Source: Streptomyces sp. NBC_01571 (GTDB taxonomy: Bacteria; Actinomycetota; Actinomycetes; Streptomycetales; Streptomycetaceae). Taken from it: a stretch of 64,000 nucleotides of DNA. This document shows, one piece after another, positions 1-64,000 of this stretch. The notes under the pieces are model-generated. The model worked only from the letters and a program-made list of their open reading frames with translations, had not been told where the DNA came from and ran no database searches. A program made the translations under genes and the position numbers. How positions within the stretch are numbered: the first letter of the stretch is position 1; each line of letters begins with the position of its first letter. Where the stretch lies: the NCBI RefSeq assembly GCF_026339875.1, contig NZ_JAPEPZ010000002.1, forward strand, positions 310,001-374,000, in the 5' to 3' direction.

Positions 1-2104
1 GGAGGGCCTGTTCGCTCCAGACCGTCTTGCCTTCCGCTGTGTAGCGGGTACCCCATCGTTGGGCGAGTTGAGCGACGATGAACAGACCGCGTCCCCCTTC
101 GTCGACCGTGCGGGCGTGGCGCAGGCGTGGGGAAGCGGCTGCGTCGTCGTGCACTTCGCAGGTGAGGGTGCGGTTCTTGATGAGGCGTAGCTGCAGGGGC
201 GGGGCACCGTAGCGGATCGCGTTGGTGACGAGTTCGCTGACGATCAGTTCGGCTGCGTAGGCGGTGTCCTCGTCCACGTTCCAGTCTGCGAGTGTCCGGC
301 GGGTGTGTCCGCGGGCAGTGGCCGCTGCCGCGGCGTCGTGGTCGAGGAGCCAGCTGGCCAGGGAGTGCGCGGGAAGGGGCCGGGTGCGGGCGAGGAGGAG
401 AACCGCGTCACGGGCGCGGTCCGTACCGCGGAGGGTGGAGAGGATGTCGTCGCGCAGGTCCTGGAGGGGCCGGCCGGGTTGAGCAACGACGTCGTACAGG
501 AGTGCGGCGCCAGCGTCGGAATCGGCGGTAGGTGTGGGCAGCATCGCGGGGGTGCAGAGGGCGAGGATGCTGCCGTGGGGCAGTTCGGTGGTGGTAGCGG
601 CGAAGGGGGGACCTTCCGCGCCGCCCAGCGCAGGCCCCGGGGAGCCGTCCGGGACCTCGGTGCTGCTGTCGGGGCGGACGATCACGGGTGTGGTGTACCC
701 GGCCTGTGCGAAGGTGCATGTGCTGCTGAGCGGGTCGTAGACCGCGTAGACGCAACTCGCCGAGAGCGGTTGCCGGTGCAGGGGGTCGCCGAGGGGCAGA
801 GTCGCGCGCTCTGCTGCCAGGAATGCCGCCGTGTCGTTGAGGCGTGCGAGGAGCTCGTCGGGTTGCAGGTCCAGCGCGGCAAGAGAGCGAACGACGGTGC
901 GCAGTTGTCCCATGGTGGTGGCGGCTTGGATGCCGCGGCCGGCGACCTCTCCGACGACCAGGGCCGTGCGGGCGCCGGACAAGGGGATCGTGTCGCACCA
1001 GCCTCCCCCGCCGTCGGCGCCGGGCACGTACAGGTGCGTGGTCTCAACGGTGTTGTCCGAGGCCGGGCAGCGGGGAAGCTGGTGGCGCTGGACCGTCGCG
1101 GCGATGGTGTGCTCGCGGGTGAACCGGCGGGCGTTGTCGATGCACAGAGCGGTATGGGAGGCCACATCGAGAGCAAGGCCGACATCGTCCTCGTTGTAGG
1201 GGTCGGACGCGCCGATGCGATAGAGGCTCAGTACTCCCAGTGGGGTTCCGCGCAGAGCCAGGGGCGCCACGATGAGTGTGTGCGATCGGGTCGTGCGGAT
1301 CGCCCCGGCCCTGGCGGGGTCGGCGTCGAGCCAGGGGCTGACGGGACTCAGGGCCACGAGGCGGGGACGGAGATCGCTCATGGCCTCCGCGTAGGGGGTC
1401 GCGAAGTGGAGGCTCCGCACGTCGCCCACCGGGTGGGCCCGTGTCTGCCGGCCGTCGCGGGTGCGGAAGGCGGCGCGGCGCAGGGGAACATCCTGAGCGA
1501 GGGGCCCTGTCGCGGACTCCTCGCCGCGTGCCACGGCATCCACGACTTCCACCACGGCAACGTCGGCGAAGTCGGGCACCAGGGTCTCCACCAGCTCCTG
1601 GCAGGTGGAGATAACGTCCAGGGTCCGTCCCACACGCTCCCGCACGGCGTTCAGGACACGCAGCCTGGCACGCGCCTGTTCCTCCTCCGTGACGTCCACC
1701 ACCGTGACGGCCAGTCCCAGGACCGTCCCCTGCGGGTCCTGCAGGCGGAACGCCGAAACCGACCGGATTTTTTCCCGCCCCTGTTCGGTCACCAGCCGCA
1801 TGGGGACCAGGTACTCGCGCACGGGCACGCCGCTTTCCAGCACGCCACGCAGCATCTCCTCCGCCTCGTCGGGGGCGGACAGACCGGCGTACGCCTCGGC
1901 GAAATGCAGTCCGAGCAGGCTTTCGACGGACACGCCGCGCATGCCCTGCGTGGCGGTGTTGACCCGCACGACCCGAAGGTCCGTATCCAGAACGTGCAGC
2001 CCTACCGGTGACTGTGTGAACAGGGCATCCAAGATCGCCCCTCCCACCCTGTCCCCCGCGTCCCCGCCCGCCGGCGTCCGTCGCGTCGGGTCCTCGTCCG
2101 CCAC
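1..2104 (-). CDS. PAS-GAF-SpoIIE-HATPase signalling protein with degenerate phosphatase site (3' end cut by window edge)
   Basis: Multidomain sensor of about 701 visible residues; only the last few codons lie outside the window. In order it shows a PAS domain (about 20-150), a GAF domain (170-340), a PP2C/SpoIIE-like domain (350-560) and a C-terminal HATPase anti-sigma kinase-type domain (570-700) with the N-box region LIVSELVTNAIR and a GGRGL motif. The GTG start at 2104 is chosen for a GGAGGTG site just upstream. The phosphatase domain looks dead: the usual GD-x-x-D is GGWCD, the GDV is GEV, the TDG loop is missing and the terminal DD is DA. The kinase-like domain looks intact. It is a clear paralogue of the gene at 51057-53378, which has the same losses. 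Probable role: ligand-gated kinase or scaffold in partner switching rather than a phosphatase. Confidence 0.85.
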   Translation of the reverse strand, partial: MADEDPTRRTPAGGDAGDRVGGAILDALFTQSPVGLHVLDTDLRVVRVNTATQGMRGVSVESLLGLHFAEAYAGLSAPDEAEEMLRGVLESGVPVREYLVPMRLVTEQGREKIRSVSAFRLQDPQGTVLGLAVTVVDVTEEEQARARLRVLNAVRERVGRTLDVISTCQELVETLVPDFADVAVVEVVDAVARGEESATGPLAQDVPLRRAAFRTRDGRQTRAHPVGDVRSLHFATPYAEAMSDLRPRLVALSPVSPWLDADPARAGAIRTTRSHTLIVAPLALRGTPLGVLSLYRIGASDPYNEDDVGLALDVASHTALCIDNARRFTREHTIAATVQRHQLPRCPASDNTVETTHLYVPGADGGGGWCDTIPLSGARTALVVGEVAGRGIQAATTMGQLRTVVRSLAALDLQPDELLARLNDTAAFLAAERATLPLGDPLHRQPLSASCVYAVYDPLSSTCTFAQAGYTTPVIVRPDSSTEVPDGSPGPALGGAEGPPFAATTTELPHGSILALCTPAMLPTPTADSDAGAALLYDVVAQPGRPLQDLRDDILSTLRGTDRARDAVLLLARTRPLPAHSLASWLLDHDAAAAATARGHTRRTLADWNVDEDTAYAAELIVSELVTNAIRYGAPPLQLRLIKNRTLTCEVHDDAAASPRLRHARTVDEGGRGLFIVAQLAQRWGTRYTAEGKTVWSEQAL

Positions 2105-2204
2105 AGAAATCACCTCCGCCACCCAGACTGCCCGAGCGGCGTGCCGATGGACCGCCACGCCACGTCGGGTACCCGAACAGCCCCAACACGGCCAGGCGGC
2201 CGGT

Positions 2205-2445
2205 GTTTTCCACGGCTTCGCTCCGGCCCGCACCCACAGGTCAGCCTCCCGCAGTTCGCGCGTGAGGACCTTGCCCGTGGCGTTGACGGGCAGGACGTCG
2301 AGGAATGCCACCAGGGGGATACACGTAGCCGGCCGTCGTCCCCTGGCGCCAGGCCATGATTTTCGTCCTCGGTGGGGTGGACCCGGCCGTCCGCAGCACC
2401 GCCCTGGGCATGGTCACCCTCGTCCGGAACCCGGCAGGATCGCAA
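2205..2445 (-). pseudogene. decayed C-terminus of an AMP-dependent acyl-CoA synthetase
   Basis: No intact frame, but pieces of the C-terminal lid domain of an acyl-CoA synthetase (AMP-ligase) can be read across frameshifts on the minus strand: VPDEGD, then HPTEDE, then IMAW, then FLDVLPVNATGKVLTRELRE. The last piece carries the family's NATGK catalytic lysine motif. Roughly 80 codons of the expected end are represented and no N-terminal adenylation domain is visible nearby. It is a relic between the SpoIIE-like gene and the FUSC gene. The call rests on motif recognition; frames were not aligned against homologues. Confidence 0.5.
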
Positions 2446-2760
2446 AGGCCGTGGGTCACCCCGAGCCGCCCTGTGCGGGTCGTGCCCTCCGGGAGCGGGG
2501 ACCGAAGGAGCCGCGGGACGTCCTGGCCCAACTGCACGGCTCCGGAACGGTCGGACTCGTCGACCGCCGGTGTCGCGAAGCCGAGCCGTGGTGCGACGGG
2601 TCCGTCATCGCGGCAGGCAGCGTTCGCCCCGTCGCAGCGTTCGCCCCGTCGCGGCGCCCGCCACGAGCCGGCCGGCCGGACCCCCGGTCGGCGGCACGGA
2701 CCTCGACCCGTGCCATGCTGGAAACGCTGATCATGGCGGAGAGCGGGGACGAAAGGCAGC
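2446..2760. other. intergenic, no gene recognised
   Basis: About 315 bases between the acyl-CoA synthetase relic and the FUSC gene. A short imperfect direct repeat around CGTTCGCCCCGTCGCAG occurs near 2621-2660. No convincing coding frame was seen. It probably contains the promoter of the downstream membrane protein gene. Confidence 0.3.
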
Positions 2761-5073
2761 GTGAGGACAGCGACACGGCCGGGCCGGACAAGGATCTGGG
2801 ACCGATTCGCGGCATCGGATCCCGGGCTGCTGCGGCTCATGGCCGGCCTGCGGACGGTCGGGGCCATCGCGCTCACGCTCGCCGTACTGGCTGTCATGAG
2901 TGTGGATGTGACGCACATGGTGGCCGGAGCCATGGCGGCCATGGTCGGCACCTTCGCCATCAAGGACAAACAGCGCCGCGACCAGGCACTGACGCTCCTG
3001 CTCGGGCTGCCCGTGGCGCTCGCGGCGATGTCACTGGGGGCGCTGCTCAACAAGACCGTCGTCGAGGGCGACCTCTTCTTCGTCGCGCTGATCTTCGCCG
3101 CCGTGTACAGCCGCCGGTTCGGCGACCGCGGGACCGCCCTGGGACTCATCGGGTTCCAGATCTACTTCATCTCGCTCTTCGTCAGGGCCACCTTCTCCGC
3201 TCTGCCCGGCCTGTGCGTCACGCTCGCCATCGCGTTCGTGTGCAGCGCGCTGGTGCGGTTCGTCGTCGTGCCCGACACTCCTGAACGCGTTCTGGACCGG
3301 CTGCGAAAGGCCTTCCGGGCTCGCCTGGCACAGCTCGTCTCCGCCCAGATCGAGCTGCTGGACGCCGGACCCGACCGCGTCGAGAAGGCGCTGGAGGACC
3401 TGCGGCGGCACACGGCCCGGCTCCACGAGAGCGCGATGATGATCCAGGGGCAGCTGGCGGAGGGGACCAGCGACAGCGCCACCGCCTCGCTCGTGCAGCG
3501 CCGGGTCGCCGAGGCCGAGATCGCGGCCGAGCGGCTCGGCGTGCTCCTGCTCACCGCGCGCAGCGCGGAACGGGCCGACACGCTCACCCTGCATCTGCCG
3601 CACGCACCCGTCCCCGCGCCCGGAGACCGCCTCCGGGCGCAGGACGGCGTCACCGCCACCCTGCGCCGGGATCTCGACGCGCTGCGCCTGCTGGTCCTGC
3701 GCCCGATCGCCGACGACCGCGGCACCGCGCTGGCCCACCTGCGCAACCGGCTCCTCGGCTACCGCGACGAGGAGAACCTGCCACAGGCCTCGACCGCCGT
3801 GCAGGACGTCTTCCGTGGCATCGGCGAGACGGCGCGCTCCGTGCTCGGACTGCGACTGGCTCTCGACGGGCCCCAGGACGAGTCCGACGACACCCCTTCG
3901 ACGACCCGGTCGCGCGAGGAGCTGGACGCCGAGGACGTCTCCATCGCCGGGTCCGAGGAGGCCGAGCGGGAGGAGAGCGGCCGCAGGGGCTGGGAGCGTC
4001 CGACGACGCGGACCGCGGTGCAGGTCGCGGTCGGTTCGGCGCTGGCAATCGTCGGCGGCGAGTTCCTCTCCAGTCAGCGCTGGTACTGGGCGGTGCTGAC
4101 CTGCTGGGTCGTGTTCCTGAACACGGCGTCCACCGGGGAGATCCTCGTCAAGGGGTACCGCAGGCTGATCGGCACCGTCCTCGGTGTCGTCGCCGGCGCC
4201 CTCCTGGCGGGCCTGGTCGGCACCCACACGTGGACGGCGTTCGGGCTCGTCCTGCTGTTCATCTTCGCCATGTTCTTCACCGCGCCGCTGTCCTACGCCC
4301 TGATGTCGTTCTTCGTCACGGCGATGCTGGGCCTGCTGTACACCCTGCTCAACACCTACAGCACCGCGGTGCTGGTCCTGCGTATCGAGGAGACCGCGCT
4401 CGGTGCCACCTGCGGGGTCATCGCGGCCGCTCTGGTCCTGCCGGTGCACACCGACCGCCGGACCGACGAACAGCTGGCCACGGTGCTGCGCCGGCTCGGG
4501 GACGTCACCGGCGCGGCGGTGGATCAGCTCAGCGGCGGCCGCACGCTCGATCTGCTGGACGGGGCGCGGGATCTCGACAAGACATTGGACGATCTGCGGT
4601 CCTCCGTCCAGCCGCTGACCCATCCCATCACCCCGCTGCGGTCCCGTCGTCAGACGGTGCGCTATCTGGTGGCCCTCCTGGAGACGTGCGCCTATCACGC
4701 GCGTTCCCTGGCGGCGACGGCGGAACTCCTCCCCCACAGCAAGACCGTCGCGGCGGATCCGCGCCTGAAGAAGGCGGGCCGGCGCATCGCGCACAACATC
4801 GAGGTGCTCGTCGCGCGCGTCGAGGACGACGACACCGAGGGCGTGGCCGAGACCGGTGCCAGTCTCGCGGCCCTGCTGGAGCCGGGAGGTCCGGACGGCC
4901 CGCGCCACGACCGGGTCACCACGCGTGTCCTGCGGCATCTGCAGCGGCTGGACGAGGGTGTGGTCGGTCTGGCCCGCCCCCTCGGCGTCCCCGTCTCGAC
5001 CGGCGACCGCGTGTCGTCGCCGGGGTCCGCGTCCACGCGGAGGACGGCGTCCTCCCGGGGTCCCGCCGGGTAG
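2761..5073 (+). CDS. FUSC-family integral membrane protein (aromatic-acid exporter type)
   Basis: Protein of 770 residues with the two-block layout of FUSC/YccS-type proteins. A first cluster of membrane helices lies at about 30-165, a long soluble helical stretch at 170-400, a second membrane cluster at about 415-565 and a cytoplasmic tail. The second cluster has the FUSC-typical segment WYWAVLTCWVVFLNTASTGE followed by VKGYRRLIGTVLGVVAGALLA. Family members are proposed efflux components for aromatic or other organic acids; the substrate is not evident here. GTG start at 2761 with GAAAGG upstream. The gene stands alone, ending just before a 24-bp tandem repeat and converging on the ECF sigma gene. 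Confidence 0.85.
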   Translation: MRTATRPGRTRIWDRFAASDPGLLRLMAGLRTVGAIALTLAVLAVMSVDVTHMVAGAMAAMVGTFAIKDKQRRDQALTLLLGLPVALAAMSLGALLNKTVVEGDLFFVALIFAAVYSRRFGDRGTALGLIGFQIYFISLFVRATFSALPGLCVTLAIAFVCSALVRFVVVPDTPERVLDRLRKAFRARLAQLVSAQIELLDAGPDRVEKALEDLRRHTARLHESAMMIQGQLAEGTSDSATASLVQRRVAEAEIAAERLGVLLLTARSAERADTLTLHLPHAPVPAPGDRLRAQDGVTATLRRDLDALRLLVLRPIADDRGTALAHLRNRLLGYRDEENLPQASTAVQDVFRGIGETARSVLGLRLALDGPQDESDDTPSTTRSREELDAEDVSIAGSEEAEREESGRRGWERPTTRTAVQVAVGSALAIVGGEFLSSQRWYWAVLTCWVVFLNTASTGEILVKGYRRLIGTVLGVVAGALLAGLVGTHTWTAFGLVLLFIFAMFFTAPLSYALMSFFVTAMLGLLYTLLNTYSTAVLVLRIEETALGATCGVIAAALVLPVHTDRRTDEQLATVLRRLGDVTGAAVDQLSGGRTLDLLDGARDLDKTLDDLRSSVQPLTHPITPLRSRRQTVRYLVALLETCAYHARSLAATAELLPHSKTVAADPRLKKAGRRIAHNIEVLVARVEDDDTEGVAETGASLAALLEPGGPDGPRHDRVTTRVLRHLQRLDEGVVGLARPLGVPVSTGDRVSSPGSASTRRTASSRGPAG

Positions 5074-5075
5074 CA

Positions 5076-5123
5076 GCGGAGCGGCGAGTGCGGCGTAGTG
5101 CGGAGCGGCGAGTGCGGCGTGGT
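5076..5123. repeat. 24-bp tandem repeat, two copies
   Basis: Two adjacent 24-base units (5076-5099 and 5100-5123) starting GCGGAGCGGCGAGTGCGGCG and differing at one base. They fill the short gap between the convergent FUSC and ECF sigma genes. A simple local duplication. Confidence 0.85.
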
Positions 5124-5175
5124 GCGCCGCGCGCTCACGAGACGGCCGCGCTTCCTCGTCGTCCTCACGCACGCC

Positions 5176-5805
5176 TCAACCGCGACGGCTGCCGGTGCCC
5201 GTCTCCTCCCGCAGTCGGCGGCCGAGTCGGTGCAGCCCGCGCCGGGCATGACTCTTGACCGTCCCCAGGGGCCATCCGGTGAGCTGTGCGATCTGGGTGT
5301 GCGTGAGGTCGTCGTAGAACGCGAGGCTGAGGGCCCGGCGCTGCGGTGCGGGCAGTCGAGCCAGCTCGTGCCGGACGAGGACCCGGTCGAGGACCGTGTC
5401 GGCCGGGGACGCGGAGTCGTGTGCGGTCAGGGACATCACCGCGCCGGCCGCCGCGACGAGGTCGGCGCGCCGGGTGCGGGCCGTCAGCGCGTCGGCGATC
5501 TTGCGCCGGGTGATCCCGACGAGCCAGGCGGCGAGGACGCCGCGCTCGGGCGAGAACCCGGCGCGCCCCCGCCACGCTGCGAGGAAGACGAGCTGGGTGA
5601 CGTCCTCCGCCTCGGCGGCGTCCCCCAGGGAACGCCGGGCCAGGGTGTACACGAGGCGGCCCCAGCGGTCGTACGCGGCGGCGAGGCACTCCTCGTCACC
5701 GTCGGCGAATCCGGTGGCGAGTTCCTCGTCGGTGAGCGAGTCGCGCGCCGCGGCCCTCGGCACTGGGGCGTCGGGGTTCCGCTCGGTGCTCTGCTGTGCG
5801 GTCAT
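5176..5805 (-). CDS. ECF-type RNA polymerase sigma factor
   Basis: Protein of 209 residues with sigma region 2 (AYDRWGRLVYTLARRSLGD, then EDVTQLVFLAAWRG, about 44-80) and region 4 (LPAPQRRALSLAFYDDLTH, then GTVKSHARRGLHRL, about 151-195). Start is the ATG at 5805, preceded by GAGGAG. Such factors direct RNA polymerase to a small stress or envelope regulon. No anti-sigma gene lies next to it, which is unusual for the class, so its control is unknown. A 15-bp palindrome lies about 20 bp upstream of the start and could be an operator. Confidence 0.9.
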   Translation of the reverse strand: MTAQQSTERNPDAPVPRAAARDSLTDEELATGFADGDEECLAAAYDRWGRLVYTLARRSLGDAAEAEDVTQLVFLAAWRGRAGFSPERGVLAAWLVGITRRKIADALTARTRRADLVAAAGAVMSLTAHDSASPADTVLDRVLVRHELARLPAPQRRALSLAFYDDLTHTQIAQLTGWPLGTVKSHARRGLHRLGRRLREETGTGSRRG

Positions 5806-5824
5806 GGTGACTGCTCCTCGTGCC

Positions 5825-5839
5825 GGGCGGAATCCGCCC
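5825..5839. promoter_or_regulatory. palindrome upstream of the ECF sigma gene
   Basis: GGGCGGAATCCGCCC is a perfect 7-bp inverted repeat around one central base, immediately upstream of the ribosome binding site of the minus-strand sigma gene. A second hairpin (CGCCCTG-CCGT-CAGGGCG) lies at 5857-5874. Either could be an operator or leader structure; no regulator is assigned. Confidence 0.35.
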
Positions 5840-5874
5840 CGGCTTCCGGAGGGGTGCGCCCTGCCGTCAGGGCG

Positions 5875-6235
5875 TGCCGTCCCGGAGGTGTCGGGGGCTC
5901 CCGTCGTTCGGAGCCGTTCCGTCCCCGTCACCTTGCGAGGATTCGATGCGCCGCGGCAACTTGCATCGACTCTGCATCGACTTCTCCCCGCGCAGTAGCC
6001 CCGAGCCACGAGGACGGGGCGAGAGAGACGGAGGCCGGGAGTCCGGGGGGCGGTCGCAGGCAAGGACCGGTCCCGCACCGCATCCGAGGGCGCGTGGGCA
6101 ACGGAATTCATGACGGGACGGTGCTGTGTCCCCACCCGAAGGGACAATGGACCGTGGTCCCCGGGCGTTCCGCCCTCGACGGTGGAAGGCCCGCACGGCG
6201 GGACCGACGGGAACACCGTCCGACGGAAGGCCACC
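5875..6235. other. divergent intergenic region
   Basis: About 360 bases between the ECF sigma gene (minus) and the DUF2236 gene (plus). No coding frame was recognised. It must carry both promoters; a short repeated element GCATCGACT occurs near 5963-5980. Confidence 0.3.
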
Positions 6236-7138
6236 ATGACGAGACCGACCGGACCGCGACCCACCGGACCGCATGGCCGCCTGCGCGAACGGCTGGGAGA
6301 CAGTCTCTTCGCCCGTGTCGCCGGACCCGACGGCCCTGAGAACCGTGCCCGGATCCACGGCACGCCCGGACCCCGGTGGTTCGGCCCGGACCGCCCCATC
6401 CGCCGGGTGCACGGGGACGCGTCGATGTTCATCGGCGGGCTCTCGGCCCTGCTGCTCCAGTCGCTCCATCCGCTCGCCATGGCCGCCGTGTCCGCCCACT
6501 CCGGCTACCGGGGCGACCCATGGGGCAGGCTGCAGCGCACGAGCACGTTCCTGGCGGTGACGACGTACGGCACCGCCGACAGCGCGCAGGAGGCCTGCGC
6601 CCGGGTTCGCGCGGTCCACGAGCGGGTGCGTGGGGTGACCGGCGAGGGAACGCATTACCACGCCTCGGACCCGCGGCTGCTCGGCTGGGTCCACCTCGCG
6701 GAGACGGACAGCTTCCTGCGCGCGCACCAGCGTTACGGCGTCCGCCCCCTGTCCGACGGCGACTGCGACGCGTACGTCGCCGACACCGCCCGGGTCGCCG
6801 TCGCGCTCGGTGTCCCCGACCCGCCGACGAACCGCGCCGAGCTGGCCGAACGGCTGACCGCGTACCGGGGCGAGCTTCGGGCCACCCCCGAGGCGCGGGC
6901 CACCGCACGCTTCCTGCTGCTCGACCCGCCCGTGCCGCTGGTCGCCCGCGTGCCGTACGGGGTGCTCGCCGCCAACGCCGTCTCCCTGCTGCCCTCCTGG
7001 GCCACCGCGGAGCTCGGGTTGCCCCGACTGCCGGTGGTCGACTGGCTGTTCGTACGCCCCCTCGGCGGTGTCGTGACCTCGGTGGTGCGGTGGGCGATGG
7101 CACCCTCGCGGAGCCGGCTGCCCTCCCCCGTCGAGTGA
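6236..7138 (+). CDS. DUF2236 / MpaB-family heme oxygenase-like protein
   Basis: Protein of 300 residues. The core has the DUF2236 signature: RRVHGDASMFIGGLSALLLQ, SLHPLAMAAVSAHSGY, then GTADSAQEACARVRAVHERV and HYHASDPRLLGWVHLAETDS. This family includes latex-clearing-protein-like and MpaB-like putative heme b oxygenases, with histidines in HP and WVH segments as plausible ligands. The ATG at 6236 is preceded by GGAAGG; an upstream in-frame extension lacks a binding site. Monocistronic by layout. Substrate unknown. Confidence 0.85.
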   Translation: MTRPTGPRPTGPHGRLRERLGDSLFARVAGPDGPENRARIHGTPGPRWFGPDRPIRRVHGDASMFIGGLSALLLQSLHPLAMAAVSAHSGYRGDPWGRLQRTSTFLAVTTYGTADSAQEACARVRAVHERVRGVTGEGTHYHASDPRLLGWVHLAETDSFLRAHQRYGVRPLSDGDCDAYVADTARVAVALGVPDPPTNRAELAERLTAYRGELRATPEARATARFLLLDPPVPLVARVPYGVLAANAVSLLPSWATAELGLPRLPVVDWLFVRPLGGVVTSVVRWAMAPSRSRLPSPVE

Positions 7139-7211
7139 CGGACCGTCAACAGCCGTGGTACAGAGGGCCGCAGCAGTGCAGCCGATCGTGCGGTGGGGTC
7201 GGACCTGCGGA

Positions 7212-7352
7212 TCACAGCAGCGGCATCAAACGGACCAGCACCCAACCGCCCAGGGCCAGGAGTACGCCGGTCGCGAGGGACGCCGCCCACGCGTATCGGG
7301 GCTTGAGCTGATCCGGCTCGCCGGCAGCGGGAGCCCGCGGACGAGAAAACAT
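7212..7352 (-). CDS. small single-pass membrane protein
   Basis: Open frame of 46 residues with a soluble N-terminus of about 20 residues and one membrane helix, AWAASLATGVLLALGGWVLV, ending in RLMPLL. ATG at 7352. No strong ribosome binding site, and no family recognised. It is convergent with the DUF2236 gene and divergent from the zinc-ribbon protein gene. Composition is plausible for a real small membrane protein, but proof would need conservation. Confidence 0.5.
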   Translation of the reverse strand: MFSRPRAPAAGEPDQLKPRYAWAASLATGVLLALGGWVLVRLMPLL

Positions 7353-7409
7353 GTTGGCCGGCCACCGCGGAGCTGCGACGATGCAGCTGTTTCCCATGCG
7401 GAGGGGTCT

Positions 7410-8516
7410 TTGTTCGTATTCGTTTGTGCGAGGTGCGATGCCGAGCTGACCGTCCCCTTGTCCCAGGTCGCCCTTCCGGCCCACGCCCGTCAGATATACG
7501 GGAACGGGGCCCAGCTTCCGGTACTCATGGAGTCAGGGACCTTCGCCGTGGACCCGGACCCCTGGGGAGGGCCGTGGCGGATGTGGGACGAGATCGATGC
7601 GGGCGAGGCCGAGGCGCGCGGCGTCTACGCGCCGGTCCGCGCCCTGTCCGACGGCGCGCCCGGGGCGAGTGTGATCGCGCCCGGTGATGTCCGCGGAACC
7701 CGGTTGATCCCCGAGAAGCGCGGCGGTGCCTGCTGTGGCCTCGACGGGTCCGACGGGCCCAACATGGCCTGCCAGGCGTGCGACCTGCCCGTGGCGACCA
7801 GGCTCGACGACTGCTCGCTCTGGCAGGCGGTGCGGCTCAGCTCAGACGCCGTGCGCCGCCTCCTCGTCGACGGTGTCCACGTTGCGCCGCTCTCCTGGTC
7901 GGAGCTGACCGAGAAGGGCGAGAACACGCCTCCGTTCGAGCCGATCGCCTCCTGGGGAGGACGGTTGGGGTCGGACCACCACTGGTCGTGGAGTCCGCGA
8001 TGGGAGGCGGCAGCCGGTCAGGCGCTCGCCCACCTGCTGGTGGCCTCCAAAGGGCAGCCGGTGAAGGTCCCGGGCGGTCTGACCGCGGACGTGTTCCAAC
8101 GCGCGCTCGACGCCCTGCTGCCCGCAGGCCCGCCCACGCGGCGCGCCGTCCTGGCTGGACCGGGACAGTCATCCCCCGACGCGGGCGTCGACATCCTCCT
8201 CGTACCGGTCCATCCCCGGACGGGGCAGACCTGGACCCCCGCCGGCCCGACTGCGTCGGCATATCTGGTGCCCCTGCCACTGGGGGTCTGGCTGTGGCTG
8301 GTCTCTCCCCAGCCGTACCTGCCAGTTCCCGCGTCGGGCCGCATACCCCAGGACGTACTCCGCGACGACCCGCTCCCGCTGCTCCCCAACCACCTGTTCC
8401 GGGCCGACCGGGGAACGTTCCAGCACACGTTGGTCCGGCTGCCGGCCGTTCGCAGCCCGTGGATGGGCACGGTCCTCGGGAAACTCACGCAGGAAGGACC
8501 GGTCGACCTCTTCTAA
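7410..8516 (+). CDS. cysteine-rich hypothetical protein with zinc-ribbon-like motifs; stop codon hit by a MITE
   Basis: Protein of 368 residues, function unknown. It opens with CARC, a likely half zinc site, and has a second cysteine cluster (GGACCGLDGSDGPNMACQAC) around residues 107-127, suggesting a structural metal. The rest is a globular, Trp- and Pro-rich region. Start chosen at the TTG (7410) because GGAGGGG lies 3-9 bases upstream and no ATG or GTG fits. The TAA stop at 8514-8516 is composite: TA is the target duplication and A the first base of the inserted MITE. Before insertion the stop would have been TAG, so the protein is unchanged. Confidence 0.7.
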   Translation: MFVFVCARCDAELTVPLSQVALPAHARQIYGNGAQLPVLMESGTFAVDPDPWGGPWRMWDEIDAGEAEARGVYAPVRALSDGAPGASVIAPGDVRGTRLIPEKRGGACCGLDGSDGPNMACQACDLPVATRLDDCSLWQAVRLSSDAVRRLLVDGVHVAPLSWSELTEKGENTPPFEPIASWGGRLGSDHHWSWSPRWEAAAGQALAHLLVASKGQPVKVPGGLTADVFQRALDALLPAGPPTRRAVLAGPGQSSPDAGVDILLVPVHPRTGQTWTPAGPTASAYLVPLPLGVWLWLVSPQPYLPVPASGRIPQDVLRDDPLPLLPNHLFRADRGTFQHTLVRLPAVRSPWMGTVLGKLTQEGPVDLF

Positions 8517-8677
8517 GGGCTGTCCCGTAATCCCCGGTGGATCAGCGCGCGGCGTCAGATGCGGTGCATCGCAAGGCGAAGGGTCGTCCGCATACTGGGC
8601 GTACTCGGGCGATCCGACAACGCGGCGAGGTGCCGTAGCTGTCGTCGTGCGCCCACCGGGGATTACGGGACAGCACT
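8516..8677. mobile_element. 162-bp MITE (non-autonomous, IS5/IS427-type ends)
   Basis: The ends are inverted repeats of about 25 bp with one mismatch (AGGGCTGTCCCGTAATCCCC against AGTGCTGTCCCGTAATCCCC). The element is flanked by TA at 8514-8515 and 8678-8679, consistent with insertion into CTAG as known for the IS427 group of IS5 elements. The interior has no transposase frame. It sits exactly in the stop codon of the preceding gene and just downstream of the convergent DHFR-like gene. Confidence 0.85.
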
Positions 8678-8768
8678 TAGGGCGCCTGGCCCGGCCGGAC
8701 CGCCGCATGACGGGGGCCGCCTGGTGAATTCACCGGCGACGACACGGCCCACCTGGTGCGGGGCGGCT

Positions 8769-9413
8769 TCAGTCGTCGCGTCCGGCGCCGCGATCGGGTG
8801 CGCTCATGTCCCCCGTCGCGGGCATACCGTCGGCGAGCCCGTAGCGCAGGTACACGATGCCCTTCGGACCGGCTACCGGCGGTTCGAGGAGTGTGACGTT
8901 CGCGGGCACCGCGCCACCGTCGAACACCTTCTTCCCGACGCCGAGCACGACCGGGTGCACCCAGAGGTCGAGACGGTCGAAGAGCTTCTCACGCAGGAGG
9001 GTCTGCACCAGGTTCAGGCTCCCGACGACCTTCACGTGCTCGTGCCGGTCACGGATCTCGCGCACCGCGGCGGCCAGATCCGGGCCGAGCTGCGTGGACC
9101 CGGCCCACGAGAGGTCGGGCCTGCCGCGGGAGGCCACGTACTTCGGGACGCTGTTGAAGAGCGTGGCGATCTCGTTGTCCTGGCCACCCTTCTGGTGCGG
9201 CCAGTAGGCGGCGAAGATGTCGAACGTCCGCCGGCCGAGCAGAAGGGCGTCCGTGCCCTCGTACGCGGCACCGACCTGCGCCCCGGCGACCTCGTCCAGC
9301 AGGGGCGCCTGCCAGCCGCCGAACGGGAACCCCACCGGGTCCTCTTCCGGGCCGCCGGGCGCCTGCCCGACGAGGTCGAGGGTTGCGAACAGCTCGATGT
9401 GGATGAGGCCCAT
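8769..9413 (-). CDS. dihydrofolate reductase family protein (RibD C-terminal domain type)
   Basis: Protein of 214 residues of the DHFR/RibD-C superfamily. It has an N-terminal strand HIELFATLDLVGQA, then LLLGRRTFDIFAAYWP, and later VVGSLNLVQTLLRE and DLWVHPVVLGVGKKVF, the usual NADPH-fold segments. Such stand-alone actinobacterial proteins are putative pyridine-nucleotide reductases and are not the housekeeping folate enzyme. The ATG at 9413 follows GGGAGCAAGG. Single gene, converging on the MITE. Confidence 0.9.
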   Translation of the reverse strand: MGLIHIELFATLDLVGQAPGGPEEDPVGFPFGGWQAPLLDEVAGAQVGAAYEGTDALLLGRRTFDIFAAYWPHQKGGQDNEIATLFNSVPKYVASRGRPDLSWAGSTQLGPDLAAAVREIRDRHEHVKVVGSLNLVQTLLREKLFDRLDLWVHPVVLGVGKKVFDGGAVPANVTLLEPPVAGPKGIVYLRYGLADGMPATGDMSAPDRGAGRDD

Positions 9414-9928
9414 GCCTTGCTCCCGATGATGTGGGTGTACCGGTCGGCAGGTAGACCTCTGGACTCCGGCGGACTCATCGCCGCGACGGCACCCGACTTC
9501 GCCGTGGTCGTCGCTTCCTTCCTCTCGCCGACCGACGCAGGACCAGTGGAACCTGTCCGTCGCCAAGCCTGCGCCTGGGCCGAAGCGCCTTTTCGAGGAG
9601 GGGCGCCCGACCCCACTGACGAAGTGCGCCCGGCCCCACTGACGAAGAACGACACCGCAGACAGCGGGGCGGACCATGTCCCGCTGGGCCTCTTCGCCTT
9701 TCGCGGCGGGCGGCCGAGGGCTACTCTTCGGGTGCGGCAAGTGACCCATGAGGAGCGAGAACATGGTCGGTTTTCCGAGCGCGCGTTGACGTTGTGGGCC
9801 GTGACCGGCCTGTCATCGCGTGCTGCCCTTGACGTTGCGGCACAGCAAGCCTTCCCCTGCCTGAACCGTCGGTGCGCCTCTCGTGTGGCCGGTGGCGGGC
9901 CTCGTTGTCGGCAACACAAGGGATTCCC
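9414..9928. other. divergent intergenic region with a 22-bp duplication
   Basis: About 515 bases between the DHFR-like gene (minus) and the MFS transporter gene (plus). The only structure noted is the tandem repeat at 9603-9647. No coding frame was recognised on either strand. Confidence 0.35.
9603..9647. repeat. 22-bp tandem duplication
   Basis: Two adjacent near-identical copies of GCGCCCGACCCCACTGACGA (second copy has GG for GA), 9603-9624 and 9625-9647, inside the intergenic region upstream of the MFS gene. Confidence 0.7.
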
Positions 9929-11254
9929 GTGCCGTCCGCTTCCTCCGCTGTATCCGATTCCGGCCGACCTGTTCCGTCAAGCCTGTGGCGGGACGTCGAC
10001 TTCCGCAGACTCTGGACGGGTCAGACAGCCTCCCAACTCGGTGAACACGCAAGTCTGGTGGTTCTGCCGCTCTTCGCCGTCCTGACGCTCCACGCCGGTG
10101 CCGGCCGGCTCGGTGTCCTTCGCGCCGTGGGGCAGGCGCCGATCCTGTTGCTCTCGCTCTTCGTCGGCGCGTGGGTGGACGGATGGCGGACCCGCACGAC
10201 GATGGTGCTCACGGACGTCGGTCGGGCCCTGGCTCTGGGCGGCGCCGCCGTGGCCGTCCTCTTCGGCCGGCTCGGCCTGCCCGCCCTGCTTGGGCTCGCC
10301 TTCGCCATCGGGGCCCTGTCCGTGTTCTTCGACGTGGCCTACCAGGCGTCTCTCGTACGGCTGGTGGAACGCGACCACCTCGTGCGCGGCAACAGCGCGC
10401 TCGAGGGCATCCGGTCCGCGGCCCAGATCGGCGGCCCCGCCCTCGGCGGTGCGTTGGTGTCCCTGTCGGCGCCGATCGCCGCCGCCGCCGGCGCGCTGTT
10501 CTTCGCGTTGTCGTTCCTGTCGATCCGGGGGATCCGCCGGATCGAATCGATCCCGGAGCGCCCGGAACGTCCCCCTCGCGTCTGGCAGCGCATTCATGAG
10601 GGCCTCCGCTTCGTCGTCGGCGATACCGCGCTTCGGACCGTGTGCCTGGCCTCGGCCTGCTTCCAGTTCTCCTTCGCGGCGATGATGACCGTCTACCTGC
10701 TCTTCCTGCCGCGGGAACTGCACCTGTCAGGCACCGTCGTCGGGCTGGCACTCGCCGCGGTGGGACCCGGCGCGCTCCTGGGCTCGGTGCTGGCGGCCCG
10801 CCTGCCCAGCCGGTTCGGCCATGGCCCGGTACTCGTGTCCGCGGCGGTGGTCGGAGACGGCGCCTTCCTGTGTGTGCCCGCGCTGCACGGCTCCTCCGCG
10901 CCGACGGTCGCCACGCTCCTCGCGGCCGGCTTCGTGTTCGGGACGGGCGGCCAATTGGTGAACGTCACGGTCATGGCCGTCCGGCAGGCCGTCACGCCTG
11001 ACGGGATGCAGGGCCGCGCGGCTGCGACGATCACCTTTGTGGGCATGGGGCTGACCCCGCTAGGCTCTCTGCTCGGCGGATTCCTCGCGGAAGCATGGGG
11101 GTTGCGCAGCAGCCTCCTGGTGACGGCCGGGGGCATGCTGCTGTCGCCGGCGGTGATGGCCTTGTCTCCGCTCGCACGCCTGGGACGGGCGCTTCCGGCC
11201 TCGCCGGGCGCGTCGCCGACGGCCGGCCGTGACACCGAGGCGGCCTCGCGCTGA
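9929..11254 (+). CDS. MFS transporter (MFS_3, EntS-like drug or siderophore exporter)
   Basis: Protein of 441 residues with about 10-12 hydrophobic helices. It starts LWRDVDFRRLWTGQTASQLG and has the loop DGWRTRTTMVLTDVGRALAL. The central segment SFLSIRGIRRIE-(x)-WQRIHEGLRFVVGDTALRT is typical of MFS_3 permeases. Proton-driven export is expected; the substrate cannot be read. GTG start at 9929 with AAGGGA upstream. The gene is alone, and the next gene on the same strand starts 260 bp later. Confidence 0.9.
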   Translation: MPSASSAVSDSGRPVPSSLWRDVDFRRLWTGQTASQLGEHASLVVLPLFAVLTLHAGAGRLGVLRAVGQAPILLLSLFVGAWVDGWRTRTTMVLTDVGRALALGGAAVAVLFGRLGLPALLGLAFAIGALSVFFDVAYQASLVRLVERDHLVRGNSALEGIRSAAQIGGPALGGALVSLSAPIAAAAGALFFALSFLSIRGIRRIESIPERPERPPRVWQRIHEGLRFVVGDTALRTVCLASACFQFSFAAMMTVYLLFLPRELHLSGTVVGLALAAVGPGALLGSVLAARLPSRFGHGPVLVSAAVVGDGAFLCVPALHGSSAPTVATLLAAGFVFGTGGQLVNVTVMAVRQAVTPDGMQGRAAATITFVGMGLTPLGSLLGGFLAEAWGLRSSLLVTAGGMLLSPAVMALSPLARLGRALPASPGASPTAGRDTEAASR

Positions 11255-11514
11255 TCGTGGATCCGGCGTCCACGTGGCTCCCGGCGCCACCTATGACCCC
11301 AGGGACACGGCACTAGGCGGAGACTACGTTGATCCTCAACGGTGTTGCGCCAGGTGAGCGCAATCGGCGCTGACGGCACGGAAGTTCGCGCGTACCTTGC
11401 AGCCGCTCCGCCGCCCTCAGCAGCAAAGCGGCCGGAACGTGGTCGAGTCGCCTTGGCGCAACGGACACACAGGTGTCACGACAACTCCGGCAACGCGCCT
11501 GGCACCATGGGGCG

Positions 11515-12969
11515 GTGTCCGCTTCCTTCGAACTTCCCGCCCTCACGCAAACCGGCCTGGAAGCGCTGCTGCGTGGTCTGGCCGGCAACCCGTCCGCACC
11601 GCCGGAAGTCCTGGTCCGCCTCGTGGCGGCGGACGTCGATCGGTCCGCGCTGGCCCGGCGCCGCGACCTACCGGCGAACGCCGCGGCCGCGCTCGCCGAC
11701 GACCGCGATGCCACGGTGCGGTCGGAGCTCGCCTCGCATCCGACCCTCCCGCCCGCGGTTCAGGTCGTCCTCGCCGGCGATGCCGACCCGCGGGTACGGG
11801 GCCGGCTGGCTGAAGGTGCGGAGTACTTCACCACGGTCGGTGTACACGGGCACCATGTCCCGGACCCGTTGCCGCGGGAGGTCTACGAACTGCTGGCCCG
11901 CGACCCGGAACCGAAAGTCCGCCGCGCTCTCGCCTTCAACCGTCGCCTGCCGGACGATGTGCGGGCCAGGATGCTCGATGACGCGGACTCGCGAACAGCC
12001 GCCATAGCCGCCACCGAATGGCCCCTGGCGCCGACCGGCCGGATCGGAGAGCTCCTGTCGAGGGTGACCGGGGCTTCTGGCCGGCAGATGCTTCTGATGC
12101 ACCTCGACGGTCCGCTTCCCGCTGAAGCAGCACGCGCCATCATTGCCGACATCGACGCCGCGGCGGGCGCTGCGAACAGCGAGGGTCTGCTGCGGCAGGT
12201 CGCCGAAGTCGCCGACCTGGACGACGGTCTGGCCGACCGGTTCCTGGCGAGTGCGGGTTTGCGCGCGACGGTGGCGGCCAACCCGACCCTGTCGGCCGAG
12301 CACGTCGCGGAATTGGCGGGCGATCCGGACAACGAAGTACGCGCGGCTGTTGTCGCACGGTACGGACTCGACCCCGTGTTGCGCGAGTCGATACCGGTCG
12401 ACTACGACGACAGGAGCAGCAAGAGCGTCGGCTGGCTGCTGACTGAATCCCTGTCCGACCAGGATCGGCTGGCGTTGGCCCGAAGCCGTCACCAGATCTT
12501 CCGCAAGACCCTGGCCATGCGTCCCGATCTACCGGACGAGATCGTCGAGATCCTCGCCGGCGACGAAAGCTTCGCGGTTCGGCTTTTCGTGTGCGAGCGA
12601 CAGCCGAACGCCCCCGGCCGGCTGCTGGCTCAGATCGCCGAGCAGTGGACCAGCTACAGCCGATGGGACATGCTCGCCCACAAGAACTTCCCCGCCGAGG
12701 CCGCTGATCGCCTGGCCCGCTCCGCCGAAGTCCGCGACCGCGCGGTCGCCGCGGCACATCCCGGCCTGCCGGCCGATACGGTCGAGGCGCTGCTGACCGA
12801 CGACGAGGCCACCGTGCGAGGTCGAGCCGCGACCAACCCCGCCGTTCCGGCCGACCGGCTGATCGAACTGCTAGGGGCCGCCGATTCCGCCGTCGCGGCA
12901 GGAGCCGCCGCGAACCGGCTGCTTCCCGTGACCACGATGCACCATCTGCTCGATCAAGCGGGGCTGTGA
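11515..12969 (+). CDS. leucine-rich-repeat-variant (LRV/HEAT-like) repeat protein
   Basis: Protein of about 484 residues built from repeating helical units with the LRV signature, such as LASHPTLPPAVQVVLAGD, AFNRRLPDDVRARMLDD, AANPTLSAEHVAELAGD and AMRPDLPDEIVEILAGD. At least ten units cover most of the length. These solenoids act as protein-binding scaffolds; no partner is indicated. Start placed at the GTG (11515), the most upstream codon before recognisable sequence; the ribosome binding site is weak and an earlier ATG at 11473 is possible. Confidence 0.8.
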   Translation: MSASFELPALTQTGLEALLRGLAGNPSAPPEVLVRLVAADVDRSALARRRDLPANAAAALADDRDATVRSELASHPTLPPAVQVVLAGDADPRVRGRLAEGAEYFTTVGVHGHHVPDPLPREVYELLARDPEPKVRRALAFNRRLPDDVRARMLDDADSRTAAIAATEWPLAPTGRIGELLSRVTGASGRQMLLMHLDGPLPAEAARAIIADIDAAAGAANSEGLLRQVAEVADLDDGLADRFLASAGLRATVAANPTLSAEHVAELAGDPDNEVRAAVVARYGLDPVLRESIPVDYDDRSSKSVGWLLTESLSDQDRLALARSRHQIFRKTLAMRPDLPDEIVEILAGDESFAVRLFVCERQPNAPGRLLAQIAEQWTSYSRWDMLAHKNFPAEAADRLARSAEVRDRAVAAAHPGLPADTVEALLTDDEATVRGRAATNPAVPADRLIELLGAADSAVAAGAAANRLLPVTTMHHLLDQAGL

Positions 12970-13290
12970 CAACGCGCCGCGATCACCGGCCTGTGACCCC
13001 GAGGTGGTGCTGTGGACGCTTCTCGTCGACTCCGCCGGGGACCGGGACCCTCCTGAACCGACGCCGGTCGAGTCGCGCCGGGCCTGCTTGCATCCGGGGG
13101 ACGCCCGAGCGCCGAAGAAACGGTGAGCCGGGCGGACCCCCGCTCCCGCACGGTGCTCGAAGCGAGGCGAACCACTGGTGACGATCCGCTGCTTCCGCCC
13201 CATCGGGCGCCTCACGAGGCCGTGCTCCCGCACCCAGGCGCCGCCCGGCGCCGTGCGGGTGGGGGCCGCCCCGTGGAGGTGAGCGAGCAC
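12970..13290. other. intergenic, no feature recognised
   Basis: About 320 bases between the LRV protein gene and the MerR-type regulator gene, both on the plus strand. The frame is open through part of it, but the sequence is low-complexity and lacks family resemblance. It likely holds the promoter of the regulator. Confidence 0.3.
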
Positions 13291-14688
13291 GTGGTCGCGC
13301 GGAGCACGGGCGCGGGTGTCACCACCGGTTCCCTGGCGCGGAAACTCGGGGTGTCGCCCACGACACTGCGGTCCTGGGACCGCCGGTACGGGATCGGTCC
13401 CGCCGTGCGGACCGACGGCCGCCACCGGCGGTGGACACCCGAGGACGTGGCCATGCCCCAGGAGATGTGCCGGTTCACGGCCGCGGGTCTGCCTCCCGCC
13501 GAGGCCGCCCGTGCGGCGAAGGAACGGGCCCGCGGCCGCACCCGGTCCCCCGCGCTCACCCTCGCACGGCCCCCGGCCGCACCGTGGGCGCCGAATTCAC
13601 CACCCGCGACGGCCCTCGCCGAGAGCCCGCCGGCCTCCTGGCCGGGGACCGGTCCGCCGCTCGGAGGCGTACGGCAGGAGTGCCGGGGCCTGGCGCGAGC
13701 GGCTGAACGACTGGACGCGGCGGCCGTGCAGAGCCTGCTGACGGCCGCGGTCGAGACGCATGGACTCGCGACGGCCTGGGCCGAGGTGATGGTGCCCACG
13801 CTCCGCGCGGTCGGGCGGAAGTGGGAGTCGCCGGGCGACCGGTACCTCGAGGTCGAACACCTGCTGTCCTGGCACATCTCGGCCACCCTCCGGCATGTGT
13901 ACGTGTGTTCGGTACGGAAGCCGCGCACGGGTGAGCCGCCCGTCCTGCTGGCCTGCCTTCCGGGCGAGTCGCACACGCTGCCGCTGGAGGCGCTCGGCGC
14001 CGTGCTGACGGAGCGGGGGGTACCGGCCCTGACACTCGGCGGCGCCGTGCCCGCCGAGGCGCTGGCCGCGGCCGTACGACGGGTCGGCCCCTCGGTGGTC
14101 GTCCTGTGGTCGCAGTCACGCTCCACGGCGAACCTGCCCCTCGCCCGGCACGTCGCCGGGACACGGTGGGGCGTACGGGGAGCGCGGACGCAGAGCCCGG
14201 ACCTCCTCAGCGGCCCCGGCTGGGGCAGGGAATCGGGACCCGGACCTCCCGGACTGCTGCGGCCACGCCGACTGGACGACGCGCTGCGGATACTCGGCGT
14301 GCCGGAGCTCCAGGACCTCTGTCCGACGATTCCCGTCTGCCCCGCGACTCCGTGCGCGCGCTCTCGCCGTACCGGGCGCACGCCCGAGTACGGTTTCGAC
14401 GGCGGCCGGGCGTCGCGCGGGAGTGCCCCTTCCCCTGCCCGGTCACGACTTGAGGAACGCGGCCAGGCCCTCCAGGAGTCGCTCCACGTCGCCCTCGTCG
14501 TTGTACGGCGCGAGCCCGACGCGCAGGCCCCCGGTGTCGCCCAGTCCGAGGTGCCGCGACGCCTCCAGCGCGTAGAAGGAACCCGCGGGCGCGTGAACGC
14601 CCCGCTCCGCGAGGAAGTGGTAGGCGTCCACCGCGTCGCGGTCCTCGAAGGTCAGGAGCAGGGTGGGGGTGCGTTCGGCGGCCCGTGA
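13291..14688 (+). CDS. MerR-family regulator with B12-binding-type C-terminus (LitR/CarH-like), with odd C-terminal extension
   Basis: N-terminal MerR helix-turn-helix (TTGSLARKLGVSPTTLRSWD, then GRHRRWTPEDVA), a Pro/Arg-rich linker, then a B12-dependent-regulator-type domain. That domain includes KWESPGDRYLEVEHLLSWH (W, ten residues, EH; the CarH motif is W-x9-EH) and a Rossmann-like VVVLWSQSR segment. Start at GTG 13291 because GGAGGTGA lies 8 bases upstream. Homologous sequence appears to end near DDALRILGVP (about 14310). The frame then stays open for another 120 codons and overlaps the convergent aminotransferase gene by 246 bp, so the native stop was probably lost by a frameshift or the tail is spurious. 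Possible light- or cobalamin-responsive regulator. Confidence 0.7.
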   Translation: MVARSTGAGVTTGSLARKLGVSPTTLRSWDRRYGIGPAVRTDGRHRRWTPEDVAMPQEMCRFTAAGLPPAEAARAAKERARGRTRSPALTLARPPAAPWAPNSPPATALAESPPASWPGTGPPLGGVRQECRGLARAAERLDAAAVQSLLTAAVETHGLATAWAEVMVPTLRAVGRKWESPGDRYLEVEHLLSWHISATLRHVYVCSVRKPRTGEPPVLLACLPGESHTLPLEALGAVLTERGVPALTLGGAVPAEALAAAVRRVGPSVVVLWSQSRSTANLPLARHVAGTRWGVRGARTQSPDLLSGPGWGRESGPGPPGLLRPRRLDDALRILGVPELQDLCPTIPVCPATPCARSRRTGRTPEYGFDGGRASRGSAPSPARSRLEERGQALQESLHVALVVVRREPDAQAPGVAQSEVPRRLQRVEGTRGRVNAPLREEVVGVHRVAVLEGQEQGGGAFGGP

Positions 14689-15702
14689 GTGGACCGTGAC
14701 GCTGTCCAGCGCGGCCAGTCCGGATTCCGTGCGGTCCCTCAGCTCCCGCTCGTGCCGCTCGATCGACCGGAGCGCGGATCCGAGGCGCGCCCGGCGTCCC
14801 TCCGCCGGGCCGGTTCCGAGTCCGGCGAGCAGGTCGACGGCGGCGCGGGTGCCGGCGAGGAGTTCGTAGGGCAGCGTCCCGAGCTCGAAGCGCTCCGGGA
14901 CCGCGTCGGTGGACGGCAGCAGCTTGTCCGGCCGCAGCGTCTCCAGCAGGTCCGCGGACGCCGCGAGGACACCGTGGTGCGGGCCGAGGAACTTGTAGGG
15001 CGAACACACGAAGAGGTCGGCGCCGAGCTCCGCGAGATCCACGAAGGCGTGTGCCGCGTAGTGCACGCCGTCGACGTGGAGGAGGGCGCCCGTGCGGTGG
15101 ACCAGCCGGGCGATCGCCGGGATGTCGGGGATCGTGCCGATCAGGTTGGAGGCGGCGGTCACGGCGACCAGCCGGGTCCGCTCGGTGAGCAGTTCACCCA
15201 CGGCCGAGGGAGGGAGTTCGCCCGTCGCCGGATCGAAGTCCGCCCAGCGGACCACGGCGCCGGCCCGCTCCGCGGCCTGCGTCCAGGGGCGGATGTTGGC
15301 GTCGTGGTCGAGACGGCTGACCACGATCTCGTCACCGGGCGCCCAGTCCTTCGCCAGCGTCCGGGAGAAGTCGTACGTGAGCTGGGTGGCACTGCGGCCG
15401 AAGACGACTCCGGAGGGGTGCACGCCCAGCAGGTCGGCCATGGCCTGCCGGAACTCCCTGACGAGCGCCTCCGCGTTCGCCTCACCCGGGGCGACGCTGC
15501 CGCGGATGGAGAGGGGGCCCTCGAGGGCGTCGGCGATCGCCGCGACGACCGGGGCGGGCGTCTGCGTTCCGCCCGGACCGTCGAAGTGCGCGAGGCCGGC
15601 CCGCAGGGCGGGGATCTGGGCGCGCAACGCGCCGACGTCAAAGGTCAACTCGGGCTCCTCATCGGCGACGTCGGATCCTGTTCCGCTGCCCGACCCGGAC
15701 AC
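14443..15702 (-). CDS. cysteine desulfurase-like PLP enzyme (class V aminotransferase fold)
   Basis: Protein of up to 419 residues of the cysteine-desulfurase-like (VC1184/TIGR01976-type) branch. It has the early motif FDGPGGTQTP, then FGRSATQLTYDFSRTLAKDW, SRLDHDANIRPW, VTAASNLIGTIPD, LHVDGVHYAAH and the PLP-lysine segment CSPYKFLGPHHG. Members lack the usual desulfurase active-site cysteine loop, so the true reaction is uncertain. The longest frame starts at GTG 15702 with no clear binding site; a TTG at 15648 preceded by GAGGAG is an attractive alternative. It overlaps the tail of the convergent MerR gene. Confidence 0.85.
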   Translation of the reverse strand: MSGSGSGTGSDVADEEPELTFDVGALRAQIPALRAGLAHFDGPGGTQTPAPVVAAIADALEGPLSIRGSVAPGEANAEALVREFRQAMADLLGVHPSGVVFGRSATQLTYDFSRTLAKDWAPGDEIVVSRLDHDANIRPWTQAAERAGAVVRWADFDPATGELPPSAVGELLTERTRLVAVTAASNLIGTIPDIPAIARLVHRTGALLHVDGVHYAAHAFVDLAELGADLFVCSPYKFLGPHHGVLAASADLLETLRPDKLLPSTDAVPERFELGTLPYELLAGTRAAVDLLAGLGTGPAEGRRARLGSALRSIERHERELRDRTESGLAALDSVTVHSRAAERTPTLLLTFEDRDAVDAYHFLAERGVHAPAGSFYALEASRHLGLGDTGGLRVGLAPYNDEGDVERLLEGLAAFLKS

Positions 15703-15872
15703 GCCCGGGCAGACAACCGCCCGCCGGCGCGGGCAACGGTCCGCGGACGATCATCGCAGGCGGTCGCGCGTGGGGGAAGACGGGGCATCCCCCGGCCTCC
15801 GGGAACCCGTCCGGTCCCGCGGGGCGCCGTCGCGCAGGGCGCCGCTGCACGGGGACGGCCGCCGACGGCCTG

Positions 15873-16373
15873 TCATGTCAGGGGGACGAGGACCCGGATC
15901 GTCTTGCCGCCGCCCAGGGACGGTTCGACGGTGACCTCGCGGACGAGGCGGTTGATCAGAGGCCATCCGTACCCGTTCGGCCGGAACCCCTCGGGAATCG
16001 ACGCGAAGCCGAAGGCGCCGCCCGGCACGACGTCGCTGTTGTCGCGCACGTGCAGCCGGACACCCTCCGCGGTCAGCGTCGCCCGGAATCCGGCCAGGCC
16101 CCCACCATGGCGGATGGCGTTCGTGACCAGCTCCGAGACCACCAGAAGCAGGTCGACGACGGCCTCCTGACGCACCCCACCGGCGGGATTCCAGTGTTCG
16201 CGTACGAGCGACCCCACATACTGACGTGCCGACGCGGGGCTCGTCACCTCCGACGCCTGAGCCGCCGATGACGAGGTCGTCGGCGGCCGGGCGGAGGGCG
16301 TGGCGAGAGAGGCGCGCTGGAGTGCGTCGTTCTGGTCCGTGATGGTGATGTCCCTCCGTTCTGCTGCTCTCAT
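15873..16373 (-). CDS. HATPase_c anti-sigma regulatory protein (RsbW-like)
   Basis: Protein of 166 residues with the GHKL ATPase fold of serine kinases that bind sigma factors: N-box VDLLLVVSELVTNAIRHGGG, D-box region VRDNSDVVP, and the PNGYGWPLINRL G-box. Start at ATG 16373 with GAGGAA upstream. It follows the STAS gene by 49 bp on the same strand. The pair therefore resembles rsbV-rsbW: the kinase phosphorylates the STAS protein and is released from its sigma target when the STAS protein is dephosphorylated. The likely target (possibly the SigB-type factor at 22.8 kb) is inference. Confidence 0.88.
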   Translation of the reverse strand: MRAAERRDITITDQNDALQRASLATPSARPPTTSSSAAQASEVTSPASARQYVGSLVREHWNPAGGVRQEAVVDLLLVVSELVTNAIRHGGGLAGFRATLTAEGVRLHVRDNSDVVPGGAFGFASIPEGFRPNGYGWPLINRLVREVTVEPSLGGGKTIRVLVPLT

Positions 16374-16422
16374 ACGGTTTCCTCGCGGGTTGTTGCACCC
16401 TGCCACGAGAGGCCGGCCGCGC

Positions 16423-16794
16423 TCATCGCCCGACCGCCGGGTCCGACACGGTCATCGCCGCCCGCACGCTCTCGGCGAGGACGAAGAATCCCTCCGTGCC
16501 CGTCACGTCGAACAGCCTCCGGACGATGTCTCTGAAGGGCCCGCACACCACCATGAACGTGCCGCAGGCCCGGTGGGCGCGCTGCGCTTCCAGGAGGACG
16601 TGCAGGATCGACGAGTCCGCGAAGACGGTCCCCGACAGGTCGACGACCGTGCGCGCGGCGCCCACCCGTCGTGCGAGATCAAGGGCTTCCTCCAGTTGGG
16701 GCGCGCTCTCGTGGTCGATGTCGCCTCCGACTCGCACCACGAACGCGTCTTGGGCCTCCGCGTACGTGACGGTGGCCTCCAACTCGTCGGGCAT
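16423..16794 (-). CDS. STAS-domain anti-sigma factor antagonist (RsbV-like)
   Basis: Protein of 123 residues consisting of one STAS domain: VVRVGGDIDHESAPQLEEAL, then TVVDLSGTVFADSSILHVLL. The serine in ADSSILH is the usual phosphorylation site region. ATG at 16794 with a GAAAGAG site. First gene of a two-gene unit with the HATPase gene. Expected role: the unphosphorylated form binds the anti-sigma kinase and frees the sigma factor. The SpoIIE-type phosphatases in this window are natural candidates to dephosphorylate it. Confidence 0.9.
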   Translation of the reverse strand: MPDELEATVTYAEAQDAFVVRVGGDIDHESAPQLEEALDLARRVGAARTVVDLSGTVFADSSILHVLLEAQRAHRACGTFMVVCGPFRDIVRRLFDVTGTEGFFVLAESVRAAMTVSDPAVGR

Positions 16795-16970
16795 TTGAAC
16801 ACTCTTTCTGGTCCGGTGGTGCAAGGACACCCTGCCGGCCGGGCATCACGGGCATCACGTGTCCCATGTGCGTTTCGGCACGAGATGAGTTTCCGGATGC
16901 ACGCCTGCGGATACGACGTCCCGTCCGTGGGACCGGGCCGTGCGACGGCCGCGCCGCGTACAGCCGACGG

Positions 16971-16990
16971 CCCCGGGCCCGGGCCCGGGG
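16971..16990 (-). terminator. perfect GC palindrome after the PRC-barrel gene
   Basis: CCCCGGGCCCGGGCCCGGGG is a perfect 20-bp palindrome located 20 bases beyond the stop of the minus-strand PRC-barrel gene and before the STAS gene. It can fold into a very stable hairpin and is placed as a factor-independent-type terminator of this GC-rich group. No U-tract is present. Confidence 0.5.
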
Positions 16991-17010
16991 GTTGTTCTCT
17001 GCGGCCGCCA

Positions 17011-17376
17011 TCAGGCGGGCTGCCTCGGCGGCAGGCTCCGGTAGTAGCTGCCGACCCGGGCGAGGTATTCGGGATCCAGGGTCTCGCTGTCGGTCCGGAA
17101 GCGCGGCGCCGACTTGATCTCGTCCCTGGTGCACGCCATCGTCACTTTCTGCGCCTGCGAGTCGATGTCGGCGACAACACCCACGGGTACCAGGACGCTC
17201 TTTCCGAACACCCACACGCCGGTGTCGACCACGAGATGACGCATCCCGGAATCGTCGGCCTGCCGGTCCACATGGCCTATCGTCCCGTCGGTCGCCTCGA
17301 CGGCGTACCCCGTGAGGTCCTGCGCCTCCGGGCTGCGGAAATGCGGCGCGTACGACCAGATTCTTTCGATCGTCAT
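17011..17376 (-). CDS. PRC-barrel domain protein
   Basis: Protein of 121 residues with one PRC-barrel domain: LTGYAVEATDGTIGHVDRQ, then HLVVDTGVWVFGKSVLVPVG and a C-terminal charged tail. Such small cytosolic proteins are abundant in stress regulons of actinomycetes; their molecular role is unclear. Start at ATG 17376 after an AGGAGGA site. A paralogue sits at 31879-32226. A candidate SigB-type promoter lies at 17491-17515, about 115 bp upstream. Confidence 0.88.
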   Translation of the reverse strand: MTIERIWSYAPHFRSPEAQDLTGYAVEATDGTIGHVDRQADDSGMRHLVVDTGVWVFGKSVLVPVGVVADIDSQAQKVTMACTRDEIKSAPRFRTDSETLDPEYLARVGSYYRSLPPRQPA

Positions 17377-17490
17377 CTTTTCTTCCTCCTGCGTGGCCGG
17401 TTCGCTCCGCCGGGAAGTCACCCGTGGTGAGACCCGGTGGAGGGAGAACGCGGGAGGGGAAACCGTCTCCAGCGTGCTCCAGAGCAGCCA

Positions 17491-17515
17491 ATACCCTGCT
17501 ATCCGGATCGCATTC
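17491..17515 (-). promoter_or_regulatory. candidate SigB-type promoter
   Basis: On the minus strand GAAT, 15 bases, GGGTAT fits the Streptomyces SigB-family consensus (GNNT-N14-16-GGGTAY) and points at the PRC-barrel gene. The consensus is short, so chance matches are expected several times in a window of this size; position and the gene type are the supporting arguments. Confidence 0.35.
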
Positions 17516-17583
17516 GGCGGAAATTCCAGCGCGTCGGCGTTTTCGCCATGGCGCGCGACAGCCGCGTACGACCGTTCGAAAGG

Positions 17584-18270
17584 TCAGCCCGTGCCGGGCC
17601 GTTGCTCAGCGCCGCTCTCCGCACGGGGCGCTGTGAGGTGGTGGAGCGTGCCGGTGATGTCCAGGAGCCGTTCCAGGGCGACGGGTCGCTCGTCCAGAGG
17701 GAGGCGGACACCCGCCAGGTCCGTCAGCCGACGGATCATCAGCAGCGTGGACAGGCCCATGGAGTCGATGCTCGCGAGCCCGGAGAAATCGACGCGCAGA
17801 CCGGCCGGTCCTTCGCCGGTGTCGCGCCGGTCGCCGAGACACCGCTCGACGGCCTTCATCAGCTCGTCGCACGTCTCGAAGTCGAGGTCTCCGGCGACCC
17901 TGACCAGCACGGCGCCGGCCTCGGCCTTCACGGTGAGCGTGAGGGGCGGGGAACTCGAAGGGTTCATGCGCGCTTTCCAGGGCCGGGGGCCCGCGGTGAC
18001 GGTGGCGAGCGCCTCCCGCGCCCGGGCCGGGCTCCGGCGAGCAGGATCCCGCCCCGCGGTCAGCCGCCCGTACCGCGCCGCCCCCGCCCGCACGCGGACG
18101 ATCGCGTCGGGCGGAACCGTATCGGCGTCGGCGGGTGGTCCCTGGGTCTCGACGACCGCGGCGGCGGCAGCCAGCTCGTCGCCCGCGGGGACCGCGGGCC
18201 ACCGGCGGTCGCGGGCCCGTTCGGGCAACGCACCCTCGTGGTCGTCGCGGCGGACGGACGGACTGGTCAT
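17584..18270 (-). CDS. STAS-domain protein with about 100-residue N-terminal extension
   Basis: The C-terminal part (about residues 102-228) is a STAS domain: LTVKAEAGAVLVRVAGDLDF, then VDFSGLASIDSMGLSTLLMI with the phosphorylatable serine in SIDSMG. The N-terminal 100 residues are Arg/Ala-rich with no recognised fold. The start at 18270 is supported by an ATGA overlap with the stop of the upstream SpoIIE gene and a GGAAGG site; an internal ATG at 17967 with GGAAAG would give a bare STAS protein. Coupling to the phosphatase gene implies that the two proteins act as a pair in a partner switch. Confidence 0.8.
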   Translation of the reverse strand: MTSPSVRRDDHEGALPERARDRRWPAVPAGDELAAAAAVVETQGPPADADTVPPDAIVRVRAGAARYGRLTAGRDPARRSPARAREALATVTAGPRPWKARMNPSSSPPLTLTVKAEAGAVLVRVAGDLDFETCDELMKAVERCLGDRRDTGEGPAGLRVDFSGLASIDSMGLSTLLMIRRLTDLAGVRLPLDERPVALERLLDITGTLHHLTAPRAESGAEQRPGTG

Positions 18271-19997
18271 GCGGTGTACCTTCCCCGGGTGTGGCCGTTC
18301 ACCGCGCTCAGGTGCGCGTGATGCGGTGCCGTGACCGCGACGGTCGCCATGTCGTCGTGGCCGCCACGCCCGACCCACTGTGCGGCGAGCGTCTGGATGT
18401 GCTCGACCACGGCCTCGGCGGGCAGGCCCGCGCACCGGGCCAGCGCAGACTCCAGTCGCGGGGCGCCGAACAACTCGTTCCCGTGCGGCCCGCCCCGGCC
18501 CTCGGTGATGCCGTCGGTGAAGAACAGACAGGTCTCCCCCGGGGCCAGTTCGACATGGGCGGTGGTGGAAGTGATGTCCCAGAAGGCGCCGACCAGTGTC
18601 CCCCGCGTCTCGACCGTCTCGACCAGACCGTCGGCCCGGACGATCAGCGGAGCGGGATGTCCGGCACTGGTGACCCGCAGACGGACCGTTCGTCCGCTGC
18701 GGACGACCGAGGCCAGGGCCAGGGTGACGAAGCGGGTGTGGTGGGAGTTCATCAGTGCCCCGTTGAGCAGTCCCAGCAGCCGCTGGTGGTCCTCGGCCAA
18801 CGGCAGGAGCGCCTGCACCGTGTTGCGGACCTTGCCCGTGAGCACCGCGGCGTCCAGGCCCTTGCCGCACACGTCCCCGAGGACGACCAGGGATTCCTGT
18901 CCCTCGTCGGTGCCGGGGTGGACGTCGTAGAAGTCGCCCCCCACGCGGTCCGCCTGGCCCGAGGGGAGGTACTTCCCGGCGAACTCCACACCGTGCACGC
19001 TGTGGAGCCGGGGCGGCAGCAGGTCGCGCATCAGGGTGGTCGTGACGGCCGCCTGCTCCGCGTACATGCGGGCCGCCGACATCGCGGCTCCCGCCCGGGA
19101 GGCGAAGAGCCGGGCGAAGATCTCCTCGCTCTCGGTGACGGCCGGCTGCCGGCCGGAGCGCAGGAGCACGAGCGCGCCCGCCGGGACACCGTGGCCGGGC
19201 AGGGGCGTCACGATGACGGAGCGGACCGGATCCGTGAACCGGTCGGGGACGGCCCACTCGGGAACGGCGGCAGGGTCGATCCGGCGCGACCGTACGGGCT
19301 GGACCCCGCGCAGGGCGTCACTCAGGCCGGGCAGTTGCTCCACGTCGGCCCGGACCTGCCGGTGCACGACGTCGCCGTCGGGGCCGCAGTACGTCAGCGG
19401 CACCTTCCGCCCGCGGGGCGGAGCGACGATCACGGCGGCGTCGGCGAGGTGTTCGGCGGCCAGGCGGGCGGTGACCTCCATGCAGCGTTCGACGTTCAGT
19501 GACGACAGCAGCGCGCTGGAGGCGTCGGCCAGGAACGCGGTGCGCTTGCGCTCGCTCGCGAGTGCGTCCTCGGCGAGTCGCCGGTCGGTGTCGTCGACGA
19601 GCCACCACGTCACGTCACCGTCGTCCGTGCGGGTGGGGTGCGCTTCGAAGGTCCGGTCACCGACCCGGCCGTGGACGGGAGATGAGGGAGACCCGGATGC
19701 GGCGTCCCCGGTCTCCACGGCGGGGGAACCGGTTCGTGCGTGCGCGTCCGCGATCCACGCCGGGACCACACAGCGCAGCCACGCGCCGGGAACGGCGCTC
19801 GGGAACAGGGCGGCCGCCGCCGCGTTCACTTCGACGACATCACCGGACGCGTCGGCGACCAGGACGGGGTAGGGGGCGGCGCCCCACGTCGTACCGGAAT
19901 CGATACCGCGCGGGCCGACGGGAGGCTGCTGGGAAGTGTCCACGAGCAAGGGCGCGTGACTGCGTGCCCACAACCTTCTTTCCGAGGACGAGAACAC
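18267..19997 (-). CDS. SpoIIE-type PP2C phosphatase with PAS and GAF sensor domains
   Basis: Protein of about 576 residues: PAS-like domain (PYPVLVADASGDVVEVNAAA, about 40-150), GAF domain (160-320), SpoIIE phosphatase (340-560). The catalytic metal ligands are all present: GGDFYDV, GDVCGKGLDAA, TDGITEG and GGHDDMA. Start at GTG 19997 with GAAGGA upstream. It is translationally coupled to the following STAS gene, its probable substrate. Unlike the paralogues at 1-2104 and 51057-53378 it lacks an HATPase domain and is a credible active phosphatase that senses a ligand or redox signal. Confidence 0.9.
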   Translation of the reverse strand: MFSSSERRLWARSHAPLLVDTSQQPPVGPRGIDSGTTWGAAPYPVLVADASGDVVEVNAAAAALFPSAVPGAWLRCVVPAWIADAHARTGSPAVETGDAASGSPSSPVHGRVGDRTFEAHPTRTDDGDVTWWLVDDTDRRLAEDALASERKRTAFLADASSALLSSLNVERCMEVTARLAAEHLADAAVIVAPPRGRKVPLTYCGPDGDVVHRQVRADVEQLPGLSDALRGVQPVRSRRIDPAAVPEWAVPDRFTDPVRSVIVTPLPGHGVPAGALVLLRSGRQPAVTESEEIFARLFASRAGAAMSAARMYAEQAAVTTTLMRDLLPPRLHSVHGVEFAGKYLPSGQADRVGGDFYDVHPGTDEGQESLVVLGDVCGKGLDAAVLTGKVRNTVQALLPLAEDHQRLLGLLNGALMNSHHTRFVTLALASVVRSGRTVRLRVTSAGHPAPLIVRADGLVETVETRGTLVGAFWDITSTTAHVELAPGETCLFFTDGITEGRGGPHGNELFGAPRLESALARCAGLPAEAVVEHIQTLAAQWVGRGGHDDMATVAVTAPHHAHLSAVNGHTRGRYTA

Positions 19998-20111
19998 AGT
20001 TTCCTTCAGGCAACCATCTCGCGTGGGCCCGCACCACTGCAAGTTGCCCACCACAAGTCCCGTCAAGCCCTACGGACGAACCCAGTTCGCGTATCCTCCG
20101 CCCGCCCCGTG

Positions 20112-20288
20112 TCAGCGCCTGCGACCTCGGGCCGCCCAGCCGCTGCCGATCCCGGCCACGTGGAGAGCGAGCAGGGCAAGTCCTATGAGCATGACATTGG
20201 TTGACGTGAACACGTCATTCGTCGAGATGTCCGCGGCATTGATCAGGAATGCGATGAACAGCAGGACCGCCGCGACGATGCCGAGCAT
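20112..20288 (-). CDS. small two-helix membrane protein
   Basis: Protein of 58 residues: a membrane helix LGIVAAVLLFIAFLINAADI, a short polar loop with TSTN, a second helix LIGLALLALHVAGIG and an Arg tail. ATG at 20288 with GAGGAG upstream. This looks like the small conserved Streptomyces membrane proteins often found beside stress genes. No function known. Confidence 0.7.
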   Translation of the reverse strand: MLGIVAAVLLFIAFLINAADISTNDVFTSTNVMLIGLALLALHVAGIGSGWAARGRRR

Positions 20289-20465
20289 GGTGTCTCCTCT
20301 TCCGAAGTAATGGTGACCTCCGGATGCCCCCAAGTCGCCTGCCGACACAACCTCGTGGCCGGCCTCATCACCCGTGCGGGAGGAATACGAGCATCTCGGG
20401 CGGCGAGAGGGCGTGGGCGCGCTCGGCGAAGAAGGCACCTTCGTCGAGCGCGCCCTGACGAATCC

Positions 20466-21035
20466 CTAGGAGACGACGGGCTCGGGCGCCTCTTCGCGCT
20501 CCGGCGCTCCCGGCTCCCGGCCCGCACCGGCCGCCCGCCAGACGGTCTCCTCCCGCACGACGAGCCCCTGGTCGGCCAGTCCCTTCAGATGCCGCAGGAC
20601 GGTGGCCTCCTGGAAGCCGACGGCCGCGCAGAGTTCGTCCAGGCCGGACCCCTTCGCGCCGGCGCTCGCCAACTGCTCCCACGTACGCACCGCATGACGG
20701 CTCAGTCCGCTCTCCCGCACTCTGCGCAGGACGGCGGGATGGTCCTCGTCCCCCTGACTCTGTTCGGGAAGCGGGGTACGGGCGGCCGTCGGCATGCCCT
20801 CGTCCCCGGTCGCCGGCGCCTCGCGACCGGCGTTCGGTGCCCCGCGACCTGCTGCCGGTTCCTCATGACCGGCCACCCGCGCCCCACGGTCGGCCGGCGG
20901 CGTCCCGCGACCGGCCGCCACTTCCTCACGACCGGCCGTCGACGGCGGCACAGCGCGCGGCGCACCGGCCCGTCCGACCGGACGCGGCGTCATGTTCACC
21001 GTGCGGTGCCTGCGCCCCTTGCGGTGTCGGCTCAT
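20466..21035 (-). CDS. winged-helix protein with repetitive disordered N-terminus
   Basis: Protein of 189 residues. Residues 1-100 are a disordered stretch with a recurring AGRG/AGHEEP/ADRG pattern. Residues 105-170 form a plausible winged helix (LDELCAAVGFQEATVLRHLK, GLADQGLVVREETVWRA), as in transcriptional regulators or DNA-binding adaptors. Start at ATG 21035 with a GGAGAAGAGGA region upstream. The N-terminal MSRHRKGRRHRT is very basic. Target unknown. Confidence 0.65.
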   Translation of the reverse strand: MSRHRKGRRHRTVNMTPRPVGRAGAPRAVPPSTAGREEVAAGRGTPPADRGARVAGHEEPAAGRGAPNAGREAPATGDEGMPTAARTPLPEQSQGDEDHPAVLRRVRESGLSRHAVRTWEQLASAGAKGSGLDELCAAVGFQEATVLRHLKGLADQGLVVREETVWRAAGAGREPGAPEREEAPEPVVS

Positions 21036-21296
21036 CGGTTCCTCTTCTCCGCATCGACGATGCTCACGACAGGACAACGAGCCAGTCACCGGAAAGTCGT
21101 TCAGCCGTTCGAATGACGTCTGGGCCGGGCCGCGAGGAGCCGCAGCACACAAGTCCAGCCCTTCCGGACGGGTCCCGACGGCGCGTTCCGAGGCCATCAT
21201 TGAGCCCCCGCCGATCGGGCCGGCGCGTACCGTTCCGCCCGTTCCCCTCGCTGTGACGCGCCGCACCGGCCATCAGTTCATCGAAAGCAGACGCCC

Positions 21297-21350
21297 ATGG
21301 CACACACCCCGGCCGCTCCGGACCGCCTCACGGTCGGAGCAGCGTCGTGA
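21297..21350 (+). CDS. 17-residue mini-ORF coupled to a membrane micropeptide
   Basis: ATG at 21297 reads 17 codons and stops with TGA at 21348-21350. The stop overlaps the GTG start of the next small frame (GTGA). The upstream binding site is weak. It may be a leader peptide that couples or attenuates translation of the micropeptide; coding status is unproven. Confidence 0.3.
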   Translation: MAHTPAAPDRLTVGAAS

Positions 21351-21445
21351 TCGCGGCCCGTATCCCGGGCCTGATCCTGCCCCTCGCCTCGTTCCTCGCG
21401 CTCGCCGCGGGCGCGATCTGGTATTGGCGCAATCGGGGCGAGTAG
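21347..21445 (+). CDS. 32-residue single-pass membrane micropeptide
   Basis: GTG start in a GTGA overlap with the preceding mini-ORF. The product is nearly all one membrane helix (IPGLILPLASFLALAAGAIW) followed by YWRNRGE. Composition and charge distribution fit a genuine small membrane protein. It lies between the winged-helix gene and the hydrophobic-protein gene of a stress cluster. No family assigned. Confidence 0.45.
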   Translation: MIAARIPGLILPLASFLALAAGAIWYWRNRGE

Positions 21446-21507
21446 GCCCCAGGGGAATGTGTGACCCAAGGGAACCGGGGCACCTGAAGTCCTGGAGGTC
21501 GATACCG

Positions 21508-21678
21508 ATGGTTCCCCTGATCGTGGTTCTTCTGCTCGCTCTTGTGCTTTTCGGCGCCGGCTTCGCCGTCCAGGGCCCGTGGTGGATCGCTGTCATTGTG
21601 CCGGCCGTCCGGCCGCTCGGTTCCGTGGTACGCCCCGGGGCGGCCACAGGCCGCCGTGGACGTCGGTATCGCTGGTAG
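21508..21678 (+). CDS. small hydrophobic membrane protein (conserved Streptomyces type)
   Basis: Protein of 56 residues beginning VPLIVVLLLALVLFGAGFAV and ending GRRGRRYRW, the pattern of the conserved small hydrophobic proteins common in Streptomyces stress regions. The usual second helix is present but interrupted by prolines and an arginine, so it may be somewhat degenerate. ATG at 21508 with a GGAGGTC site. Followed by dps 67 bp downstream. Confidence 0.75.
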   Translation: MVPLIVVLLLALVLFGAGFAVQGPWWIAVIVPAVRPLGSVVRPGAATGRRGRRYRW

Positions 21679-21745
21679 CCACGCCGTCGACGCGGCATCC
21701 AAAGAACTCCCGCAGGGAATACGACGCGAAAGAAAGAATAAAATC

Positions 21746-22321
21746 ATGGCATCTTCGACAACCCCGAACTACACGATTCCCGGAATCAGCACGAGCGACG
21801 GCGGCAGGATCATCGATCTGCTCCGTACACGGCTGCACGCCCTCAACGACCTTTCCCTCACCCTGAAGCACATTCACTGGAACGTCGTGGGCCCGCATTT
21901 CATCGCCGTGCACGAAATGCTCGACCCGCAGGTGGAGTCGGTACGGGGCATGGCCGATGACGCCGCCGAGCGCGTCTCCGCCCTCGGCGGGGTGCCCCAT
22001 GGCACTCCGGGGGCCCTGGTGGCCGAGCGCACCTGGGACGACTACAGCGTCGGCCGGGCGGACGCGATCGCCCATCTCGGCGCCCTCGACCTGGTCTACA
22101 CGGGGATCATCGAGGAGCACCGCGCGGCCGTCGCCGAGATCGGCAAGATCGATCCGGTGACCGAGGACCTCCTCATCGGACAGCTGCGGTCTCTGGAGCA
22201 GTTCCAGTGGTTCGTGCGCGCCCACCTCGAAAGCTCTGGCGGGACTCTGGCGAACGCCACCGCACAGACGGAACGTCAGGCGGCGCAGCTGGCCGAGCGG
22301 AGCGGCGAGAAGCAGCGGTAA
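21746..22321 (+). CDS. dps: Dps-family ferritin-like DNA-protection protein
   Basis: Protein of 191 residues. The Dps ferroxidase signature is present: TLKHIHWNVVGPHFIAVHEM, then the D/E-bearing helix VESVRGMADDAAERVSALGG. Dps forms dodecamers that oxidise and store iron and protect DNA under oxidative and osmotic stress and during sporulation. ATG at 21746; the binding site is poor (AAAGAAAG). The C-terminal tail past the four-helix bundle (about 165-191) is Ala/Gln/Glu-rich. A strong terminator follows at 22342. Consistent with membership in a SigB-type stress regulon. Confidence 0.92.
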   Translation: MASSTTPNYTIPGISTSDGGRIIDLLRTRLHALNDLSLTLKHIHWNVVGPHFIAVHEMLDPQVESVRGMADDAAERVSALGGVPHGTPGALVAERTWDDYSVGRADAIAHLGALDLVYTGIIEEHRAAVAEIGKIDPVTEDLLIGQLRSLEQFQWFVRAHLESSGGTLANATAQTERQAAQLAERSGEKQR

Positions 22322-22341
22322 CCGCCGGTGGACACCCCTCC

Positions 22342-22384
22342 GGGCGAAGGCCCGGACCCGCGCGCCGGGTCCGGGCCTTCGCCC
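22342..22384 (+). terminator. intrinsic-type terminator after dps
   Basis: A perfect 18-bp stem (GGGCGAAGGCCCGGACCC with its complement) around a 7-base loop begins 21 bases after the dps stop. Very strong hairpin without a U-tract. Confidence 0.8.
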
Positions 22385-22838
22385 TTGCCCGATGCCTGGC
22401 GGCGGGCGCGCGGTGACTCGGGTCACACGGGGCGACGCAGCTGCGTACGGTGGTGCCCCACGCGCCGGTGTGGACGCGGACGAGGTCCGACACGAAGTGG
22501 ACCAGGAACGGACCGCTACCGCCGCACTGGTCGGGGCGCACCGGATGTGGGCCGGCCAGTGTCCACTCGATCACCCCGGAGGCCGGGTTACGCAAGCACT
22601 GGTGCGCCCGGCCCGCCGACCGCCGACCGCCGACCGCCGACCGCCGACCGCCGACCGCCGACCGCCGAAACAGGGTGCATCCGCAAGGCCTGTCCGACGG
22701 GAAGGAACGCGTGAGCCGGCGTCGACGCACCTCGAACGAACAAGTTCCAAAAATATCGGGGTGTGCCGGCATGACCCGCATGAGGCAGGGCAGACGAGCC
22801 CTGTCTTCAGTTCCTTCGGACGATTTGGGGTGGATCGC
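22385..22838. other. upstream region of the SigB-type gene
   Basis: About 450 bases without a recognised gene, though one frame stays open into the sigma gene. It contains the 7-bp tandem repeat at 22614-22669 and must hold the sigma gene promoter. No consensus SigB promoter was found. Confidence 0.35.
22614..22669. repeat. heptanucleotide tandem repeat, eight units
   Basis: CGCCGAC repeated seven times without error, then CGCCGAA, about 170 bp upstream of the SigB-type start codon. A 7-bp unit changes reading frame and spacing when copy number varies, so it may be a hypervariable site in the promoter or leader region. Confidence 0.9.
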
Positions 22839-23720
22839 ATGGCAGCCGTGACGGCAGCGATGGCAACGGACACGGCACGGCATGCGGTGACGGTCGAGGG
22901 GGAGGCACTCCCTCTGATCAACGAGCCTCTCAAGGTCAGCCCGAAGGACGCGCGCACCCTGTCGCGTCAGTTCTTCGACCGGCTCGCCGTGCTGGAGGAA
23001 GGCACCCACGAGTACCAGTACGCGCGCAACACGCTCATAGAGATGAACCTCTCCCTCGTGCGGTACGCGGCCGCCCGCTTCCGCAGCCGCAACCAGGACG
23101 AGATGGAGGACATCGTCCAGGTCGGCACGATCGGGCTCATCAAGGCGATCGACCGCTTCGAGCTCACCCGCGAGGTCGAGTTCACGTCCTTCGCCGTCCC
23201 CTACATCGTCGGTGAGATCAAGCGCTTCTTCCGCGACACCAGCTGGGCCGTCCACGTGCCCCGGCGTCTGCAGGAGGCCCGTATCGAGCTGGCCAAGGCG
23301 ACCGAGGAGCTGCGCACCCGCCTGGGCCGGACCCCGACCACGCGCGAGCTGTCCGCGCTGATGTCCCTCTCCGAGGAAGAGGTCATCGAGGCCCGAAAGG
23401 CCTCCAACGGCTACAACTCCTCGTCCCTGGACGCCGCGCTCACGGCCGACAACGGCACGGACGGGGAGAGTGTCCTGGCGGACTTCATCGGCGAGGACGA
23501 CCCCGCGCTCGAACTGGTCGAGGACTTCAACTCCCTGGCGCCGCTGATCGCCGGCCTCGACGACCGTCAGCGCCGCATCATCCACATGCGTTTCGTCGAG
23601 GAGCGCACCCAGGCCCAGATCGGCGAGGAGCTCGGCATCTCGCAGATGCACGTCTCGCGTCTGATCACCCGCATCCTGAAGCGTCTGCGCAGCGGGCTGC
23701 TCGATCCGTCGGTCGCCTGA
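22839..23720 (+). CDS. SigB/SigF-family RNA polymerase sigma factor
   Basis: Protein of 293 residues of the group-3 SigB/F/G type. It begins PLKVSPKDARTLSRQFFDRL. Region 2 has the RpoD box-like DEMEDIVQVGTIGLIKAIDR and FTSFAVPYIVGEIKRFFRD, region 3 is ARIELAKATEELRTRLGR, and region 4 is RRIIHMRFVEERTQAQIGEE and SQMHVSRLITRILKRLR. Such factors control osmotic, oxidative and developmental genes and are held by RsbW-like kinases. ATG at 22839 with GGGGTGGA upstream. Dps, PRC-barrel and small membrane genes around it are plausible targets, and the STAS/HATPase/SpoIIE genes plausible regulators. Confidence 0.92.
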   Translation: MAAVTAAMATDTARHAVTVEGEALPLINEPLKVSPKDARTLSRQFFDRLAVLEEGTHEYQYARNTLIEMNLSLVRYAAARFRSRNQDEMEDIVQVGTIGLIKAIDRFELTREVEFTSFAVPYIVGEIKRFFRDTSWAVHVPRRLQEARIELAKATEELRTRLGRTPTTRELSALMSLSEEEVIEARKASNGYNSSSLDAALTADNGTDGESVLADFIGEDDPALELVEDFNSLAPLIAGLDDRQRRIIHMRFVEERTQAQIGEELGISQMHVSRLITRILKRLRSGLLDPSVA

Positions 23721-23746
23721 CACACCGGACACCGTCCTGGATCCCT

Positions 23747-23804
23747 CATGGCGGGGGCTGCTGCCCGAACCGGAACTCCGGTTCGGGCAGCAGCCCCCGC
23801 CATG
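23747..23804 (+). terminator. strong terminator after the sigma gene
   Basis: A perfect 27-bp stem (23747-23773 with 23778-23804) and a 4-base loop AACT, starting 26 bases after the sigma factor stop. The longest perfect hairpin seen in the window; it could act in both directions. Confidence 0.85.
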
Positions 23805-23965
23805 ACGCGTATCCGGGTGCCTCGGACTCGGCGGCCGCGCTGCCGCACGCAACGCGGCCCCGCCCGCAGTCGGGGGGGATGACTGCGGGCGGGGCCGTGG
23901 GCTCGAGGTCGCCAGGGGGGTGGGCTTCCTCGAGCGGTCCGTGGTTCCGTCTGCCCCGGTCGATT

Positions 23966-24034
23966 CGAAGCATGCACAGGACCTCGAATGGAAGCACGCA
24001 CAGCAGTTCGGGTCGAAGCATGCACAGGACTTCG
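23966..24034. repeat. 24-bp tandem repeat, three copies
   Basis: Units start at 23966, 23990 and 24014 and share CGAAGCATGCACAGGACYTC; the middle copy is diverged. The period is a multiple of three, so both strands read as an 8-residue repeat, but no start or binding site supports a gene here. Lies between two hairpins. Confidence 0.8.
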
Positions 24035-24066
24035 GACGCGCGCCGCGTTGCGCGGCGATCCTGCCA

Positions 24067-24096
24067 CCGGTCCCGCCCGGGCACGGGCGGGACCGG
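24067..24096 (-). terminator. terminator after the EF-G-like gene
   Basis: Perfect 13-bp stem CCGGTCCCGCCCG with its complement around GGCA, about 70 bases past the stop of the minus-strand EF-G-like gene. Confidence 0.65.
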
Positions 24097-24138
24097 CATG
24101 TGCGGAACCGGTCCGGATGCGAACGGATCCACGTACAG

Positions 24139-24183
24139 GTCACCGGGTCGGTGTCCCGTGGGTCACCGGGTCGGTGTCCCCTG
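24139..24183. repeat. 23-bp tandem duplication across the EF-G-like stop codon
   Basis: GTCACCGGGTCGGTGTCCC occurs at 24139 and again at 24162, a 23-bp period. The second copy contains the stop codon of the minus-strand EF-G-like gene and its last codons, so the duplication has copied the gene's end. Confidence 0.7.
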
Positions 24184-26280
24184 GAACGCCGTGCTCGGCG
24201 CCGGCGCGTAGCCGGCGGGCCGGGTGGTGAAGACCCCGCGGCCCCGGGTCCGGCTGCGCAGCCGCGTCGCGTAGCCGAACAGTTCGGCCAGCGGCACGAC
24301 GGCACTGATCACCACGGCGCCCGCACGCGTGACGGAGCCCGAGACCTGTCCGCGGCGTGCCGCGAGGTCGCCGAGCACCCCGCCCACGGCGTCGTCGGGC
24401 ACGGTGACCGTGAGGTCGACCACCGGTTCCAGCAGCACCATCGCGCAGGCCCGCAACGCCTCCCGCAGCGCGAGCCGGCCGGCCGTGCGGAACGCCATCT
24501 CCGAGGAGTCCTTCGGATGGATCGCTCCGTCGGTCAGGACGACCCGCACCCCGGTCACCGGATTGCCGCCGAGCGGCCCCTCGGCCAGCGCGTCCCGGCA
24601 ACCTGCCTCCACCGCACGGACGTACTCCTGCGGTACCCGGCCGCCGACCACGGCCGAGCGGAACCCGAACCGTGTCGCGCCGTCGTCGGCGAGGTCACCG
24701 AGGGGGTCCCGGGCGGCCTCCAGCGGCTCCACGTCGATGACGACATGGGCGAACTGGCCCGCGCCGCCGTCCTGCTTGACGTGCCGGTGGACCAGCCCGG
24801 ACACCCCGCGGACGACGGTCTCCCGGTAGGCCACCCTCGGTCTGCCGACGTGGACGTCCAGCCCGTGCGCGCGCCGGATCTTCTCCACCGCCACCTCCAG
24901 ATGCAGTTCTCCCATGCCCGACAGCACCGTCTGACCGGTCTCGGGGTCGGTGCGGACGACCAGCGAGGGATCCTCCTCGGCCAGTCGCGCCAACGCCGGC
25001 ACCAGGCGGTCCGCATCGGTGTCCCCGCCGGCCTCGATCGCCACGGAGACGACGGGTTCTGCGACCGCCGGCGGTTCGAGCACCAAGGTGGCCCCGGGTG
25101 CGGTCAGCGTCGACCCGGCGCGGGCCGACTTCAGCCCGACCACCGCGACGATGTCACCGGCCACCGCCCGTTCCAGTGGGGCGTGACGGTCGGCCTGGAC
25201 CCGCAGGATCCGGCCGATCCGCTCGACGCGCCGCGCGCCCGACTCCCACACCGTCTCTCCCTTCCCGATCGTTCCCGAATAGACACGCAGGTACGTCAGC
25301 CGTCCCGTGTTGGTGGCGTTCACCTTGAACACCAGGGCCGCGAACGGTGCCCGCGGGTCGGCGGCCCGTTCCTGTTCCACGCCGCCTCGGGTGCCGCGCA
25401 CCGCGGGCACGTCCAGCGGCGAGGGCAGGTAGGCCACGACCGCGTCGAGCAGCGGTTCGATGCCGCGATTGCGGTAGGCCGATCCGCACAGCACGACGAC
25501 GCCGTCACCGGACCGGGTCAGGTCGCGCAACGCGGCGACCAGGGTCGGTGCGGAGACGCTCCCCTCGGCGCAGAACTCCTCCAGCGCGGCGGGATGGAGT
25601 TCCGCCACCGCTTCCTCCAGGAGTCCTCGACGGCGGTCCGCCTCGGCGCGCAGTGTCTCCGGCACAGGACCTTCCTCGGCCGTGTCGCGGCCGTCGGTCC
25701 AGACGAGCGACCGCATGCGCGGCAGGTCCACCACGCCGGTGAAGCCGGACTCCGTACCGATCGGCAGCTGGACGACCAGCGGGGCCGGATGCAGCCGCTC
25801 CCGGATCGACTCGACCGCCGCGTCGAGGTCGGCACCGGCACGGTCCAGCTTGTTGACGAAGGCGATCCTCGGCACGCCGTACCGGTCCGCCTGCCGCCAC
25901 ACCGACTCGCTCTGCGGTTCCACTCCGGCGACGGCGTCGAACACCGCGACGGCCCCGTCGAGAACCCGCAGCGAACGCGCCACCTCGTCGGAGAAGTCGA
26001 CGTGGCCCGGGGTGTCGATCAGGTTGATGCGGTGGCCGTCCCAGGCGCAACTGACGGCCGCGGCGAAGATGGTGATGCCACGGTCGCGCTCCTGCGGGTC
26101 GAAGTCGGTGACGGTCGTGCCGTCGTGGACCTCACCGCGCTTGTGCGTGGTCCCGGTGACGTACAGGATCCGCTCGGTGAGGGTGGTCTTGCCGGCGTCG
26201 ACGTGGGCGAGGATGCCCAGGTTGCGGACGGCGGTCGGTGGATTCTCGGGATGACGGTGCAGGTCGGTGCGCACGGCCAC
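24163..26280 (-). CDS. elongation factor G-like translational GTPase
   Basis: Protein of 705 residues with the full EF-G layout: GTPase domain with [15 protein letters not shown] (about 25-39), [18 protein letters not shown] (about 88) and NKLD (about 142); domain II ([19 protein letters not shown]); domains III-V ([16 protein letters not shown] and following). It resembles the second EF-G paralogue or ribosomal-protection-like proteins of actinomycetes rather than the housekeeping fusA, as no ribosomal protein or tuf genes adjoin it. GTG start at 26280; the in-frame GTG two codons later has better spacing from GAAAGG. Possible roles: recycling, tolerance to ribosome drugs, or a back-up EF-G. 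Confidence 0.88.
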
Positions 26281-26882
26281 GGCCTTTCGGGACGATCCGG
26301 AACGGAACGGCGCGATTGCCGGACGAAGCGGCCCGTGGTCGGACCGTGAAGGGACCCCTGGCAGGGCGGAGCGGACGGCACCCGCGCGTCAGGGCGTACG
26401 GAGCCGGCCGATCCGACAACGGACGGGCAGAGGTCAGGAGTTCGTCGCGGAAGACCGGTGCGGGCCGCGCGGCAGGCACCGGGTCCACGTGGACACGAGG
26501 ATCACCTCGTACCGCGTGGGGGGAACGACGACAGCGATGCGGTGACGCACGGCTCGGCTCCCCTCGGTTCGTGACGGCGCGCGCCACGATGTCCCGCGGA
26601 GCCGCGGCCGGGTCGGCAGGTCTGCCGTCGGCTGTGCTCGCGGCTCCGCTTCCGGCGCGCGATGTGTGGCGAGTGTAGGGAATCCGCAGGGGTCGGGGCA
26701 TCGGGTTTTTCGTGCGCCGCCCCAACCCCCCGCCGCCCCAACCCCAACACATCACCGGGTACTTCGGCTGCCGCAGCTAGACAGGTCGCGGCGCACGGCC
26801 CGGGGACCTCGGGTCGGGGCCTGCGGGTCGCCGCCCGCGCCGTACCGATCGAGACCCTACGGTTCACGGTTCACGGCTCGCG
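26281..26882. other. intergenic region with a G-quadruplex motif
   Basis: About 600 bases upstream of the EF-G-like gene and downstream of the alpha/beta hydrolase gene, both minus strand. No gene recognised. It contains four G-tracts on the minus strand at 26720-26745 and presumably the promoter of the EF-G-like gene. Confidence 0.4.
26720..26745 (-). other. G-quadruplex-forming motif
   Basis: The minus strand reads GGGG-TT-GGGG-CGGC-GGGGGG-TT-GGGG, meeting the usual G4 rule with very short loops. It arises from a 16-bp near-duplication. Located about 440 bp upstream of the EF-G-like start. Confidence 0.6.
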
Positions 26883-27626
26883 TCAGAGCACGCCCACGCC
26901 GGACGCCGACAGTGCGGTGGCGAGCAGTCCGTCGGCCGGACCGGCCGGGCCGCCGGACGTCAGCAGTCCGGCGACCGCCGCCGCCGTGGCCCGGTGCCAG
27001 GTTCCGCACCGCCGGAGCATGGCGTGGTCCCCGGCCTTCACCAGGAGGACACCGGCGTGCGAACCGGCGTCCCGGGCACGGTGTACGAACGACACGGACG
27101 CGTGTGGATCGGTGACCCGGTCCCGGTCGCCGTGGAGCACGATCACCTCCCGGTCCCGCAGGTGGGCCACCGGTTCGCCCTCCGGGCACCAGGGGGCGAG
27201 CGCCACCACTCCCCTGACCTGAGGTGCGTCGGCGACGCGCAGCGCGGTGCGGCCTCCCATGGAATGGCCCACGAGGATCACGGGCACCTCCCCGACGAGC
27301 CGGGTGAGCTCGGTCAGGGCCTGCCGGGCGTCCTGGACCGGGTCGGCGCGGGAACCGTTCCATCCCCGGTGGCGGTAGCGGACCCTGCCGAGGAACACCT
27401 CGCCGTCCGGCACCGCCGCGGCGACGGCCCGGGCGACGGGCCGCATGCGCAGCGCCGCCACGTGCCAGGGCCGTGAGGGCGCCAGGCTGTCGGCCCTGCC
27501 TCCGTGCAGGACGAGCACGGCCGCGCTCGCCGGACCCCGGTGACGGAGCGGCACCAGGGCCGGACGGTCCCCGGCCGGCCGTCGACCCGGCGCGCCCAGG
27601 GGCGTCCTCTGCGTACGGCTGTCCAT
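26883..27626 (-). CDS. alpha/beta hydrolase
   Basis: Protein of 247 residues. It has the fold's early strand AAVLVLHGGRADSLAPSR, the nucleophile elbow GHSMGG (Ser nucleophile), a catalytic-acid candidate in VLHGDRDRVT and the histidine in AGDHAMLRR. Serine hydrolase with unknown substrate (esterase or lipase type). ATG at 27626 with AGGAAGAGG upstream. Divergently oriented to the DNA ligase gene, with 321 bp between. Confidence 0.88.
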   Translation of the reverse strand: MDSRTQRTPLGAPGRRPAGDRPALVPLRHRGPASAAVLVLHGGRADSLAPSRPWHVAALRMRPVARAVAAAVPDGEVFLGRVRYRHRGWNGSRADPVQDARQALTELTRLVGEVPVILVGHSMGGRTALRVADAPQVRGVVALAPWCPEGEPVAHLRDREVIVLHGDRDRVTDPHASVSFVHRARDAGSHAGVLLVKAGDHAMLRRCGTWHRATAAAVAGLLTSGGPAGPADGLLATALSASGVGVL

Positions 27627-27947
27627 CGCACCTCTTCCTGTGGCCCGGTCCGCCCGCCGACGGACACGCTGTCCCGTCGCCCCCCCCGCATCATCCGTCG
27701 CCGGGCGCCGCGCGGATTGGTCATCCCCACGTGAACATCCCCCTCGTCCCTGCGGCCAGGGTCCTCGCGCGGGGCCGGGGCCGGCGTGGGATCAGACGTC
27801 CAGGTCGGCTTCCGGACGCTCGAGGTCGTGCCGGGCCGCCGGGTCCTCGCGCCGTCCTCACGCTCTCCGCCGGGGCTCTCCGCCGAGCACCCGGCGGACG
27901 ACGGTCGTACGAGGGCGTTGTCAGTGGTGGCGTGCAGGATGACGGGT
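27627..27947. other. divergent promoter region, hydrolase/ligA
   Basis: About 320 bases with no recognised gene. It should hold the promoters of the hydrolase (minus) and ligase (plus). No clear operator was seen. Confidence 0.3.
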
Positions 27948-30116
27948 ATGACAACACCAGCTGCAGTGATCGTGGATGCCGTCGCCTACGCGCAGGCGGT
28001 CGAGGACGCGGTGCGGGCGTCGGCCGCCTACTACACGGGCGGCACTTCGGTACTGGACGACGACGCCTACGACCGGCTGGTGCGCGGCATCGCGGCGTGG
28101 GAGGCCGAGCACCCCGAGGAGGTGCTGCCCGACTCACCGTCGGGCAAGGTCGCCGGCGGCGCCGTGGAAGGCGACGTCCCGCACACGGTGGCGATGCTGA
28201 GCCTGGACAACGTCTTCTCGGCCGAGGAGTTCACCGCGTGGACCACGTCGCTGGCCCGCCGGATCGGCCACGACGCCACTCGTTTCAGCGTGGAGCCGAA
28301 GCTCGACGGACTCGCGATCGCCGCCCGCTACACCCGCGGCCGTCTGGAGAGACTCATCACCCGGGGCGACGGGACGGCCGGGGAGGACGTCTCGCACGCC
28401 ATCGGCACCGTCGAGGGCCTGCCACGGGAGCTCACCGAGCCGGTCACGGTGGAGGTGCGCGGTGAAGTCCTGATGTCCACCGCCCAGTTCGAGTACGCCA
28501 ACGAGGTGCGCACCCAGCACGGCGGGCAGCCGTTCGCGAACCCGCGCAACGCGGCGGCGGGCACCCTGCGTGCCAAGGACCGCGCCTACACCGTGCCGAT
28601 GAGCTTCTTCGGATACGGCCTGCTGCCGCTGCCCGGCACGGACAGCGCCCTCGCGGAGCGCCTGGCGGAGCTGGCGCACAGCGACCTCATGGCGCAGACC
28701 GGCGCCTACGGGGTGAGCACCACCGCCACCACCGCGGTGCCCGGCATCACCGCCGGCACCGCCGAGCAGGTCCTCGCCCGCGTCAAGGAGATCGCGGCGC
28801 TGCGAGCCGAATTGCCCTTCGGGATCGACGGAATCGTGATCAAGGCCGACCTGGCCGCGGACCAGCGGGCCGCCGGGTCGGGTACGCGTGCCCCGCGCTG
28901 GGCCATCGCCTACAAGCTGCCCGCGGTCGAGAAGATCACCCGGCTGCTGGGGGTGGAGTGGAACGTGGGCCGCACCGGCATCATCGCCCCGCGCGCCGTC
29001 CTGGAGCCGGTCGAGATCGACGGTTCCACCATCACGTACGCCACACTCCACAATCCGGCGGACATCACCCGCCGCGATCTGCGCCTGGGCGACCACGTCA
29101 TGGTGCACCGGGCCGGTGACGTCATCCCCCGTGTCGAAGCCCCGGTCGCCCATCTGCGCAGCGGCGAAGAGGAACCGATCGTCTTCCCCGAGGCGTGTCC
29201 GCGGTGCGGGTCCGCCATCGACACCGGCGAGCAGCGCTGGCGTTGTGCGAACGGCCGCAACTGCCACCTGGTCGCCGCCCTCTCCTACGCGGCCGGGCGC
29301 GACCAGCTCGACATCGAGGGACTCGGCTCCACCCGTGTCGTCCAGCTCGTCGAGGCCGGCCTGGTCGCCGACCTCGCCGATCTGTTCGCTCTCACCCGCG
29401 AACAGCTCCTGGGCCTGGAGCGGATGGGTGAGACCAGTACCGACAATCTCCTCGCCGCGATCGCCGCGGCCAAGGGACAGCCGTTGTCACGGGTGTTGTG
29501 CGCGCTCGGTGTCCGCGGCACCGGTCGCTCCATGTCCCGTCGTATCGCACGGTACTTCGCCACCATGGACCTCATCCGCGCCGCCGACGCCGAGACACTG
29601 CAGCAGGTCGAGGGCATCGGCACCGAGAAGGCGCCGTCCATCGTCGCCGAGCTCGCCGAACTGGCCCCGCTCATCGACAGACTCAGCGCCGCCGGGGTCA
29701 ACATGACCGAACCGGGCGCCACTCCGCCGGCCCCCGCGACCGACACCGGCGACACCACCGACGCGGACACGACCGCCGACGAGGAGGGCACGCCGGCCGG
29801 CGGGGCGGGCGAGCCGGCCGGCGGGGCGGGCGAGCCGGCCGGCGGGGCGGGCGAGCCGGCCGGCGGTCCACTGGCCGGGATGACGGTCGTCGTCACCGGC
29901 GCGATGACCGGCGCCCTCGAAAAGCTCAGCCGCAACCAGATGAACGAGCTCATCGAACGCGCCGGTGGCCGCTCCTCCTCCAGCGTCTCCAAGAAGACCA
30001 CCCTGGTCGTCGCGGGGGCCAACGCCGGGTCCAAGCGCGCCAAGGCCGAGGATCTCGGTGTCCGTCTGGCCGCCCCCGAGGAGTTCGCATCGCTCGTCGC
30101 CGACTTCCTCGGCTGA
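27948..30116 (+). CDS. ligA: NAD-dependent DNA ligase LigA with repeat-expanded linker
   Basis: Protein of 722 residues in canonical order. NAD-binding Ia region ([20 protein letters not shown]) comes first, then the adenylation domain with catalytic lysine in EPKLDG (Lys118). The OB fold, a four-cysteine zinc finger ([16 protein letters not shown], about 417-440), helix-hairpin-helix repeats and a C-terminal BRCT domain (about 641-722) follow. Seals nicks using NAD. Start at ATG 27948 after AGGA; an ATG three codons earlier is possible. Between HhH and BRCT lies an acidic linker with a perfect 7-residue repeat (EPAGGAG, three times). Context is not the usual housekeeping ligA neighbourhood, so it may be a second ligase. 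Confidence 0.93.
29792..29866. repeat. 21-bp tandem repeat within ligA
   Basis: GCCGGCCGGCGGGGCGGGCG-A is repeated three times plus a partial fourth copy. The 21-bp period keeps frame and encodes EPAGGAG repeats in the linker before the BRCT domain. Confidence 0.9.
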
Positions 30117-30327
30117 GGAGGCCGCGTCCGCTCGTGTTCCGCACCTCACAGCGGTGACGGGGACGGGCCGGGAACAACGCGCGCCGTCCGGCCGTTGGTC
30201 CGTGTGTGGCTGCGGAGGGGACAGTGTCCCCGGGCCCTACCCGAAGCCCATGGGGACGATCGTCCGGCTGAAGCCCCATGGAGCCCTCCGCCGAGAGGCG
30301 ACTGCCCTCCGCCGGCCACCGCACACG
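30117..30327. other. short region after ligA
   Basis: No gene recognised. CCATGGGG and CCCCATGG face each other near 30250-30280 as a weak inverted repeat. Confidence 0.25.
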
Positions 30328-30359
30328 GCCCCGGCTGGTCTCCCCCGTCCAGCCGGGGC
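30328..30359. terminator. terminator between convergent ligA and FAD oxidoreductase genes
   Basis: An 11-bp perfect stem (GCCCCGGCTGG with its complement) and 10-base loop lie between two convergent genes; likely bidirectional. Confidence 0.65.
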
Positions 30360-30399
30360 TCTCTCATGCCGATCCGCGGCCCGGCGGCGCGCCTCAGGC

Positions 30400-31641
30400 C
30401 TACGACGCCAGGTCCCGCGCCACCGCGCGGGCCGCGCGTGCGCCCGAGGCCAGTGCCCCCTGGACGGACCCGGTGGCGCGGTGGTCGCCGCACACGTACC
30501 GGCCCGGAGCGAACCGGGCGGTGCGGCTCAGCGGGTGCGGTGGCGGCATGGCAGGCAGCGCGTCGGGCACGGTGCGAGCGCTCAGGAGCTGCCACGCGCC
30601 CGCGTCGGTCCCGTACACCTCGGAGAGTGCCCCGCGGACCTCGTTCTCGCGGCCCTCGTGGTCGCCGCCGAGCACGGACGTGGCGATCAGCGCCCCGCCG
30701 GCGGGGGCGTAGCCGGGCACCACCTCGCTGAGAACGCAGGTGTTGAGGAACCTCCTTCGCACGTCCGTCAGAAGGGTGGGTTCGGCCAGCGGGGAATGCG
30801 TCGCGGCGTGGTAGTACGTCGTCACCACCCGACAGGCGGGCGCGTCCAGCCCCGGCAGCAGCGTGGTCGCCGGGCCGGGGCCGGTCGCCACCACCACCGC
30901 CCGCGCGGGCATTTCGCCGCCCGTGGCCAGGGCGACCCCGGTGCCCGTCAGCCGGGCCACCGGGGTGTCGAGGCTCACGGCGTCCGGCGGCAGTGCGGCG
31001 GCGAGCAGCCGCGGCACCGCCCCGATGCCCTCGGAAGGCAGGCACAGGGTGCCGCGCAGCATGCTGCGCCAGACCAGGTGGAAGACCCGGCTGGAGGTCT
31101 CCAGCTCGTCCTCCAGGAACACCCCGGAGAGGAACGGACGGAAGAACCTCTCGACGAACTCCTCGGAGAACCCGGCATCCGCCAGCGCGGTGCGCGTCGT
31201 CCGGTCGTCGCCGCGGTCCGGCGAGCGGACCGGAGCGACCATGTCGCGGGCCGACAGGACGCCCAGGGCGAGCAGGTCCCGGCTCCCCGCGAACCGCCCG
31301 GGGCGCAGATCACCGAGCCGGTGCGGTTTCCGGGTCGGGTCGCCGAAGCGCAGCACACCGTCGTCGGTGTGCACGAGGAACCCGGGGGTGAACGGCCGCA
31401 GCCGCAGTTCGCGCAGTGGAAGGCGGCGTCGGACCTGCGGATAGGAAGTGTTGAACACCTGGAAACCGCGGTCGAGCACGAACCCCTCGTGGCGGTCCGA
31501 GCGCATGCGTCCGCCGACGCCGTCCGACGCCTCCAGGACCCGGACGCCGAATCCGGCAAGGGCGAGGTCGTGGGCGCAGGCCAGACCGGCGAGACCGGCG
31601 CCGACCACCAGCACGTCGGGCACACCGCGGGTGGTGGCCAT
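30400..31641 (-). CDS. FAD-dependent amine oxidase/protoporphyrinogen oxidase-like protein
   Basis: Protein of 413 residues. N-terminal Rossmann FAD motif VLVVGAGLAGLACAHDLALA, then the GGR motif in DGVGGRMRSDRHEGFVLDRG. The C-terminal FAD-contact segment is PGRYVCGDHRATGSVQGALASG. The FAD/NAD(P) oxidoreductase (NAD_binding_8, amine-oxidase type) family also includes carotenoid and phytoene desaturases; the substrate is unknown. ATG at 31641 with GGAGAG upstream. Single gene facing ligA. Confidence 0.88.
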   Translation of the reverse strand: MATTRGVPDVLVVGAGLAGLACAHDLALAGFGVRVLEASDGVGGRMRSDRHEGFVLDRGFQVFNTSYPQVRRRLPLRELRLRPFTPGFLVHTDDGVLRFGDPTRKPHRLGDLRPGRFAGSRDLLALGVLSARDMVAPVRSPDRGDDRTTRTALADAGFSEEFVERFFRPFLSGVFLEDELETSSRVFHLVWRSMLRGTLCLPSEGIGAVPRLLAAALPPDAVSLDTPVARLTGTGVALATGGEMPARAVVVATGPGPATTLLPGLDAPACRVVTTYYHAATHSPLAEPTLLTDVRRRFLNTCVLSEVVPGYAPAGGALIATSVLGGDHEGRENEVRGALSEVYGTDAGAWQLLSARTVPDALPAMPPPHPLSRTARFAPGRYVCGDHRATGSVQGALASGARAARAVARDLAS

Positions 31642-31815
31642 GAGGCTCTCCTTCGCTGAGCGGCTGCGTCGGCGCGGGGTGTCCGGACACACGGCCCTGG
31701 TGGCACGACCCCGCGCTCTCCTGAACCGGTCTACCCGTCGCGCCGCCCGTCCGGATGCGGAAGGGCGTGGATCACTCCTTCGCACGGCCGGCCGAGGCGG
31801 TCCGGGTCGACGCAG

Positions 31816-31854
31816 ACGCCGGTGCCGCCTCCGAGGAGGGGGCGGCACCGGCGT
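31816..31854 (-). terminator. terminator after the second PRC-barrel gene
   Basis: A 14-bp perfect stem (ACGCCGGTGCCGCC with its complement) and an 11-base loop, 25 bases past the PRC-barrel stop on the minus strand. Confidence 0.75.
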
Positions 31855-31878
31855 AGGAGTGTCTGCGCGGAAGCGGTG

Positions 31879-32226
31879 TCAGTGACCGGACCCGTAATGG
31901 CCGCCCAGCTGGTCGCGGTAGTGCGGGTCGCCGAGGTGCTTCTCCTTGTCGAACTCCGGCGCCGCCTTGATCTCGTCCTTGGTCCGGGAGACATGGACGG
32001 TCTTGTCTTCGTGGCTGATCGCGGTGATCGTCCCGGCCGGCAGCAGCACTTCCTTGCCGAAGATCCAGATGCCGGTGTCGACGACGATGTACTGAGAACC
32101 GACCTCGTCGGAGTGCTTGTCGACCTTGCCGATGTGGCCGTCGCTCGCGTCCACCCGGTATCCGGTCAGATCGGCGTCCGGGGTGTGACCGGCGGTCGGA
32201 GCGTAGGCCCACAGGTTCTCGTTCAC
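31879..32226 (-). CDS. PRC-barrel domain protein (paralogue of the 17.0-kb gene)
   Basis: Protein of 115 residues: LTGYRVDASDGHIGKVDKHS, then YIVVDTGIWIFGKEVLLPAG, KDEIKAAPEFDKEKHLGDPH. Very similar in layout to the protein at 17011-17376. GTG start at 32226 chosen for GGAAGGA 7 bases upstream; the longer open frame upstream is made of the 17-bp tandem repeat and is not credible coding. Divergent from a SpoIIE-type phosphatase gene. General stress protein of unknown mechanism. Confidence 0.87.
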   Translation of the reverse strand: MNENLWAYAPTAGHTPDADLTGYRVDASDGHIGKVDKHSDEVGSQYIVVDTGIWIFGKEVLLPAGTITAISHEDKTVHVSRTKDEIKAAPEFDKEKHLGDPHYRDQLGGHYGSGH

Positions 32227-32543
32227 GAAGAAGTCCTTCCACTTGTCCGCGCGGATCCGTGTTCTCTCCGGGTCCGCGTTCCGTGCGGGTGCGTGTTCCG
32301 TGCGGCTGCGTCTTCTGTGCGGCTGCGTGTTCGGTGCGGGCGCGCATTCTGTGTGGTGCGCGCTCGAAGGACCGGGTGTCCTCTTCTCCGGCTCCGACAC
32401 ATATTCCGCGGAAGACAGATCCCGGCGGGGAAATCCGAATTTCAACCACTGCTCCGGACCTTTTCCGTTCGGCCCATGGAATTCCCCACCGTGATGCGCC
32501 GTGGCCCCGGACGTAGGAGCGTGGTGGAGGAGGGAGGAGTGCT
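32227..32543. other. divergent intergenic region with tandem repeat
   Basis: About 317 bases between the PRC-barrel gene and the membrane SpoIIE-type gene. Holds the 17-bp repeat array at 32278-32362 and presumably both promoters. An AT-richer stretch lies around 32430-32480. Confidence 0.4.
32278..32362. repeat. 17-bp tandem repeat, five degenerate units
   Basis: Units of the type GTTCCGTGCGGGTGCGT start at 32278, 32295, 32312, 32329 and 32346. They are 50-135 bp upstream of the PRC-barrel start, so they lie in its leader or promoter region. Confidence 0.8.
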
Positions 32544-33650
32544 ATGGGCGCGGCCGTCCCACGGCTCGGAGCGAACAAGAAGCGTGGCTGGCTGCGCGGA
32601 GCCCCGCCCCCGCGTTGGGTGCGGGTGCTGCCGCCGGCTCTGCTGGTTGTGGTCTGCGGCACGGAACTCGCGAGCAAGCGACCGGTGGACATCGGATTCC
32701 TGCTGGGCGTCGTCCCGTCCCTGGCCGTGCTCTCCTACGGGCCGCTGGTGACGGCGCTCTACGGCGGCATCGTCATCGCCCTGCTGGTCGTTCCGGCGCT
32801 CCAGCTCAACCATCCGGGCAACGCCGACCTGCTGACCATCGCGTTCATCGCGGCGCTCAGCGTGATCCTGTCCCTGGTACGCAGCCGTCGCGACGCCGAC
32901 CTGGTCACGGTGCGCACCGTCGCCGAGGCGGCGCAGCTCGCCGTGCTGCCGCCGCTTCCCGAGTCCGTCGGACCGGTGCGGTGCATGGGCCTCTACCGTG
33001 CGGCGCAACGCGAGACCCTGGTCGGCGGTGACTTCTTCGACGTGCGCGACGGGCCCTACGGTGTACGAGCCGTGATGGGAGACGTCCAGGGGCACGGTCT
33101 GTCCGCCGTCGGAACGGTCGCCTCGCTCCTCGGGGCGTTCCGCGAGTCGGTGCTCGACCAGCGCGACCTGACCTCTGCGGCCTCCCGCCTCGACCGCCGG
33201 CTGATCGTCGACTCGGCCCAGACCGAGCACGCCGAGTTGTTCGCCACCGCCCTGCTGCTGGAATTCTCCGCCACCGCGGACACCGTACGGCTGACCTCGT
33301 GCGGGCACCCGCATCCGTATCTGCTGCGCGGCGGAAAAGCTGTCGAACTGGTCCTGGAACCCGGGGCTCCACTCGGTCTCGGATTCTTCAAGCTCTCTCC
33401 GCCGCATGTCCGTACGGTGTTGCTCGAACCCGGCGACCGACTGTTCCTGGGGTCCGACGGCGTGACCGAGAGCCGGGACACGACGGGGGCGTTCTATCCC
33501 CTGACCGAGCGCCTGACCCTGTTCGCGCAGGAGTCTCCGTCCGAGCTCACCACCCGCCTCTGGGAGGACCTTCTGCAGTTCTGCGGCGCGGTGCGTGACG
33601 ATGTGACGATGCTCGTCCTCACCCCCCGCACGGAGCACGTCACCGGGTGA
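32544..33650 (+). CDS. membrane-anchored SpoIIE-type PP2C phosphatase
   Basis: Protein of 368 residues: two or three membrane helices in the first 120 residues (LPPALLVVVCGTE, FLLGVVPSLAVLSYGPLVTA, LLTIAFIAALSVILSLV), then a SpoIIE phosphatase domain. Metal-binding motifs are intact: GGDFFDV, GDVQGHG, SDGVTE and RDDVTML. ATG at 32544 preceded by GGGAGGAG. No fused sensor domain beyond the membrane part. Expected to dephosphorylate STAS antagonists, perhaps those at 16-18 kb. Confidence 0.9.
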   Translation: MGAAVPRLGANKKRGWLRGAPPPRWVRVLPPALLVVVCGTELASKRPVDIGFLLGVVPSLAVLSYGPLVTALYGGIVIALLVVPALQLNHPGNADLLTIAFIAALSVILSLVRSRRDADLVTVRTVAEAAQLAVLPPLPESVGPVRCMGLYRAAQRETLVGGDFFDVRDGPYGVRAVMGDVQGHGLSAVGTVASLLGAFRESVLDQRDLTSAASRLDRRLIVDSAQTEHAELFATALLLEFSATADTVRLTSCGHPHPYLLRGGKAVELVLEPGAPLGLGFFKLSPPHVRTVLLEPGDRLFLGSDGVTESRDTTGAFYPLTERLTLFAQESPSELTTRLWEDLLQFCGAVRDDVTMLVLTPRTEHVTG

Positions 33651-33754
33651 ACGGACTCGACGGACGAACGGGCTCCCCCGCCCGGTCCGCGCGAGGCGGT
33701 CCCGGACGGGCGAGTCGGGTCAGCGAGGACGGGACCGGGTCGGTTCGGTCGCCG

Positions 33755-36025
33755 TCAGGGCGTGAGCTGCCACTGCTGGATGTAGCCGACGTCGATCGCG
33801 GCGGTGTCCCGGACCCTGAGGATCCAGGTGCCGTCGACGGGCTGGGCGGACGCGTCGACCGTGAAGGTCTGGTCGACGTTGTCGGCGGAACCGCCACTGT
33901 GGTTCAGCAGCGAGTAGACGGTGCCGTTCGGGCCGACGAGGTCGACCGTCAGGTCACCGCGGTAGGTGTGGATGATCTTGACATAGACCTGGGTGGTGGC
34001 CGAGGCGTTGCCCGTCCGGCCGGTGACGGTGATCGGCGACTCGACCGCGGGTCCGACGTCGGGGATGTCGACACGTGTCCCGTTGACGTAGATGTTCGCG
34101 ATCCGCCAGTTGAAGCCGGTGGAGACGGACGCACCCGTGCTGTCGGTGACCGTGAGCGTGACGGCGCTGGTTCCGGTCGTGGTCGGAACGCCGGAGATCA
34201 GCCCGGTGTCGCTGAGGGTCAGACCGTCCGGCAGACCGGTGGCCTCGTACGTCAGACCGGCGCCGGTGTTGGTGGTGTAGGCGCTGGTCTGCAGGGAGAC
34301 CTGCTGGCCGACGCCACTGGTCTGGTCGTCGATCGGGGAGACGTTGACGCCGAGCGCTATCCGGTCGCCGACGTGGATTCCGGCCCAGGCGGCCGCGACG
34401 GCGAGATACGTGTCGCTGTAGGCCCCGAAGAGGTCGGCCGCGGCCTGCAGGGTCGCGACGCGGGCGCCGGCGTAATCGGTGCTGGAGGTCATGTAGGTGC
34501 TCAGGGCCCGGTACCAGATCCGCTGGGCGTTCTCGATGCCGATGCCGGTCACGGGTACGCCGTCGTACGTCGGGCTGTCGTACGAGACGCCGTTGACGGT
34601 CTTGGCGCCGCTGCCCTCGGACAGCAGGTAGAAGAAGTGGTTGGCCGGTCCCGACGAGTAGTGGACGTCGATGCCGCCCAGCGAGGAGTCCCAGTAGTCG
34701 CGGGACGCCCCGTCCTTGGAGGGCTTGTCCATGTACCGCAGGGGGGTGCCGTTGCCGTTGATGTCGATCTTCTCGCCGACGAGGTAGTCAGGGACGTCGG
34801 AGGCCAGGTCGGCGTGGAACTCCACCGCCGCGGCGAAGATGTCCGAGGTGGCTTCGTTGAGGCCACCGGACTCGCCCGAGTAGGTGAGGTTGGCGGTGGC
34901 GGCGGTGACGCCGTGGCTCATCTCGTGCGCGGCGACGTCGAGGGCGGTCAGCGGGTGCGCGTTGCTCGCGCCGTCCCCGTACGTCATGCAGAAGCAGGTG
35001 TCGGACCAGAAGGCGTTGACGTACCCGTTGCCGTAGTGCGCCCGGCTGTAGGCGGCCACCCCGTCGTTGCGGATGCCGTTGCGGCCGAAGACGTCCTTGT
35101 AGTAGTCCCAGGTGGCCGCGGCGCCGAAGGCGACGTCCACCGCGGCCGTCTGCCGGTTGCTCTGGTTCCCGTCTCCCCAGACATCGTTGTCATCCGTGAA
35201 CAGGGTGCCGGTACCGGAGGTGCCTTGGTTCAGGTCGTAGGTGCGGTGGCCCGCACGGTCGCCGTCGACCAGCTCGTACGTGGAGCCGGAGAGCGTGGAG
35301 CCGACCGGCACCGTCCCGCTGTACTGGCCCGTGCCCGTACCGGTCTCCACACCCTCGTAGTCGAAGACGGCCTTGCCCGAGGTGGCGTCGGTGATGACGT
35401 GGAGCTCGCTCGGGGTGCCGTCGTCCTGGGTGCCCTCGACCACCGACTCCCAGGCCAGCGCCGGCTTGGCTCCGGCGGCCCAGACGACCAGCCGGGGCGT
35501 GCCGTCGACCTTCGGACGCTTGGCGTCGGCCTTCCTGGCGACCGTGAGTGCCTGGTGGGCCGCGGTGGCGGACGTGACCCGGGCAGTGAGCGCGGGCACC
35601 TTGACGGTGGCCTTGGTGGCCTCGGACACGGTGCTGCGGCCGTCCTTGGTGTGCACGACGAGGTCGCCGCCGAGGACCGGCAGGCCGGCGTAGGTGCGCT
35701 CGTAGCGGGTGTGCGTGGTGCCGTCGGCGTCCTTCGCGACGTCCTTGACGACCAGTTTCTCCTTGGAGCCGAGGTCGAGGATCCTCGCGGTGTCGCCGAC
35801 CGCGGCGGTCGCGCTCTTCAGCAGCGAGGCGTGCTGGGCGGGAGACAGCTTCGCCGGGGCCGCACCGGCCCGGGGGGTGGCGACGATCTTCGCATGACCG
35901 CTGCCGTGGGGCGCCGCGGACGCGATGCCGGCCTGGAATCCGGCGGCGAGCAGGGCGCTCGCGGTGGTGAGCGCCAACACCGCCGTGTATCTGCGGCGGT
36001 GCGAGGAGTGGCGTGGCCGTGACAA
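33755..36025 (-). CDS. secreted M4-family (thermolysin-like) metalloprotease with P-domain
   Basis: Preproprotein of 756 residues. Signal peptide (basic SRPRHSSHRRR, hydrophobic core VLALTTASALLAAGFQAG, cleavage near ASA-AP), FTP/PepSY propeptide (about 45-200), catalytic domain with the zinc motif HEMSH (about 366) and the downstream glutamate helix GGLNEATSDIFA. Then an Ig-like/putative-Ig segment (IDDQTSGVGQQVSLQT to GVPTTTGTSAVTLTV), and a C-terminal proprotein-convertase P-domain (VDIPDVGPAVESPITV to GYIQQWQLTP). Start is a TTG at 36025 with AAGGAG 7 bases upstream, which places the signal peptide correctly. Exported, self-processing broad-range protease. Confidence 0.93.
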   Translation of the reverse strand: MSRPRHSSHRRRYTAVLALTTASALLAAGFQAGIASAAPHGSGHAKIVATPRAGAAPAKLSPAQHASLLKSATAAVGDTARILDLGSKEKLVVKDVAKDADGTTHTRYERTYAGLPVLGGDLVVHTKDGRSTVSEATKATVKVPALTARVTSATAAHQALTVARKADAKRPKVDGTPRLVVWAAGAKPALAWESVVEGTQDDGTPSELHVITDATSGKAVFDYEGVETGTGTGQYSGTVPVGSTLSGSTYELVDGDRAGHRTYDLNQGTSGTGTLFTDDNDVWGDGNQSNRQTAAVDVAFGAAATWDYYKDVFGRNGIRNDGVAAYSRAHYGNGYVNAFWSDTCFCMTYGDGASNAHPLTALDVAAHEMSHGVTAATANLTYSGESGGLNEATSDIFAAAVEFHADLASDVPDYLVGEKIDINGNGTPLRYMDKPSKDGASRDYWDSSLGGIDVHYSSGPANHFFYLLSEGSGAKTVNGVSYDSPTYDGVPVTGIGIENAQRIWYRALSTYMTSSTDYAGARVATLQAAADLFGAYSDTYLAVAAAWAGIHVGDRIALGVNVSPIDDQTSGVGQQVSLQTSAYTTNTGAGLTYEATGLPDGLTLSDTGLISGVPTTTGTSAVTLTVTDSTGASVSTGFNWRIANIYVNGTRVDIPDVGPAVESPITVTGRTGNASATTQVYVKIIHTYRGDLTVDLVGPNGTVYSLLNHSGGSADNVDQTFTVDASAQPVDGTWILRVRDTAAIDVGYIQQWQLTP

Positions 36026-36502
36026 GGGCTTCTCCTTCTGGCGACGATCGGCCTGTGGTCGAGGCCGAGAGAGCGGGCCGGCGCGGTGGAGCCGGCGGGC
36101 AACGCGCTGAGCAGGAAAGGGCGCTGCACGAGGCGACGCACGGGGGCGTGACCGAACTCGGCGGCGCGCGAGAGGTGGGGGGAGGTGAAGGAACGGTGAA
36201 CGTTCATGAGCAGACTGGCATCCTGCGTGGCGTCTTGTCATGGCGATGACAACGCTAAGGCTGAAACTGACTATTGCTTGCTGGACGTTCACCGCCGCCC
36301 AGGGCTCTTTTCGGCCGCCGACGGACGGCGCGTACGAAGGGAGGCGGATCGGGATCGGTGCCGGTGCCCATGCCGACGCGCACCATGGGCAGGGCGCGGG
36401 CCGGCCGGTCAACTCCGCCGCCGGACGCGGCGGAGTCCGTACCCGGGGACACTCCGCCGACGCTTACGCCGCTCACCCGCCCCGCCACGTACTACTTTCT
36501 TC
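36026..36502. other. divergent upstream region of the protease
   Basis: About 475 bases between the protease gene and the split EEP gene. No gene recognised. On the minus strand GCGT-N15-GGGTAC at 36439-36463 matches the loose SigB-type consensus but lies 414 bp from the protease start. Confidence 0.3.
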
Positions 36503-37213
36503 ATGAACTCCCCTTCGCCCTCCTCCCGCGATCGGCTGCGGTTCGCGACGTTCAACGTGCTGCACGGCCGCTCGATGCTGGACGGCCGCCCCGTGTCCCC
36601 GGCGGCCGGGGACGAGCCCGCGGAACCGCTCTCCCGTGCCGTCATGTCCCTGGACGCCGACGTCCTCGCGCTGCAGGAGGTGGACCGGTTCCAGGAGCGG
36701 TCGGGCCGGGTCGACCAGGCCCGCGCCGCGGCCCGGGCGGCGGGCCTGGACGAGTGGCGCTACGCGACGGCGCTGCACGGCCGTGCCTCCGGGGACCAGG
36801 GGTGGGACCTCGACCCGAAGGAGCCGGAACCGCGGATGTACGGCCCCCGGGACACCGGGACGGACGCCGGTGTCCCCTCGCACGGGCTCGCGCTGCTCAC
36901 CCGGCTGCCGGCGCGGGAATGGCGGGTCAGGCGGCTGGCCCCGGCGCCGCTCGGCATGCCCCTGCTCGTGCCCGGCAAGCCCGGCCTCACCCTGGTCCGG
37001 GACCGGACGCGCGCGGCGCTCGCGGCCGTACTCGAGGGGCCGCAAGGGCCGTTCACGGCCGTGGCGGTGCACCTGACGTTCGTGCCGGGGTGGAACGTCC
37101 GTCAGTTGTTGGAGGTCCGCGACTGGATCGCCGATCTGCCCCTGCCGCACGTCCTGCTGGGCGACTTCAACCTGGTCGGCGCCGCGCCCAGGGCCGTACT
37201 GAACGCGCCCCGG
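36503..37213 (+). pseudogene. 5' fragment of an endonuclease/exonuclease/phosphatase (EEP) family gene
   Basis: Reads about 237 codons of an EEP-superfamily protein: RFATFNVLHGRSMLDGRPV, DADVLALQEVDR (catalytic Glu), PSHGLALLTRLPA, VAVHLTF and LLGDFNLVGA (catalytic GDFN). It then breaks at NAPRG and continues in unrelated sequence that is antisense to an ISL3 transposase relic. The expected final segment with the SDH motif is missing here but appears in the same orientation at 55322-55425. ATG at 36503; binding site weak. Family members hydrolyse phosphodiesters in nucleic acids or lipids. Almost certainly inactive in this form. Confidence 0.85.
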
Positions 37214-37214
37214 G

Positions 37215-37340
37215 GTCCATCCAGGCAGGCAGTTCGTGGCCACGTAGTTCGCCCATCGTGCGGGCGAAGTCCCGGACGTGCCGTGCGGTGGCGTCGAGGT
37301 GCGGGCAGGCGGTGCGGATTTCTTTGACTTCGGCTGTCGT
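37215..37340 (-). pseudogene. ISL3-family transposase relic
   Basis: The frame reads VKEIRTACPHLDATARHVRD, then FARTMGELRGHELPAWMD, typical of the C-terminal helical region of ISL3-family transposases. It is cut precisely at the left junction with the EEP fragment. No inverted repeat was identified. Confidence 0.6.
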
Positions 37341-37384
37341 TCCTGGCGGACGCAGCGATGGCACCGGGCAGGGCGCAGTCGTCA

Positions 37385-38344
37385 CTAGTGCGGGAAGCGG
37401 CGGGGTGGGCGGGTGACTATGGATTCGCGGAACTCGGCGATCCGCGCATGGACTTGGCGCATCAGGTGGGTGTCCTCGATCCGGTCCAGGTAGAGGCAGC
37501 GGGCTGCCAGGCCCGGGAGGTCGAAGGCGAAGTACAGGGACATCAGCGGGTTCACGAACAACTCGCTGCCCCGGGTGCGGTCAGTGAACCGGACATCGCC
37601 GAACGAGCCGCGCACGGCTGCCGCGATGGAACCGTTCACGATGCTGGGGTGCTCCGGGGTGTGGTGCTGAGCGTGCGTCACCGCGTCAAGATAGAGAGCG
37701 CCCTCACGGGTGGCGCGCGGTATCGAGAACGCACCGAGGTACGCGCCGTCGCGCTCCAGCGCGGCGATGTTCTCCAGTACCTGCGTATGGTTTACGCCGT
37801 GGTAGGCGTCTACACCGAAGCCGACTGACACGACGAGCCGGGTCGGTATGCCGTCCAGCGCGGCCAGCGCCGCCACGCTCGTCAGGTCCTCCTCTGGAGT
37901 GCCGAGCCCGGCTTCATCGCCGCGCATCAAAATGTCCGTACCGCCGTCGACCAGCACCACAGCGTCGACGCGGTGCAGCTCGATCAGTGCTTGGTAGGCG
38001 GCGCGCAGCGGGCGCACCCCGGTCTGGGGGAAGGCGTACACGGTGAACGGGTAGCCGTGCTGGCGCAGCCACTGAGCGAGGGTCCGCTCCGGGAAGTAGC
38101 CCTGGTGCAAAGCGGAGTCGGGAGTGACGGCGGCCAGGTCGGGGGCGACCCAGTCATCGATCGGGAGACCGGCGAGTGCGCTGAAGGAGAGGTTCGCGAG
38201 ATATACCTGCTTGCCCTGGTGCAGGAGGGAGAGAGCCAACGGCAGGCCGGAGTAGATGTCGAAGCCGCCACCCGCGCCCGCGATGAGGATCCGTTCGGCA
38301 TCGGCGAGCCGGGTGAAGAGTGGGTTGGAGTGGAGGGACGTCAT
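37385..38344 (-). CDS. DUF1152 domain protein
   Basis: Protein of 319 residues: NPLFTRLADAERILIAGAGG, then GGFDIYSGLPLALSLLHQGK, VVLVDGGTDILMRGDEAGLG, and a middle segment DGIPTRLVVSVGFGVDAYHG. Glycine-rich start suggests a nucleotide- or cofactor-binding Rossmann-like fold; function unknown. ATG at 38344 (an ATG three codons earlier is possible); no convincing binding site. Flanked on both sides by transposase relics, so it may be cargo of a decayed element. Confidence 0.85.
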   Translation of the reverse strand: MTSLHSNPLFTRLADAERILIAGAGGGFDIYSGLPLALSLLHQGKQVYLANLSFSALAGLPIDDWVAPDLAAVTPDSALHQGYFPERTLAQWLRQHGYPFTVYAFPQTGVRPLRAAYQALIELHRVDAVVLVDGGTDILMRGDEAGLGTPEEDLTSVAALAALDGIPTRLVVSVGFGVDAYHGVNHTQVLENIAALERDGAYLGAFSIPRATREGALYLDAVTHAQHHTPEHPSIVNGSIAAAVRGSFGDVRFTDRTRGSELFVNPLMSLYFAFDLPGLAARCLYLDRIEDTHLMRQVHARIAEFRESIVTRPPRRFPH

Positions 38345-38495
38345 GACGATCATTGTCCGGGGACCCGACCCCGGGCGCTCCCGAGTTCTCGACGCGACGG
38401 CGGAGCCACGGAGTGACCGGAATCAAGACCTTCGACCCTCGACCGCCGAGAGTCGCGTGCCCTGTATCGGGACGGGCCGGCTGGGCTTCCGCCCC

Positions 38496-38800
38496 AGTCG
38501 TGGGTGGGCTGACAAGGCTTACGTCTCCTGCAAGAACCGGGCCTAGCTGCGTCGCCGCGGAATCCGCTGCACCGTCCCTGACAGCGGCGGCCAGGTGCGC
38601 AACCACCAGAAGCTCGGCTCCTGTGGTCGTCGGCTGCCGCATTTCGACCCGGCCGATTGCCGCGAGTGTCATGCGGTCGAGTGCGGGGGCAGCCGCCTCA
38701 TGAGGCACCGCGCTGTCGCCACCACATGCGACAGGCTCGCGGTCCGCGACCAGGCGACCGTCCTCGTCGCTGCCGTCAGCGAGTGGCTGTGGTCTTCGGC
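38496..38800 (+). pseudogene. IS5-family transposase relic with in-frame stop
   Basis: Reads WADKAYVSCKNRA-stop-LRRRGIRCTVPDSGGQVRNH, then HAVECGGSRLMRHRAVATTC and RLAVRDQATVLVAAVSEWL. This is the C-terminal third of an IS5-family DDE transposase, including the region of the catalytic Glu (HAVECG). The TAG at 38544-38546 replaces an expected Tyr codon. The N-terminal part is absent. Confidence 0.8.
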
Positions 38801-38802
38801 TG

Positions 38803-39324
38803 TCACGCGGTGGGGTCCACGTTCCATGTCGCAGGCAGATCGCTGCCGCAGAAGACACAGACGAAGTCGTCCTCGCGCACGATGTTGTGCTCCTGGCAGT
38901 CGGGGCACCGCCGGAACACCACTTCGTGGGTGAAGCCACAGGGCCGCTGAAGCTCCATATCGTCCAGAGCGCGGGCGACTGCCGCCCAGGAGGTGATGTC
39001 TGGGCAGTACCCGGTGGACTGGTTGCTGACCTCGCTCACGGCCCACCGGTCTGCCTCGCGCACGAAGCTGATCTCGCCCGCACTCAGAACCCTGTCTCCG
39101 CCGGCACAGGCCACGTGCTCGCTTCGCCGCGGTGCCAGTCGAAGCACACCGTCCCTACCGACCACGAAGGTGAACGGTTCGGCCAAATCCGCTGACGATC
39201 GCTCAGCGATCCAACCCTCGAAGTCAGCCGCCGAGCTGATCCGCCACCCGCCGCCACCAGGCGGGACCGCGGTCTTCAGCTCGACCGGTCCGACGTACCG
39301 GTAACTCCGTACCCGCGCACTCAC
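38803..39324 (-). CDS. hypothetical protein with C-terminal zinc ribbon
   Basis: Protein of 173 residues. The central part has the phrase AVSEVSNQSTGYCPD and the C-terminus a rubredoxin-like CPDC-x12-CVFC metal site (about 145-168). It resembles a recurrent actinobacterial hypothetical family; no function is known. GTG start at 39324 chosen (AGG nine bases upstream); a TTG at 39333 is possible. The gene abuts the end of the IS5 relic. Confidence 0.7.
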   Translation of the reverse strand: MSARVRSYRYVGPVELKTAVPPGGGGWRISSAADFEGWIAERSSADLAEPFTFVVGRDGVLRLAPRRSEHVACAGGDRVLSAGEISFVREADRWAVSEVSNQSTGYCPDITSWAAVARALDDMELQRPCGFTHEVVFRRCPDCQEHNIVREDDFVCVFCGSDLPATWNVDPTA

Positions 39325-39333
39325 GGCAGTCAA

Positions 39334-39716
39334 CCTAGAGCACTTCGGTCATGGCCAGGGTCATGTGACGGTGCCGACCCAGGTAACGGCGGACCTGGCC
39401 ACGCCGTCGAGTCTGGAGAACTTCCGCGGCCAGAGCAGTTGACAGCATCCGGTCACGATCCCGTGACGCCGCCTACTGCCTGCCGTGGTCAGGTAGTTGC
39501 ACAGTCGCCCCGCGCCGCCGGCCCGGTGCATTGCGCAGTGCCCGCGAGGGCGTTGGGCGTGCGCAGTCGGCCGCCCACGGGGCCGACCAGCACGGCGCCG
39601 GCGAAGGGGGGAACGGCCGTAGTCTGTGCCGGCTCCCCATCGGTCGGTCACCGCTGTTGCCTGCAGAAGGGTGAGGTTTCCCCGGACCATGCCCGCTGTC
39701 ATGGAGAGCGCGACGA
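39334..39716. other. intergenic, no gene recognised
   Basis: About 380 bases between the zinc-ribbon gene and the IS3 relic. No credible coding frame or repeat was seen. Possibly eroded mobile-element sequence. Confidence 0.3.
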
Positions 39717-39830
39717 TTACAGCACGACCGCGTCCGCCTTGAACTCCGGCGAGTAGTTCTTCATGACCACAAGATGTCTGATATCAGACCCTCAGGATCC
39801 AGTGTCTCGTGTGTCCAACATCAGGGGTCA
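39717..39830 (-). pseudogene. 5' end of an IS3-family element (orfA start)
   Basis: ATG at 39764 reads MKNYSPEFKADAVVL and then hits TAA at 39717-39719. MKNYPPEFKADAVALY is the classic start of IS3-family orfA. The upstream stretch TGATGTTGGACACACGAGAC looks like the element's terminal region. Only this end remains; the group II intron begins 11 bases away. Confidence 0.7.
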
Positions 39831-39840
39831 AGGCCGCCGA

Positions 39841-39909
39841 GTAGCCGAGGGGATTCTCACCCCTCGGCCCTCACAGATCCGTACGTGACGATCTCTCGTC
39901 ATACGGCTC
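39841..39909 (-). ncRNA. group II intron domains V and VI
   Basis: Domain V at 39876-39909 begins GAGCCGTATGACGAGAGATC and ends TCACGTACGGATC, a 34-nt hairpin with the AGC catalytic triad and GAGA-like tetraloop. Domain VI follows as GGCCGAGGGG-TGAGAAT-CCCCTCGGC with a candidate branch A, ending TAC. Confidence 0.85.
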
Positions 39910-39921
39910 TTGTCGTTCTGG

Positions 39922-41184
39922 TCACCAGACGCGGGGGGCATGGGTGGTCCAGGCCCAGTGGGCGAAGAACCGGGGTCGTCGTGCGACGGCCTGGTTCCAC
40001 GCCATTTGGGCTTTCTTCCTGCCCCGCAGTCGCTTGAACTTCTTGCGCATCCACCGCATCACGTAGGCGTTGACACGTTCCAGGAGGGGATGGAGGGCCG
40101 ACTGGTAGAAGGCCCCGTAGTACGCCATCCATCCCCGAATGATCGGGTTGATGAACCGTGCGAGGTCTGCTTCGGTCAGGCTGGTGCGGTGGTGCAGCCG
40201 CCAGGACCGCACCTCGGAACTGATACGGCGCAGGGCTTCCCCGCTGACGGCGGGGAGGAACGACCGGAACATCCGCCCGTCCTTGCGCACCGCGGAGCGT
40301 GTGCGGAAGGTGAACCCCAGGAAGTTGAACTCGGTCTGCTCGTACGAGGCACGCCGGTTGGCATCCTGGCAGTACACGATCCGGGTTTTCTCCGGGTGCA
40401 GTTCAAGCCCCACCTCGGTCATCCGCTTCTCGATCGCCTTGAGCACGAAGCGTGCCTGGCGTTCGCTGACGCAGTGGACCACCGCGTCGTCCACGTAGCG
40501 TTCGAACCCGATGGCGGGAAAGTTCCGCGCCATCCAGGAATCGAAGGCGTAGTGAAGGAAGAGATTGGCGAGGACAGGCGAAACCGAAGAGCCCTGGGGC
40601 GTCCCCCGGTCCCGCTCGCGCCGTGTCCCGTCGGGCAGTTGCAGCGGTGCGGCCAGCCAGCGCCGCACGTACAGCAGGACCCAGGACTGGGACGGATCAG
40701 TGTGGGCGGCGACCGCCTTGAGGACCAGATCCCACGGAACGCTGTCGAAGAACGCGCGAATGTCCAGGTCGATGACCCAGTCCGCCTTCCAGCAGCGCTC
40801 CCGGCACCGGCCTACAGCGTCGATCGCCGACCGCCCGGGACGATAGCCGTATGAGTCCGGGTGGAAGACCGGCTCGGCCTTCGCCTCCAGCGCCCCGGCA
40901 ACCACCGTCTGAGCAATACGATCCCCGATCGTGGGCACGCCCAAAATCCGGACGCCCCCTTTCTTCGGGATCTCCACCGCACGCACCGGGGGCGGGAAAT
41001 AGGTGCCGGAGGAGAGACGGTTCCAGATCCGGTACAGATTGTTCTTCAGATCCTTCTCGAACTCTTCCATCGACACCGCATCCACACCCGCTGCGCCCTT
41101 GTTCGACCTGACTTTCTCGTACGCCTCCCAGACGGACTGCTTCGAAATATCGAACGGCTTGCCTGATGCTTTCAACTCGTTCAC
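39922..41184 (-). CDS. ltrA: group II intron reverse transcriptase/maturase
   Basis: Protein of 420 residues. RT blocks are clear: NKGAAGVDAVSMEEFEKDLK, GGVRILGVPTIGDRIAQTVV, SYGYRPGRSAIDAV, DLDIRAFFDSVPW, GTPQGSSVSPVLANLFLH, and the catalytic FERYVDDAVVHC (YxDD, about 229). The group II maturase-specific region GWMAYYGAF is present. There is no C-terminal HNH endonuclease, so mobility would be endonuclease-independent. GTG start at 41184 with GGGAGGAG upstream. Confidence 0.93.
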   Translation of the reverse strand: MNELKASGKPFDISKQSVWEAYEKVRSNKGAAGVDAVSMEEFEKDLKNNLYRIWNRLSSGTYFPPPVRAVEIPKKGGVRILGVPTIGDRIAQTVVAGALEAKAEPVFHPDSYGYRPGRSAIDAVGRCRERCWKADWVIDLDIRAFFDSVPWDLVLKAVAAHTDPSQSWVLLYVRRWLAAPLQLPDGTRRERDRGTPQGSSVSPVLANLFLHYAFDSWMARNFPAIGFERYVDDAVVHCVSERQARFVLKAIEKRMTEVGLELHPEKTRIVYCQDANRRASYEQTEFNFLGFTFRTRSAVRKDGRMFRSFLPAVSGEALRRISSEVRSWRLHHRTSLTEADLARFINPIIRGWMAYYGAFYQSALHPLLERVNAYVMRWMRKKFKRLRGRKKAQMAWNQAVARRPRFFAHWAWTTHAPRVW

Positions 41185-41764
41185 GCGACTCCTCCCGGGA
41201 AACACCCGGTTGATCGAATAAACATAGTCACGAACGACCCGGCCCCTTCGCTCCACCCCCATTACAGGGGCTTCATCACTACTACGAGCCGGTCCGCCGG
41301 CGTGCCTGGCATCGGTACTCAGTCCCTCACGGCTTCGGACCGCCCGGGACGCTCCCTTCCCCCGCTCACCAGCGGAGACGTATCCAGACCCGCCTTCTCC
41401 TGTTCCGCACGAAGGCCGCAGACCGGGCTCGCGTCGCCTGCATGCCGGACACCGCCTGGCCAATAAACGGGCACCCGCCAGACTCCTCCCGGGACTGCCT
41501 TGACACCCCGGTTCTGATGTCAACTCTACTTTTCGACACGTCAGCAGCGATTCACTTGCGTTCGCCTTCCCGATCCCCACCTGACACCGTTTTCCGGCGC
41601 CTTTTCCTCATCGTTCACCACGGCAGTCTTCAGCTAGCGCAGCATGAGGTGGTTTAAATCCTCCCCCCGCAGGGCGAATTTGAAGGGCCAAACCTTCATC
41701 CTCCGTACAGCATCGCTACACGAAGAGTTCCTACATGCTTCTCCCTTTCGCGTTCAGGACACAA

Positions 41765-43556
41765 CAAGGCCGGGTAGTTAGCGTTTTCGCAGGTCACGCA
41801 AGGGGAGTTGGGGTCCATGCTGTGGCGGCGTAGAGGCCGGGGCCGAGTTTGTGGATGAGGCCGGTTTCGGCCCATCTGGACAGCTGTCGATACATGGTCT
41901 CCATGGTGATGTCGCCGAAATGGGAGGCGATGTCACGGGGGCGCCAGAGGCGGTTGGGGTCGTTCTCGAGCAGGGCCAGGATTCGGTGACGGCGGCGCTC
42001 GGTGAGGGCGGTGTGCCGGTCGTCACGGGAGACGGCGGGGAGCTGGGGGCGGGATTGCGGAGGCTCGAGGACGTTGATGTCGAGACCGGTGATGGTGCGG
42101 CTGGTGTCGGGCCTGCCGTCCTCGTGGCGGGTGCTGTAGCGGGACATCGGTGACTTGACCTTGCGGGTGCTGACCCGCCTGCGTCGGGGCGGGAGGAGAC
42201 GGGTCAGGATCCGGTGCCCGATCAGTCCGAGGTGACCGGCGTCGGCGGGGTCGGTGATGACGGCGGCGGCCTGGACGACCTGGTCGCGGGCGGTCTGGAG
42301 GGCGACGGTGAAGCAGCAGCGGTCCGGATCGGTGCCAGGCAGCGACTCTGCGGCCTCGACCATCATGGTGCGTAAGGCTTGGTAGAGGGTGAGCAAGGCC
42401 CACATCTCCTGCTCGATGCCTGCCGGGTCGCCCGAGCGGAGGTTGCTGCCGTTCATGATCGTGTGGCGGAGCGCGTAGTACGCGGATTCGTGTTCCCACC
42501 GCTGGTGATAGAGACCCACCAGGGCGGTGGCGGGGTGACGGCGGGCGTCGGTCAGGGTGGTGACCAGTCGGTAGGACCCGGTGAAGGATGTGCCGTCCGC
42601 GCAGGTCACGGCGATCTGTGCGTCGATGATCCGCACTTTCACGGTGCCGATCACCGACAGGTAGGAGCCGTCAGCGAGGCGGGTGAGGACCGGCGTGCGC
42701 CGGTTGCTGCGGAGCCGGCCCAGGACCTGGGCGCCGGTGTCGGTGACCTGAGCGAGGAAGGCGTTGCTGTCGAATCCTTTGTCCCACAGCACCAGCATGT
42801 CCGGCCGCAGCAGATGCAGCAGCCGGCCGGCGTAGCTCGTCTCGCCCTCGGCGGTGGGGCCGAACACCGCGCCGACCAGGGCCCGGGTGCCGGTCTCGAC
42901 CAGCGTCATCAACTCCAGCGTCGGATAGCCATGATGCGAAGTCCTGCCCAGCCAGGCCCGGTTCCGTTCGGAATCGGGCACCCTCAGCGAACTGCAGCCG
43001 TCGAACGACACCGTCCGGTACGGACCGAAACGCACACCTGGCGTCGTCGGACGGGCCAGCAACCCGGCCAGTACCTCGAACAACGCCCGCATCGGCGCGC
43101 TGCCGATCCGCCGGCGCAGGTCACGTAACGCCTTCGCCGACGGACAGGCCACTGGCATCCCGGACAGACCCGCGGTCAGCTTGTCCCAGACGAGGCGATA
43201 GCCGACCCCGGGGAACAGGCACATCGCCAGCAAGAAGTAGACCCCGACCCGCGACGGGAGATCACGCAGCCGCTGCTGCACCGTCCTCGTCTCCGCAAGG
43301 ACCGCGTCCACCAGCTCGAACGGCACGACGGCGGTCAGTTCCCCCAGATGCCCTGGAGCGAACCGGCCCGCAGCCACGGTGACCGTTCGGGTGATGGCCG
43401 TCAGCGGAGACGGCAGGACACAATGACGGGGCAACGGAGCTCCTTCGGGACAAGCTGTCCTGGTCGACTGCCTGTACCAACGAGCTCCGTTGCTCTGCGT
43501 CGGGAGTCCTTCAACTGGCTTGCGTGACCTGCGAAAACGCTAACTACCCGGCCTTG
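41765..43556 (-). mobile_element. IS4-family insertion sequence with 38-bp perfect inverted repeats
   Basis: Left end CAAGGCCGGGTAGTTAGCGT (41765-41802) is matched over 38 bases by its complement at 43519-43556. It encloses one transposase gene. No target duplication is seen: flanks are ACACAA on the left and GGTCAA on the right, suggesting later rearrangement or insertion followed by deletion. Confidence 0.88.
41794..43434 (-). CDS. IS4-family DDE transposase
   Basis: Protein of 546 residues. N-terminal domain (PFELVDAVLAETRTVQQRLR), first catalytic Asp region SFDGCSSLRVPD, second WDKGFDSNAF, and the IS4 signature with catalytic Glu YHQRWEHESAYYALRH, followed by a C-terminal winged-helix-like tail (ENDPNRLWRPRDIASHFGD). 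TTG start at 43434 with AAGGAG upstream. The stop codon lies inside the left inverted repeat. No frameshift seen, so the element may be active. Confidence 0.92.
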   Translation of the reverse strand: MPRHCVLPSPLTAITRTVTVAAGRFAPGHLGELTAVVPFELVDAVLAETRTVQQRLRDLPSRVGVYFLLAMCLFPGVGYRLVWDKLTAGLSGMPVACPSAKALRDLRRRIGSAPMRALFEVLAGLLARPTTPGVRFGPYRTVSFDGCSSLRVPDSERNRAWLGRTSHHGYPTLELMTLVETGTRALVGAVFGPTAEGETSYAGRLLHLLRPDMLVLWDKGFDSNAFLAQVTDTGAQVLGRLRSNRRTPVLTRLADGSYLSVIGTVKVRIIDAQIAVTCADGTSFTGSYRLVTTLTDARRHPATALVGLYHQRWEHESAYYALRHTIMNGSNLRSGDPAGIEQEMWALLTLYQALRTMMVEAAESLPGTDPDRCCFTVALQTARDQVVQAAAVITDPADAGHLGLIGHRILTRLLPPRRRRVSTRKVKSPMSRYSTRHEDGRPDTSRTITGLDINVLEPPQSRPQLPAVSRDDRHTALTERRRHRILALLENDPNRLWRPRDIASHFGDITMETMYRQLSRWAETGLIHKLGPGLYAATAWTPTPLA

Positions 43557-43704
43557 GGTCAAGGCCCGAGAGACCGGCAGCACGCCGAGGCCTGGAGCTC
43601 GGCGCACCGGCAACGTCGCAACGGCCCGCCCCGAACGAGCCGGGGACACGACCGGCGAACTGCCGAACGGACAGAGCCGGCCCGATCCCGCTGACAACTC
43701 GCGG

Positions 43705-44715
43705 CTAAGCGACCGTGAGTACAAGCTTGCCCTGGATGTGTCCTCGGGCGGCGCGTTCGTGCGCGCCTCGGGCGTCCGCGAGTGCGAACGTGCTGTCGAT
43801 CGCGACCCGGACTGTGCCCGTGTCGAGCAGGCGTCCCAGTTCGGCGAGCTGCGCGCTGTTCGAGCGGACCGTGGTGCCCGTGACGGTGACGCCCAGCTTC
43901 GCGTTCTCTTCATCGTCGAATTCGCCGAAGAATACGGGGAACTGGGAGCCGCCGCGCTTGAGCGTGCGCAGGAAGCGCCTGCTGTCGGGGCCACCGACGG
44001 CGTCGAGAACGAGGTCGACGTCGCGGACGAGTTCTTCGGGGCGGCTCTTGGTGTAGTCGATGAACTCGTCGGCACCGAGCCCGCGCAGGAACGATTCATG
44101 CGCGCTCGACGCCACCGCGATGACACGTGCGCCCTTCCATTTCGCCAGTTGGAGCGCGAAGTGCCCCACGCCGCCCGCGGCGCCGTTGATGAGCACCGTC
44201 GCGTTGGCGTCGAGCGGCACCGGGCGATGCTGCGCCGCCTGGAAGGGCGACGGGTGATCGTGTCCGAGCTCGATCAGGTACTGCCACGCGGTGAGTCCGG
44301 ACATGGGCGCCCCGGCAGCGTGGACGTGATCGATGCCGGCGGGCTTGAGCGTGAGGTCCGACGCGGGCGCGGCCACGTACTCGGCATAGGTGCTGCCCTC
44401 GAAGCCGGGGAAGCGAAGGAGGCCGAAGACTTCGTCGCCGACGGAGAAGCCGTCCACATCCGCGGCGACGGCCTCGACGACGCCCGACAGGTCCGTCCCC
44501 GGGATCGTGGGCAAACTGAACTTCGGCCTCGTCTCCGGAGGCAGGTTGGACATCCCGTCGCGCAGGTACCAGTCGGGGGGGTTGATGCCGACCGCGTGCA
44601 CGCGAACGAGCACCTCACCCGGCCCCGGCTGGGGAATCGGCACCTCGTCGTAACGCAAGACTTCAGGGCCGCCGTGCCCATGCAGCCGGATCGCCCTCAT
44701 CGTGTGTATCGGCAT
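43705..44715 (-). CDS. zinc-independent quinone oxidoreductase-like MDR protein
   Basis: Protein of 336 residues of the medium-chain dehydrogenase/reductase superfamily. N-terminal GroES-like fold (HGHGGPEVLRYDEVPIPQPG, GINPPDWYLRDGM, PTIPGTDLSGVVEAV) and a Rossmann NADPH motif NGAAGGVGHFALQLAKWKGA. No zinc ligands, so an NADPH:quinone or enone reductase is expected. ATG at 44715 with AGGAGA upstream. Divergent from a TetR gene, with a triple-site operator between them; very probably TetR-controlled and induced by a reactive electrophile. Confidence 0.92.
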   Translation of the reverse strand: MPIHTMRAIRLHGHGGPEVLRYDEVPIPQPGPGEVLVRVHAVGINPPDWYLRDGMSNLPPETRPKFSLPTIPGTDLSGVVEAVAADVDGFSVGDEVFGLLRFPGFEGSTYAEYVAAPASDLTLKPAGIDHVHAAGAPMSGLTAWQYLIELGHDHPSPFQAAQHRPVPLDANATVLINGAAGGVGHFALQLAKWKGARVIAVASSAHESFLRGLGADEFIDYTKSRPEELVRDVDLVLDAVGGPDSRRFLRTLKRGGSQFPVFFGEFDDEENAKLGVTVTGTTVRSNSAQLAELGRLLDTGTVRVAIDSTFALADARGAHERAARGHIQGKLVLTVA

Positions 44716-44751
44716 CGTTTTCTCCTGCCCGCGCTGCGGATAGACTCATTC

Positions 44752-44806
44752 GGATCAGTGGTCCATATATTCGGACCACTGATCCGAATATATGGACCAC
44801 TGATCC
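44752..44806. promoter_or_regulatory. three-site operator between oxidoreductase and TetR genes
   Basis: The 13-bp sequence GGACCACTGATCC occurs at 44773-44785 and 44794-44806, and inverted at 44752-44764. Starts are exactly 21 bp apart, two helical turns. The sites combine into a 17-bp palindrome arm pair TGGTCCATATATTCGGA/TCCGAATATATGGACCA. AT-rich ATATAT cores between the sites probably contain the -10 regions of both promoters. Expected binding site of the adjacent TetR protein. Confidence 0.85.
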
Positions 44807-44825
44807 GGATAGTCAAGGGGGACAG

Positions 44826-45377
44826 ATGCGCGCCGACGCCAGGAAGAACCGTGAGCACCTGCTCGCAGTAGCGGGCACCACCATCAGCGAGCAGGGCGTC
44901 GACGTGTCACTGCGGGACATCGCACGCAGGGCCGACGTCGGACTCGCGACACTGCTGCGGCACTTCCCGACGCGCGAGGCGCTGCTCGACGCCCTGCTCC
45001 GCACGAGCTTCGACGAGCTCACCGCCAACGCAAGCGCCCTCGAAACATCCGGCTCCCCCGACGATGCTCTCGTCTCGTGGCTGCGCGACTGCGTCGCGTG
45101 GACAACCGAGTACCGGGGCGCGGTCGTGCTGATGGCCGCCGCCATCGAGGACACCGAGTCCGCACTCCACGCTTCGTGCGTCACCCTGCGTGCGGCCGGT
45201 GCTCGCCTCCTCACCCGCGCCCAGTCCGCGGGCATGGCGCGGACCGACATCGACGGCACCGACTTGTTCGCGCTGGTGGAGGCGCTCGCTTGGCTCGGCG
45301 ATCAACGCTCGCTCGCGCCACGCGCCGATCACCTCTTCGACGTTGTCGCAAGCGCGATCCTGACGCGCCCGAGCTGA
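44826..45377 (+). CDS. TetR-family transcriptional repressor
   Basis: Protein of 183 residues. Helix-turn-helix at residues 10-55: LRDIARRADVGLATLLRHFP, then TREALLDALL. The C-terminal ligand domain is typical (TetR_C, SbtR-like). ATG at 44826 six bases after AGGGGGA. The start is only 20 bp from the third operator half-site, implying autoregulation and control of the divergent oxidoreductase. Confidence 0.92.
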   Translation: MRADARKNREHLLAVAGTTISEQGVDVSLRDIARRADVGLATLLRHFPTREALLDALLRTSFDELTANASALETSGSPDDALVSWLRDCVAWTTEYRGAVVLMAAAIEDTESALHASCVTLRAAGARLLTRAQSAGMARTDIDGTDLFALVEALAWLGDQRSLAPRADHLFDVVASAILTRPS

Positions 45378-45712
45378 ATCCGTCGCACACGCGGAGCCGC
45401 GAACTCGGCCGCCCGCGCTGGGCAGGAGCGGATCGACGCCGAGTTCGCCAGGGCGGTCGAGGTCACCGGCATCGAGCCGCCGCGCTCCCCGGAAGCGGAC
45501 CGCGACCGGAAGCGGACGCACCGTGTTTCAGCACAGTCAAGTGCCCGCTGCGGCAGGGACGGAGCGCGGAGGCGGCGGTGCCGGCCAGGGCCGACACTTC
45601 GCCCGCCGCGACGAGCGAGGCGGTGACACGGAGCGAATACTGCATTGCGGCCGGGCCACGTGAATCCTGCACGGCGGCCTGCGAGAGGCGGCGGTAGACC
45701 GACCGCCCGACA
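45378..45712. other. intergenic, no gene recognised
   Basis: About 335 bases between convergent TetR and MmyB-type genes. Short coding-like pieces are present (for example RIDAEFARAVEVTGIEPP on the plus strand) but no full gene; perhaps eroded remnants. Confidence 0.3.
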
Positions 45713-46654
45713 TCAACCCTTTTCCCGGTGATCTTGGAACCGACGGTCGGACGGCCGCTCGGGGTTGCCCACAGAACCTGTCTGTCCCGCGGTGTCCAGG
45801 TCACCGATCCGGTCGGCGAGGGTCCTCAAGGCTTCGGAAGACGGCGAGCCGGGTTGAGCTGTACTCACGAACAGCCACTGGTCCGGATCACCGGGAAAGA
45901 CAAGGGACTCATAGTCCAAGGTGACTTCGCCGATCAGGGGGTGCCGGTAGTGTCTGGTGCCGTGGGAGTACTCCTCCACATCCTGTGCGGCCCACCATCG
46001 GCGAAAGTCTTCGTCTACGGCTGACAGCTGATCAATCAGTTTGGTAAGTTGCGGATCGTTCGGATGCCGACCCGCATACAGGTGCAAACCTGTGACGACC
46101 ATCCGGGCGGCCATGTCCCAGTCGATAAATAGCTCACGGGCCGCAGGGTCGAGAAATATATATCGCGCCAGATTGCGCTCGCGGGCTGGCGCGGCATCGA
46201 AATCGACGTACATCGCGCAAGCCATTCGGTTCACGGCAAGGACGTCCATGCGGCCGTCCAGAATCATGGCGGGGATGTCCCGAAGAACCTCAAGCAGCGC
46301 GTACACACCTGGACGCACTCGCCACGGAACGGCCGGCCGGCTCACTCTGACCACGGACTGCGGCCTGGCCAGGGCGAACAGATGCGCACGCTCGACATCA
46401 TCCAGCCTCAGAGCGCGGGCTACGGCCTCCAGTACCGCTTCCGAGGCGTTGGCCACCCGCCCGCGTTCCAGGCGGATGTAGTAGTCCGCGCTCAATCCGG
46501 CCAGGAGCGCAACCTCCTCACGCCTGAGTCCCGGAACACGACGACTCGCCCCCGGCGTGACCCCGACCTGCCCAGGAGTCACCCGGGCTCGCCGCGAGCG
46601 CAGAAAATCGCTCAGCTCTTTGTTGTCATCTGAACCGGACGACGTCGTGCCCAT
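45713..46654 (-). CDS. XRE-family regulator with MmyB-like ligand-binding domain
   Basis: Protein of 313 residues. N-terminal helix-turn-helix (SDFLRSRRARVTPGQVG, VPGLRREEVALLAGLSADYY, IRLERGRVANASEAVLEAVA), then the MmyB-type domain (AMILDGRMDVLAVNRMACAM, ARYIFLDPAARELFIDWD, DEDFRRWWAAQDV, TRHYRHPLIGEVTLDYESL). This class often regulates a neighbouring oxidoreductase. ATG at 46654 is only 4 bp from a 17-bp palindrome, so the transcript may be leaderless or autoregulated. Confidence 0.9.
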   Translation of the reverse strand: MGTTSSGSDDNKELSDFLRSRRARVTPGQVGVTPGASRRVPGLRREEVALLAGLSADYYIRLERGRVANASEAVLEAVARALRLDDVERAHLFALARPQSVVRVSRPAVPWRVRPGVYALLEVLRDIPAMILDGRMDVLAVNRMACAMYVDFDAAPARERNLARYIFLDPAARELFIDWDMAARMVVTGLHLYAGRHPNDPQLTKLIDQLSAVDEDFRRWWAAQDVEEYSHGTRHYRHPLIGEVTLDYESLVFPGDPDQWLFVSTAQPGSPSSEALRTLADRIGDLDTAGQTGSVGNPERPSDRRFQDHREKG

Positions 46655-46657
46655 ATA

Positions 46658-46674
46658 TTGAGGCTAGCCCTCAA
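46658..46674. promoter_or_regulatory. palindrome at the MmyB-type regulator start
   Basis: TTGAGG-CTAGC-CCTCAA, an inverted repeat immediately upstream of the start codon; candidate autoregulatory operator. Confidence 0.5.
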
Positions 46675-47362
46675 CGCGCCGCTCCGGCAAACGCACAGTG
46701 CATTATTTCCGCCACATAAGTAAATCCATGTCATTGCAAAAGGGAGATTCCTGAAACAGCCACTCTAAAAAGTGAAGTGGAACCGTCCCGCTCACCGGCG
46801 GACCGCTACCTGCCTATACCCAATCCACGCGGGATGTGATCACGCGTGGCGGGACATGCGGAAATGCGTCGGCTGAGGCTGCGTGTACGTCACGGCCGAA
46901 CAGGCGAGCGGGCAGCCGCTGACGCGGACTGCCGTACCGGCCACGCCTGTTGGACCCACAGACCATCTCAGACCATCTCCGCGCAGAACCCAAGTAGCGG
47001 GGCGCGCGCATGCCTCGCCGGCTGGGGCGGCGGCGGATCCGATTTCCTTGCTGTCGTCCAGGCACCGGCATGTGATCGCGCCGACGACCCTTTCGCCCTT
47101 TCCGCCTCGACGAGGATCAAGCTGCGTTGTGCATGGGCGGTTACTCAGCGACAGGGAAAGGGGGCCTGCCAGAACCTGGACCAGCAGACCATGACCGAGA
47201 TAGGCCTCTTTGACCGCCCACAGGCGCCTTCTCGAATGGTTCTCTGGATTGCAGGTCAGCACAGAGCCCGCAGGCTCACCGACCGAGGCACGAAACCCCC
47301 GTTCACCCCCCTGGTGACGCATTGGGAATATTCCACCGAAGTCAAGAAACAAGGACATCCCC
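46675..47362. other. intergenic, no gene recognised
   Basis: About 690 bases between the MmyB-type and VOC genes. Open frames exist but resemble no family and have no binding sites. A less GC-rich segment spans about 46690-46790. It holds the VOC promoter and possibly eroded insertion DNA. Confidence 0.3.
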
Positions 47363-47833
47363 ATGGAACTGAAGCTCGAAATGATCGTGATGCCCGTCTC
47401 CGACATCGACCGGGCCAAGGCCTTCTACGAGAAGGTCGGATTCCGCCTGGACGTGGACTACACGGCCAGCCAGGACTTCCGAGCTGTGCACTTCACGGCG
47501 CCCGGCTCCGAGTGCTCGATCATCTTCGGCGAGGGGATGACACCCATCGCACCCGGCTCGCTCCAGGGCCTGTATCTCATCGTCTCCGACATCGAGGAAG
47601 CCCGCGCGGAGCTCGTCGGCCGCGGCATCGAAGTCAGCGAGATCTTCCACGACGCCAACCTCTTTTTCCACGGCCACGAGGACGGGGACGTCACCCACCG
47701 GTCCCCCGGCCAGGAGCGACTGGCCGGACTGCACCCCGAGCGCGCCTCCTACGGCTCCTTCCTCACCTTCAGCGACCCGGACGGCAACGGCTGGGTGCTC
47801 CAGGAGGTCACGCAGCGCCAGCCCGGCCGCTGA
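47363..47833 (+). CDS. VOC-superfamily (glyoxalase/bleomycin resistance) protein
   Basis: Protein of 156 residues with two beta-alpha-beta-beta-beta units: LKLEMIVMPVSDIDRAKAFY EKVGF-type start, then LQGLYLIVSDIEEARAELVG, and the end segment LTFSDPDGNGWVLQEV. VOC proteins bind a metal and act as dioxygenases, lyases or antibiotic-binding proteins; reaction not assignable. ATG at 47363 with AAGGA upstream. Regulated perhaps by the MmyB-type protein encoded divergently. Confidence 0.9.
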   Translation: MELKLEMIVMPVSDIDRAKAFYEKVGFRLDVDYTASQDFRAVHFTAPGSECSIIFGEGMTPIAPGSLQGLYLIVSDIEEARAELVGRGIEVSEIFHDANLFFHGHEDGDVTHRSPGQERLAGLHPERASYGSFLTFSDPDGNGWVLQEVTQRQPGR

Positions 47834-48187
47834 CAACCCCAGAAGTTGCCGCCCAAGAGCTGCCGTCCGCTCCGGCCCAGCGGCTGTCGCGATCCGGGCC
47901 GAGCGCGGCACCGGACCACCAGGCGGCGCGGGGGTGCTCCCCGCCGCCCGGTCGTCCCCCCTGCCACGGCGGCTTTGGCGGCCGGTACGGGGCGCCGAGA
48001 GACGGCTTTGCCGGCGGGGCCGTCCCGTCCCGTGACCCCGCCCGCTCGACCCCGTGCGGCGCCGCGGCCCTGGCGCCGTCCGGCGGCGGGTATCGGCAAA
48101 CGCGGCCGTCAACGGGCCGCGGCGGCCGGAGTGTCCGACCGAGTCACGGAAGCAATGAGGAACGAAACAGTGAGGAACGCAGCAGTG
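47834..48187. other. intergenic with imperfect hairpin
   Basis: About 350 bases between the VOC and flavin reductase genes. An imperfect GC-rich hairpin near 47920-47947 could terminate the VOC transcript. The 13-mer GAGGAACGAAACA-type element appears twice just before the next gene. Confidence 0.3.
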
Positions 48188-49627
48188 ATGAACGAGACAA
48201 CCCGCACCTACGACGTGATCGTCATCGGCGGGGGGCCGGTCGGCGAGAACGTGGCCGAACGCGCTCGTGCCGCGGGGCTCAGCACCGTGGTCGTAGAACG
48301 CGAACTCCTCGGCGGCGAGTGCTCGTTCTGGGCCTGCGACCCGAGCAAGGCACTGCTGGGGCCGGTGGTGGCACGTGCCGACGCGAGCCGCGTACCCGGA
48401 CTCGACCCGGCGGTGGCCGGCCCGCTGGACGTCGAGCGGGTCCTCGCGCACCGCGACAAGATGTCCTCGTACTGGAAGGACGAGGACCAGGTCGAGTGGC
48501 TGAACTCGGTCTCCGTCGACCTCATACGCGGCCACGGCCGCCTCATCGGCCCCAAGCAGGTGGCCGTGCAGACTCCTGAGGGCGACACCGTCATGCTGAC
48601 CGCCCGGCACGCCGTCGCCGTCTCCACCGGCACCCGCGCCGCCCTGCCCCCCATCCCCGGACTCGACACCGGCCGCCCCTGGACCAGCCGCGAGGCCACC
48701 ACAGCCGACAAGGTGCCCGGCCGCCTCGCCGTCGTCGGAGGCGGTGTGGTCGCCGTCGAGATGGCCACCGCCTGGCAGGGCCTCGGCTCCCAGGTCACCA
48801 TGCTCGTCCTCGACAACGGACTCCTCGAGCGGATGGAGCCGTTCGCCGGCGAACTGGTCACTGACACCCTGCGCGAAGCAGGCGTCGACATCCGCTTCAA
48901 CACCGCCGTCACCTCACTGGACCGCACGGGCGGCCAGGACGGCGAGGTGCGGATCAAGCTCTCCGACGGCGGGCAGCTGGCCGCGGACGAGATCCTGCTG
49001 GCGACCGGCCGCGCACCGCAGACCCGCGACGTCGGCCTGGAGACCGTCGGTCTCACCCCCGGAGACTGGCTGACCGTCGACGACACCTTCCAGGTCACCG
49101 GCGTCGACGGCGGCTGGCTCTACGCCGTCGGCGACGTCAACCACCGCGCCCTGATGACGCATCAGGGCAAGTACCAGGCCCGGATCGCCGGCACCGTCAT
49201 CGGCGCCCGCGCCAAGGGAGAGCCCATCCACGACGCCCCCTGGGGCGCGCATGTCGCCACCGCCGACCACGCGGCCGTCCCCCAGGTCGTCTTCACCACC
49301 CCTGAGATCGCCTCCGTCGGGCTGACCAGCCGTGAGGCCGAGCAGAGCGGGCGCCGCATCGAAGTCGTCGACTACGACCTCGCCCGCGTCGCCGGCGCCC
49401 ACCAGTACGGCGAGGACTACCGCGGCCGGGCCCGCATGCTCATCGACACCGACCGCAACACCGTGGTCGGCGTCACCTTCGCCGGCCCCGGCGTCGGTGA
49501 GCTGGTGCACTCGGCCACCATCGCGGTCGCAGGCGAGGTGCCCCTCGACCGGCTCTGGCACGCCGTCCCCGCCTTCCCCACCCTCGGCGAGGTCTGGCTG
49601 CGGCTGCTGGAGACCTACCGCGGCTGA
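48188..49627 (+). CDS. FAD-dependent pyridine nucleotide-disulfide oxidoreductase
   Basis: Protein of 479 residues: FAD motif YDVIVIGGGPVGENVAERAR, redox-active disulfide GGECSFWACDPSKALL (Cys-x4-Cys), NAD(P) motif RLAVVGGGVVAVEMATAWQG, second FAD contact WLYAVGDVNHRALMTHQGKY, and dimerisation domain (VVFTTPEIASVGLTSREAE to TLGEVWLRLLETYRG). Related to dihydrolipoamide dehydrogenase and mercuric reductase, but the dimer-domain His-Glu pair is less canonical. No mercury genes nearby. ATG at 48188; GTG one codon earlier has better spacing. Probably a disulfide or quinone reductase. Confidence 0.9.
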   Translation: MNETTRTYDVIVIGGGPVGENVAERARAAGLSTVVVERELLGGECSFWACDPSKALLGPVVARADASRVPGLDPAVAGPLDVERVLAHRDKMSSYWKDEDQVEWLNSVSVDLIRGHGRLIGPKQVAVQTPEGDTVMLTARHAVAVSTGTRAALPPIPGLDTGRPWTSREATTADKVPGRLAVVGGGVVAVEMATAWQGLGSQVTMLVLDNGLLERMEPFAGELVTDTLREAGVDIRFNTAVTSLDRTGGQDGEVRIKLSDGGQLAADEILLATGRAPQTRDVGLETVGLTPGDWLTVDDTFQVTGVDGGWLYAVGDVNHRALMTHQGKYQARIAGTVIGARAKGEPIHDAPWGAHVATADHAAVPQVVFTTPEIASVGLTSREAEQSGRRIEVVDYDLARVAGAHQYGEDYRGRARMLIDTDRNTVVGVTFAGPGVGELVHSATIAVAGEVPLDRLWHAVPAFPTLGEVWLRLLETYRG

Positions 49628-49852
49628 GCATGCTCCGCCCGGCATGCGGGGTGGTCCTGGCCTCCACCGGGTGACTCGGTCGTCTGCGGGTGAGGAACGA
49701 TCCTCCTGTCCTGGTGGCCGGCAGTGGCGTGCCCGTGGGCACGGATCGGACCGAGGGCTCCGGATGAGCGCAAGGTGCTGTACCGAATCGTCTTCTCCGG
49801 CGTCCGGTGCAACAGTTCCCCGCTGAACGCAGCTCCGGCACGGTCTGCTGGT
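49628..49852. other. untranslated region after the flavin reductase
   Basis: No gene recognised. A small inverted GCATGC pair lies at 49628-49650. Confidence 0.25.
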
Positions 49853-49886
49853 GGGCGTTGCGGGGCTTCGCAGCCCCGCAACGCCC
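49853..49886 (+). terminator. strong hairpin terminator
   Basis: A 15-bp perfect stem (GGGCGTTGCGGGGCT with its complement) around TCGC, 225 bases after the flavin reductase stop and 207 before the next gene. Confidence 0.7.
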
Positions 49887-50093
49887 GCTCTCCGGGCCTC
49901 ACTTGAACTTGACGTCGATCACCGCAAATGTGGATCTTGGCTTCGGAGGGGGCGGGGTTCGCAGTCGCGGGCGAGGCGTGCATCACTCCAGCCGAAGAAT
50001 GACCTGGCGGAGACGAACAACCGGCCCGACTCTCTGCAGGCCTGATCAGCGATCATCGTGTCGCACGTTCACAATGTCCGAAGGGGGAACACG

Positions 50094-50840
50094 ATGATTT
50101 CTGAGCCGGAGATGGCTGGAGAGCCCGGCCCGATGGAGACCCGCGAGGTCGTGGGCGACTTCAGCAGTGAGCCTGTCGGTCGACGACGGCCGCGCAAGTC
50201 GTGGTTGTGGGCGCTGGGAGGTGTGGTGGCGGCATCGGCGCTGTGGGCGCCGGCCGTGTTCGTCTACGGACTGGGCGCTCAGACGCCCAGCACGCACGGA
50301 TACCGGCTCGACAAGGACCCCTGCTCCTCCGTACGACTGGCGTCGATCAGCGCTGCCATCGCACCGAGGGTATCCGCCGATGTCGTCGACTCCGGGCTGT
50401 TGAAGCATCCCGCCGTCGACCAGGCCCAGTGCTCCATAGCGGTACGGCCGCTGGCTAAGGCAAAGCAGTCCAAGACCGGGTGGTCTCTGGACTACTACGT
50501 CGGCATCACCGTGACACTGCACAAGGAGACCGACCCTGGCGTCGAGTTCGAAGCACGGCAGCGGACGACCGATCAGGGCATCGTCCCGGCCGACAACGTC
50601 AAGACTGTTCCAGACCTCGGCGACACGGCGTACCTGATCACCCGGGACACCAGCAACACCGAGTTGCGGGTCCTGGAAGGCGGAGCGGTCCTCTCCCTGA
50701 CCCTGGCCGCCAGCAGCAGCTACCAGAGCGAAGACACCGACGACGACATCGGTGAGGGGCCTGAGATCCCTGATGTGTCTTCCTACCAGTCAGCCTTGGT
50801 CAACGACATGCGTGACCTGATGACAAGCCTCAAGCGCTGA
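50094..50840 (+). CDS. single-pass membrane protein with extracytoplasmic domain
   Basis: Protein of 248 residues: cytosolic N-terminus of 35 residues, one membrane helix (LWALGGVVAASALWAPAVFV YGLG, about 41-64) and an exported domain containing two cysteines (DPCSSVRL and AQCSIAV), a likely disulfide. Resembles the Streptomyces family of small DUF3558-like anchored proteins, without certainty. ATG at 50094 with GAAGGGGG upstream. Confidence 0.8.
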   Translation: MISEPEMAGEPGPMETREVVGDFSSEPVGRRRPRKSWLWALGGVVAASALWAPAVFVYGLGAQTPSTHGYRLDKDPCSSVRLASISAAIAPRVSADVVDSGLLKHPAVDQAQCSIAVRPLAKAKQSKTGWSLDYYVGITVTLHKETDPGVEFEARQRTTDQGIVPADNVKTVPDLGDTAYLITRDTSNTELRVLEGGAVLSLTLAASSSYQSEDTDDDIGEGPEIPDVSSYQSALVNDMRDLMTSLKR

Positions 50841-51056
50841 ACCCTGGAGCCTCCCGCTGGATTGCCCGACCGCCACGCACGGCATGGCCGAGCGAGTCAA
50901 GGAAGAAAGGCGCGCCGTTCCCCTGTACGTCGAACTCCCTGGCACGGCCCAGTTCGAGGCCGCAGGGCGCGCGGTCGGGCAGCGGTACCAACACGCTTTT
51001 CGCTGGGACGCTTTCAGGAAGGTTTCGGGCGTGCCGCGACGGGCCTGCCTGCTCTC

Positions 51057-53378
51057 TCATGCAGGGTCCGCGGCGTCGTTCTGCCGCTCTGTCGCCGCCC
51101 CTGTCGGTTGCTCTGCCCAGACGGTCTTTCCCTGGGTTCGGGAGCGGGTGCCCCACTGGTCCGCGAGGCTCGCGATGATGAACAGGCCCCGACCTGTCTC
51201 GTCGACAGTGCGGGCGTGTTTCACCTGCGGGGAGCTGGTTGCGGTGTCGCTCACCTCGCAGGTCAGCATCCGCTCGAAGATCAGCCGGAGCTGGAAGGGT
51301 GGAGCGCCGTGGCGGACCGCGTTGCCGACGAGCTCGCTGACGATGAGCTCGGTGGTGAACGCCGTTTTCTCGTCCACGTCCCATGCCTCCAACTGGCGGC
51401 GGGCCGCTGCGCGGGCGATCGGCGCGGCCTCGGCGTCAGCGGGCAGGTCGCGGGTCAGTACGCGGTCGTGGGGCAGCGCTTTCGTGCGGGCGAGCAGCAT
51501 CAGTGTCTCGCCGGTGCGGTCGTTGTCTGTGAGCGTGTGCGCGATGTCGTCGCACACGTCTCGCAGTGGCCTGGTGCCGATGCTGTCCAGGAACGGGTGC
51601 AGGGAGCCGGACGGCGCCAGGACCTCGTCGGCGAGTGCGGCCGTGCCCATCGCCAGAGTGGTGCCTTCGGGGAGGCTGACGGTGATCGCAGGGAATGGTG
51701 CGCTGCCCGGTTCGGCGAGTGGTGGACCTGGGGGAACCGACAAAGAGGCCGAGGTGCCGTCGGGAAAGACCGCGACCGGATCGGGAAGGCCGGCGCGGGC
51801 GACGGTGCAGGTGAGATCGACGGGGTCGTAGATCGCGATGACGCATCTGGCCGTGAGCGGTTCGCGGTTCACCGGGTCCGGGGGCAGTGCCGCCCGCGCT
51901 GCCGCCAGGCGGGCGGTGGTATCACTGAGGCGCGCCAGCAGTTCGTCTGGCTGCAGGTCCAGATCAGCGAGGGTATGGATCGCCGTCCGCAGGAGTCCCA
52001 TCGTGATAGCTGCCGCGATGCCCTTTCCGGCCACGTCGCCAACGATCAGCGCGGTCCGTGCACCGGGCAGCGCGATCGCGTCGGACCACGCGCCGCCGCC
52101 CTCCGGGTCGGGAATGTGCAGTTGGGAGATCTCCGCCGTGGCGTGCGTGGCGGGCTGGTGAGGAAGGAGTCTGCGCTGCACGGTTCGTGCGGTGATCCAC
52201 TCGCGCATGAACTGACGGGCGTTGTCGATGCAGAGCGCAGTGTGCGCGCACATGGCGGATGCCACTGCGACGTCCTCCTCTTCGAAGGGGTCTTCCTCCT
52301 GGTAGCGGTAGAAGCTGACGAGGCCCAGAGCATGGCCGCGCAATGCCAGCGGAGCCACGATCAGAGAATGGGCACCGGCTCGTCTGATGACGTCGGCTCG
52401 GGCCGGGTCGGCGGCCAGCCACGAATTGTCCTCATCGATCTTCGCGAGGCACGGTCGCAGGTCGGCCAGAACGTCCGAGAAGGGGGTGCCGACCGGCAAA
52501 GAGCGCTTGACGCCGACCGGGGGACCCCCGATCCGGCCTCGGAAGGCTGCTCGGCGCAGGAGAGCGTCCCGGTGGACCGGTACCGAGGGAGGTTCCTCTC
52601 CCCGGACGACGCCTTCGATCACTTCGACGTCCGCGATGCCCGCGAAAGCAGGTACTACCGCATCGACCAGTTCCGAACAGACGTGCATCACGTTCAGCAG
52701 GTGCCCCACCTGCGTGCGGACCGTGTCCAGGAGAGCCAGACGATTCTGTGCGTTTTCCCGTTCTGTGACGTCGAGCGCCGATGTCACCAGGCCGACTACC
52801 TCGCCGGCGGAGTCCTCCAAGCGGAGGTAGGAGACAGAGCAGATGCGGCGCGTAGGCCGATCTGGTGCCTTGTCGCGCCGGACGAGCCGGTTCACCACCG
52901 GTTCCCCGCTCTCCAGGACCCTTTGCGCCACGGCGGCTTCTTCCTCCGGGTCCGAGAATTCACACGCCTCGGTGAAATGCGTGCCCAACAGGTGCCGTAC
53001 GGACGTGTCATGCCGTTCGCCGGCGATGGTGCTCATGCGGACCACGCGCAGCTGGTTGTCGAGGACGTACAGCCGCACGGGAGAATGGGTGAACACAGCT
53101 TTCAAGATCGCCGCGTCCTGCCCCGGCATGGCGTCGCCAGCCGCGAGGACCTGCCACACGACGGACGTACCTCGCAGTACTGGCTTGACCAGCACCGCAG
53201 CCGCATCCGAGAACTTCCCGCGCCATTCGCCGCCGGCAGCGGCCTCACGCATCAGCGTGGCCACCTGCCGGCCAAGGGCCTCCTGGGCAGACCACCCGAA
53301 CAGATCCTCAGCCGGACGCCCCCACTCGATCACCCGGCCACTCTCATCAATGAGCACGAGCACGTCACCGCTGGGCAT
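51057..53378 (-). CDS. PAS-PAS/GAF-SpoIIE-HATPase signalling protein with degenerate phosphatase site
   Basis: Protein of 773 residues: a short PAS (VLIDESGRVIEWGRPAEDLF), a second PAS (SPVRLYVLDNQLRVVRMSTI), GAF (about 240-410), PP2C-like (about 420-630) and HATPase (about 640-760; LIVSELVGNAVRHGAPP, TGRGLFIIASLADQWG). The ATG at 53378 follows GGAGGTG. Metal-ligand motifs are altered: GGAWSD, GDVAGKG kept, TDG loop absent (GTAALAD), terminal DD replaced by GE. It is a longer paralogue of the gene at 1-2104 and lies inside the island, so this family has members on both sides of the boundary. Confidence 0.88.
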   Translation of the reverse strand: MPSGDVLVLIDESGRVIEWGRPAEDLFGWSAQEALGRQVATLMREAAAGGEWRGKFSDAAAVLVKPVLRGTSVVWQVLAAGDAMPGQDAAILKAVFTHSPVRLYVLDNQLRVVRMSTIAGERHDTSVRHLLGTHFTEACEFSDPEEEAAVAQRVLESGEPVVNRLVRRDKAPDRPTRRICSVSYLRLEDSAGEVVGLVTSALDVTERENAQNRLALLDTVRTQVGHLLNVMHVCSELVDAVVPAFAGIADVEVIEGVVRGEEPPSVPVHRDALLRRAAFRGRIGGPPVGVKRSLPVGTPFSDVLADLRPCLAKIDEDNSWLAADPARADVIRRAGAHSLIVAPLALRGHALGLVSFYRYQEEDPFEEEDVAVASAMCAHTALCIDNARQFMREWITARTVQRRLLPHQPATHATAEISQLHIPDPEGGGAWSDAIALPGARTALIVGDVAGKGIAAAITMGLLRTAIHTLADLDLQPDELLARLSDTTARLAAARAALPPDPVNREPLTARCVIAIYDPVDLTCTVARAGLPDPVAVFPDGTSASLSVPPGPPLAEPGSAPFPAITVSLPEGTTLAMGTAALADEVLAPSGSLHPFLDSIGTRPLRDVCDDIAHTLTDNDRTGETLMLLARTKALPHDRVLTRDLPADAEAAPIARAAARRQLEAWDVDEKTAFTTELIVSELVGNAVRHGAPPFQLRLIFERMLTCEVSDTATSSPQVKHARTVDETGRGLFIIASLADQWGTRSRTQGKTVWAEQPTGAATERQNDAADPA

Positions 53379-53544
53379 CCGAAAACACCTCCGCCCCCAT
53401 GCCTGCCCTCGCTGCGCCGGAGACTGGTCCGCTCGTCCGCCAGTTACACCGATCGGCTCAGCACGCGCCACACGAAAACTGTCGGCCTGCTCCCGATGGC
53501 CGAGCTCGTTGTCCTGACGGCAGTGGGGGCATCGGGCACCGGCC
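53379..53544. other. short region upstream of the SpoIIE-like gene
   Basis: No gene recognised; holds the promoter of the minus-strand SpoIIE-like gene and the left break of the CtaG fragment. Confidence 0.25.
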
Positions 53545-53850
53545 GCTGAAAGCACACTTCCTCGCGTCCGGATGCCTGTTCGCCAACGTCATCGCCGGTC
53601 CCGACCCCGCACCTACCCGGCCCGGGGTACGGACCCGCCTGGTGTATCTGGGCGTCGCGATCGCCGTACATGCCCTGATCGCACAAGCCGTGTACGGCGG
53701 ATTCTTCGTCGACATCCACGCTCCCGTCGTCCAGGTCCAGCAGGGCGCCGAGATCATGTACTACGGCGGAGACTTCGCCGAACTCCTCCTGGCCGCAGCA
53801 CTCGTAGCGACCTGGCGCCCCGGACGCCACACCGCCGCTACCTGCATGCC
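53545..53850 (+). pseudogene. C-terminal fragment of a CtaG-like cytochrome c oxidase assembly protein
   Basis: Reads LKAHFLASGCLFANVIAGPD, RLVYLGVAIAVHALIAQAVY, then QGAEIMYYGGDFAELLLAAA LVATWRPGR, the final helices of caa3-type CtaG membrane proteins. The N-terminal two thirds and any start are missing, and the frame runs on into unrelated sequence. A truncated relic. Confidence 0.75.
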
Positions 53851-54128
53851 CCGAGACAAGACGATCGGCATGGCAGCCGCACCACACCGAGCATCCGTCG
53901 CACGAGGCGCAGGGGACTTGCAGGACAGGACTGTTCGCGGTGCCCTCAGCCGTGCGCGGCCCTCTCTCGGTGCCCGAGCCACCCACTGCGCTACGAGAAC
54001 CGCTGTGGCGGACCGGTTCAGGGCCAGACAGGCCTTGCTGCCGGCGGCTGAACATCGAACGGCGGCGGATGCGCATGTCTGCCCTTCCTCGATGTCGGTC
54101 AGGGACTGAAGGCACCGGGGGGCGGGAT

Positions 54129-54266
54129 TCAGAAGGAGATTTCGTCGGCCGGGCAGATGTGGGCGTCCATGTTGAGGCTCATCATGCGCAGCGCCGCGTG
54201 GGCGAGATCGGCTTGGACGTGGACCACAGCGTCCTCGGGAACCGTTACCCGGAGGTGGTCCGCCGA
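54129..54266 (-). pseudogene. 3' fragment of an unidentified gene
   Basis: A 45-codon frame with natural composition reads DHLRVTVPEDAVVHVQADLA, then HAALRMMSLNMDAHICPADE ISF and stops. It has no start codon or binding site and is preceded by an in-frame stop. Looks like the end of a broken gene; family not recognised. Confidence 0.4.
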
Positions 54267-54489
54267 TCACGGGCTTACCGAACCCGAGCAGCGGATTACA
54301 CCCTTGGCCCTAGGCGCCCCGGACCTGCCGCAGGATCACGCGGCGCAGCAGGGGTCAGGCGCTGAACGCGGTGGCCTGGGGGCGCGCCGCAGGCGGCGCT
54401 CTGCGCCGGGACCTCGGGTCCGCTGTCGCCCGTCGAGTCTCGCCTCCGGCACGGAAGACTTGATGATGCCCCCCGGGACGCGCCTGTCG

Positions 54490-55035
54490 TCAGTCGGCGG
54501 CCTCCTCCGCCAGGGTGGTGTACCGCTGCCGCGCCCACAACGGCAGCACCACCCAGCACGCGAGGTACCAGGCCACCACCCCGCCGACCAGCCACGGGAC
54601 GAAGCCGTCATGCGTGGCCACCCGCAGGATCAGGAACAAGGCCGAAGTGAGCGTGGCAATCAGCAGCGCCAGGCCGATGAAGGTGAGCCGCGCGGCCCAG
54701 CGCACTGCCTGCGCCTTGATACTGCGGCCAGACACCCACCGGTGAAACGGGACCGGTGCGATGAGTGCACCGGTCGCAGTCGCGCCGAGCACGACCGTGG
54801 TGATGTAGATGATCCGGTCCATGTCGGACAGGTGTCCGAAAGCCGGCGTAAAGGCCACGCTCAGCAGGAAACCGAAGAGGATTTGGACACCAGTCTGCGC
54901 GACCCGAATTTCCTGCATCAGTTCGTTCCACTGCCGGTCGGCGCGCTCAGCCTCGGACTCCTGTCGGCGCGCCTGCTCGGCTCCTTCTGATACCCAAGCC
55001 GCTGGTATCGCTTCCGAAACTCTGCCGTCCAACAC
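54490..55035 (-). CDS. DUF6328-type membrane protein
   Basis: Protein of 181 residues: a charged coiled N-terminus (EQARRQESEAERADRQW), then four membrane helices (QILFGFLLSVAFTPAFG, IIYITTVVLGATATGALIAP, LTFIGLALLIATLTSALFLI, WLVGGVVAWYLACWVVLPLW). The order E-L-x5-VAQTGVQILFGFLL is the hallmark of this actinobacterial family, whose function is unknown. GTG at 55035 or TTG one codon later, after GGGAGGGG. Confidence 0.85.
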   Translation of the reverse strand: MLDGRVSEAIPAAWVSEGAEQARRQESEAERADRQWNELMQEIRVAQTGVQILFGFLLSVAFTPAFGHLSDMDRIIYITTVVLGATATGALIAPVPFHRWVSGRSIKAQAVRWAARLTFIGLALLIATLTSALFLILRVATHDGFVPWLVGGVVAWYLACWVVLPLWARQRYTTLAEEAAD

Positions 55036-55099
55036 GACCCCTCCCGGTGTCTCGTCCGTGTCGGCATGTACCCCCGATCGCCGCATTCGTGCACACCGA

Positions 55100-55335
55100 A
55101 TTGACCATGTGTTGACCTCTCGACGCGGTCCGCGGCCCGGCCGCAGCAGCGTGCAGGCGCAGAGCGTGGCACCGTCGAAGCCCTGTGGGGCCCGTCCCCA
55201 GGCCCTCAGCCAGAGATCCGCAGCGGCGGTCAGATTCGGCCAGTGCAGATCACCGTGCACGGTGGTCCAGGAAGTCACGACCGGGGCCGGCATTTTCACG
55301 AACTCGGGGATGGCTCGGGCCATGTACGCCTCGCG
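55100..55335 (-). pseudogene. fragment of an APH/ChoK-type phosphotransferase
   Basis: Minus strand reads REAYMARAIPEFVKMPAPVV, TSWTTVHGDLHWPNLT, then WGRAPQGFDGATLCACTLLR. HGDLHxxN is the catalytic loop of aminoglycoside/homoserine-type phosphotransferases. The following DWE metal site reads LWLRAWG, and no N-terminal lobe is present. A relic sitting exactly at the right junction of the island. Confidence 0.7.
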
Positions 55336-55425
55336 GACGGCGGCGCGGGGGCGGTCGGCGCCGCGGGCACGGCGCGGACGGCGATCTCGGACCACCGCCC
55401 CCTGGTGGTCGAGCTGTCGCTGTGA
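55322..55425 (+). pseudogene. 3' fragment of the split EEP-family gene
   Basis: Reads VRLADGGAGAVGAAGTARTA, ISDHRPLVVELSL and stops. SDHRPL is the C-terminal catalytic motif of EEP proteins, and the sequence fits the missing end of the gene broken at 37213. Same strand, no start codon. Confidence 0.75.
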
Positions 55426-55747
55426 GACCTGCCCGGCGCGCGCGGCGGCGGTGTGGCCACGAGGCCGGCCCGGGCCCCGGACTTCGGACTTCGGACCCCG
55501 GGCCTCGAACCCCGGGCCTCGAACCCCGGGTCTCGGACCCCAGGCCTCGGACCCCAGGCCTCGAACCCCGGGCCTCGGACCCCGGGTCTCGGACCCCGGG
55601 CCTCGGACCCCGGGTCTCGAACCCCGGGCCTCGGACCCCGGGTCTCGAACCCCGGACCCCGGGCGTCGCGTCCCGCGGACCGGTCGAGCGGCGGCGGCCC
55701 CTCGGCACGTTCCTCGGCGTGACCGCCGGGCGATCTAAGCTCGGCGT
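55426..55747. other. intergenic region dominated by a tandem repeat array
   Basis: Between the EEP stop and the YciO gene; contains the 14-bp array at 55491-55655. No binding site precedes the YciO start, so its mRNA may be leaderless or start within this region. Confidence 0.4.
55491..55655. repeat. 14-bp tandem array, about 12 units
   Basis: Unit TCGRACCCCGGGYC, repeated 11.8 times with R (A/G) and Y (C/T) varying and two units with CAGG. Each unit contains the palindrome CCCGGG. The phase is 14 bp, so it is not codon-neutral. It lies between two genes and may form hairpins or bind protein cooperatively. Confidence 0.92.
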
Positions 55748-56368
55748 ATGGCCAAGTACTTCGACGTGCATCCGGAGAACCCCCAGCCGCGGATCATCGG
55801 CCAGGTGGCCGAGATCATCCGCGGCGGCGGTCTCGTCATCTACCCGACCGACTCCTGTTTCGCGCTGGGCTGCCAGCTCGGGAATCGGGAAGGACTCGAT
55901 CGCATCCGCTCCATCCGCCGGCTCGACGACCGGCATCACTTCACCCTCATGTGTCAGGACTTCGCGCAGCTGGGCCATTTCGTGCACATCGACAACTCGG
56001 TGTTCCGCACGGTCAAGGCCTCGACCCCCGGCAGCTACACCTTCATCCTTCCGGCGACGAAGGAGGCACCGCGCAGGCTGCTGCACCCGAAGAAGAAGAC
56101 CGTCGGCGTCCGGATCCCCGACCACGCCGTCGCCCAGGCGCTCCTCGCCGAGCTCGGCGAGCCACTGCTGTCGAGCACCCTGCTCCTGCCCGACCAGGAC
56201 AAGCCGCTGACCCAGGGCTGGGAGATCAAGGACGAGCTCGACCACGTGGTGGACGCGGTCCTCGACTCCGGTGACTGTGGCGTCGAGCCGACCACCGTCA
56301 TCGACTTCTCGCAGGGAGAGCCCGAGATCGTACGCTACGGGGCGGGCGATCCGTCACGGTTCGAGTAG
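55748..56368 (+). CDS. YciO/Sua5/YrdC-family protein (threonylcarbamoyl-AMP synthase-like)
   Basis: Protein of 206 residues with the YrdC domain: GGGLVIYPTDSCFALGCQLG, DDRHHFTLMCQDFAQLG, KASTPGSYTFILPAT, and KKTVGVRIPDHAVAQALLAE LGEP. These residues form the positively charged RNA/ATP groove. The length and PTDSCFALGC match YciO-type paralogues; it may not be the essential tRNA t6A enzyme. ATG at 55748 with no visible binding site. Confidence 0.9.
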   Translation: MAKYFDVHPENPQPRIIGQVAEIIRGGGLVIYPTDSCFALGCQLGNREGLDRIRSIRRLDDRHHFTLMCQDFAQLGHFVHIDNSVFRTVKASTPGSYTFILPATKEAPRRLLHPKKKTVGVRIPDHAVAQALLAELGEPLLSSTLLLPDQDKPLTQGWEIKDELDHVVDAVLDSGDCGVEPTTVIDFSQGEPEIVRYGAGDPSRFE

Positions 56369-56475
56369 AGGGCCCGGCCCACGGACGGCGGCGCCGCCGG
56401 TCAAGCGCGCCGCGGGCGAATTCACCTGCCGGACACCGGTGTTGTGGCGGGTTCACACCCCGTACGTACGGCTCG

Positions 56476-58302
56476 TCACCGGGACTCCCCGCCGGGGAGC
56501 GAGTCGGAGTGCGCGTTGCCCTCGGCCGCCGGACCGCTCACCTTCCAGATCCGTGTGGCCACTTGGAGGTTGAAGCGGCTGTCCACGTCGTCGAGTCGCC
56601 GGCCGCTGATCTCCCGGATGCGCTGCAACCGGTACCGCAGCGTGCTGCGGTGGACGGCGAGGGCCCGCGCCGTCTCGTCGTAGTTGCCGCCGTGGTCGAA
56701 GTACCGGGTGAGGGTGTGCACCAGGTCCGTGCCGTGGGTGGCGTCGTAGTCGAGCAGCGGACCGAGCCACTCGCGGACGAAGAACGTGACGTCCCGTGCG
56801 TCGTTGCCCCTGGCCAGGATGCGGTAGAGGCCGAGTTCCTCGTAGACCGCGGTGCCGTAGGGCGGTTGTGACTGCCTGCGCACGTGCAACGCGCTGACGG
56901 CCTGTTCGTAGGAGTGGGGAAGGCCGGCCGTCGTCTCGCACAGGCTCCCGACGCCCACCGCGCCGCGCCACGAGCCCACCTCGCCGACGACGGCGCCGTA
57001 CAGTCCGGGGTCGCACGGCCCGCCCTGGACGACCAGCACCGCCATGTCCGAGCGCCGGGCGAGCAGCGACCGCAGTCCCAGTCCGCGCGCGGCGCGGCCG
57101 ACCGCGTCCAGGAACCGGTCGTCGGCGGCCGTGGCATGCCACTGGGCGACCACGACATGGTGCGGTCCGTGCAGATCGTGACCGACGGCCTCCGCCCGGG
57201 CGTACGCGCCGCCCTCGTCGGCTCCGGTCAGCAGGTCATCCACGAGATCGCGGCTCATGCGCAGTTCGGTCTCCGCCAGGCTGCGGCGGTGGGCGAGTTC
57301 CAGGGCCAGCGCGGTGCACGCGTGGCCGAGCGCGAACGCCTCGGCGTCACCGGCCGCGCCCCCGGGATCGATGAGTTCGATCGTGCCGAGGATCTCACCG
57401 TGGTGGCGGGCGACCCCGATGAGGCGGCCCTCGTGGCGGACCGGGTCCGGGGTCCGCATCGCACGGTGCAGGAGTTGTTCGCGCAGCGTCGGATCGGGCT
57501 TCTCGTGGGCTCCGTCCACCCCGGGTCCCGCCCGGGCGAGCGGGTTGCCGAAGCGGTCCTCGATGCGGGTGGCGAGGCCGGTCAGCTCGTACACGGCGTC
57601 GGCGATGCCGTCCTCTCCCGCGTCGCCGACGTGGGCGCGGGAGAGGACGTCGTGCACGGTGTGCTGCGCCTCCAGCTCCGCGACCAGCGTGGTCAGCCGT
57701 TCGTTGACCGCGTCCCGCTCCTCGATGGCCCGGAACAGCTGCCGGGCGTACTCGCGGTCGCGGCTGCGGGCGTCGGCGTTGTAGAGCGCGGCGGCGGTCG
57801 GCCGCGCGAGGGCGTACAGGAGGAAGCGCTGGTCGTCGGACGGCGGCTCGGGGGCGCTGACGACGAGGTAGCCGAGGAGTCCGCGGGAACTGCGCAGTCC
57901 CGCCGCCCACCCCCAGCCACCTTCCCGGAAGCGGAGGATGCCGTCCTCCCCGCCCAGTGCGCTCAGCTGTCGGATCGCCGCGGGGAGCTCTTTCGGGGCC
58001 CGGCCGTCGAGGGAGGGTGCGCTCGGTGTGGCGTCGAGTTCGAAGCGTCCGTCCCTGAGCAGGTAGCAGCCCTCGGGCCGGCAGTCGGTGAGGCGTGGTA
58101 CCGCGTCCATGGCCAGGCGCAGGATCTCCTGAGCTTCCGGGGCGTCCAGCATCGTCACGGCCAGCACGAACACGTCGTACAGGCTCGCCAGCTGTTTCCG
58201 GCCCCAGGAGGCCGGGGCGGTGGAGGGCACCTGGCCGGGAAAGCCGCGCGGTCCGATGCGCTGGTGCCCCGCACCGGAGGCGTCGTCGACCATGCCAGGC
58301 AT
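56476..58302 (-). CDS. PucR-family transcriptional regulator
   Basis: Protein of 608 residues: N-terminal GAF-like region (LASLYDVFVLAVTMLDAPEA), second sensor domain (about 200-330, LVAELEAQHTVHDVLSRAHV), a GGDEF-like central CdaR domain, and the C-terminal PucR helix-turn-helix (LVHTLTRYFDHGGNYDETAR, ALAVHRSTLRYRLQRIREIS, GRRLDDVDSRFNLQVATRIW). Acts as an activator responding to a small molecule. ATG at 58302; a second ATG three codons later is possible. Divergent from the dnaK operon. Confidence 0.9.
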   Translation of the reverse strand: MPGMVDDASGAGHQRIGPRGFPGQVPSTAPASWGRKQLASLYDVFVLAVTMLDAPEAQEILRLAMDAVPRLTDCRPEGCYLLRDGRFELDATPSAPSLDGRAPKELPAAIRQLSALGGEDGILRFREGGWGWAAGLRSSRGLLGYLVVSAPEPPSDDQRFLLYALARPTAAALYNADARSRDREYARQLFRAIEERDAVNERLTTLVAELEAQHTVHDVLSRAHVGDAGEDGIADAVYELTGLATRIEDRFGNPLARAGPGVDGAHEKPDPTLREQLLHRAMRTPDPVRHEGRLIGVARHHGEILGTIELIDPGGAAGDAEAFALGHACTALALELAHRRSLAETELRMSRDLVDDLLTGADEGGAYARAEAVGHDLHGPHHVVVAQWHATAADDRFLDAVGRAARGLGLRSLLARRSDMAVLVVQGGPCDPGLYGAVVGEVGSWRGAVGVGSLCETTAGLPHSYEQAVSALHVRRQSQPPYGTAVYEELGLYRILARGNDARDVTFFVREWLGPLLDYDATHGTDLVHTLTRYFDHGGNYDETARALAVHRSTLRYRLQRIREISGRRLDDVDSRFNLQVATRIWKVSGPAAEGNAHSDSLPGGESR

Positions 58303-58571
58303 AACGTAATAGTACCGTTTGAACCTTTTGGTCGCCTGTCGTACCGGGTGGCGTCCCTTGTCCCGGCAAGTCGAGGCGGGGCGCGAATTTCACCCCGTCA
58401 GGCGCAGGCGCCTCTCCGCGCCCCGTAACAGTCTGGCAGGGACGCGAGCAACGACGCGGGTGCGCTTCGGTCGCCCGACGCGTGCACCCGCGGACGCACG
58501 GACCCGACCTGAACACGACCGCCGTCACCGGACAGGGGCAGACGCCGGGGCGGCAGGCGAAGGAGTTCCTC
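58303..58571. other. divergent promoter region, PucR/dnaK
   Basis: About 270 bases. A less GC-rich patch GTAATAGTACCGTTTGAACC lies near 58307-58326. No HspR-type CTTGAGT-N7-ACTCAAG operator was seen, nor a CIRCE element. Confidence 0.4.
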
Positions 58572-60467
<1,896 letters not shown>

Positions 60468-60476
60468 GGTGCGGTC

Positions 60477-61019
60477 ATGGCCACCGGACAGGAGCCTGTG
60501 ACGCCCCCCGAACGCGAACAGCGCATCGAGGACGCCGCCGACCCCGCGGCCCCGGCCGCCCCGGCGCGGCCGGAGGCGGAGGAACAGGCCGCGGAGCTCG
60601 ACGAGCTCAGGGACCGCTGGCGCCGCGCGCTCGCCGACCTGGACAACCTGCGCAAGCGCCACGCGAAGGAACTGGAACGCGTGCGCGGTGAGGAACGTGC
60701 CCGCACGGCCGCGGCCTGGCTGCCGGTGCTCGACAACCTGGAACGGGCCCTGGGGCACGCCGACGCCGACCCCTCCGCCGTACTGAAGGGCATCGAGACC
60801 GTGCGCGACCAGGCGGTCGAGGTGCTGCGCGGCCTCGGATACCCGCGTCACGAGGAGACCGGGGTGCCCTTCGACCCGACCAGACACGAGGTCGTCGGGG
60901 TCGTCGACGACCCCGGCGCCGAGCCGAACACCGTGGCCCAGGTGGTGAGTCCGGGCTATGGGGCGGACGGCAACCAGTTGCGCCCGGCGTTCGTCATGGT
61001 CAGCAAGCGGCAGGAGTGA
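60477..61019 (+). CDS. grpE: nucleotide exchange factor GrpE
   Basis: Protein of 180 residues. N-terminal acidic/Ala-rich extension, long coiled coil (EAEEQAAELDELRDRWRRAL ADLDNLRKRHAKE), then the beta domain (FDPTRHEVVGVVDD, NTVAQVVSPGYGADGNQLRP AFVMVSK). Releases ADP from DnaK. ATG at 60477, nine bases after dnaK; AGG upstream. Confidence 0.95.
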   Translation: MATGQEPVTPPEREQRIEDAADPAAPAAPARPEAEEQAAELDELRDRWRRALADLDNLRKRHAKELERVRGEERARTAAAWLPVLDNLERALGHADADPSAVLKGIETVRDQAVEVLRGLGYPRHEETGVPFDPTRHEVVGVVDDPGAEPNTVAQVVSPGYGADGNQLRPAFVMVSKRQE

Positions 61020-61025
61020 CGCCTC

Positions 61026-61985
61026 ATGGCACGCGACTACTACGAGGTGCTCGGGGTGCCGCGCACCGCGAGTGCCGAGGAGATCCAGCAGGCCTTCCGC
61101 ACGCTGGCGCGCAAGCACCACCCCGACGTCAACAAGGATCCGGGTGCCGAGGAGCGCTTCAAGGAACTCAACGACGCCTACAGCGCGCTCTCCGACCCCA
61201 AGACCCGGCAGCGCTACGACCGCTTCGGCGACGACTTCCGGCAGATCCCGGAGGACTACGACGAGCGGGTGGCCGCGGCGGCGGGCGCCCGCGGCGGCCG
61301 GGCCGGGTGGGCGGGCGGCGGCGGAGGCGGGGGGGTCCGCTTCCGGACCTCCGACGGCGCCGGCTTCGACGGCTCGGGCGTCGACTTCGAGGACCTGTTC
61401 GGCGGGATGTTCGGACGGGGCGGCGGAGGCGGCGGCTGGGGTCCGGTGCCCGGCGCCGACCAGGAGGCCGAGATCCAGCTCAGTGTCGAGGAGGCGTACC
61501 GGGGCGGAAGGCGCAGCATCACGCTGGGCGGCCCGAACGGACAGCGCAGTTACGACGTCACCATCCCGCGCGGTGTGGTGGACGGTCAGCGCATCCGGCT
61601 GGCCGGAGAGGGCGGCCGCGGCAGCGGCGACGGCCCGCCGGGCGACCTGTATCTCCGGGTGCGCATCAAGCCCGACGGACGTTTCCGTCTGGAGGGGCGG
61701 GACATCCACGTGGTCGCCCCGGTGACGCCGTGGGAGGCGGTGCTCGGCGCTACCGTGCCGGTGCCCACCCCCGGCGGCACGGCCAAGGTCACCATCCCCC
61801 CGAACTCGTCCAGCGGCCGCCGGCTCCGGCTGCGCGGCGAGGGCATGCCCAACCCGCGCGGCCACAACGGTGACCTCTACGCGGAGATCCGCATCATGGT
61901 GCCGCCGGAACCCACCGCCCGCGAACGCGAGCTCTTCGAGGAGCTGGCCGCGGTGTCCGCCTTCGACCCGAGGAGGCCCCGATGA
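61026..61985 (+). CDS. dnaJ: J-domain co-chaperone DnaJ/CbpA (zinc-free)
   Basis: Protein of 319 residues: J domain with the HPD motif ([31 protein letters not shown]), a Gly/Phe-rich linker (about 85-150) and two C-terminal substrate-binding domains ([40 protein letters not shown]). The zinc-finger CxxCxGxG repeats of type I DnaJ are absent, so it is a CbpA-type co-chaperone. Seven bases after grpE. Confidence 0.93.
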
Positions 61986-62377
61986 CCACCGCCCCCCGTC
62001 CCGGCGGCGCAAGCCGCCGCACCGCCACTCCGGCCGCCCCGCCGGTCCTCAACGTCCGGGTGCGCACCGCCACCCTCGGTCCGCCCCTGAGGCTCGGTCT
62101 CGACGCGGTCGCCCGCCGCACCGGCATCCACCCGGATCTCGTACGGCGGTTCGTCGCCCTCGGCCTCGTCGACGCCACCCGGGACGCGACAGGGCGGCTG
62201 TGGTTCGAACCGTCCGCTCCCATCGCCCTCGCCCGCATCCAACGTCTACGGGCCGCGCTCCCCCTCAACTACGCCTCCCTGGGTCTGGTGGTCGATCTGC
62301 TCGACCGGATCAGCGAGCTGGAGGACGCACTGAGGCGCAGCAATGCCGGCTCCAGGAGTGATGAATCGTGGATATGA
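61982..62377 (+). CDS. CbpM/MerR-like chaperone modulator
   Basis: Protein of 131 residues with a winged-helix-like core: [47 protein letters not shown] and a C-terminal coiled coil ([18 protein letters not shown]). ATGA overlap with dnaJ (61982-61985) shows coupling. CbpM binds the J-domain of CbpA to inhibit it; a DNA-binding HspR-like role is also possible because the gene takes the hspR position. It is not HspR by sequence. Confidence 0.8.
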
Positions 62378-64000
62378 ACCGGCTCACCCAGAAGTCCCAG
62401 CAGGCGGTGCAGGAAGCGCAGACCATCGCCGGCCGGCTGCACCAGACCGAGGTCGACGGTGAGCATCTGCTGCTCGCCCTCCTCGACCAGCCGGACGGCC
62501 TGATAGCGCGCCTGGCCGAACAGATCGGTGCCGACACCCAGGCTCTGCGCTCCGCCCTCTCGGACGAACTGGCGCGCAGGCCGAAGGTCACCGGTCCCGG
62601 TGCCACGCCCGGTCAGGTGTACGTCACGCAACGGCTGGCCCGGGTGCTGGACTCGGCCGAGCAGGAGGCCAAGCGGCTCAAGGACGAGTACGTGTCGGTC
62701 GAGCACCTTCTGCTGGCGCTGGCGGGCGAGGGTTCCCAGACGGCCGCGGGACGCCTGCTCCAGAAGTTCGGCATCACCGAGGACGCGTTCCTGGCCGCGC
62801 TGACCCGGATCCGCGGCAACCAGCGCGTCACCTCGGCGACCCCCGAGGCGTCGTACGAGGCCCTGGAGAAGTACGGGCGTGATCTGGTGGCCGAGGCCCG
62901 CGGCGGCAGGATGGACCCGGTGATCGGCCGGGACGCGGAGATCCGCCGGGTGATCCAGATCCTGAGCCGCAAGACCAAGAACAACCCGGTGCTCATCGGC
63001 GACCCGGGCGTGGGCAAGACGGCCATCGTGGAGGGTCTGGCGCAGCGCATCGTACGGGGTGACGTGCCCGACGGTCTGCGCGACCGGACGATCTTCTCGC
63101 TCGACATGAGTTCCCTGGTGGCGGGCGCCAAGTACCGCGGCGAGTTCGAGGAACGGCTACAGGCCGTACTGAGCGAGGTCAAGGCGGCCGAGGGGCGCAT
63201 CCTGCTCTTCGTCGACGAACTGCACACGGTCGTCGGCGCGGGCGGTGGTGCCGAGGGCGCCATGGACGCGGGGAACATGCTCAAGCCGATGCTGGCCCGC
63301 GGTGAACTGCACATGATCGGTGCGACGACCCTGGAGGAGTACCGCAAGCACGTCGAGTCGGACGCGGCGCTCGAACGCCGCTTCCAGCAGGTGCTCGTGG
63401 ACGAGCCGAGCGTCGAGGACACCGTGTCCATCCTGCGCGGGCTGCGCGAGCGGCTTGAGGTCTTCCACGGTGTGAAGATCCAGGACACCGCGCTGGTCGC
63501 GGCGGCCACGCTCAGCCACCGGTACATCACCGACCGGTTCCTGCCCGACAAGGCCATCGACCTGGTCGACGAGGCGTGCGCACGGCTGCGGACCGAGATC
63601 GACTCCATGCCCGCCGAACTGGACGAGATCACCCGCCGGGTGACCCGGCTGGAGATCGAGGAGGCGGCGCTCGCCAAGGAGAGCGACCCGGCCAGCGCCA
63701 AGCGCCTGGAGGAGCTGCGCCGCGAACTGTCCGACCTGCGCGCCGAGTCCGACGCGATGCACGCCCAGTGGGACGCCGAACGCCAGGCCATCCGCCGGGT
63801 GCAGGAACTGCGCCAGGAACTGGAGCAGGTACGGCAGGAGGCCGAGGAGGCCGAACGCAGCTACGACCTCGATCGCGCCGCGGAACTGCGCTACGGCAGA
63901 CTCACCGAGCTGGAACGCCGGCTGGCGGCCGAGGAGGAGCGGCTCGACTCCAAGCAGGGCGACAACCGGTTGCTGCGCGAGGTGGTGACCGAGGACGAGA
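62368..64000 (+). CDS. clpB: disaggregase ClpB (3' end beyond window)
   Basis: At least 544 residues. N-domain repeats ([40 protein letters not shown]), NBD1 with Walker [20 protein letters not shown] and Walker [17 protein letters not shown], arginine-finger region [17 protein letters not shown], and the start of the coiled-coil M-domain ([20 protein letters not shown] onward), which defines ClpB rather than ClpC. NBD2 lies outside. GTG at 62368 follows AGGAG by 9 bases; ATG at 62374 is an ATGA-overlap alternative. Works with DnaK/DnaJ/GrpE encoded just upstream. Confidence 0.95.

Follow-up and report, generated by a model that had tools for sequence, protein, structure and literature searches.

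The window analysed here, a 64,000-nucleotide stretch from a Streptomyces genome of 11.54 Mb in 15 contigs, carries a gene of the EEP superfamily (PF03372), encoding an enzyme of exonuclease/phosphatase type, in two pieces that lie 18.1 kb apart (Table 1). The first piece matches PF03372 at E 2e-11 over profile positions 1–157 of 225 (Pfam search) and makes up the first three quarters, from the N-terminus, of a protein of the EEP family; a complete EEP domain in a single frame is absent. An earlier sequence-only reading of this DNA had this frame ending after the GDFN motif, and the profile match runs through the GDFN region. Used as a query against its own genome, the piece found its place in the window as the sole match at E ≤ 0.001. 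The gene resembles the EEP superfamily in its profile match, GDFN and C-terminal SDH motifs; unlike the superfamily, it is split, has lost the segment preceding HV and has its tail 18.1 kb away.

Table 1 Features of the split EEP gene, the inserted DNA and the right flank (window positions).
Feature	Positions	Strand	Evidence and remarks
EEP N-terminal piece	36503–37213	+	237 codons; frame runs on to stop 37325–37327; PF03372
Left edge of inserted DNA	37214–37378		Read-through peptide identical to P0003 over 37 residues; no Pfam family; taken by us to be a possible transposase remnant
DUF1152 gene block	37379–38454	-	PF06626; 97% to G071; 96% in two Streptomyces plasmids (1.7 and 2.4 Mb)
893-bp block	38454–39346		IS5 transposase 3' end (+, to about 38792) and small gene (38803–39333, -)
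IS3-type element remnant, orfA start	39690–39825 (approximate, by eye)	-	Frame with MKNYSPEFKADAVVL; similar frame beside L093 IS4 copy
IS4 target duplication, left copy	39826–39835	+	10 bp, GGTCAAGGCC
Group II intron	39836–41764 (ends good to a few bases)	-	Reverse transcriptase/maturase 39922–41580
Complete IS4-family element	41765–43556	-	Transposase 41794–43434; perfect 38-bp inverted ends
IS4 target duplication, right copy	43557–43566	+	10 bp, GGTCAAGGCC
ADH (-), TetR (+), MmyB-type regulator (-), VOC (+), FAD disulfide reductase (+)	43667–49877		Pfam
Hypothetical protein	50058–50840	+	No family found
SpoIIE-type phosphatase with PAS, GAF and ATPase domains	51057–53555	-	PF07228, PF08448, PF13581; 83% in two plasmids
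CtaG C-terminal half, gene fragment	53530–54000 (approximate)	+	PF09678, profile 130–235 of 237
DUF6328 gene	54490–54963	-	PF19853 across whole profile
Frame at right edge	55130–55320	-	By eye; no Pfam family; possible kinase-type gene fragment, judged by its motif
EEP C-terminal piece	55321–55425	+	34 codons (55321–55422) with SDH motif, stop 55423–55425; C-terminal model, translation
14-bp tandem array, EEP stop to Sua5	55470–55660		
Sua5/YrdC, first intact right-flank gene	55748–56368	+	PF01300; 91% protein identity in NBC_01549

The two pieces of the EEP gene

The tail was assessed with a model of the C-terminal EEP columns built from 119 homologues. It scored E 1.2e-11, and the next best of 2537 segments was another EEP gene of the same genome at 1.7e-4. 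Derivation of the tail from a different EEP gene of this genome was rejected, as the C-terminal model favours the subfamily of the N-terminal piece by seven orders of magnitude when the tail is compared with the best of 15 other EEP places in the genome. Against a full-length EEP model the tail by itself scored no better than 2e-5 and was outranked by a different EEP gene of this genome, which reached 9.5e-10 along its full length; so weak a score is expected of a tail of 30 residues. Judged by the C-terminal model, the assignment of 55321–55422 to the same subfamily as the N-terminal piece holds. The sequence-only reading had the orientation of this C-terminus right and its frame wrong, since the reading from 55322 is not EEP and that from 55321 is correct.

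Uninterrupted genes are found in relatives, as anticipated. Of 7999 candidates scored in the protein search, 264 were homologous at E ≤ 1e-60, and the best 120 of the 264 were used. P0004 (Streptomyces sp. NBC_01455, in a cluster of 19 members) and P0005 (NPDC059466) are complete EEP proteins of 311 aa, at 86% and 80% identity to the N-terminal piece. In both, LNAPR is followed by 29 residues ending in QFD and then by HV and the tail up to ELSL; in the window, LNAPR stands on the left side and HV...ISDHRPLVVELSL, 34 codons, on the right. Aligned to these intact homologues, the two pieces belong to one EEP subfamily with 29 codons missing, or 28 if the residue preceding HV is an altered D. This linker is variable: both landmarks could be located in 98 of 119 homologues, and by comparison with these the split gene would lack 19–65 codons (median 37). 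A short deletion had been proposed and stands; its proposed size, 40–60 codons, is obtained with 28 of the 98 homologues but not with the closest two.

The N-terminal piece shows no firm sign of decay: a change is seen in 1 of 64 conserved columns, the same number as in the intact P0004 and P0005, whereas P0003 has 3 of 64 and 117 background proteins have 0–3. Because excess decay is absent, it is the missing end from which we infer that the split gene lost its function; the truncated protein is presumably inactive, since its C-terminal SDH motif is cut off. The gene is rare, being present in 13 of 392 genomes at E ≤ 1e-40, its own included.

The left junction is not private to this genome because it recurs in Streptomyces sp. 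NPDC002769, whose EEP protein P0003 (272 aa, 95%) has the same junction and read-through end. All 37 of 37 read-through residues are identical to the frame in the window; an alignment of P0001 with P0003 has 11 differing positions, of which two are gaps. The left break is therefore older than the split from NPDC002769, a strain not among the best 120 of 187 matches in the SpoIIE search. P0003, named in the database as EEP family, is truncated, and inserted DNA encodes its final 37 residues.

Content of the inserted DNA

The comparison of GC content proposed with the sequence-only reading sets the insert apart: it has 67.4%, the left side 71.7% and the right side 71.3%. The insert's value lies under those of all 96 overlapping 18.1-kb segments leftward (71.3–72.3%). 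The cargo families named in that reading were all seen by Pfam (DUF1152, ADH/TetR, MmyB-type, VOC, FAD disulfide reductase and SpoIIE-type). Nearest relatives differ from piece to piece, and the roughly 18-kb interval is, by this comparison, composite. The DUF1152 block meets the 893-bp block at 38454; in plasmids the 893-bp block starts inside an annotated IS5 transposase, with 82–87% matches in plasmids listed with IS5 transposase under the match, two of which were read in detail.

Between 43705 and 49817 the insert matches NZ_CP108854, a linear plasmid of 1.51 Mb from NBC_00841, with order and orientation kept except in the MmyB body (four pieces, 67% of a 7478-base query, 89.6%). The plasmid has a VOC-like piece in place of that body, and only the MmyB end and upstream DNA match. 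Local assembly of the island, as first envisaged, does not suit 43.7–49.8 kb, which is largely one block collinear with this plasmid. The SpoIIE gene occurs on the same plasmid 11 kb further on, inverted, beside a second VOC–reductase copy, and in S. cadmiisoli and G192 the ADH–TetR pair is reversed and directly adjoins VOC. A plasmid source of the insert is suggested, short of proof because most of the cargo has counterparts genus-wide. Phage origin was also considered and rejected, as a near-mode search of a phage collection gave no match.

Fewer remnants were recovered than had been proposed. Two of at least four transposase relics were supported (the IS5 3' end at 38454–38792 and the IS3 orfA start near 39.7 kb); five relic peptides of the window, both edges included, had no Pfam family at E ≤ 1. 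Among three proposed gene fragments, one besides EEP was supported, the CtaG C-terminal half. Translated comparison with related loci yielded weak scattered pieces at most insert edges.

The intact IS4-type element was confirmed, as was the group II intron together with its reverse transcriptase. The IS4 transposase matches NF033592 above cut-off, along with PF13006 and PF01609. RNA domains RF01999 and RF00029 exceed the gathering score (Rfam) and the reverse transcriptase/maturase exceeds the TIGR04416 cut-off; by these profiles the adjoining element, whose limits were set from other copies, is a group II intron. On the plus strand the order is GGTCAAGGCC, intron, IS4, GGTCAAGGCC, with one 10-bp duplication enclosing both. 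The window copy is like IS4-family elements in its transposase domains, inverted ends and 10-bp duplication, and unlike them in that one end runs directly into a group II intron. The simplest order would be IS4 first and the intron later, at the IS4 left end. Full-length IS4 copies occur at 84–89% in five other genomes. An exact 10-bp duplication of its own flanks each of the copies in L092 and L093 and is absent from the other three; by eye, the copies in the window, L092 and L093 adjoin an IS3-type end. A second, truncated intron–IS4 pair (99.8–100%) lies on contig C6 of the same genome.

The intron 5' part was found in 32 of 392 genomes at E ≤ 1e-40. Among the four copies that reach about 94% or higher, three (window, own C6 and G121) follow CTAACTACCCGGCCTTG; the fourth, in G196, does not, as compared over 113 bases only. 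The intron was considered as a special case and this was rejected, given varied targets in 25 readable 5' exons (24 of 30 loci, six partial). Several intron 5' exons lie, by eye, in transposase-like frames.

The EEP–Sua5 interval in relatives

Both flanks are collinear at the DNA level with Streptomyces sp. NBC_01549 (M4 peptidase 89%, Sua5 88%, PucR 81%, HSP70 90%) and also with another congener, G448. The order in NBC_01549 is SpoIIE, M4 peptidase and EEP, then 14.5 kb, then Sua5, PucR and HSP70. Its EEP frame is open from start to stop, i.e. intact, and the 14.5 kb (nine ORFs scanned) holds P450, MFS, NUDIX, 6PGD, three dehydrogenases and a DDE transposase. G448 is arranged in the same way, with 13.4 kb of comparable content lying between EEP and Sua5; its EEP gene is frameshifted at the start with no insert splitting it, which makes it an unclean intact control. 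In G546, SpoIIE, M4 and an open EEP frame are followed by >24 kb of other DNA, whose cargo includes a resolvase and transposases of the ISL3, DDE_3 and Tn3 types; the 34 kb that were read gave no match to Sua5. SpoIIE to Sua5 spans about 5.6 kb in S. rhizosphaerihabitans and Streptomyces sp. M41, and the stretch read in each has no EEP match. Because relatives hold other DNA between EEP and Sua5 (13–15 kb, or over 24 kb), the interval is, on this comparison, a recurrently altered region.

A second genus sample of 392 genomes, used to look for a closer relative whose EEP gene adjoins Sua5, yielded G448 and G546. No relative, this sample included, had EEP directly adjoining Sua5 without an insert, and NBC_01549 and G448 carry other DNA between them; we therefore infer the empty site. 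G448 has its EEP place 0.94 Mb into a contig of 11.0 Mb, and G546 has it 1.2 Mb into one of 11.9 Mb, which suggests a chromosome-arm position in these congeners.

Origin of the interruption and its setting

We consider it highly probable that this Streptomyces EEP gene was broken by accessory DNA of plasmid type with the loss of 29 codons, and that several insertions followed. Accessory DNA would have entered the chromosomal gene and replaced about 87 bp (29 codons), the first step being recombination with plasmid or arm DNA, either illegitimate or via IS copies. DNA of the kind seen on large Streptomyces plasmids would then have grown by several insertions. The order would be break, then IS4, then intron, with the later insertions shown in part. 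The acquired or assembled island of the sequence-only reading survives as an accessory segment splitting EEP, given the intact homologues, collinear flanks and lower GC; a single island fits less well, as the nearest relatives of the blocks differ and IS4 and intron are nested.

Single-step entry of one discrete mobile element of 18.1 kb, an integrative element or composite transposon, is improbable, although the insert is a contiguous low-GC block holding transposases and cargo. Its blocks have different relatives, and no site-specific recombinase, relaxase or replication gene was found among 20 ORFs given to Pfam. A target duplication of the whole island was sought at the outer junctions and none was found; the longest direct repeat there is 5 bp and the longest inverted repeat 8 bp, which 12% of random pairs reach. 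By these scans the interval as a whole shows neither its own recombinase nor the defined ends or target duplication of such elements. Because the ORFs scanned include no site-specific recombinase and the outer duplication is absent, the insert is probably not one mobile element, and the short direct repeat and the lost codons likewise leave a single transposition of the whole interval unsupported.

Very improbable is a chromosomal inversion or translocation that parted the EEP pieces, with native arm DNA as the interval. The cargo is common in the genus, with at least one match at E ≤ 1e-80 in 187 of 199 genomes and the reductase gene the commonest among the matches listed, but the order and strand of the flanks are as in NBC_01549 and G448, and a search that scored two candidates per genome found in this genome, beyond the window, only pieces of IS4 and the intron on C6. 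An assembly error or chimera, which the near-identical second copy of these pieces in the same assembly might favour, is barely credible, as IS4 lies kilobases away from both outer junctions and the left break is unlikely to be an assembly fault because P0003, from another strain, carries it.

The split by accessory DNA fits the published picture of Streptomyces arm turnover, as far as excerpts of that literature go; these describe chromosome ends and arms with fast turnover, gene flux between conspecific strains, large insertions and deletions, and frequent transfer among related strains (PMC6722414, PMC8627663, PMC7205883). The EEP locus is likewise variable; unlike the cases in those excerpts, one gene break is resolved here at codon level, with a left junction common to two strains. 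The EEP split is ordinary genome turnover, well resolved, and no new kind of system. A broader reading is possible though doubtful, namely that accessory DNA in this Streptomyces clade truly has an insertion hot spot between EEP and Sua5 and that the intron lineage homes to IS4-family terminal sequence; if true, the intron lineage would travel by landing on IS ends. The locus provides a codon-level example of a chromosomal Streptomyces gene apparently lost to accessory DNA, dated before the split from NPDC002769, and marks EEP–Sua5 as an interval where related strains differ in the DNA they carry.

Mobile elements within the interrupting DNA

The IS4 element carries a group II intron at its left end, and the intron lies within the target duplication of the IS4 element. 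A second pairing of intron and IS4, in this case a truncated copy, is present on another contig of the same genome (C6).

The ADH/TetR intergenic repeat

The intergenic region of the ADH and TetR genes contains an inverted repeat with arms of 31 bp (94% identity), which is perhaps the TetR operator. The repeat is present again beside the same genes in four other loci (L062, L066, L136, L140).

The EEP gene and its surroundings

A tandem array of a 14-bp unit is flanked by the EEP stop on one side and Sua5 on the other. P0003, a Streptomyces sp. NPDC002769 protein of the EEP family by database name, has its final 37 residues encoded by inserted DNA. In the relative G546 (L133 and L135), an open EEP frame is followed directly by >24 kb of other DNA, in which an nSTAND1 gene and transposases of the Tn3 and ISL3 families are present. 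The EEP gene of a second relative, G448, is frameshifted close to its start, and the gene therefore seems to have been lost more than once.

Coordinates of the features described
Feature	Sequence	Position
IS4 element with group II intron, target duplication included	window	39826-43566
Truncated intron and IS4 pair	L060 (C6)	2290-4058
ADH/TetR inverted repeat	window	44748-44810
Tandem array	window	55470-55660
Other DNA after the open EEP frame	L133 (G546)	9203 onward
Frameshifted EEP gene	L132 (G448)	about 8280-9300
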